A stretch of 25,002 bases of DNA, taken from Candidatus Altarchaeum sp. Its GTDB lineage: Archaea > Altiarchaeota > Altiarchaeia > Altiarchaeales > Altiarchaeaceae. The DNA lies in assembly GCA_018260755.1 (NCBI GenBank), contig JAGTWP010000008.1, positions 9,869-34,870 of the forward strand, written 5' to 3'. Position 1 is the first letter of the stretch; each line of letters starts with the position of its first letter. A program made the translations under genes and the position numbers. The notes beneath the pieces are model-generated. The model was not told where the DNA came from, did no database searches, and worked only from the letters and a program-made list of their open reading frames with translations. Shown one piece after another: positions 1 through 25,002 of the stretch.

Positions 1-67
1 CAGAAAGGCAATGAGCGGAACTTGTCCGAAGTGCGGAACAAAGGTATTCTGTTTCATTAAGGGATAA
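1..67 (+). CDS. Small zinc-ribbon protein, C-terminal part (upstream tandem copy)
   Basis: The frame enters from outside the window and ends at TAA 65-67. It reads RKAMSGTCPKCGTKVFCFIKG, keeping only the second CxxC knuckle (TCPKC). Bases 1-50 are identical to 189-238 of the next gene, so this is the 3' end of a tandem duplicate. The copies differ only after the shared stretch: the tail is FCFIKG here and FSFLKAKA in the second copy. It resembles the small DUF5679-type zinc ribbons. The role is unknown; nucleic-acid or protein binding is typical of such ribbons but unproven. The 38-base gap to the next gene suggests cotranscription. Confidence 0.75.
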   Translation, partial: RKAMSGTCPKCGTKVFCFIKG

Positions 68-92
68 GAAAAATAAAATTAAAAAAAATTTA

Positions 93-100
93 AAAGGAGG
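93..100 (+). promoter_or_regulatory. Strong Shine-Dalgarno site of the small zinc-ribbon gene
   Basis: AAAGGAGG lies 5 bases before the ATG at 106. It is the only textbook Shine-Dalgarno I see ahead of a gene here. Most other starts follow A-rich DNA with no GGAGG. It fixes the start of the 51-residue protein and suggests high expression or translation from an internal position of a polycistronic mRNA. Confidence 0.85.
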
Positions 101-105
101 TAAAA

Positions 106-261
106 ATGGTAGCAGCAACAGGGTATTGCGTAAAGTGCAAGGGGAAAGTAGATATGAAAGGAGCAAAGGAGATAACAATGAAGAACGGCAGAAAGGCAAT
201 GAGCGGAACTTGTCCGAAGTGCGGAACAAAGGTATTCTCATTCCTTAAGGCTAAGGCATAA
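106..261 (+). CDS. Small zinc-ribbon protein (DUF5679-like), complete copy
   Basis: This is a 51-codon gene ending at TAA 259-261. The product has two zinc knuckles, YCVKC (C8, C11) and TCPKC (C36, C39), separated by a basic linker with KGAKEITMKNGRKAMSG, followed by a short Lys-rich tail. This spacing and the KNGRKAMSG-TCP-CGTK pattern resemble the DUF5679 family of about 50-residue proteins in archaea and some bacteria, which has no assigned function. The start is set by the perfect AAAGGAGG at 93-100. A nearly identical gene lies immediately upstream, so this is one of at least two tandem copies. A T-rich tract follows at 311-345. Confidence 0.85.
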   Translation: MVAATGYCVKCKGKVDMKGAKEITMKNGRKAMSGTCPKCGTKVFSFLKAKA

Positions 262-310
262 ATATATCTACATTTCACTATCTTATTTCTATAATAAGGG
301 ATAAAAAGGC

Positions 311-345
311 TTTATATTTTTTCTTTTTTCTTTTTTTTCTTTTTT
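311..345 (+). terminator. T-rich tract, probable archaeal terminator
   Basis: About 35 bases are almost all T with a few interrupting bases, including an 8-T run. They lie 50 bases after the stop of the zinc-ribbon gene and before tatD. Archaeal RNA polymerase terminates at T-runs in the non-template strand without needing a hairpin, so this is a plausible end for the zinc-ribbon transcript. Confidence 0.55.
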
Positions 346-403
346 AGGTTTATTTTTATGTTTTTAATGTTGTTTTAAAAATTTTTGTTGAATAAAAAAT
401 AAA

Positions 404-1168
404 ATGTTTGATGCCCATTGTCATCTGGATTTTAGTTCATTTGATTCCGACCTGGAAGGGGTTATTAACAGAACTTATAATGAAGGAATCGGAATTGTCA
501 CCTGTGCAATTGATAATGTAGGAGTTAATAAAACATTAAATTTTTATAATAAATTTAAAGATAAGCGGCTTTTTATGACTTTTGGTATTTCCCCTATAAA
601 TTTTGATGAAAACGAGTTCAAAAATTTTGTTAGTAATGTTGAAACATATAAGGACAAGCTCATAGGAATCGGAGAAGTAGGGTTGGATTATTACCGAATT
701 AATGATGAAAAAACAAAAGAACAGCAAATAAAAAATTTTAAAAATTTTATTGACTTATCAAAGAAGCTGAATAAAAAGCTCGTAATTCATTCAAGAAATG
801 CTGAAAAAGAGGTAATTGAAATTTTAAAAGAAAGTAAAATAAATGTGATGATGCATTGTTTTTCAGGAAGTATAGAACAGGCATTGGAAGCGATTGATTT
901 GGGGTGTATCATTTCAATTCCGACAACAGCTTATTATTCAAAAGGAAGGCAGAAAACGATTGAAAAAATTCCGATTGAAAACATTGTAACAGAAACAGAT
1001 GCACCTTTTTTATCTCCGTTTCCCGAAAGAATGACTAATAGGAGCAACAGGAACGAACCGTTGAACATAAAATATTTGGTGGAAAAAATTTCAGAAATTA
1101 AAAATTTATCTTTTGAAAAAGTAAGCGAGATAACAGAAGAAAATTTAAGAAATTTCTTTAAATTTTAA
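404..1168 (+). CDS. tatD: TatD family metal-dependent hydrolase / DNase
   Basis: The product is 254 aa, the usual length of TatD amidohydrolase-fold nucleases. The metal-binding set is visible in order: HCHLD (H5, H7), IGIGEVGLDYY (E91), LVIHSRNAE (H129), MMHCFSG (H151) and VTETDAPFLSP (D199). Known members are Mg-dependent 3'-5' exonucleases and DNases linked to repair and DNA turnover; the exact substrate here is not shown. The start MFDAHCHLD matches the family N-terminus. There is no Shine-Dalgarno, and the ATG follows an A-rich stretch. The next gene begins only after a 284-base repeat-rich gap, so tatD is probably a single-gene unit. Confidence 0.9.
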   Translation: MFDAHCHLDFSSFDSDLEGVINRTYNEGIGIVTCAIDNVGVNKTLNFYNKFKDKRLFMTFGISPINFDENEFKNFVSNVETYKDKLIGIGEVGLDYYRINDEKTKEQQIKNFKNFIDLSKKLNKKLVIHSRNAEKEVIEILKESKINVMMHCFSGSIEQALEAIDLGCIISIPTTAYYSKGRQKTIEKIPIENIVTETDAPFLSPFPERMTNRSNRNEPLNIKYLVEKISEIKNLSFEKVSEITEENLRNFFKF

Positions 1169-1283
1169 ACATATTTATGTTGAACTATGGGATTTATGTT
1201 AAATTATAAGACTTATATTAAATTAATAATATTTATGTCAAATTCTAATATTTATGTCAAATTATAATATTTATGTCAAATTA
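1169..1283. repeat. Six tandem 19-bp AT-rich repeats
   Basis: The array starts at the base after the tatD stop. Copies lie at 1169, 1188, 1207, 1227, 1246 and 1265, with one extra A at 1226. The best copies read TAATATTTATGTCAAATTA. The last three are nearly perfect, and the first three are more diverged but keep the core TTATGTtaAA. The rest of the gap to 1452 is AT-rich with no other structure I can support. Function is unknown: minisatellite, transcript end or protein-binding array. Confidence 0.85.
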
Positions 1284-1452
1284 TAATTAAATTTATAATC
1301 TTTCTTAATTATAATTATATTATCAATTTATATTATTTAATAAACATTTCCTATTCTTCAATATAATTTAGATAATTCAATCATAATTATTAAAAAATTT
1401 AAATAAAATAGATAAAAATATAAACAAAAAGCAAAATTATTAAAACAAGAGA

Positions 1453-2130
1453 ATGGATTTTATAAAAATTTCATATACGGGAAAAACAGAAGACGGAAAA
1501 TTTTTCGGAACAACAGACAAGAAAATAGCAAAAGAAAAAGAAATTTATGATGAAAGTGTTGTATATAAGCCAGTAATATTGATATATGAGGAAAGCAACG
1601 ATAAAATAACCGAAAAAATAAAAGAAGAAATAAAAAATGAGAAAGTCGGCACGGAAAAGGAAATTGTAATCCCGAAAGAACTTAACCAGAGTTATAACCA
1701 GAAACTTGTGCAAATTTATCCGATTCACCTGTTTAAAAAGCAAAATTTAAACCCGTTTACAGGAATGTTGTTTAAAAGCGGTGAGGCAGTTGGAAAAGTC
1801 ATAAGTGTTGCAGGAGGTAGGGTAAAGGTTGATTTTAACAGTGATATTGTCGGAAAGGAACTAATATACAAAGTAAAGGTAGAAGGAATTGCTATAACAA
1901 CCGAGGAAAAAATAAATTATTTAGTAGAAAGAAATTTTAACACGGCTGAAAATTTTCGGTTCAATTTGGAAAAAAATAATAAAAATGAAAACGAGAGCAA
2001 CAATCTTAATGTGGAGATTCCAAAAAATATATTTATTAACGAACTGGTTTTTAAAAAGAAACAAAAGTTTGTCCATGATGTTTCAAAATATCTGAATATA
2101 AAAGAAGTTGTATTTACAGAGAAATGGTAA
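1453..2130 (+). CDS. FKBP-type (SlyD-like) peptidyl-prolyl isomerase, divergent
   Basis: The 225-aa product has the layout of archaeal long FKBPs. An N-terminal strand, IKISYTGKTEDGKFF, is followed by the second half of the FKBP fold with VGTEKEIVIPKEL and LVQIYPIHLF. Next comes the SlyD-like stretch GMLFKSGEAVGKVISVAGGRVKVDFN and GKELIYKVKV, then a C-terminal extension of about 75 residues, as in archaeal 26-30 kDa FKBPs. Known members are chaperone/prolyl isomerases that help folding. The normally strong NHPLAG motif reads NSDIVG here, and the early FD-S element is FGTT, so catalytic activity may be weak while chaperone function remains. The start is the ATG after AACAAGAGA, without a clear Shine-Dalgarno. 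Confidence 0.8.
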   Translation: MDFIKISYTGKTEDGKFFGTTDKKIAKEKEIYDESVVYKPVILIYEESNDKITEKIKEEIKNEKVGTEKEIVIPKELNQSYNQKLVQIYPIHLFKKQNLNPFTGMLFKSGEAVGKVISVAGGRVKVDFNSDIVGKELIYKVKVEGIAITTEEKINYLVERNFNTAENFRFNLEKNNKNENESNNLNVEIPKNIFINELVFKKKQKFVHDVSKYLNIKEVVFTEKW

Positions 2131-2160
2131 AATAAAAGATAAATTTAAAATTAACATAAA

Positions 2161-2286
2161 ATTAAAAGAATCAAAATTAAAAATTAAAAGAATCAAAATT
2201 AAAAGAATCAAAATTAAAAATTAAAAGAATCAAAATTAAAAGAATCAAAATTAAAAATTAAAAGAATCAAAATTAAAAGAAACAAA
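2161..2286. repeat. Higher-order tandem repeat abutting the HTH-CBS regulator start
   Basis: Seven copies of a 15-mer, ATTAAAAGAATCAAA, start at 2161, 2183, 2198, 2220, 2235, 2257 and 2272. Three copies of a 7-mer, ATTAAAA, lie at 2176, 2213 and 2250. Together they make three 37-bp units (2176-2212, 2213-2249, 2250-2286). Only the last 15-mer has a substitution (GAAAC for GAATC). The array ends one base before the ATG at 2288, so it fills the whole promoter/leader space. It could be an operator array for the DNA-binding protein that follows, or a slippage product. Confidence 0.9.
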
Positions 2287-2287
2287 A

Positions 2288-3166
2288 ATGATAAGTGTTG
2301 TTTATAAAGAAATTTTAGGTGGACTGATTACCATACATGAGCGCAAAAAGGGATCTATCAAAGGAGAAGAAATAGCTGCATTGCTTAATAAAACAGCAGG
2401 AACTATAAGAAATCAGATGCAGACATTAAGGGCTTTGGGCTATGTTGACGGAATTCCGGGCCCGAAAGGAGGATATATTCCTACGCTAAAAGCTTATGAA
2501 GCGCTTAGAATTCAACAATCGGAATATTTTATAGAAGTTCCGATATACCAGAATAATGAAAAAGTAGAAGGGATGATTTTAGAACAAATTATATTTTCTA
2601 ATGTAAGTAACCCGACAGAATGCAGATGTACAATTAAGATTTTAGGGGATACGTCAAAAATTCATGAACGTTCTATTCTTAAAGTAGGTCCAACTCCTAT
2701 TAATAAAATAATAGTTGTGGGAGAAGTAATAGGAAGGAATGATATAGATAAAGATATTTTATTGGCAACAAAAAGCATAGTAAGTATTCCGAGATACAAA
2801 ATCGGAGACATGATATCCAGACAAAAACTAATCTCATTTAGTCCTAATACCACTATTTCCGAATGTGAAGAAATTTTAATCAGGAACAAAATTGAAGCTG
2901 CACCTGTTGTTGAAAATAATAAAGTAATAGGAATTATTTCATTAAGGGATATTGTTAATGCAATAGTTGAAAAAAAAGCGGTTAATATTATAAGGGACAT
3001 AATGGAAAGTAATATTATTACTATAAGTTTGAATGCACAACTTGCCGATGCGGTTACAATTATGAAAAAAAATAATGTGAAAAGGATTGCAATTGTAGAT
3101 TCAAATACACTGGAACCAAAAGGAATTATCTCTATGACTGATATTATAAATTTAATGATTGAGTAA
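2288..3166 (+). CDS. HTH-CBS domain transcriptional regulator (COG2524-like)
   Basis: This 292-aa protein has three parts. Residues about 5-72 form a winged helix-turn-helix, with LNKTAGTIRNQMQTLRALGYVDGIPGPKGGYIPT matching the recognition helix and wing. Residues about 78-165 form a linker domain (EVPIYQNNEKVEGMILEQI). Residues about 170-292 form two CBS domains (ISFSPNTTISECEEIL, KVIGIISLRDIVNAI, then DIMESNIITISLNAQLADAV and LEPKGIISMTDIINLMIE). Tandem CBS pairs bind adenosine nucleotides or S-adenosylmethionine, so it is likely a ligand-responsive DNA-binding protein. Targets are unknown. The dense repeat array ending at its start codon makes autoregulation an attractive but untested idea. 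No Shine-Dalgarno is present. Confidence 0.85.
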   Translation: MISVVYKEILGGLITIHERKKGSIKGEEIAALLNKTAGTIRNQMQTLRALGYVDGIPGPKGGYIPTLKAYEALRIQQSEYFIEVPIYQNNEKVEGMILEQIIFSNVSNPTECRCTIKILGDTSKIHERSILKVGPTPINKIIVVGEVIGRNDIDKDILLATKSIVSIPRYKIGDMISRQKLISFSPNTTISECEEILIRNKIEAAPVVENNKVIGIISLRDIVNAIVEKKAVNIIRDIMESNIITISLNAQLADAVTIMKKNNVKRIAIVDSNTLEPKGIISMTDIINLMIE

Positions 3167-3342
3167 TTGAATTCGGTTCAAAGGCAATAAATTCGCATTG
3201 TATTGTTACTAAAAATTTATAACATTTTCGTAACTATTCAGAGAATACAAAAATTTCACATCAATTCGTTCGGAGATTTCAACTCTGTTGAAATACCTAT
3301 GAAAATTTCAAAATCAAAAATTTTACCTGTAATTTTTAATGT

Positions 3343-3358
3343 ATCAAAAATTTTTGAT
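3343..3358. repeat. Perfect 16-bp palindrome
   Basis: ATCAAAAATTTTTGAT is identical to its own reverse complement. Bases 3310-3324 are an inverted copy of 3347-3361, so two alternative pairings are possible. The role is unknown. Confidence 0.75.
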
Positions 3359-3368
3359 TTTTGAATAT

Positions 3369-3425
3369 GCTGAAAATTTGTGAAATTGCTGAAAATTTGT
3401 GAAATTGCTGAAAATTTGTGAAATT
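3369..3425. repeat. Three exact tandem 19-bp repeats
   Basis: The unit GCTGAAAATTTGTGAAATT occurs three times in a row at 3369, 3388 and 3407. The period equals that of the unrelated array after tatD. It lies between the palindrome and the downstream inverted repeat. Confidence 0.9.
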
Positions 3426-3438
3426 TTCAACCTTTAAA

Positions 3439-3481
3439 AAATCTGCGAGATTTTTTAAATGCCTGTAAATCTTGCAGATTT
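3439..3481. repeat. 15-bp inverted repeat, possible hairpin
   Basis: AAATCTGCGAGATTT (3439-3453) pairs with AAATCTTGCAGATTT (3467-3481) with one mismatch and a 13-base loop. The right arm is followed by CTGACATGG, not a T-run, so it is not a classical terminator. Confidence 0.75.
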
Positions 3482-3586
3482 CTGACATGGTTGAATGGTT
3501 ACAATTTTTTAATTATAATTTAAATCAAAACTAATTAATAAAAAGTATAAAATTTATTTAAAAATTTATCAGTTAAATTTGTTCAA

Positions 3587-3823
3587 ATGGCTCGATTTTT
3601 AGAGGCAGAGGCGAGGATTTTTAAGATGGTTTGTATGAGATGTAATGCAAATAATCCGAATAATGCGACAAATTGCAGAAGGTGTGGAAGCGACAAATTA
3701 AGAAAGAAGAATAAAAAGATTATGAAAGCAGCAGGAGGAGCAGGCGGTGCCCCGGGTGCAGCAGGTGCTAAAGGTGCTGCGGCTAAACCAGCAGCAGGAG
3801 CAAAAGCAGGAGCAAAGAAGTAA
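3587..3823 (+). CDS. rpl40e: Ribosomal protein L40e with Ala/Gly/Lys-rich tail
   Basis: The N-terminus [24 protein letters not shown] is the archaeal/eukaryotic L40e signature. Four cysteines form CMRC (16-19) and CRRC (30-33), the zinc site of this large-subunit protein, and [10 protein letters not shown] follows as in the family. The core ends near residue 46. The remaining 32 residues are a low-complexity tail of Ala, Gly, Pro and Lys ([20 protein letters not shown] and on), making the protein 78 aa against the usual 50 or so. The tail resembles the basic Ala-rich extensions of archaeal ribosomal proteins and probably contacts rRNA or is disordered. No Shine-Dalgarno precedes the ATG. Confidence 0.9.
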
Positions 3824-3861
3824 AAAGTAAATTTTACAAAGTTAGGGATTATACGGCAAAA

Positions 3862-4149
3862 ATGAATTCCCCGGAAATAAAAAAATTTATTCTGGAGAAT
3901 AGTTCGCTGTTCTGGTGGATTAAAGAAGAGGAAAAAGAAAATATCAGCACGGACTTTTTGGTTGAGACAATATTGAATTACGGCGATGAAAGAAGCGTTA
4001 AAAAGCTGTTTGATCTGGTCGGAATTAACAATGTTGCGGATATTTTCTATAAACAGATCTCGCACAGAAGAGTTAATTATTTTCCACCTGTTGTAAATTT
4101 CTTTAATCTGTATTTTAAGAAAAATATATGTAGAAGTACTAACAGATAA
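3862..4149 (+). CDS. Probable antitoxin-like partner of an AbiEii-type toxin (DUF6922-like)
   Basis: This 95-aa frame carries FILENSSLFWWIKEEEKENIS, then LVETILNYGDERSVKKLFDL and VNYFPPVVNFFNLYFKK. From memory this pattern matches small proteins (DUF6922-like) encoded immediately upstream of nucleotidyltransferase AbiEii/AbiGii toxins. They are presumed antitoxins or regulators. The body up to NLYFKK looks intact. The last residues (NICRSTNR) read into the start of the broken toxin gene, so the natural stop may have been lost by a small indel. Since the partner is clearly decayed, this gene is probably a relic on its way to loss, although its frame is still open. Confidence 0.6.
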   Translation: MNSPEIKKFILENSSLFWWIKEEEKENISTDFLVETILNYGDERSVKKLFDLVGINNVADIFYKQISHRRVNYFPPVVNFFNLYFKKNICRSTNR

Positions 4150-4383
4150 GCAAAGAGAGTTGTTGCCTTTGATTAAGATATTTTCAGGGGATTTTTTCAA
4201 AAGAAAAAGTATAAAATACAATATAAAGAAGAACAATTATTTGTTGGATAAAATCATACATGAAACCAGTGACCAGATTCATAAGATATAAATTACTCGG
4301 AGCCAATTGAATTTATCAGGAAAGAAATTTCAGAGGATGAAATTAAAAAAATTTTAATTGATGCGGCAACGGTACCTTTTTGA
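4128..4383 (+). pseudogene. Eroded AbiEii-type nucleotidyltransferase toxin
   Basis: From base 4130 one frame reads VEVLTDKQRELLPLIKIFSGDFFKRKSIKYNIKKNN to DQIHKI, stopping at 4289-4291. The first part matches the start of AbiEii-like toxins (VLTDKQRELLPLIKIFSKDF). The expected core (YLVGGTAIALQIGHRRSIDFDLF) is missing: GDFF runs directly into KRKSI, so the catalytic centre is deleted. The ATG at 4128 is followed at once by TAG, as if one G had been lost from ATGGTAGAA. In another frame 4294-4383 encodes YSEPIEFIRKEISEDEIKKILIDAAT, which looks like the family C-terminus. Start frameshift, core deletion and missing middle make it non-functional. Confidence 0.7.
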
Positions 4384-4390
4384 TTGTTTT

Positions 4391-5413
4391 TCATTTTTTT
4401 GCACCAACATTTTTCGCCTGTTCAAGTGCGATTTCGTTAATTGATGACAGTGCCTTAGCTCCTGAAGCCCCCTCAATCGCCTGGGTTGCGATACTCTGCA
4501 CCTGTAAGTTAGATTTATTTAACTGCTCCATTAAGTCCTTAATCTGACCTACCTGCTTTGCTACGGTCTCCTCAAGATGTTTAATCTTTAGTTCGGCAAG
4601 TTTTTTCTCACCTTCAATCTCTTTTGCCAAAAGATCCGCCTTCTGTTTAGCACGGTTTTCAGATAATTCGGTCGCTTCTTTTTTAGCATCACTAACTGCT
4701 TTTGCAAGTTCTCCTGGAAATGACTCTGCTTTAGTTCTTATTTCAGCAATTTCTTTTTCCTGTAAGGCAACTGTTGCTTCTCTTTCAGATAATTCATTTT
4801 CCTGGGATTCTCTTTCTTCTTTAAGGGCTTTCTTTAAAGTTACTTTTTCTTCTTCATACGCGTCTTTTTCCTTCTTTCTGGATAAAGTTAAAGTGTAATT
4901 GTATTCCTCCGCTTCTCTTTCTCTTTCTTTTTTAAGTTTCTCGTCTCTTTCTTTCACATTCTTCTGATAATATTCCTGTTCTTTTTCCCATTGTGTCTTC
5001 ATTGTAGTTGTCTCTTCTTCAAATGCATTCTTTTTCCTTTCATGCGTATTGATGAGGTTGTCCAATGTTTCTGCGACAATCTTAATGTTATGAATTTCTT
5101 CAAGATTTTTTGATTCTATCTTAATTGCTTCCTGTACCTCCTTTAATTTATTTTCTTCAGAAGTTAGTTTATCTGATAAAACACTTAATGTTTTGCTCAA
5201 ATCCAGTTTAAGATCTGCAAGCCCTTTTACAATACTCTCAACAGTATATTCGGATGTTTTTTCAATTAAATTTTTTTCATATTTGTTTTTCGCTTCGGTT
5301 TCTTTGCCTGTGGACTTATCTTCCTGCTCTTTTTCCCTGTATTTGGCAAGCAGTTCATCATAAGCTTTAATCATGTCTGTTTTAGTATCCTTTATTGTTA
5401 ATTTTTGCTCCAT
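4391..5413 (-). CDS. Long coiled-coil protein, unknown function
   Basis: The product is 340 aa, and I do not recognise a named family. The N-terminal 40 residues (LTIKDTKTDMIKAYDELLAKYREK) look like a short folded or helical start. Residues about 75-330 are almost entirely charged heptad-type coiled coil rich in Glu, Lys and Gln (for example EKLKKEREREAEEYNYTL and LAELKIKHLEETVAKQV). The end is smaller and Ala-rich (AIEGASGAKALSS). There is no signal peptide or membrane segment, so it should be cytosolic. Proteins with this N-terminus and coiled body occur in uncultured archaea and bacteria, by recollection only. It lies 121 bases downstream of the YgjP-like gene on the same strand and converges with the decayed toxin. 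It is not next to the tubulin locus. Confidence 0.7.
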   Translation of the reverse strand: MEQKLTIKDTKTDMIKAYDELLAKYREKEQEDKSTGKETEAKNKYEKNLIEKTSEYTVESIVKGLADLKLDLSKTLSVLSDKLTSEENKLKEVQEAIKIESKNLEEIHNIKIVAETLDNLINTHERKKNAFEEETTTMKTQWEKEQEYYQKNVKERDEKLKKEREREAEEYNYTLTLSRKKEKDAYEEEKVTLKKALKEERESQENELSEREATVALQEKEIAEIRTKAESFPGELAKAVSDAKKEATELSENRAKQKADLLAKEIEGEKKLAELKIKHLEETVAKQVGQIKDLMEQLNKSNLQVQSIATQAIEGASGAKALSSINEIALEQAKNVGAKK

Positions 5414-5497
5414 TTTGTTTTGCTCTTTTAAATTTTATGACTATTTTAAATTTTATAGATATTTAAATTTTAATTTAAATTATGAAAATATTATTAA

Positions 5498-5531
5498 ATA
5501 AAAGAATAGATAAAATAAAAGAATAGATAAA
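5498..5531. repeat. Two tandem 17-bp repeats
   Basis: ATAAAAGAATAGATAAA occurs twice, at 5498-5514 and 5515-5531, just after the stop of the YgjP-like gene on the minus strand. Confidence 0.85.
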
Positions 5532-5534
5532 TTT

Positions 5535-6035
5535 TTAATCACTCATCGCCACTGCTATTAAATACCCTCTCGCCCTTTCCGTCATAGAATACTTATACAC
5601 AAAATTCCAGAATTGTTCATTATGTGCAGGGACTTTCAGATGTGCCAGTTCATGAACCACAACGTAATCATGAACAAATTTAGGCATTTTTAAAAGACGG
5701 TCGGAAACCCTTATTATTTTATCTCTTGTATTACAATTTCCAAACATCTTTGAGTTTTGCTCTGTGCTGTATTCAATTTTATTCCATTTAAGTTCATTGT
5801 TAAAGTATTCTCTGTTCAGTTCTTTTGCCGTATTTTCAAGATTCTTATTTGCATCGCCTTCGATTAAATTTTTCTTTCTGTCGTCTGCCTCAAATCTCTT
5901 TTTTGCCCATTCAATATAATGTTCTATTTTTTCACTGCTCAAACTATTTGAAACATATAACAAAATTTCTCCGTTAACTCTTTTTGTAGTTATTGTCCTC
6001 CTTCTTTTTTCACTTTTTATGACCCTCACATCCAT
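5535..6035 (-). CDS. YgjP-like (DUF45/WLM-type) zinc metallopeptidase
   Basis: The 166-aa product carries the zinc site HELAHLKVPAHNEQFW near residue 135, i.e. HExxH plus a downstream His in the AHNEQFW motif. This is typical of YgjP/DUF45 metal-dependent hydrolases. The N-terminal half has the family pattern IKSEKRRRTITTKRVNGEILLYVSN and an amphipathic helix (IEHYIEWAKKRFE). Substrate is unknown. I start at ATG 6035 (MDVRVIKSEK). The frame stays open to 6116, but those 27 extra codons overlap the tRNA-Leu gene and do not resemble the family. The gene is 40 bases downstream of the tRNA on the same strand and may share its transcript. Confidence 0.82.
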   Translation of the reverse strand: MDVRVIKSEKRRRTITTKRVNGEILLYVSNSLSSEKIEHYIEWAKKRFEADDRKKNLIEGDANKNLENTAKELNREYFNNELKWNKIEYSTEQNSKMFGNCNTRDKIIRVSDRLLKMPKFVHDYVVVHELAHLKVPAHNEQFWNFVYKYSMTERARGYLIAVAMSD

Positions 6036-6075
6036 TATTGTATTCTGTAAAATTTTAGAATGTATTTTCTGTTTA

Positions 6076-6159
6076 TGCGGGGAATGGGATTTGAACCCAT
6101 GAAGGCTTACGCACACAAGGCCCTGAACCTTGCCCCTTTGGCCGCTTGGGAACCCCCGC
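6076..6159 (-). tRNA. tRNA-Leu (anticodon CAG)
   Basis: The reverse complement folds as a class II tRNA. The acceptor is GCGGGGG paired with TCCCCGC plus discriminator A at 6076. The D-arm is CCC/GGG around AAGCGGCCAAA, the anticodon stem CAAGG/CCTTG with loop TTCAGGG gives anticodon CAG, the long variable region is 15 nt (TGTGCGTAAGCCTTC), and the T-arm is ATGGG-TTCAAAT-CCCAT. No CCA is encoded and no intron is visible. Its 5' base lies directly after the stop codon of the HAD gene (TAA at 6162-6160), so the two must be transcribed together or the tRNA promoter lies inside the HAD gene. Confidence 0.93.
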
Positions 6160-6849
6160 TTAAAATTTATCGATTACATTTTTTATTTCTCCTATTGAAT
6201 TAACTATGTAGGTTGGATTATATCTTCTAAATTCATCCTTTGTATGGGCGTATAATATTGCTATACTCTTTATTCCTGCTGAATTTGCTGCAATAATATC
6301 ATTCGGATGGTCACCAACCATAATGCAACTATCTTTATCCTTGCTTAAATTTAAAATTTCAATCGCCTTCAAAATCGGCTCTGGATGCGGCTTTAAATTT
6401 AACACATCTGTTCCTGTAATAACCACTTCAAATAAATTTTGCACATTCAGGTCATTTAAAATCCGATCTGTAAGTTCCCTTCCTGTTGTTGTTACAATTC
6501 CCAAATTAAAATTTTTTGTTTTGAGAAAATTTAATAAATCAATTGAGCCGTCAATTGCATCTACCATAAATTTTTTTCTCGTTTCTCTGAATATCATAGA
6601 TGCTTTTTCAACCGCTTCATTATCGTTAGCTATTTTTCTAAATGTTTGCTGATGAGGGATTCCAATTAATTTTTTTATTTCGTCATCGGTAAAATTTAAT
6701 TTTGTTTTGGCATACGGCTCTAAAAATTTAAATGCCTCTCTAAATGCTATTATAATTGACGGAAACGAATTAACAAGTGTTCCGTCAAGGTCAAATAAGA
6801 TTCCTTTTATTTTCGGATTTGTCTCTGTTTTCGGATTTATTCGGGTCAT
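6160..6849 (-). CDS. HAD-superfamily phosphatase (phosphoglycolate phosphatase-like)
   Basis: The 229-aa product has the HAD motifs in order: motif I FDLDGTLV (D20, D22), a helical cap at about 30-100, motif II VTTTGR, the motif III lysine in LKPHPEP, and motif IV MVGDHPNDI. The layout is like Gph/PpaX-type phosphatases with a C1 helical cap. The reaction would be Mg-dependent hydrolysis of a small phosphomonoester; substrate cannot be told from sequence. The start is ATG 6849; the first 15 residues (TRINPKTETNPKIK) are an unusual hydrophilic lead before the first strand, so a later start cannot be excluded. The stop abuts tRNA-Leu with no spacer. Confidence 0.85.
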   Translation of the reverse strand: MTRINPKTETNPKIKGILFDLDGTLVNSFPSIIIAFREAFKFLEPYAKTKLNFTDDEIKKLIGIPHQQTFRKIANDNEAVEKASMIFRETRKKFMVDAIDGSIDLLNFLKTKNFNLGIVTTTGRELTDRILNDLNVQNLFEVVITGTDVLNLKPHPEPILKAIEILNLSKDKDSCIMVGDHPNDIIAANSAGIKSIAILYAHTKDEFRRYNPTYIVNSIGEIKNVIDKF

Positions 6850-6893
6850 ATTTTAATTTTCGCTTAAATTTTAATTGTTTAAATTAGCAGGGT

Positions 6894-6933
6894 ATATTAT
6901 CATATTATCATATTATCCTATTATCATATTATC
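6894..6933. repeat. Five tandem 8-bp repeats in the HAD-kae1 divergent gap
   Basis: The unit ATATTATC occurs at 6894, 6902, 6910, 6918 (one change, C for A) and 6926. It lies between divergent genes, where both promoters must sit, so copy number could affect promoter spacing. Confidence 0.85.
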
Positions 6934-6984
6934 TTTGCTTTAATAATTATGTATTGGTAAATTTATTTGTCTGAAAATTTAAAA

Positions 6985-8004
6985 ATGAATGTTTTGGGGA
7001 TTGAAGGAACGGCACATACATTCGGTGTCGGAATTATCAATGATTCGGAAGGTGAGCTCAAAATTTTAGCTGATGTTAGAAAGGTATATTCTCCTGCTGA
7101 GGGTGGTATAAATCCGTATTTTGCAGCGGAATTTATGGCTGAGAATGCAGATATTGCAATAAAAGAAGCGTTAAAAATTTCCGGTCTGGATATCAAGGAA
7201 ATTAATTTGCTCGCATTTTCACAGGGACCTGGTTTGGGACCGACATTAAGAACAGCGGCAACATCTGCACGAACACTTTCCTTATATCATAACATACCTT
7301 TGCTTGGTGTGAATCATTGCATCGCTCACATTGAAATTGGAATTGAGCGCGAACACATGAAAAATCCCCTGATTGTTTATGCATCGGGAGGCAATACACA
7401 AATTTTAATCCGCCGGGAAAATTTTTACAGAATTTTTGGCGAGACGATGGATATTGGCATGGGAAATATGTTAGATAAATTTGGTAGGGAAATGGGATTA
7501 AAACATCCCGCGGGTCCAAAGGTTGAGGAACTTGCAAAAAATGGAAAAAATTTTATAGAATTGCCTTACACAGTTAAAGGAGCAAATTTATGTCTTTCCG
7601 GATTGCTTACAAGTGCAATAAGAAAAAAGGATGATAAAATGAAAAAGGATGATAAAATACTTAATAAAACATTCACTCTTGAGGATTTGTGTTATTCTTT
7701 ACAGGAGACGGCTTTTTCTATGTTGGTTGAGGTTAGTGAGAGGGCATTAGCACATTTAAATGCAAAGGAATTACTACTCACAGGAGGGGTTGGAAATAAT
7801 AAGAGATTACAGGAAATGTTAATGTTGATGGCAAAAGAACACAATGTTAAATTTTTTGTTCCAACAAATTATTGCTCAGATAATGGGGTTATGATTGCAT
7901 TGACAGGACTGAAGATGTTTAAGGCAAATATTAGGCAAAAATTTGAAGAAACAAAAGTAAAGCAGAGGTTTAGGACCGATAAAGTTGAAATTTTATGGGA
8001 TTAA
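6985..8004 (+). CDS. kae1: Kae1, tRNA N6-threonylcarbamoyladenosine (t6A) synthase subunit
   Basis: This 339-aa ASKHA-fold protein is the catalytic subunit of the archaeal KEOPS complex, which transfers threonylcarbamoyl to A37 of ANN-decoding tRNAs. Visible motifs are VLGIEGTAHTFGVGI at the N-terminus, FSQGPGLGPTLRTAAT, the metal-binding NHCIAHIEIG (H111, H115), VYASGGNTQI, GETMDIGMGNMLDKF, LPYTVKGANLCLSGLLT, LTGGVGNNKRL and the metal-binding Asp in CSDNGVMIA. It ends at RTDKVEILWD without a fused Bud32 kinase. I choose ATG 6985 because MNVLGIEGTAHTFG matches the family; the in-frame TTG at 6967 adds six residues. The loop usually reading INPREAADHHAE is INPYFAAEFMAE here, so usual Arg/His residues are missing. 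Confidence 0.93.
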   Translation: MNVLGIEGTAHTFGVGIINDSEGELKILADVRKVYSPAEGGINPYFAAEFMAENADIAIKEALKISGLDIKEINLLAFSQGPGLGPTLRTAATSARTLSLYHNIPLLGVNHCIAHIEIGIEREHMKNPLIVYASGGNTQILIRRENFYRIFGETMDIGMGNMLDKFGREMGLKHPAGPKVEELAKNGKNFIELPYTVKGANLCLSGLLTSAIRKKDDKMKKDDKILNKTFTLEDLCYSLQETAFSMLVEVSERALAHLNAKELLLTGGVGNNKRLQEMLMLMAKEHNVKFFVPTNYCSDNGVMIALTGLKMFKANIRQKFEETKVKQRFRTDKVEILWD

Positions 8005-8041
8005 ATTTTGTGAAATTTTTATTATCATTTTAAGATTATAA

Positions 8042-8171
8042 GAGGATGTCTAACAATTATCTTATGCATTGTAATAGTATATAAAACACAAAAATTTAAA
8101 GGTGTAAATTTAGTAAAATATATTGTAACAATATATAAGATTCAAAAAAATTTGAATTGTTGGACAACCTC
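8042..8171. repeat. Terminal inverted repeat pair enclosing 130 bp (MITE-like or terminator)
   Basis: GAGGATGTCTAACAATT (8042-8058) and AATTGTTGGACAACCTC (8155-8171) are inverted copies with two mismatches in 17. They bound a 130-bp AT-rich non-coding block between the convergent kae1 and tubulin-like 1 genes. AGAG occurs at both edges (8041-8044 and 8172-8175), but the left copy overlaps the repeat, so it is weak evidence of a target duplication. Smaller palindromes lie inside (TATTGTAACAATA; TTCAAAAAAATTTGAA). A miniature transposable element and a bidirectional transcript end are both plausible. Confidence 0.65.
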
Positions 8172-8198
8172 AGAGATTCAAAAACCGATACCTAAAAA

Positions 8199-9371
8199 TT
8201 ATGCCTTAAATTTATCCGCCATTTCATATATTTCTTTTAGCCGTCCGACATTTTCAACATTCATTATCAGGCATAAATTTAAATACATAACATATCCCTT
8301 TGTTAAAGATGCACCGAAATGATATTCTATTTTGCATATTTCTGCCAGTTTATTTCTTATTGCATTGTCTTGAAATTTCTTATTTGCAAGTTTGTCCGGA
8401 ACTACAAGATTACAAAAGCCCTTTTCAACATTTTTTAAATCATCAACTGTTACTGTTAAATGTGATACAGCGTCATCAAAATATTTTTTCATTCTGTCCG
8501 AGGAGGGAATATTTGCTCCTGCAAGTCCCCCTAACTTTAATTGGTCTAAAATATATCTTAATTTAGGTGCCACCATTATAGGTTCTGATGCTATTGCTGA
8601 AACATATCTTTTATTTCCTGTTTTAAACATGGTTGCTGTTAGTAAGTCCGCACTATCTACGGTCTTTCCTGCCCATGCAGAATATTTACCTGGATCTATT
8701 CTGTGTTTAAATATTCCTCCGATTTGATGGTAAAAAAAGTTTGCAACAAATTTATTATATTTGGTATAAGCTAAACTTATATTTTCTTCTTTGAATATTC
8801 TTTCATTATCAACCAATATAAAACTATCTGCAAAATTTGATATTTTTTCCATGGCATATTTCGCCGCATAAGATCTGCGTCCTCCTTCACTTTTACTTGG
8901 CATAACTCCTACGGTAATAACTTTTGTATTTGGATCCCTGTTTTTCAAATATTCTATTATCTGTGGAGAAACACCTGCCCCGGTTCCACTTCCAAGCCCA
9001 AGGAAAATATATGCATAATTTATTTTATCCTTTGGAAATATTGTATCCATACAATTTTTAAAATAATTTTTATTGTTACCTATTGCATCTTCGGCTTTTT
9101 CGGGATCATTTCCAAACCCACCACGTACTTCGTTTCTAAAAATAAAATTTTCTTTTTTTCCACCAAATAGCGGACCATTAGTAGATACCAGCTCTCCATC
9201 ACCTTTTATTCCAACCCACCTATCTTCTTTCACATTATGAAGTTGCATCAATTCCTGCGCTTCGCTATTTAACACAATAGGATATGCCAATTCAAACATT
9301 TCTTTATTTGCATATATTTCATCCACTATCTTTGTTCCGCAATGACCTACACCAACAATAATCTGTGACAT
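8199..9371 (-). CDS. Tubulin/FtsZ-superfamily GTPase 1 (divergent, T7 aspartates kept)
   Basis: This 390-aa protein shows the full set of nucleotide loops: T1 GVGHCGTK (7-14), T2 LNSEAQEL (34-41, like FtsZ NTDAQAL), T3 GGFGNDPEKA (84-93, like GAGANPE), T4 GLGSGTGAG (125-133, tubulin signature), T5 VMPSKSEGG (156-164) and T6 around VDNERIFKEEN (187-197). T7-like TVDSAD (237-242) compares with NVDFAD of FtsZ and keeps both aspartates, so GTP hydrolysis on assembly is plausible. It lacks the long disordered tail and conserved C-terminal peptide of FtsZ, so it is not the ordinary division protein. The end (YLNLCLIMNVENVGRLKEIY) resembles that of tubulin-like 2, suggesting paralogues. It is the last gene of the minus-strand set. 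Confidence 0.85.
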   Translation of the reverse strand: MSQIIVGVGHCGTKIVDEIYANKEMFELAYPIVLNSEAQELMQLHNVKEDRWVGIKGDGELVSTNGPLFGGKKENFIFRNEVRGGFGNDPEKAEDAIGNNKNYFKNCMDTIFPKDKINYAYIFLGLGSGTGAGVSPQIIEYLKNRDPNTKVITVGVMPSKSEGGRRSYAAKYAMEKISNFADSFILVDNERIFKEENISLAYTKYNKFVANFFYHQIGGIFKHRIDPGKYSAWAGKTVDSADLLTATMFKTGNKRYVSAIASEPIMVAPKLRYILDQLKLGGLAGANIPSSDRMKKYFDDAVSHLTVTVDDLKNVEKGFCNLVVPDKLANKKFQDNAIRNKLAEICKIEYHFGASLTKGYVMYLNLCLIMNVENVGRLKEIYEMADKFKA

Positions 9372-9390
9372 TTTAATAGTTAAATTTTTA

Positions 9391-10371
9391 TCAGAATATT
9401 TTTATTATTTCCGTACTTTTTTTATCTTTTCTGTATGATAAATGTGCCTTTACAAGTATTATGCCTATTATAACAAATACAATGGCACAAATTCCTACAA
9501 GTATCCGAAATGATGTGTTTAATTCGTTTTCTAATTTATATGCTTCGCCCCTATTATAAATTGCATCCTTATATTTATTATAATAAGCTTTGTAATTTTC
9601 GGAATTACTCAAACTTTGAATGTTGTGCCGTTCATAGATTGAAATTGCATTATTGTATGCCTCAATTGCTGTTTCCACGGTTGTTATTTGCCTGCTATTG
9701 GATGCTTCGTTATAATATTTTTTTCCGCCATCAACCGAATTTCTCGCTTTTTCTAGGTCTTCGTAAAAATTGCTTTTTGTTTCATAGACCTTTTTTAATT
9801 CTTCAGGAACATTACCTCCAATTGACACAGTTTCATCATAGCATTTCAATGTGTTTTCAAGATATTCTATTTTTATAGGTGTTATTTTTTCATTATCTGC
9901 TTTTTCTTTAAAAAAAGTTCCTGTATCTTCTAATATTTTCTTTAAGCCGGTTTTTGAAAGTTTGATTATTTCAATTATACTTTGTTTATCCTCGTCTGAA
10001 CGCAAGTTGTAATTGTATGTTTCATCCATTTGAGAAATTATGCTTTTTAAATTAGGTGCATTCTTTAGTACTTCCTCTCTTGAATTTATATTGTCAATTC
10101 TCTTTTTGTCCGAACTCACAAAATTTTCAAGAAATGCCTTAACTTCATAAGTAAATTTATTTACATTGGAATTGGTGCTGTATGTGTCCTTTCCGTACAA
10201 CCAAGATAAGCATGTTCTTTGTATTTGTCCCGGCTCAGAATATGATGAATCAGTATTAATATTTGAAATATCTTTGCGTAATTCTTCAACTGTTTTGTCT
10301 CCGTACACATTTACTATAAATACAAGTATAAATAGAAACAGCAACACGAAAAATATGTTTTTTATATTCAT
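9391..10371 (-). CDS. Single-pass membrane protein with helical ectodomain and short basic tail
   Basis: The 326-aa product has an N-terminal signal/anchor (about 5-24, FFVLLFLFILVFIVNVYG). An all-helical, probably TPR-like or coiled ectodomain follows at 25-288, with repeated pieces such as ENTLKCYDETVSIGG and TAIEAYNNAISIYERH. A membrane helix at 290-307 (ILVGICAIVFVIIGIILV) leads to a 19-residue tail, KAHLSYRKDKKSTEIIKIF. The topology is outside-in, so the tail should face the cytosol. It matches the C-terminal tail of the 772-aa protein at 22461-24779 (YxKDKxxxExxK), suggesting both bind the same cytosolic partner. Only one base separates its ATG from the previous stop (TAAGATG) and 19 bases follow to tubulin-like 1, so translation is probably coupled. 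Confidence 0.75.
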   Translation of the reverse strand: MNIKNIFFVLLFLFILVFIVNVYGDKTVEELRKDISNINTDSSYSEPGQIQRTCLSWLYGKDTYSTNSNVNKFTYEVKAFLENFVSSDKKRIDNINSREEVLKNAPNLKSIISQMDETYNYNLRSDEDKQSIIEIIKLSKTGLKKILEDTGTFFKEKADNEKITPIKIEYLENTLKCYDETVSIGGNVPEELKKVYETKSNFYEDLEKARNSVDGGKKYYNEASNSRQITTVETAIEAYNNAISIYERHNIQSLSNSENYKAYYNKYKDAIYNRGEAYKLENELNTSFRILVGICAIVFVIIGIILVKAHLSYRKDKKSTEIIKIF

Positions 10372-10372
10372 C

Positions 10373-10855
10373 TTAAAATAAAATGTTTATAATATATGTT
10401 CCAATTCCAATGATTATGCTTATTATAACAATTAAAATTATTCCTATTGCAATTATTATTCCCCCTATTTTTAATATCCACATAAAGTTAGGAACTTTAT
10501 AGATATGTTCATATTTTATTCTGTCAATCCATTTCTTTGTTAAAACCAATCCGAGAGCAATTCCCATAATCACACCTAATATTTTAAATAAAAACGAATC
10601 ATTTTTACAATTATTTATTGTATTGTTTAATGATTGCTCCGCTTTTTTATAATTTTCATCAACAGAGGTGGGATTTTCTATTTGTAAAAACTCGCTCATT
10701 GTTTTGTTGCACTCGTTTATTTCAACGGCATTATCGTCATTCTTGACAGTTATGTTAGTGTTATCACTATACACATTTCCAACTAAAAATAAAACAAAAA
10801 ATAGTACAATTGCAACACACCTTATGTTCCTTTTAAATTTATTAAAATTTTCCAT
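10373..10855 (-). CDS. Small membrane protein with short external loop
   Basis: The 160-aa product has a signal peptide or first membrane helix at 12-30 (CVAIVLFFVLFLVGNVYS) and a small external helical part at 31-87 with several Asn-X-Thr sites (NIT, NKT, NNT). A membrane helix follows at 89-106 (LFKILGVIMGIALGLVLT), then a basic cytosolic loop (KKWIDRIKYEHIYKVP) and a long very hydrophobic stretch at 125-158 rich in Ile and Gly. No family is recognised. It lies between the MopE-like protein (9-base gap) and the 326-aa protein (1-base gap), so it should be made with them and may be a small membrane subunit of the same complex. Confidence 0.7.
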   Translation of the reverse strand: MENFNKFKRNIRCVAIVLFFVLFLVGNVYSDNTNITVKNDDNAVEINECNKTMSEFLQIENPTSVDENYKKAEQSLNNTINNCKNDSFLFKILGVIMGIALGLVLTKKWIDRIKYEHIYKVPNFMWILKIGGIIIAIGIILIVIISIIIGIGTYIINILF

Positions 10856-10864
10856 TTTTGATGT

Positions 10865-12154
10865 TTAAAATTTGTTGTCTTTTTTATTTTCCTTTCTTTT
10901 TAATCCATATATAAAGTCCTCTTTCTCTTCTTCATGGGGCGCCCCCCCCAAACCACTTCTTTCTTCACTTTTATCTTCTTTTTTAATTCCCTTTGGTTCT
11001 TTTTCAACACATTTTTCTTCTTTTGGTTTATTGCAAAAATTAGATTCTTCCGTTTTAGGTGTGCCTTTAGACATTTCATCATATCTTTTTGTAATTTTTT
11101 CAGTTTGTACACTTTGTGACGATTGTTCATAACGATTGCCTTTATATGGCTCGTTATTGTATGTTTCGGATCCTTTTTGCATAATAAATTTTCGCTTAAC
11201 AACAAACCAAGATAAAACAAGGACAATTGCAAATATAACAAAAAGATAAAACAACAAAGAAATGATATTTATTAAAATTTTTGAATTTTCTATTTTTGTT
11301 GCTGTTAAACTCATTTCTTTAGTTTGCTCATATTTTGATATTGCTCCTTTCATATATTCGGTTGTAGTTATTGTAGCATTGTTGTCATCACAATCATTCC
11401 CTCTCTCCTTTTGATTTGGTGGGACGCAATTGAATGTTGAACAATTTCCACTTGGTATTATGCTTATAAAATTATCTTTATCCTTATCGCGGTAATATAA
11501 GAGAAGCGGGCAAACATTTCCTTCATCAGTTTTGTTGTTACAATTGTCATCAATTCCATTACATATTTCGGTAGCATTAGGATATATTGAAGAATTCTGG
11601 TCATTACAATCCCCTCCTGTTGTAACATTATGAGGATTTTGTGGTTGACATAAACATTTATAACTACTGCCATATCCATCGTTATCTTTATCTTCATAGT
11701 AATTTTTGCATCCTTTGGCCTTTTCTTCCCCATCTATCAAATTATTGCAATTATCGTCAATTCCATTACAAATTTCTATTGTTCCAGGAATATCTGAATT
11801 ACTATCATTGCAGTCATTTCCTCCTTTAATAGAACAATTTATTGTAGTGTTATCGCACAAAAGAATAACAGAATTATTCTCTTTCGTACAATTTGTTTCA
11901 TTTAAATTAAAGGGTTTGTTACTTATAAACCCATCCTTATCAGTATCACAGTAATATATCTCTGTAATTGATTGATTGGCAGAAGTATTTTGAGATATAT
12001 TATTAGAATTATATGCACTATTGTTGCTTGTGGCATTAACCGTTAAGTTATTTGTAGAATTATCAATATTTGTTGTGTTTGCTGCCTGAACATTTCCTGC
12101 AAAAGCAAAGACAAATAATATACATACAACCATTAAAAAGTTAAGTTTATCCAT
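10865..12154 (-). CDS. Single-pass membrane protein with MopE-like / Ca-binding-like repeats and long cytosolic tail
   Basis: The 429-aa product begins with a signal peptide (1-25) and an Asn/Thr/Ser-rich stretch (26-63) with many N-X-S/T sequons. Three repeat units follow. Each starts with a calcium-loop-like segment (YYCDTDKDGFIS 67-78, YYEDKDNDGYGS 152-163, YYRDKDKDNFIS 220-231) and continues with a MopE-type metal-binding motif (GNDCNDSNS and EICNGIDDNCNN at 112-138; GDCNDQNSS and EICNGIDDNCNN at 181-207; a truncated GNDCDDNN at 252-259). One membrane helix lies at 293-318, then a charged tail of about 110 residues (319-429) with no fold apparent, predicted cytosolic. The ectodomain may bind metal or make surface contacts; the tail could dock on the tubulin-like proteins. 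Confidence 0.8.
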   Translation of the reverse strand: MDKLNFLMVVCILFVFAFAGNVQAANTTNIDNSTNNLTVNATSNNSAYNSNNISQNTSANQSITEIYYCDTDKDGFISNKPFNLNETNCTKENNSVILLCDNTTINCSIKGGNDCNDSNSDIPGTIEICNGIDDNCNNLIDGEEKAKGCKNYYEDKDNDGYGSSYKCLCQPQNPHNVTTGGDCNDQNSSIYPNATEICNGIDDNCNNKTDEGNVCPLLLYYRDKDKDNFISIIPSGNCSTFNCVPPNQKERGNDCDDNNATITTTEYMKGAISKYEQTKEMSLTATKIENSKILINIISLLFYLFVIFAIVLVLSWFVVKRKFIMQKGSETYNNEPYKGNRYEQSSQSVQTEKITKRYDEMSKGTPKTEESNFCNKPKEEKCVEKEPKGIKKEDKSEERSGLGGAPHEEEKEDFIYGLKRKENKKDNKF

Positions 12155-12196
12155 TTTCTTTTTAAATAATAAAATATCTGAATTATTAAATTTTTG

Positions 12197-13426
12197 TTAT
12201 TCTTTTAAAAATTTATTTATATCGTCTTTTAAATTTTTATATATTTGTGCTAAATCCTCCAATGAAATTTTAATGTTTGAGGAATTACATTTATTCAAAA
12301 CATCGTTCATTTTTTCTTCATCTGCAATAAAATCTCCGAATTTTTCATTTAACTCATCAAGACGGGGAATATTTGAGAATGCGATAAATGAACATATCTT
12401 AAGTTTGTTTGAACTTGATTTTTCAATCTCTATTGTTACTTTAATAGGTTTATCATTTTTTTCCATATCTTTTTCTATTTTTTGTTCTAATTCTCTGCAT
12501 GTAATCTTTTCTTTATAATTGTCTGGCAATGTAACATCTATGTAAATTCCCATTGATTTTTCTAAATTGCAATCAGCCATTTTTCCTTCATCCAATGCAT
12601 CCACTATTAAAAACTCCAGTTTAATGGTCTCCCAAAAGTCCTTATTTTTTTCAACAAAGGATGGAACAATTATCGGTGTTTTTTTGAAGTTTCCGCATCG
12701 TTTGAAAAATTCGCGAAGATTTGAAATATTAACTTCTGTTAAGTTTGCAATCCATTTTCCATACATTTCATTAACTGTCTCTTTTTCAATATATTCATTG
12801 TCAACAATTATTATAGCATCACATAAGTTGTAGAACAGTGCAATATTGGTTATAGCATTCACTTCTGGTATTACGGAATGATCTTCGTTTTTATAAGGTA
12901 AAACAATTGTGGTCGTTAAAATCGAAGATTTTTTATTCATAGTGTTTCTTATTTTTTTACTAAAGAGATATCCGCAGCCAACTCCTGTCCCCCCTCCTCC
13001 GGCATTCACTATATTTATCCACAAATCATTTGTGTTTTTAGTTTTGTTTATGATTCCACTCTTTCCGTAAAATTTACTGTCCTCTTTTGATTTCTCCCAG
13101 GTCAGAAAATCCTCGGCAATTTTTCCGGATATAAGCCACGACCCTCTCACATACTCATAATTCTCACTTTCTATTTGTATTGGGTTTAAGTATGCTGCTG
13201 TTGGAAACATACTAGTTTTCTCATGACCAAATAACCTTTTTAAATTGAGACCCAGTCGTTTTGCCTCTTCATCTGTTTCCTGTGATCCTTCTATTTCCTG
13301 AATATCTCCAATAAAAAAACCAATATTTTCTAATGAATTATTTTCAGGCCTTCCTGCCTCTCTGTAAATACCTATTGTTAAATTTATTCCTGCCTGTCCC
13401 AGTCCGAAGATAAAAATTTTTGACAT
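12197..13426 (-). CDS. Tubulin/FtsZ-superfamily protein 2 (T7 degenerate)
   Basis: The 409-aa protein has T1 GLGQAGINLTIGIY (8-21), which keeps the Gln-Ala-Gly-x-N pattern of tubulin/FtsZ, T2 around FFIGDIQEI (37-45), T3 around GSWLISGKIAEDF (95-107), T4 NAGGGGTGVGCG (141-152) and T6 around VDNEYIEKET (208-217). I cannot find the NxDxxD/E loop of T7; the corresponding area (TPIIVPSFVEKNKDF) lacks the first Asp. It therefore probably binds GTP but may not trigger hydrolysis in a neighbour. The C-terminal part (LKICSFIAFSNIPRLDELNEKF) resembles that of tubulin-like 1. Its ATG follows the stop of the 240-aa gene directly (TAAATG), indicating tight coupling. Confidence 0.82.
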   Translation of the reverse strand: MSKIFIFGLGQAGINLTIGIYREAGRPENNSLENIGFFIGDIQEIEGSQETDEEAKRLGLNLKRLFGHEKTSMFPTAAYLNPIQIESENYEYVRGSWLISGKIAEDFLTWEKSKEDSKFYGKSGIINKTKNTNDLWINIVNAGGGGTGVGCGYLFSKKIRNTMNKKSSILTTTIVLPYKNEDHSVIPEVNAITNIALFYNLCDAIIIVDNEYIEKETVNEMYGKWIANLTEVNISNLREFFKRCGNFKKTPIIVPSFVEKNKDFWETIKLEFLIVDALDEGKMADCNLEKSMGIYIDVTLPDNYKEKITCRELEQKIEKDMEKNDKPIKVTIEIEKSSSNKLKICSFIAFSNIPRLDELNEKFGDFIADEEKMNDVLNKCNSSNIKISLEDLAQIYKNLKDDINKFLKE

Positions 13427-14149
13427 TTAAAATTTCTTTAGAGTTAATCTGTTATATATTATGTTTGCAATCTCTTTTTTCATTTCTTTTCCGATATTGC
13501 TTCCTCTTAATTCCTCTGCATTTTCAAAACTGTCACTTAATCTGTTGTACACATCATAAAAATCAGTTATATTTTTTGAGTGTCTTTCAAACATTGGCTC
13601 TATTATTTTTTCTATTTTGTCTTTTGATAAAAATTTTTCCGCATAAGTTTTAAGGCCAATTAAGTATTGTTCATCATTTACGCTTTCAATAAAGTTTTTC
13701 CATTTTATCCGTAAATCAACAAACTCATTTTCGCCGGGAACTATGCTAATGCATTCCTCTCTGTATTTATTTAATTGTTTCATCCTTTCCTCATTCTCGA
13801 TTATTTTTTTACTTTTGCCACCTGCTTCCATCTTTTGCCAGATAATCCAAAATACATCTGCATCCTGCTTATTTTCAAACATTTCATAAAAATCTTCTTT
13901 ACTTATGTCTTTGTGTACCTTTTTGTATCGCTCTATCATCCTTAATGAGTCATCCTTAATATTCAATAATCGTTTCATATTTTCAGTCGCTTTTTCAATT
14001 TCACTGATGCGAATGTTATCATTCAATTTAAATTCATCCGTCTTTATAGTCTCTCCGCACAATCTCATCTCAAGTCCCCGTAATTCATCAATCTTTTCCT
14101 GTCTGGTATTTTTATCTTCCTGCTTTTTATTAAAAATGTTGAAGCCCAT
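13427..14149 (-). CDS. Soluble helical protein coupled to tubulin-like 2
   Basis: The product is about 240 aa, and I do not recognise it. It has no signal peptide or membrane helix and is strongly charged and helical. The N-terminus is MGFNIFNKKQEDKN, then helices such as IRISEIEKATENMKRLL, a Trp/Phe-bearing segment (QDADVFWIIWQKMEAGGKSKK) and a C-terminal region with IEPMFERHSKNITDFYDVYN. It is predicted cytosolic. I choose ATG 14149; a TTG two codons earlier (14155) is possible. The stop touches the start codon of tubulin-like 2 with no spacer, so the two proteins are probably made in fixed ratio and may interact, for example as a filament regulator or adaptor. That role is inference from position only. 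Confidence 0.7.
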   Translation of the reverse strand: MGFNIFNKKQEDKNTRQEKIDELRGLEMRLCGETIKTDEFKLNDNIRISEIEKATENMKRLLNIKDDSLRMIERYKKVHKDISKEDFYEMFENKQDADVFWIIWQKMEAGGKSKKIIENEERMKQLNKYREECISIVPGENEFVDLRIKWKNFIESVNDEQYLIGLKTYAEKFLSKDKIEKIIEPMFERHSKNITDFYDVYNRLSDSFENAEELRGSNIGKEMKKEIANIIYNRLTLKKF

Positions 14150-14322
14150 ATTCAAATTTCATTTATAGGTGTTTTTGAAAACAAATGAAATTTTGTGTTT
14201 TGAAAATTTAAGGTCAAATAAATTAAATTAGCATATTTCTGATGTTGTGAGATTGCTATGAAATTTCAGAGTTTTTGTTGTCATCACAGAGAGGAAAATA
14301 AGAGACTTAAAATTTAATGCGA
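14150..14322 (-). promoter_or_regulatory. Gap that splits the minus-strand set, possible internal promoter
   Basis: This roughly 170-base AT-rich gap is the largest inside the minus-strand gene set, whose other gaps are 0-45 bases. It includes a minus-strand TTTAATTTATTTGACC stretch that could hold a TATA-like element for the 240-aa gene and tubulin-like 2. No hairpin plus T-run is clear. Confidence 0.3.
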
Positions 14323-16902
14323 TTATTTTATGGACATTATATTATTAACCATATATTCCCTCAAGATACCAACTATTTTATCATTATCGTCCACAATAGG
14401 AAGCGATGATAATTTTGTATCCTTATTTGGTATTCTATCTTTAGTGTTGTTTATAAGATAGTAAATTTCATGTGATTTGTCAAATTCTTTTTTTGCATCT
14501 TTAATTGTATCGGTGGATTTGAGTTTTATGATTGGATATTTTCTTGGACATTCTCCAATAGGAGCGTTGTCCCTAATCCCTATACTTTGATATTTTTGTA
14601 TGTCTTTATAAGTAATAACGTCAACTAGTTTTTCGTCGTTGTCTTTTACCAAAATATGATCAATAGTTTTAGTATCTAACAAGTTTTTACATTTTGCCAG
14701 GGTATCCGTTAGTGTACATGTTGACGGTGAATTATCCATAATTTTTACTACCTGAATATTTTCAAATTTTTCAAATTTTCTTCTATTCTCTAAAAAACTA
14801 ATTATAACACCAGCTAATCCGGCAATAAAACCAGCCAATATGTGTAGTGCCAATATATTTTCAAGCATCCTATAAACAAAAAGAAGACCAACCAAGACCC
14901 CTCCTAATATTATCACTGCGAGTTCTATCAGCATACCAGTCTTCGTCGTGTTTGTAGTTATCATAAATGCAAGTGCAAACGCTAATAATAAAGTTAAAAT
15001 AAAAAGAGTATCATCTGTTTCTTTTTCATGAGATATTATTTCTTCTTCGTAACTCGTTCTATTTATTGTCTTGTTTATTGCTGAGATTATAACATCAGTT
15101 TCTTGTATCTTTTTAGTATCTCTTTTATCATAAGACGCCTTTGCATTTTGCAGAGAGTTTATTGCATTTGGATAATCCATAACAGATAAATATTCAAAAG
15201 CATTATCTCTGTACCTGTCTGCCTTTTCTCTTTTTTGATTTATTTCATTATCTATCTCTATACTTTTATATATCAAATCTTCACATTTTTTAACTTCTGA
15301 TGGTTTGGTTTGATCATACAATTTTTTTGCTTGTGTTGCATATATCCTTGCCTTGTTAGTATCTCCAGAGTTTAAGTAATATGTTGCGTTATCATATAGT
15401 CGAGTTGCATTATCATATATTTCTTTTTTATTTTCACAAATATGTTTTAACTCTATAGATTTATTTATTATTTTCTCACACTCTGCTTTAGATTCTGGGT
15501 CAATAGTAGTGTCTGATGTAGGAGAAGTAATCTCATTACAAGCACCTATTGCCCTATTTAAGCGCTCTATCCCTTCATCATAATTTAAATCTTTATCTTG
15601 CCCCATACAAGACCTACTAGCTAGTTCATAACGAGATTTTGCTTCCTGAACTGAGCCTTTTCCCACATATCTCTGATAGTCAAGAGGTATGTAGTGAATA
15701 TTCTCCTTACATATAACTATAGCACTTTCATATGAAGCATCAATGTTAAATTTAGTTACAAGAACATTTTGGATTTGACAATTATCCACATTGTAACTCC
15801 ATTTTTTATCACCATATTTGTCAATTATAAGTATCTCGTTAATGGTATTTGCCAATATATGTTTTTCACCATAAAGATTTGTTATTTGAACTTTTTGAAT
15901 GCTCTTGCTTGCCTCATATGATCGGATAGTATTATCAACCAAATCAAAAATATAAACCTTACTATCGTTAGATCCTGCTATAATCTCATTATATCCATCA
16001 CTGTCTAAATCACTCACGCTGACATCGTTAACTCCATTAGAAGGTTCATTTTTCGTTAATTTCCTCTCACAATTATTGTTTAAAATATATATTTTGTTAT
16101 CTTTTTTGGAAGCAACTATGATTTCAGTGTCATTATTTTGATCCACATTTTCAACATAAATTGTATTGATGCTACCGTTTAGTATATATTTTTCTTTTAT
16201 TATACTTGTGCCGTTTTTATCAAAAACAGAGATATAACCACTTTCAGAACCAGCTATAATTTCTGGTATTTTATCACCATTTATATCGGCCACAGTAAAC
16301 GCAGTAATTGAACTGCCTCTTGTGTCATATTCTTTTAAAAATGAAGTATGCTTATCTAAAACATAAATAGAATTACCCAATGCTACAATTATTTCCTTCC
16401 CTTTTTCAGCCCAATTATCAAAAACATAAATGTGATCAACTAATTCTTGAGAACCTTTACCAAAGGGGGATAAACTATCTTGTACGCCTCTTTCACTAAA
16501 ACGATAAACTTTTTCTTGTATACCGACAATAATCTCTTTCTTCTTGTCACCGTCTAAATCTGTCATGTAAATACTCTTACAAGGTGAATCTAATACTATT
16601 TTCTTTTCAAAATTATTACGTTCTCTATTATCTAAATAATTGAAATATACCAATGTATTTTTGTCATTAATATTGGCTCCCACTATAATTTCTTTTTGAT
16701 TATTAATCTCACCTACATAACCACAGGAAATGGGGCCGTTTATATCGTTTATACTATATGTCTTGTCTTCTACATTTATCCCATATATAACACTCGCACT
16801 AAATATTAAAATACAGGTCAATATCAAAACCCCGCTAAGCAAACCCAATCTTTTCATTTCTTTAAATTTAAATTTTTGCAATTTGTTATTATTATCGCAC
16901 AT
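14323..16902 (-). CDS. Sensor-like membrane protein: FG-GAP-type propeller, helical stalk, 3 TM, cytosolic CBS pair
   Basis: The 859-aa product has a signal/anchor at 18-40. Residues about 42-405 form a beta-propeller with FG-GAP/VCBS-like blades (MTDLDGDKKKEIIVG, VADINGDKIPEIIAGS, VSDLDSDGYNEIIAGS), each with a DxDxDG-type loop. Residues about 415-625 are helical, TPR-like (YDNATYYLNSGDTNKARIY, AFEYLSVMDYPNAINSL). Three membrane helices follow at about 632-648, 655-677 and 683-703. The C-terminus (about 715-859) is a cytosolic pair of CBS-like domains (LTDTLAKCKNLLD, KLVDVITYKDI; STDTIKDAKKEF, SLPIVDDNDKIVGIL). An odd number of helices fits outside propeller and inside CBS domains. External binding could thus be linked to nucleotide sensing. 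The first ATG overlaps the upstream gene by 11 bases; ATG 16857 (MKRLGLL) is an alternative start. Confidence 0.82.
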   Translation of the reverse strand: MCDNNNKLQKFKFKEMKRLGLLSGVLILTCILIFSASVIYGINVEDKTYSINDINGPISCGYVGEINNQKEIIVGANINDKNTLVYFNYLDNRERNNFEKKIVLDSPCKSIYMTDLDGDKKKEIIVGIQEKVYRFSERGVQDSLSPFGKGSQELVDHIYVFDNWAEKGKEIIVALGNSIYVLDKHTSFLKEYDTRGSSITAFTVADINGDKIPEIIAGSESGYISVFDKNGTSIIKEKYILNGSINTIYVENVDQNNDTEIIVASKKDNKIYILNNNCERKLTKNEPSNGVNDVSVSDLDSDGYNEIIAGSNDSKVYIFDLVDNTIRSYEASKSIQKVQITNLYGEKHILANTINEILIIDKYGDKKWSYNVDNCQIQNVLVTKFNIDASYESAIVICKENIHYIPLDYQRYVGKGSVQEAKSRYELASRSCMGQDKDLNYDEGIERLNRAIGACNEITSPTSDTTIDPESKAECEKIINKSIELKHICENKKEIYDNATRLYDNATYYLNSGDTNKARIYATQAKKLYDQTKPSEVKKCEDLIYKSIEIDNEINQKREKADRYRDNAFEYLSVMDYPNAINSLQNAKASYDKRDTKKIQETDVIISAINKTINRTSYEEEIISHEKETDDTLFILTLLLAFALAFMITTNTTKTGMLIELAVIILGGVLVGLLFVYRMLENILALHILAGFIAGLAGVIISFLENRRKFEKFENIQVVKIMDNSPSTCTLTDTLAKCKNLLDTKTIDHILVKDNDEKLVDVITYKDIQKYQSIGIRDNAPIGECPRKYPIIKLKSTDTIKDAKKEFDKSHEIYYLINNTKDRIPNKDTKLSSLPIVDDNDKIVGILREYMVNNIMSIK

Positions 16903-18670
16903 TTCTTTTTATCTTCAAAAATTTATCCTCTAATTGTTCAATTCTCCATACCTTTTTTTCATCTTTTTTATACCAGTCATTATAAATTTCCTCTTTAAAT
17001 TCTTCTATTTCATTTCTTTTTTCTGATGTTGCGTTTTTCAATAATTCGTTGACATCTCTAATTAATCGTGAGGCCTTTTCTATCTTGTCTCTGTAAGTGT
17101 AAATTTCATTATTTTGTTTTTCTATTTCTTTTTTTAATTCAAAAGGAACATCAAAGCCATTTTTTTCCCATTCTTTTATTTCCTCTTTAATGGGATTTTC
17201 TTTTTGTTTACCATAAAAAAGCCAAAGAACTAATATAATAATAGCTATAGCAAGAAAGATAAGTAAAAACCACGGAAATGGCGGCGGGTGAATTATCCCA
17301 TAACATTCGTCTGCTTTATCTTTTGCTTTTTTGTATTGTGAATAACCAAACAATTCCTTTGAAACATTAATACATTCTTCTGCATCATCTACATCATGTC
17401 CTTCCTTTCTTTTTTGTTCTATTTCATTCTCAACATCAGAAATTCTACTTTCCGCTTCTTTTCTCAAATTTGATATTTTATTCTCGCACATATTGTCTGT
17501 ATTTTTTGCCTCTTCAATCGCAAGTTTATAATTTTCGTTCTCCAAATAGTTATCAGTTTTTTTAACATTTTCTTCAATATCTCCAACATCCATTCCAATT
17601 TTGTTTGCCGTTTTAATACAGATATTTATTTTTTGCTTAATCTTTTGTACATAGTTTTTTATATATTCATCCGAATCAAAAAAGTAAACTCCTTTACTGC
17701 CGTCTGTTGCCGGAGATACAATAACATATCTGCCGTTTTTTGAAATTTCCGTTGATGCCAAATCAACACCGAATTGCTTATAATAAATTTCAGCGCCTTT
17801 TACAGTAGTTCCTTCGCTGAAAATATAAATATAATGAAATGTTTGTGCTTCGCATACGCTTCCAAATCCATCTTCATTTATAGAAATATCTTCTATTGCC
17901 CCTCCTCCACTTTCTAAAATCTTTATTTCCTTCCCTTTTTCAGCCCCATTATCAAAAACATAAATCTTTCCATCTCTGCATCCGCAAACAATATACTTTC
18001 CGTTTTCTGTAATCTTTACGGTGTCAATATTTTCGGATAAAGTTTTATTCCATACTATATTTCCTTCCTTTAATATAAAAACATTTTCATAAGAAGTTAC
18101 TGCCACTTCTCCGTTATTTGAAACCGAGACCCCCTTCCAGACAATTTTTTTTGCACTTGACGGAATTATATACCTCCAAATTTTATTTCCGGTTTCATCA
18201 TAAAGTTCAACATTTCCGTTAGATGTCCCTACCACATAAAACTTTCCGTTTTTAGACATAGATACCGCCCACAATGACTCATTTTTAGAACCGGATACAC
18301 ACCATTCCTGTTTTTTATCAATCATATTTATCAGGCATACCTTTGTTGTAGCAGCAACAATTGTAGAAATTTTATTGTCTTTATTTCCAACATACGAATC
18401 AAGAATTTTATTGGACCCTTCAAGTGAAAATTTATAGGATCCTTTTAGATTGCCATTTAAATCTATCAGATAAATATTTCCATCCCCAGAAGTAGCAATT
18501 ATGTTTTGAGCATCTTCATCCGTTCCAATCGCCCACGCAATATTTGATATGTCTGTAAAACTCCACAATGGCTCTGCACTTTCAGATAAGTAATTCTCCT
18601 GTGCATACGAATAACTACACAATACAAAAATCAAAAACAGTCCAAAAACAAATTTAAATTTAATATCCAT
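16892..18670 (-). CDS. Single-pass membrane protein with WD40/PQQ-like propeller and cytosolic coiled coil
   Basis: The 592-aa product has a signal peptide (1-23). Residues about 30-335 form a beta-propeller with repeated blades (GDGNIYLIDLNGNLKGSY, SNGNVELYDETGNKIWRY, RDGKIYVFDNGAEKGKEI), of the PQQ/WD40-like type found in cell-surface proteins. A helical, coiled stalk runs from 340 to 458 (IEENVKKTDNYLENENYKLA, VENEIEQKRKEGHDVDDA). The membrane helix is 466-486 after PPPFPW. A cytosolic coiled coil fills 487-592. It is the first gene of the minus-strand set, reading away from the divergent promoter gap. A 43-base stretch (17923-17965) is identical but for one base to 16389-16431 of the next gene, evidence of exchange between the two propellers. 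Confidence 0.8.
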   Translation of the reverse strand: MDIKFKFVFGLFLIFVLCSYSYAQENYLSESAEPLWSFTDISNIAWAIGTDEDAQNIIATSGDGNIYLIDLNGNLKGSYKFSLEGSNKILDSYVGNKDNKISTIVAATTKVCLINMIDKKQEWCVSGSKNESLWAVSMSKNGKFYVVGTSNGNVELYDETGNKIWRYIIPSSAKKIVWKGVSVSNNGEVAVTSYENVFILKEGNIVWNKTLSENIDTVKITENGKYIVCGCRDGKIYVFDNGAEKGKEIKILESGGGAIEDISINEDGFGSVCEAQTFHYIYIFSEGTTVKGAEIYYKQFGVDLASTEISKNGRYVIVSPATDGSKGVYFFDSDEYIKNYVQKIKQKINICIKTANKIGMDVGDIEENVKKTDNYLENENYKLAIEEAKNTDNMCENKISNLRKEAESRISDVENEIEQKRKEGHDVDDAEECINVSKELFGYSQYKKAKDKADECYGIIHPPPFPWFLLIFLAIAIIILVLWLFYGKQKENPIKEEIKEWEKNGFDVPFELKKEIEKQNNEIYTYRDKIEKASRLIRDVNELLKNATSEKRNEIEEFKEEIYNDWYKKDEKKVWRIEQLEDKFLKIKRNVR

Positions 18671-18793
18671 TCTAATTTATAATAAATTTATTAAAAGTAT
18701 AATTATTTTAAAGGGTTATTAAATTTATTTCTAAAAGTTAAATTATTAGTTAAATAAATAATTATTAATCAAATAAAATTTAATATAATTAAA
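18671..18793. promoter_or_regulatory. Divergent promoter region of the tubulin-like locus
   Basis: These 123 bases are extremely AT-rich and lie between the first genes of the two divergent sets, so both promoters should lie here. Several TATA-like stretches exist (for example TTAAATAAATAATTATT), but base composition makes picking one unreliable. Neither start codon has a Shine-Dalgarno. A shared control region would let all eleven genes be induced together. Confidence 0.5.
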
Positions 18794-19375
18794 ATGGCAA
18801 AAAGTAATATAGGAGTAGGAATACTCGGGTTTGGAGTTTTAGCCGCAGGGATATGGTTAATTGCAAAACTTACTGGTTTTTTGGATAAAAAAGAATATTT
18901 AATATATGATACTCTTTGGAGTATACTATCAGTTATTCTTATTATTGTCGGAATAGTAATGGCATATCAGGCACTAAAAAGTTGGGGAAAAGAAGAAATT
19001 CCTATCGAATTTTGGAATGGCGTGTATAAAATGGGTTTCTCATTAATTATATTCGGGGCTATTTTGCTCGGAATAGGACTTGTATTATATTTGTTGGTTT
19101 TTACAAAGGTTATGGAAGGGGATGCCTCACTAATGAAATTGTTAAATGCCGGAGCTATAGTCGGACTGGTTTTTATTGGTGTTGGAGGCCTGATAGCGTA
19201 TGTTGGAAATATGAAAAAAATACAATGCCTTGATAAAAACATAGGAATAAAGGAAAAAGAAGGAGAGGCAAACAAAATTAAAGATGCGGTAAAAAGAAGT
19301 AGTGAAACTGCCTCGCGTGGGAGTGAGAAACTTGGAGGAATAAGAGGCGAGAAACCTCCAGGAGAGAAATTTTAA
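18794..19375 (+). CDS. Four-helix membrane protein with charged cytosolic tail
   Basis: The 193-aa product has membrane helices at about 6-24, 41-60, 80-102 and 116-137. A tail at 139-193 is rich in Lys, Glu, Gly and Ser (KEKEGEANKIKDAVKRSSET, EKLGGIRGEKPPGEKF). An even number of helices and the positive tail fit both ends in the cytosol. No family is recognised. It opens the plus-strand set and is 34 bases ahead of the giant tubulin-like gene, so the two are probably cotranscribed. A membrane anchor for tubulin-like 3 is a reasonable guess, with the tail as contact. Confidence 0.75.
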   Translation: MAKSNIGVGILGFGVLAAGIWLIAKLTGFLDKKEYLIYDTLWSILSVILIIVGIVMAYQALKSWGKEEIPIEFWNGVYKMGFSLIIFGAILLGIGLVLYLLVFTKVMEGDASLMKLLNAGAIVGLVFIGVGGLIAYVGNMKKIQCLDKNIGIKEKEGEANKIKDAVKRSSETASRGSEKLGGIRGEKPPGEKF

Positions 19376-19409
19376 AATTTTTAAGTACAAACTAACTATA
19401 CAATTAAAA

Positions 19410-22367
19410 ATGGATCCAACAACTAAAGCAGTATCTGTTGATACTAATAAAATAGTTATATGTTTGGGGGGCGCTGCAACAGAAATTGGAAACGAGATAT
19501 TTAACTTAATGCAAAAAGAAGGCGAAATTAAAAAAGAAAAGAAGGAAAATATTGAATCAATAGAAGGATGGATAAATGCAGCAAATGAAAAGATAAAAAA
19601 TGTAGAAAAATATGACGAAGGAAGGAAGAAAATAGAAGAAATAATAGACACTTTACGAAAGATCATAGAAAAATTTAAAAGGCCGGATGTTGATTATTTT
19701 GATGTAAAAGATGAGGTGGATAAACAAATAATTGAACTAGGTGATTTAGGAATAACACCAAAGCAAACAGTCACAGAAGGATATTCAAAAACAGATATCA
19801 AAGCGGAAGAAAGGGAATTATTAAAAAAAGGAGTAAGCGTCATTGCTGTGGATACAAACCCTCCGCCATCAAATATAAATCCGAGCATATTTCACATAGA
19901 ACTTACACCCCCTGCCAGAGCAATATGTCAGCAGGAATTCGGAGCATGCCTAAATAATGAATATTGGCCAAGTGAGAGCGGGGCAGGAATGCGAAGAATT
20001 GCCGGAAAAGAATATTTTGTTGTTAATAAGGGTCTTATATTAGAGTCCATCAGAAAAAGGGCAACACGACTTGTTGAAGAAACCGGCAGAAGGAATTTTT
20101 TTATTACAATAGTAACTGCCGCCGGCGGAGGAACAGGGTCAGGAATGTTTCCGGATATGGCAATGGCAATAAGAAAAGAGTTTCCCGAACAATTTAAAGC
20201 AGATAGTTTAATGATGGTAGGGATTGCTACCTTGCCCCTTCCGCACGAAGCACAACAATTAGCAAACTCTTATGGATTATTGCAGGAATTGCACTTTCTT
20301 TTATCATCTGACGAACTTATTTTTAATGCTTTATTTATAGCAGATAGAAAAGAAATGGGTGACAGTCCTGAAGCACTGGAAAGATTTACACCAACAATAG
20401 CAGATTTTATCAGACATATGAATTTTGTTCCGCAGGAAACAGTAAAGGCATCAGGAAAAAAAGGCGCATTTGACATTGCTGATTTTGCTACTTACACAAC
20501 AGGGGTACACAATTTTTCAACATTTTCATATTCCCGTGTTATATTTCCCTATAAAAAACTTAAATGGTTTTATGCTCTGTCAGATGTGTTGAAAGAACAA
20601 AAACAAAAATACGATGATGCATTAGATGAATACGAAAAAGCGAATTACGATTTAAAAAATTTGAAAGAGGAAATTGAAAAAAAAGAAGTCGTAATAGGAC
20701 AAATCGAAGAAAAATTACGACAAACAGAAAAAGATATCTTTGCTAAACTACATTCATCAAAAATAAAGACAATAAAAGATAATATAGAAAGTGAAAGAAG
20801 TAGTAAAAAAAAGATAGAAGAAGCAATTAATACATTAGAAACAAGAACAATTCCTGATTGTAAGCAAAAATTAGATGAATTACAAAAAGATGTTGAAAAA
20901 ACAGAAATAGATAAAGAAAAGACATTGCAGGAACTAAATACCGGTTTTACAACACTAAGAAGCAGAACAATTGAATTAAGTAACAGCGAGATTGATAAGT
21001 TAAAAGGAAGAATTGAAAATAGTTGCTTCATAGAGATTATGCGACTTCTCAATAGAGAAAACGAATATCTTGACCTTACGCATAAACCAATATCAAATGC
21101 AAACGCTTTGTTTAATCCATTACTGGACTATGTTCATTCAAATGAAGCTGCGTCAGGAGGCAATTTAAGCGGAGAAGAACTTAGAGAAATCAAAAACTAT
21201 GGCTTATTATCAGAAGATAAATATAAGCATCCGATAGTTGAGACCACAAAATGTAATTTCTATCTTGCACTTGTTTCAAGTGATCCCAGAAATATAATAA
21301 GTGAAAAACTGCAAATAGAGGATTTGAAAACAAAGGCAATGGAGTTTGTTGCATCTAAAGCAGAGGTTAAACTTCTTACGGCACCGAGTCCTTATGAATT
21401 TATAATTTATGGATTATTATTTGGAATTTCGTTTGCACCTATTGCCCCGAAAAAGCCGTCCAGATTAAGAAGTATGGCAAATTATGAAGATATGTACTTT
21501 AGAACTCCAACGGATTCAAGAATTCAACACCATTCTTTATTTTTCATAACCTATAACGATTATGAAGGATTGACCGGAAAAATTGCTGATTCAACAAACC
21601 TAAAGGGAACGAATCAAGAGATACTTGAATTTTGGAAAAATTATCAGATGTTGGGCCCGGAAGAAAAATGGTATCAGCTTCCGTCAACTCTTGCAATGGT
21701 TAGAGTTCAGATTAAGAGCATAACAACAACTTTAGGCGATTTAGAGATAAAAACAAATGACTTTAAACAATTAACCGAAGGAACAAAAATAGAAAAAGAA
21801 AAACTTCCGGAAGTTGTGATAAAACTTGAACGCATACAAAAGATGCTTGATGAGACATTAAAGAGAATCAACAGCACAAGTAGCAAGTTCTTAGAAAATA
21901 TAGAAATGGTAGAAATACTATCGAAGCAACTGGAAGCATCACGAATGCCATCACTTAATCCAACGACTCTTGAAAATATGCGAAAGATGGCAAGAGAAAC
22001 AAGTATGAAAGAGATAAAAGAAGTGACTGAAAAAATATACGAAACACTTGGTTCAAAAGCATTGGCATTTGCAATAAGCGACATGGAAAATTCTATTGAT
22101 GCCCTAGAAGAAAAGGACTCGCTTGTTATAAGAAAAAAAGACGAAGCACAAAAATGTGTTGAAAGAATTAAAATTTTATATGATAAATTAAAATATGGAA
22201 TTGATCAATTACGACTTCACATTAGTGAGATGGAAGGAAGGATAGAAGAAATAAAGGGTGTTGTGGAGGAAGCATCAAAAGGACAAATTACTGAAGGAAA
22301 AAGAGATTCTCAATCACAACCCACAAGTGTAAAATCGGACGGGAAGGGAAGTACAGATTATATGTAG
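19410..22367 (+). CDS. Giant tubulin-like GTPase 3 with coiled-coil insertions (Tubulin_2-like)
   Basis: The 985-aa product is about two and a half times FtsZ size. T1 is VICLGGAATEIGNEI (16-30). A helical insertion of about 100 residues (35-135) separates it from T2 VIAVDTNPPPSN (144-155). T3 is SGAGMRRIAGKEY (190-202), T4 TAAGGGTGSGMFPDM (236-250), T5 ATLPLPHEAQQ (273-283), T6 follows FIADRKEM (309-316), and FDIADFATY (354-362) sits where T7 should be, like VDFADV. A long coiled coil follows (about 385-530), then a folded part (about 545-740) and a second coiled coil (about 755-955) with a disordered end. Large tubulin-like proteins of this kind (Pfam Tubulin_2; Makarova and Koonin's FtsZ-like families, from memory) are poorly studied and proposed to act in membrane remodelling. 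Confidence 0.85.
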   Translation: MDPTTKAVSVDTNKIVICLGGAATEIGNEIFNLMQKEGEIKKEKKENIESIEGWINAANEKIKNVEKYDEGRKKIEEIIDTLRKIIEKFKRPDVDYFDVKDEVDKQIIELGDLGITPKQTVTEGYSKTDIKAEERELLKKGVSVIAVDTNPPPSNINPSIFHIELTPPARAICQQEFGACLNNEYWPSESGAGMRRIAGKEYFVVNKGLILESIRKRATRLVEETGRRNFFITIVTAAGGGTGSGMFPDMAMAIRKEFPEQFKADSLMMVGIATLPLPHEAQQLANSYGLLQELHFLLSSDELIFNALFIADRKEMGDSPEALERFTPTIADFIRHMNFVPQETVKASGKKGAFDIADFATYTTGVHNFSTFSYSRVIFPYKKLKWFYALSDVLKEQKQKYDDALDEYEKANYDLKNLKEEIEKKEVVIGQIEEKLRQTEKDIFAKLHSSKIKTIKDNIESERSSKKKIEEAINTLETRTIPDCKQKLDELQKDVEKTEIDKEKTLQELNTGFTTLRSRTIELSNSEIDKLKGRIENSCFIEIMRLLNRENEYLDLTHKPISNANALFNPLLDYVHSNEAASGGNLSGEELREIKNYGLLSEDKYKHPIVETTKCNFYLALVSSDPRNIISEKLQIEDLKTKAMEFVASKAEVKLLTAPSPYEFIIYGLLFGISFAPIAPKKPSRLRSMANYEDMYFRTPTDSRIQHHSLFFITYNDYEGLTGKIADSTNLKGTNQEILEFWKNYQMLGPEEKWYQLPSTLAMVRVQIKSITTTLGDLEIKTNDFKQLTEGTKIEKEKLPEVVIKLERIQKMLDETLKRINSTSSKFLENIEMVEILSKQLEASRMPSLNPTTLENMRKMARETSMKEIKEVTEKIYETLGSKALAFAISDMENSIDALEEKDSLVIRKKDEAQKCVERIKILYDKLKYGIDQLRLHISEMEGRIEEIKGVVEEASKGQITEGKRDSQSQPTSVKSDGKGSTDYM

Positions 22368-22460
22368 ATTGTAGAATTATTTTTGTGCATTTCAAAGTAG
22401 AAATTTATTATTTTTCATTTTCTTTTTTAATTTTATCTGTAAAATTTTAAAATTTAAAAG

Positions 22461-24779
22461 ATGTTTTCAATAGCAAATAGATATAATGTAGAAATGTTTA
22501 AATTTTCATTGGTCTTTGTAATCTTACTATTCCTGCTTTTTCCCGCATCTTTTGCAGATGCGACAATTCAAAGAAGTCCTGCTGAAAATCAGTATGTTTC
22601 TAATGAGGATTTTGTAAAATTCTTTATAAATACAGACACTCTTACAAAAGTTAGAGTAATATGTAATGGTGAATCATTTTCTGATAATTATTTATTGGCA
22701 TCTTCGCATACGATAAATACAAAACAATTTTCTTCCGGTAGTGAAGTGGATTGCAAAGCAGAAATAATGAATAATGTAAGTGTAATAATTGAGGACTATG
22801 ATTCTTCTGATGAATCAATCCTTAAATTTCATGTATATTCAAAACAACCGGTTCTTACTATGACTGATAATACCATTGAAGGGAGTTTTACAGCGGAATT
22901 TGATAAGCCAAAGGGCTCACAGGGAACTTATGCACTCGGAGAAAAATCCTTTACTATAAAAAATAACGGATTAACACCGATACAAACTGTAAAAATAACA
23001 AAAAGCGGGGACTTAATCTCATGGACAACAGTTTCACAAACAGATATTTCTTCAATTCCGGCCTTGACAAAAAGCAGCGAGATTACTGTTAAAATAGAAA
23101 TTCCCGAAACAGCGCAGGAAAAAACATATCAAGGTTACATAAAGATAACATCCGGAAATGCAGGAGAAAAAACAATAAGTTTTAGTGTTAGAGTGATTTA
23201 TCCTGTTGAAGTAGAAATAACCTCAATTAAGTCAGATATAGAAGATATGTTAAAAGCAGGGAATAGTTATGAAAGTAAACTCAATATAAAAGAAACAATG
23301 GGCTATAAAGGTACCGGAAAAATTTCCGTGCGCAGCAGCGGATTTCCAAACTGGATGAATGTAGGAGGAATTAATGACATTTCTAACATTAATGCCGGAG
23401 GAGAAACAACACTAACAATAACAGTTACTGTTCCGGAAAGGAATATCGTACCTGGAAAATATTATGGCGGCGTAACTCTCAGCAATGACTATATAAGGGA
23501 TAGAGATAGTAGTAGTTACAAATTTAATTTTGAAATTCCTTTTCCCAAAATGAGTGTTGACAAGACAATATTTACTTATACCATTGACCCCGGAAATACC
23601 GCAGGGGAAAAATTTAGAATTTCTGAGACGGAAGGATATACTCCTATAGAAGGATTAGGAATTTCATTAACTAACTGTAAAAGAACAACAAAACACGGGA
23701 AAGAAGAATCGTTTGACGGATTAAAAAACTGGATACAGTTCAGCGGAATTAGTAGTTATATAAAGCGAGGAAATTCAAATGAAGTTTCTATCAGTATAAA
23801 TACTAATAAGGAATACGGAACAGGAGAATATACCTGTGATGGTAAAATAACCACAAATTATGCAGGTGAGAAAACCCTCAATGTAAAATTTATTTTGGCT
23901 GATGTCTCCCTAACAGAAACTATAAAAAACTTGAATAAGAAGTTAGAAAATGCTAATAATTATGAAAAAAATATAATATCTCCAACGATAACTTTACTGG
24001 AAAAAATACGAACGGATATAAGCAGCAGTGATTTTATCTCTTCTTATGTTCTTTCATTTTTAATCTCTGCAAATCAAATCAATGTTAAAGATTACAATGA
24101 AGCATACAAAGAAGTAGAAAATATGGTTTCACAAGAAAATTCAATAAGCGGTTTAAAAAGCAATAGTAAATATAAGAAGTATAGAACTGAAATAACAGAT
24201 ATTGAAAAAAATGTAGATGTATATTTTAAGGGGACAGTCGGCAGTCTTTCAAATCATTTTAAATATGAAGGAGACAAAACAAAAGACAACAATATGTTAT
24301 TATCCGTAGAACAATATAATAAGGCGTTAGAGTTGTGCGGGAAAATTAGTTGCGGAAATAAAGAAGAGATAAGCAATACAATCAGTGAATTAAATAACAA
24401 AATTAACTCATATAATATTTCAATAGAACAAAATAAGGCAAAAATAAATACATTAAATGATGAAATTTCAAAATTGTTATTTATTGACCTTTTTGGAAAA
24501 ATTAAAAAATATGACGAGGTAATAAATTGTTATGCGGATATTATAAATAAAAGAGAAAAGATCGGAGGTGATAATAAAGATGCAGAGGTAAGCTTCTTTA
24601 AAACCGAAAAAAGCAAAATTGAAGAAGAAAAAACAAGGGAAGTTACTATGTCTGCTGCAGGTTTGTTAATTACTTTAATATCTATATTGTTATTATCATG
24701 GGCGTTTGTGTCCGGAAATAGGACATACAAGAAAGACAAAGAAAATGTGGAACTCGTAAAATTTTTGTTTTCAAAGTAA
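22461..24779 (+). CDS. Single-pass surface protein: Ig-like domains, helical stalk, short basic tail
   Basis: The product is 772 aa. A signal peptide precedes ASFADA (about 33). Residues about 35-480 are beta-rich, with Ig-like or NEW3/CARDB-like modules recognised by YALGEKSFTIKNNGLTPIQT, SEITVKIEIPETAQEKTYQG, the parallel ETTLTITVTVPERNIVPGKY, and EVSISINTNKEYGTGEY. Residues about 485-727 are helical/coiled (TIKNLNKKLENANNYEK, ISELNNKINSYNISIEQN). A membrane helix at about 732-750 leads to a cytosolic tail, NRTYKKDKENVELVKFLFSK, very like that of the 326-aa protein. ATG 22494 (MFKFSLVFV) would give a more normal short signal-peptide n-region and is a good alternative start. It is the last gene of the plus set, ending before a hairpin terminator. 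Confidence 0.78.
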   Translation: MFSIANRYNVEMFKFSLVFVILLFLLFPASFADATIQRSPAENQYVSNEDFVKFFINTDTLTKVRVICNGESFSDNYLLASSHTINTKQFSSGSEVDCKAEIMNNVSVIIEDYDSSDESILKFHVYSKQPVLTMTDNTIEGSFTAEFDKPKGSQGTYALGEKSFTIKNNGLTPIQTVKITKSGDLISWTTVSQTDISSIPALTKSSEITVKIEIPETAQEKTYQGYIKITSGNAGEKTISFSVRVIYPVEVEITSIKSDIEDMLKAGNSYESKLNIKETMGYKGTGKISVRSSGFPNWMNVGGINDISNINAGGETTLTITVTVPERNIVPGKYYGGVTLSNDYIRDRDSSSYKFNFEIPFPKMSVDKTIFTYTIDPGNTAGEKFRISETEGYTPIEGLGISLTNCKRTTKHGKEESFDGLKNWIQFSGISSYIKRGNSNEVSISINTNKEYGTGEYTCDGKITTNYAGEKTLNVKFILADVSLTETIKNLNKKLENANNYEKNIISPTITLLEKIRTDISSSDFISSYVLSFLISANQINVKDYNEAYKEVENMVSQENSISGLKSNSKYKKYRTEITDIEKNVDVYFKGTVGSLSNHFKYEGDKTKDNNMLLSVEQYNKALELCGKISCGNKEEISNTISELNNKINSYNISIEQNKAKINTLNDEISKLLFIDLFGKIKKYDEVINCYADIINKREKIGGDNKDAEVSFFKTEKSKIEEEKTREVTMSAAGLLITLISILLLSWAFVSGNRTYKKDKENVELVKFLFSK

Positions 24780-24822
24780 ATTTAATGGTTTGAAAGATTA
24801 GTGATAATACAAAGATAAACCT

Positions 24823-24855
24823 TAACCTCTCAAAAGTTGGGGGGTTATTACTATT
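24823..24855 (+). terminator. Hairpin plus T-rich tract after the plus-strand set
   Basis: TAACCTCTC (24823-24831) pairs with GGGGGGTTA (24839-24847) as nine pairs, two of them G-T, around the loop AAAAGTT. TTACTATTTTT follows. It sits 43 bases after the last stop of the plus set and resembles an intrinsic terminator, although archaea usually need only the T-run. Confidence 0.55.
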
Positions 24856-24942
24856 TTTAAATTATGTTTTCACCATTTAATTTTTTAATAGATTTTTTGT
24901 ATTTTTGTATTTTTATTATTGTAAATCATAATTATTATAAAA

Positions 24943-24957
24943 TACAATAATATTGTA
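24943..24957. promoter_or_regulatory. Palindrome upstream of the partial ATPase gene
   Basis: TACAATA-A-TATTGTA is a 7-bp inverted repeat about a single centre base, ending 7 bases before the ATG at 24965. Its position suits an operator, but in such AT-rich DNA it could be chance. Confidence 0.35.
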
Positions 24958-24964
24958 AACAAAG

Positions 24965-25002
24965 ATGAAATTTGTGAATAGGGAAAAGGAGATGGAGGAA
25001 AT
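24965..25002 (+). CDS. Start of an archaeal-type P-loop ATPase (partial)
   Basis: Only 12 codons are present before the window ends: MKFVNREKEMEE. This is the characteristic beginning of archaeal AAA-type ATPases with a C-terminal restriction-like domain (Arch_ATPase/DUF234 group), which often start M-F-NRE-E-- then a Walker A motif at about residue 30. No catalytic motif is visible yet, so the call rests on the N-terminal pattern alone. The gene is separate from the tubulin-like locus because a probable terminator lies between them. Confidence 0.55.
   Translation, partial: MKFVNREKEMEE

Follow-up and report, generated by a model that had tools for sequence, protein, structure and literature searches.

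A tubulin-superfamily gene locus in Altarchaeum points to an undescribed archaeal cytoskeleton tied to the cell surface

Results

The window analysed here, a stretch of 25,002 nucleotides from an uncultured subsurface altiarchaeon of the genus Altarchaeum, contains at positions 8199-24779 eleven intact ORFs, which encode three tubulin/FtsZ-superfamily GTPases, seven membrane proteins and one soluble helical protein. A core of this locus recurs in two further archaeal groups, a second archaeal phylum (phylum X) and the haloarchaea, and this recurrence suggests a cytoskeleton, so far undescribed, with a connection to the cell surface. As judged from sequence comparison, the wide core consists of TubA, a TubB/TubD-type tubulin, memB and IgE, plus a propeller protein at the domain level only; the metal-binding (MopE) and FG-GAP/CBS proteins, memC, and the four-TM, helical and Tubulin_2 proteins count as accessories specific to the lineage. 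The features of the locus are as follows.

8199..9371, - strand: TubA, 390-aa tubulin-superfamily GTPase, core component (PF00091 4.8e-20; T1, T4 and T7 (DxxD) intact)
9391..10371, - strand: memB, core protein of 326 aa with a signal peptide, a helical stalk, TM 290-308 and a cytoplasmic tail of 18 aa (phylum-X profile 3e-20)
10373..10855, - strand: memC, 160 aa; three TM segments, the first perhaps a signal; accessory (68% identical in HURL_140)
10865..12154, - strand: MopE-motif protein, an accessory of 429 aa with a signal, a pair of Cu-binding_MopE-type (DxDxDG-like) motifs and TM 297-315 (PF11617 3e-19)
12197..13426, - strand: TubB, 409-aa tubulin-superfamily GTPase, second core tubulin (PF00091 2.9e-8; T1 and T4 intact)
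13427..14155, - strand: helD, accessory 242-aa protein, soluble and helical, encoded immediately upstream of TubB (69% in HURL_140)
14323..16902, - strand: accessory protein of 859 aa that combines an FG-GAP propeller, four TM segments and, on the cytoplasmic side, two CBS domains (PF13517 3.9e-11, PF00571 1.9e-11)
16892..18670, - strand: propeller protein of WD40/PQQ type, 592 aa, with a signal, the propeller, TM 467-485 and a helical cytoplasmic domain of about 107 aa (Pfam propeller models)
18671..18793, no strand: AT-rich gap of 123 bp separating the divergent gene sets (sequence)
18794..19375, + strand: tetraTM, 193 aa; four TM segments; accessory (TM scan; 79% in HURL_140)
19410..22367, + strand: Tub2, 985 aa; Tubulin_2 GTPase domain, long coiled coil, C-terminal domain (PF13809 3.6e-14)
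22461..24779, + strand: IgE, core protein of 772 aa with a signal, Ig/NEW3-like repeats, a helical stalk, TM 732-750 and a cytoplasmic tail of about 22 aa (phylum-X F684 profile 1.1e-35)

The - strand carries eight of the ORFs, from 8199 to 18670, and the + strand the other three, from 18794 to 24779; the gap between the two sets is presumed to be a divergent promoter. Intergenic spacing within each set is -11 to +42 bp with two exceptions, of 167 bp and 93 bp. TM segments were detected in seven proteins, six of which have a signal-like N-terminus, and none in helD. A reading of this DNA made from the sequence alone (the sequence-only reading) had described two divergent, tightly packed gene sets with seven membrane proteins and one soluble helical protein, as the ORFs and the TM scan confirm.

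The sister locus of Altarchaeum HURL_140, which sits elsewhere in the genome, retains synteny and gene order for ten of the eleven genes; the FG-GAP/CBS gene is missing from it. The genes common to both loci have dN/dS values of 0.12-0.43, indicating purifying selection. The window is closed by the contig end, 223 bp past IgE. Since IgE is the final gene of the HURL_140 locus and is followed there by an unrelated convergent gene, the gene set of the window looks complete. Elsewhere in the host genome, five more PF00091 matches were found, of which three are canonical FtsZ domains and two are paralogues, TubA2 and TubD. This second Altarchaeum set (TubA2, TubD and a second IgE) is spread over separate contigs, so co-location is not obligatory.

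All three GTPases scored above the Pfam cut-offs, TubA with 73.1 (PF00091, cut-off 33), TubB with 34.7 bits, barely above the same 33-bit cut-off, and Tub2 with 53.2 (PF13809, cut-off 27), and the T4 motifs from which the sequence-only reading had recognised them (GLGSGTGAG, GGGGTGVG and GGGTGSG) were confirmed. The tubulin domains are backed by Pfam and PDB profiles, and the GTPase domain of TubA by AF2 and Foldseek. Canonical FtsZ1 and FtsZ2 share the superfamily and the T1, T4 and T7 elements with the locus proteins, but TubA scored only 58.5 bits against the 295.2-bit cut-off of the canonical FtsZ equivalog TIGR00065, which the host's own canonical FtsZ proteins exceed, and TubB and Tub2 gave no match to this model. 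Among solved structures, CetZ comes closest to each of the three window GTPases (4b46 CetZ1 and 4b45 CetZ2 of H. volcanii; 3zid of Methanosaeta), and the CetZ1 alignment (84.8 bits) covers nearly the whole of TubA. Phylogeny nonetheless places TubA in a clade of its own, separate from FtsZ and from the three CetZ sequences sampled (support 100/99 and 99/99 in two trees); from the same three CetZ, this clade is possibly a weak sister of CetZ (58/70). On the FtsZ model cut-off and this tree, we reject the view that TubA is a plain FtsZ or CetZ. A single clade of TubA and TubB/D was not rejected by a tree test (p-AU 0.28), which did not establish it either. In structure prediction, AF2 modelled the GTPase domain of TubA with confidence (pLDDT about 80-90), and this domain resembles CetZ/FtsZ, with CetZ 3zid as top Foldseek match (1.2e-13); in the C-terminal half of TubA pLDDT stayed below 50, and the TubB model, built from two sequences, was unusable (pLDDT 36).

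Profile searches linked TubB to the TubA family (2e-10), the TubD family (2e-9) and haloarchaeal TubB (3e-7); a viral scan with TubB found no match. In the alignment, the T7 acids form DxxD in TubA and Tub2, and NxxN replaces them in TubB of both the window and HURL_140. Both acids are kept in every TubA and TubD and both are gone in TubB, a loss that is new here. In the tubulin superfamily, the T7 DxxD acts only across a subunit-subunit contact.

Tub2 is 84% identical in HURL_140, has a shorter relative of 385 aa in one further genome (G025), and finds its closest solved structure in CetZ 3zid (1.3e-7), in an alignment with solved relatives that extends through T7. Its coiled-coil region matches SMC-type models. 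The position of Tub2 in the tree was unstable, lying beside another Tub2 sequence, L050_Tub2 (85/34), and near FtsZ when that sequence was left out. A viral scan with Tub2 returned one CetZ-like viral gene (on two contigs) and not the system, and a plasmid search found no match. The Tubulin_2 domain, long coiled coil and C-terminal domain, the last helical by sequence, correspond to the architecture of FtsZl1, in which T6-H7 was not identifiable (Makarova and Koonin 2010, PMC2875224), and the operon is likewise linked to membrane proteins. In contrast, the T7 of Tub2 is alignable with DxxD, TubA and TubB are PF00091 proteins, and the named partners of FtsZl1, a vWA protein, a small GTPase, an OmpA family protein and kinases (PMC2875224), are missing among the eleven proteins. 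The FtsZl1/FtsZl2 families, to which the sequence-only reading had referred, are not nearest to TubA or TubB, and Tubulin_2, the mark of FtsZl1, occurs in Tub2 only.

The two core stalk proteins proved to be related. Haloarchaeal homologues were found for memB (6.6e-17 and 1.2e-10) and with the IgE family profile (2e-40 and 5.3e-39), and a profile of memB hits IgE proteins in their C-terminal halves, with values up to 2.6e-11. By these matches, memB is IgE minus the Ig part, with a homologous stalk-TM-tail common to both, a relationship new here. Also new is a short cytoplasmic tail motif that ends both proteins and has changed in concert in this locus: the window memB tail scored 39.0 against the window IgE tail, and the two tails scored only 16.8 and 15.1 against their respective phylum-X orthologues. 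The tail-coding DNA of the two genes is not near-identical, so recent gene conversion does not account for the likeness. The tail of the second-set IgE in Altarchaeum reads QYKRDEEEKMLGDVVYG.

Among the other proteins, memC had no convincing homologue outside Altarchaeum. The MopE-motif protein has a long, charged cytoplasmic tail and just 43% identity to its HURL_140 counterpart. For helD, a profile search found no significant homologue beyond HURL_140. Homology of helD to proteins at the same position elsewhere was rejected: a MAFFT alignment with the G001 protein reached 21%, but nothing came up by profile and the hhalign probability was 0.1 against G025. The WD40/PQQ-type propeller protein matched the phylum-X F844 profile (1.8e-12) in the propeller region only, and orthology was not accepted beyond this domain-level claim. 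An anti-phage defence system was also considered and rejected, since PADLOC-DB models gave one weak propeller-region match only (10 of the 11 proteins scanned).

TubA was found in 19 of 394 archaeal genomes, and the system is absent from most, including most altiarchaeal ones. TubA and IgE are together in 16 of the 394 (TubA without IgE in three, IgE without TubA in one), and TubA-TubD co-occurrence is alike. In most phylum-X genomes TubA, TubB/TubD, memB and IgE are located together; the order TubA, F455 (a 2TM coiled coil), TubD is fixed in 13 of 14 loci, the 14th beginning at a contig end, and in 10 of the 14 a memB-IgE pair, in this order, runs divergently from them. Haloarchaeal plasmids, on which the occurrence is patchy, carry the core families in one operon, pHS2 of Halobacterium salinarum R1 among them, with TubA (WP_231851042), a TubD-type tubulin (WP_049892678) and an IgE homologue (WP_012289791). 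The earlier suggestion of a dedicated tubulin and membrane-protein unit is supported: its core is conserved across three archaeal groups, in which the core genes mostly lie together, and the accessory genes are lineage-specific. Likewise, GTPase and membrane genes are neighbours in HURL_140, phylum X and haloarchaea, the second Altarchaeum set being the exception.

Discussion

We judge it moderately probable that the locus encodes a membrane-docked tubulin (hetero)polymer bound to the tails of surface proteins and distinct from the FtsZ division ring. Both TubA and a second tubulin of different sequence (TubB here, TubD elsewhere) would bind GTP and (co)polymerise beneath the membrane, and the polymer would dock on the short tails that memB and IgE have on the cytoplasmic side. 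In this pair, memB is a bare stalk and IgE the same stalk with an Ig-like ectodomain; a propeller protein goes along with them. Inner filaments would thus be coupled physically to the Ig and propeller ectodomains outside, and this coupling would most probably serve to cluster surface proteins, to position them or to put them under mechanical load, for adhesion, envelope organisation or cell shape. Lacking both T7-loop acids, TubB should leave one of the two mixed-filament interfaces able to bind GTP with hydrolysis untriggered. Tub2, MopE, memC, tetraTM, helD and FG-GAP/CBS are local additions. The sequences themselves show the homologies and the order of the genes, their co-occurrence, the pattern of topology, the tail common to memB and IgE, and the T7 loss; polymerisation, mixed filaments, tail docking and ectodomain function we infer. 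The idea that inner tails recruit filaments, already put forward in the sequence-only reading, gains real support because memB and IgE have a homologous stalk-TM-tail whose tail motif covaries within the locus; binding itself remains a prediction.

Other explanations have to be weighed against this. Membrane remodelling, in which tubulin-like polymers bend membrane into vesicles or tubes at sites chosen by the ectodomain proteins, is the role proposed for FtsZl1 (Makarova and Koonin 2010, PMC2875224). The FtsZl1-type domain and coiled coil of Tub2 and the many membrane proteins of the locus agree with it, and altiarchaea are reported to have a double membrane. We regard it as rather unlikely, given that none of FtsZl1's named partners is in the locus, that conservation is widest for TubA, TubD, memB and IgE and not for Tub2, and that haloarchaea have the system too. 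An accessory division or constriction apparatus working with FtsZ would suit tubulin-superfamily GTPases, and archaea have two FtsZ proteins with different roles; it becomes improbable in a host that already has canonical FtsZ domains, three of them, by which division is presumably covered, and with TubA so rare among archaeal genomes and its haloarchaeal copies patchy and plasmid-borne.

A signalling switch, with GTPases that report the state of the ectodomains as monomers or short oligomers and with no filament network, would account for the topology of ectodomain plus short tail, the CBS domains of the FG-GAP protein and the missing T7 acids of TubB; the retention of DxxD in TubA, TubD and Tub2 and the absence by Pfam of any kinase, response regulator or DNA-binding output among the eleven proteins leave such a switch with little probability. 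Altiarchaea carry hami, and the surface proteins of the locus might serve as an assembly platform for an appendage of this sort, a very remote prospect indeed when the locus has no recognisable pilin or secretion ATPase gene and the core is present in haloarchaea and phylum X and absent from most altiarchaeal genomes.

Our search of the literature found no description of the system, in line with the earlier statement that none was known with this eleven-gene set. CetZ neighbourhoods contain cofactor genes, sugar epimerases and type IV pili (PMC9856176), none of which has a counterpart in the locus. Santana-Molina et al. 2023 (PMC9871819) saw altiarchaeal CetZ-like proteins and a haloarchaeal group, Halo.Tub, with several quasi-tandem copies adjoining coiled-coil proteins. 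The haloarchaeal tubulins in series make it very likely that these sequences correspond to the TubA component and to some of the genes in the haloarchaeal operon. The parts of that paper dealing with these proteins term the gene contexts unknown and unrelated, and do not include a conserved set, a second tubulin family, memB, IgE or propeller proteins or the shared tail, all found here. Alpha/beta-tubulin and Asgard AtubA/AtubB resemble the membrane-docked polymer in working only, with two unlike tubulins together and one T7 loop non-activating; their matches are weaker than those of CetZ, no tubulin C-terminal domain was recognised in the locus GTPases, and there was no evidence of microtubules for the locus tubulins.

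Archaeal tubulin relatives outside FtsZ and CetZ, so far unexplained strays, thus resolve into two co-travelling families that go with a fixed surface-protein set and a candidate docking motif over three archaeal groups. More tentatively, they may form a third archaeal tubulin machine beside FtsZ rings and CetZ, a transmembrane complex in which two different tubulins build filaments that are mixed and asymmetric and are held by the tail motif common to paired surface proteins, so joining an inner cytoskeleton to the outside in the manner of eukaryotic adhesion complexes. If the system works as proposed, it would connect cytoskeleton and cell surface in a prokaryote, and the asymmetry of its two tubulins would have come about independently of that in alpha/beta-tubulin. 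Halobacterium salinarum R1 is in culture and has the core on a plasmid, so this MAG-based prediction is directly testable.

The locus and its conservation in altiarchaea

All eleven genes that the sequence-only reading had placed at 8199-24779 are present, and they form, as claimed, two divergent sets, separated by 123 AT-rich bases. The names used for the products are provisional.

Minus strand, in order of transcription: WD40 propeller protein; FG-GAP/CBS protein; helD; TubB (GTPase); MopE-motif protein; memC; memB (stalk-TM-tail protein); TubA (GTPase)
Plus strand: tetraTM; Tub2 (GTPase); IgE (Ig-stalk-TM-tail protein)

By hydropathy, on which the TM and signal calls rest, seven of the proteins carry TM segments, the number of membrane proteins first proposed. 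The left border is a convergent TsaD gene and the right border is the contig end.

The eleven-gene locus is a unit. Candidatus Altarchaeum sp. HURL_140 has all of these genes but the FG-GAP/CBS one, ten in total, with their order unchanged (identity 68–84%, MopE 43%); the GTPase and membrane genes, which had been expected to stay neighbours in relatives, are thus adjacent there. The HURL_140 set is inverted and flanked by genes other than those of the window, and unrelated genes convergent to it mark both its ends. The dN/dS values of the locus genes are 0.12–0.43. Variants were also found: a contig of genome G025 has three tubulin-superfamily genes, the TubB-like and TubA-like ones divergent and the Tub2-like one downstream, with signal/TM proteins in between, and in Altiarchaeales A3 a TubB-like gene lies behind a propeller-TM protein. 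A TubA-type protein occurs in only 6 of 29 genomes of the altiarchaeal phylum; that of WOR_SM1_SCG (L048 663-2816) has a lysine-rich C-terminal extension of ~330 aa with internal repeats.

The window genome, of the same genus as Altiarchaeales A3, Altarchaeum CG2_30_32_3053 and HURL_140, encodes two more tubulin relatives outside the locus, the TubA paralogue TubA2 on contig C78 and a second tubulin type, TubD, on C45. They belong to a second, scattered set with one contig each: TubA2 (C78, L058 136-1266), TubD (C45, L057 4647-5978) and a second IgE with a canonical tail (C47, L199 6445-8421), the last present also in HURL_140 and CG2_30_32_3053.

The GTPases and their families

Each of the three GTPases scores over the curated cut-off of its Pfam family, which is PF00091 for TubA and TubB and Tubulin_2 for Tub2. 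The nearest solved structures for all three are CetZ proteins: 4b46 for TubA (84.8 bits, nearly full length aligned) and 3zid for both TubB and Tub2. In an AlphaFold2 model of TubA the GTPase domain is confident and has CetZ as its top structural match; the C-terminal half of the model is unreliable.

A mixture-model tree built from 48 sequences, only three of them CetZ, resolved TubA (100/99), TubD (100/99), FtsZ and CetZ as one clade each, so that TubA stands apart from both FtsZ and CetZ. TubB, haloarchaeal TubB and TubD all lie to the same side of a branch with support of 95/92 (74/91 without long branches), and therefore the recurring pair consists of one TubA and one TubB/TubD-type tubulin. 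The T7 DxxD acids are kept in every TubA and TubD, in haloarchaeal TubB and in the TubB of Altiarchaeales A3 and G025; NxxN stands at T7 only in TubB of the window and HURL_140. Since in this protein family the T7 acids work on GTP bound by the adjoining subunit, a filament containing the window TubB would have a GTP-binding, non-hydrolysing interface, which may parallel the asymmetry of alpha/beta-tubulin.

Occurrence in other archaea

Contig JALUUU010000156.1 was the entry point to a second archaeal phylum (X), in which, counting the genome of that contig, 15 of 23 genomes encode TubD. The order TubA, F455 (a family with an N-terminal double TM and a coiled coil), TubD was found in 13 of the other 14 TubD loci, although in one of these the contig ends inside TubA and in another TubD was placed by a genome-wide TubD search; the 14th locus starts at a contig end right before TubD. 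A divergent signal/TM pair, F316 and F684, accompanies ten of these loci, and F844, a large Ig/propeller/TM protein, seven. The F316 profile identifies memB of the window (3e-20) and that of F684 identifies IgE (1e-35); the F844 profile matches the window propeller protein in the propeller region only (1.8e-12).

Searches by tblastn with TubA and with TubD returned exactly the same five haloarchaeal plasmids. Four operons were inspected (Halobaculum roseum, H. salinarum, Natrinema and H. halobium); in the first three, TubB-like, TubA and TubD genes lie in series with membrane proteins, and in H. halobium TubA is annotated as two pieces. Further along the operon are homologues of memB (6.6e-17 in Halobaculum roseum, 1.2e-10 in H. 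salinarum R1 pHS2) and of IgE (5.3e-39 and 2e-40, respectively). Convergent to the tubulin operon is one with a CDC48-type AAA ATPase (plasmid loci L207 446-7591, L206 4078-9382), whose last product in H. salinarum is a 911-aa PQQ propeller/CARDB protein. The Natrinema plasmid (L087 5881-7704), unlike its relatives, has a bacterial-PH-domain and zinc-ribbon protein between the TubB-like and TubA genes.

Across 394 archaeal genomes, TubA is found in 19, IgE in 17 and both in 16, and TubA and TubD are together in 16. The Fisher value of 1e-24 is uncorrected for relatedness of the genomes; the pattern is, however, seen in the separate groups and in a further family (G073, with TubA and IgE 2 kb apart). 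A predicted viral contig, IMGVR_UViG_3300031521_000056, encodes a 361-aa CetZ-like protein with GGGTGSG (L082 9836-10921; same gene in L083).

A tail shared by memB and IgE

Searched with the memB profile, IgE proteins match in their C-terminal halves (best 2.6e-11), and memB is thus an IgE without the Ig part. Both end in a short tail right after the TM helix, made up of aromatic-x-x-D and then a small hydrophobic patch, which reads SWERDTYDCYLGNELVGA and RWVRDSEALAEGDVVLGAES in phylum X, ATWAEDVDGSKVGRIV and RTYAYVQDAEAATTGEFL in haloarchaea and QYKRDEEEKMLGDVVYG in a second-set IgE from the genus of the window. In the window locus the memB and IgE tails are altered together (SYRKDKKSTEIIKIF, TYKKDKENVELVKFLF), scoring 39.0 against each other and 16.8 and 15.1 against their own phylum X orthologues, and many DNA differences separate the two. 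The simplest reading would be one common cytoplasmic partner that changed as well, for which the diverged TubA and TubB of the locus are the obvious candidates. Because the tails are short, this evidence is suggestive and not proof.

Proposed mechanism and relation to known systems

We give somewhat better than even chances to a mechanism in which a tubulin (hetero)polymer would dock at the membrane and be coupled through the memB and IgE tails to the surface ectodomains, the complex then having a role in adhesion, in organising the envelope or in shape; its exact job is the weakest link. That the locus serves membrane remodelling instead we regard as unlikely. A part in accessory division appears more doubtful still, and signalling without filaments is equally improbable; defence and appendage assembly have little support.

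The proteins fall in the known tubulin superfamily but in none of its described systems. Santana-Molina et al. (2023; PMC9871819) report CetZ-like proteins in altiarchaea and haloarchaeal tubulins that are quasi-tandem, beside coiled-coil genes; they leave the contexts of both as unknown. Such proteins were classed as non-canonical (Brown and Duggin, 2023; PMC9856176), and the CdrS paper (PMC7439475) reports growth-phase expression for VNG6260G ('cetZ5') of H. salinarum, a gene that may encode the plasmid-borne TubA. The gene set matches nothing described: the literature searchable without a subscription yielded no description of it, of the second tubulin family or of the surface partners, in keeping with the initial claim of novelty. 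As a broad kind, the locus is grouped with membrane-linked machines of the tubulin superfamily.

Other observations

Three canonical FtsZ domains are encoded in the window genome, two of them, both full, fused in one 816-aa protein whose gene adjoins that of the single FtsZ (contig C70, L059, 2835-5285 and 1661-2716, both minus strand). The other Altarchaeum genomes probably have this fusion as well, to judge by their long open frames of 833–847 aa. Outside the eleven-gene locus, window positions 4391-5413 (minus strand) encode a 340-aa coiled-coil protein with no Pfam match. At 5535-6159 (minus strand), a YgjP-like metallopeptidase ORF (5535-6116) has a predicted start that overlaps a tRNA-Leu (CAG; 6076-6159), and its true start probably lies downstream.
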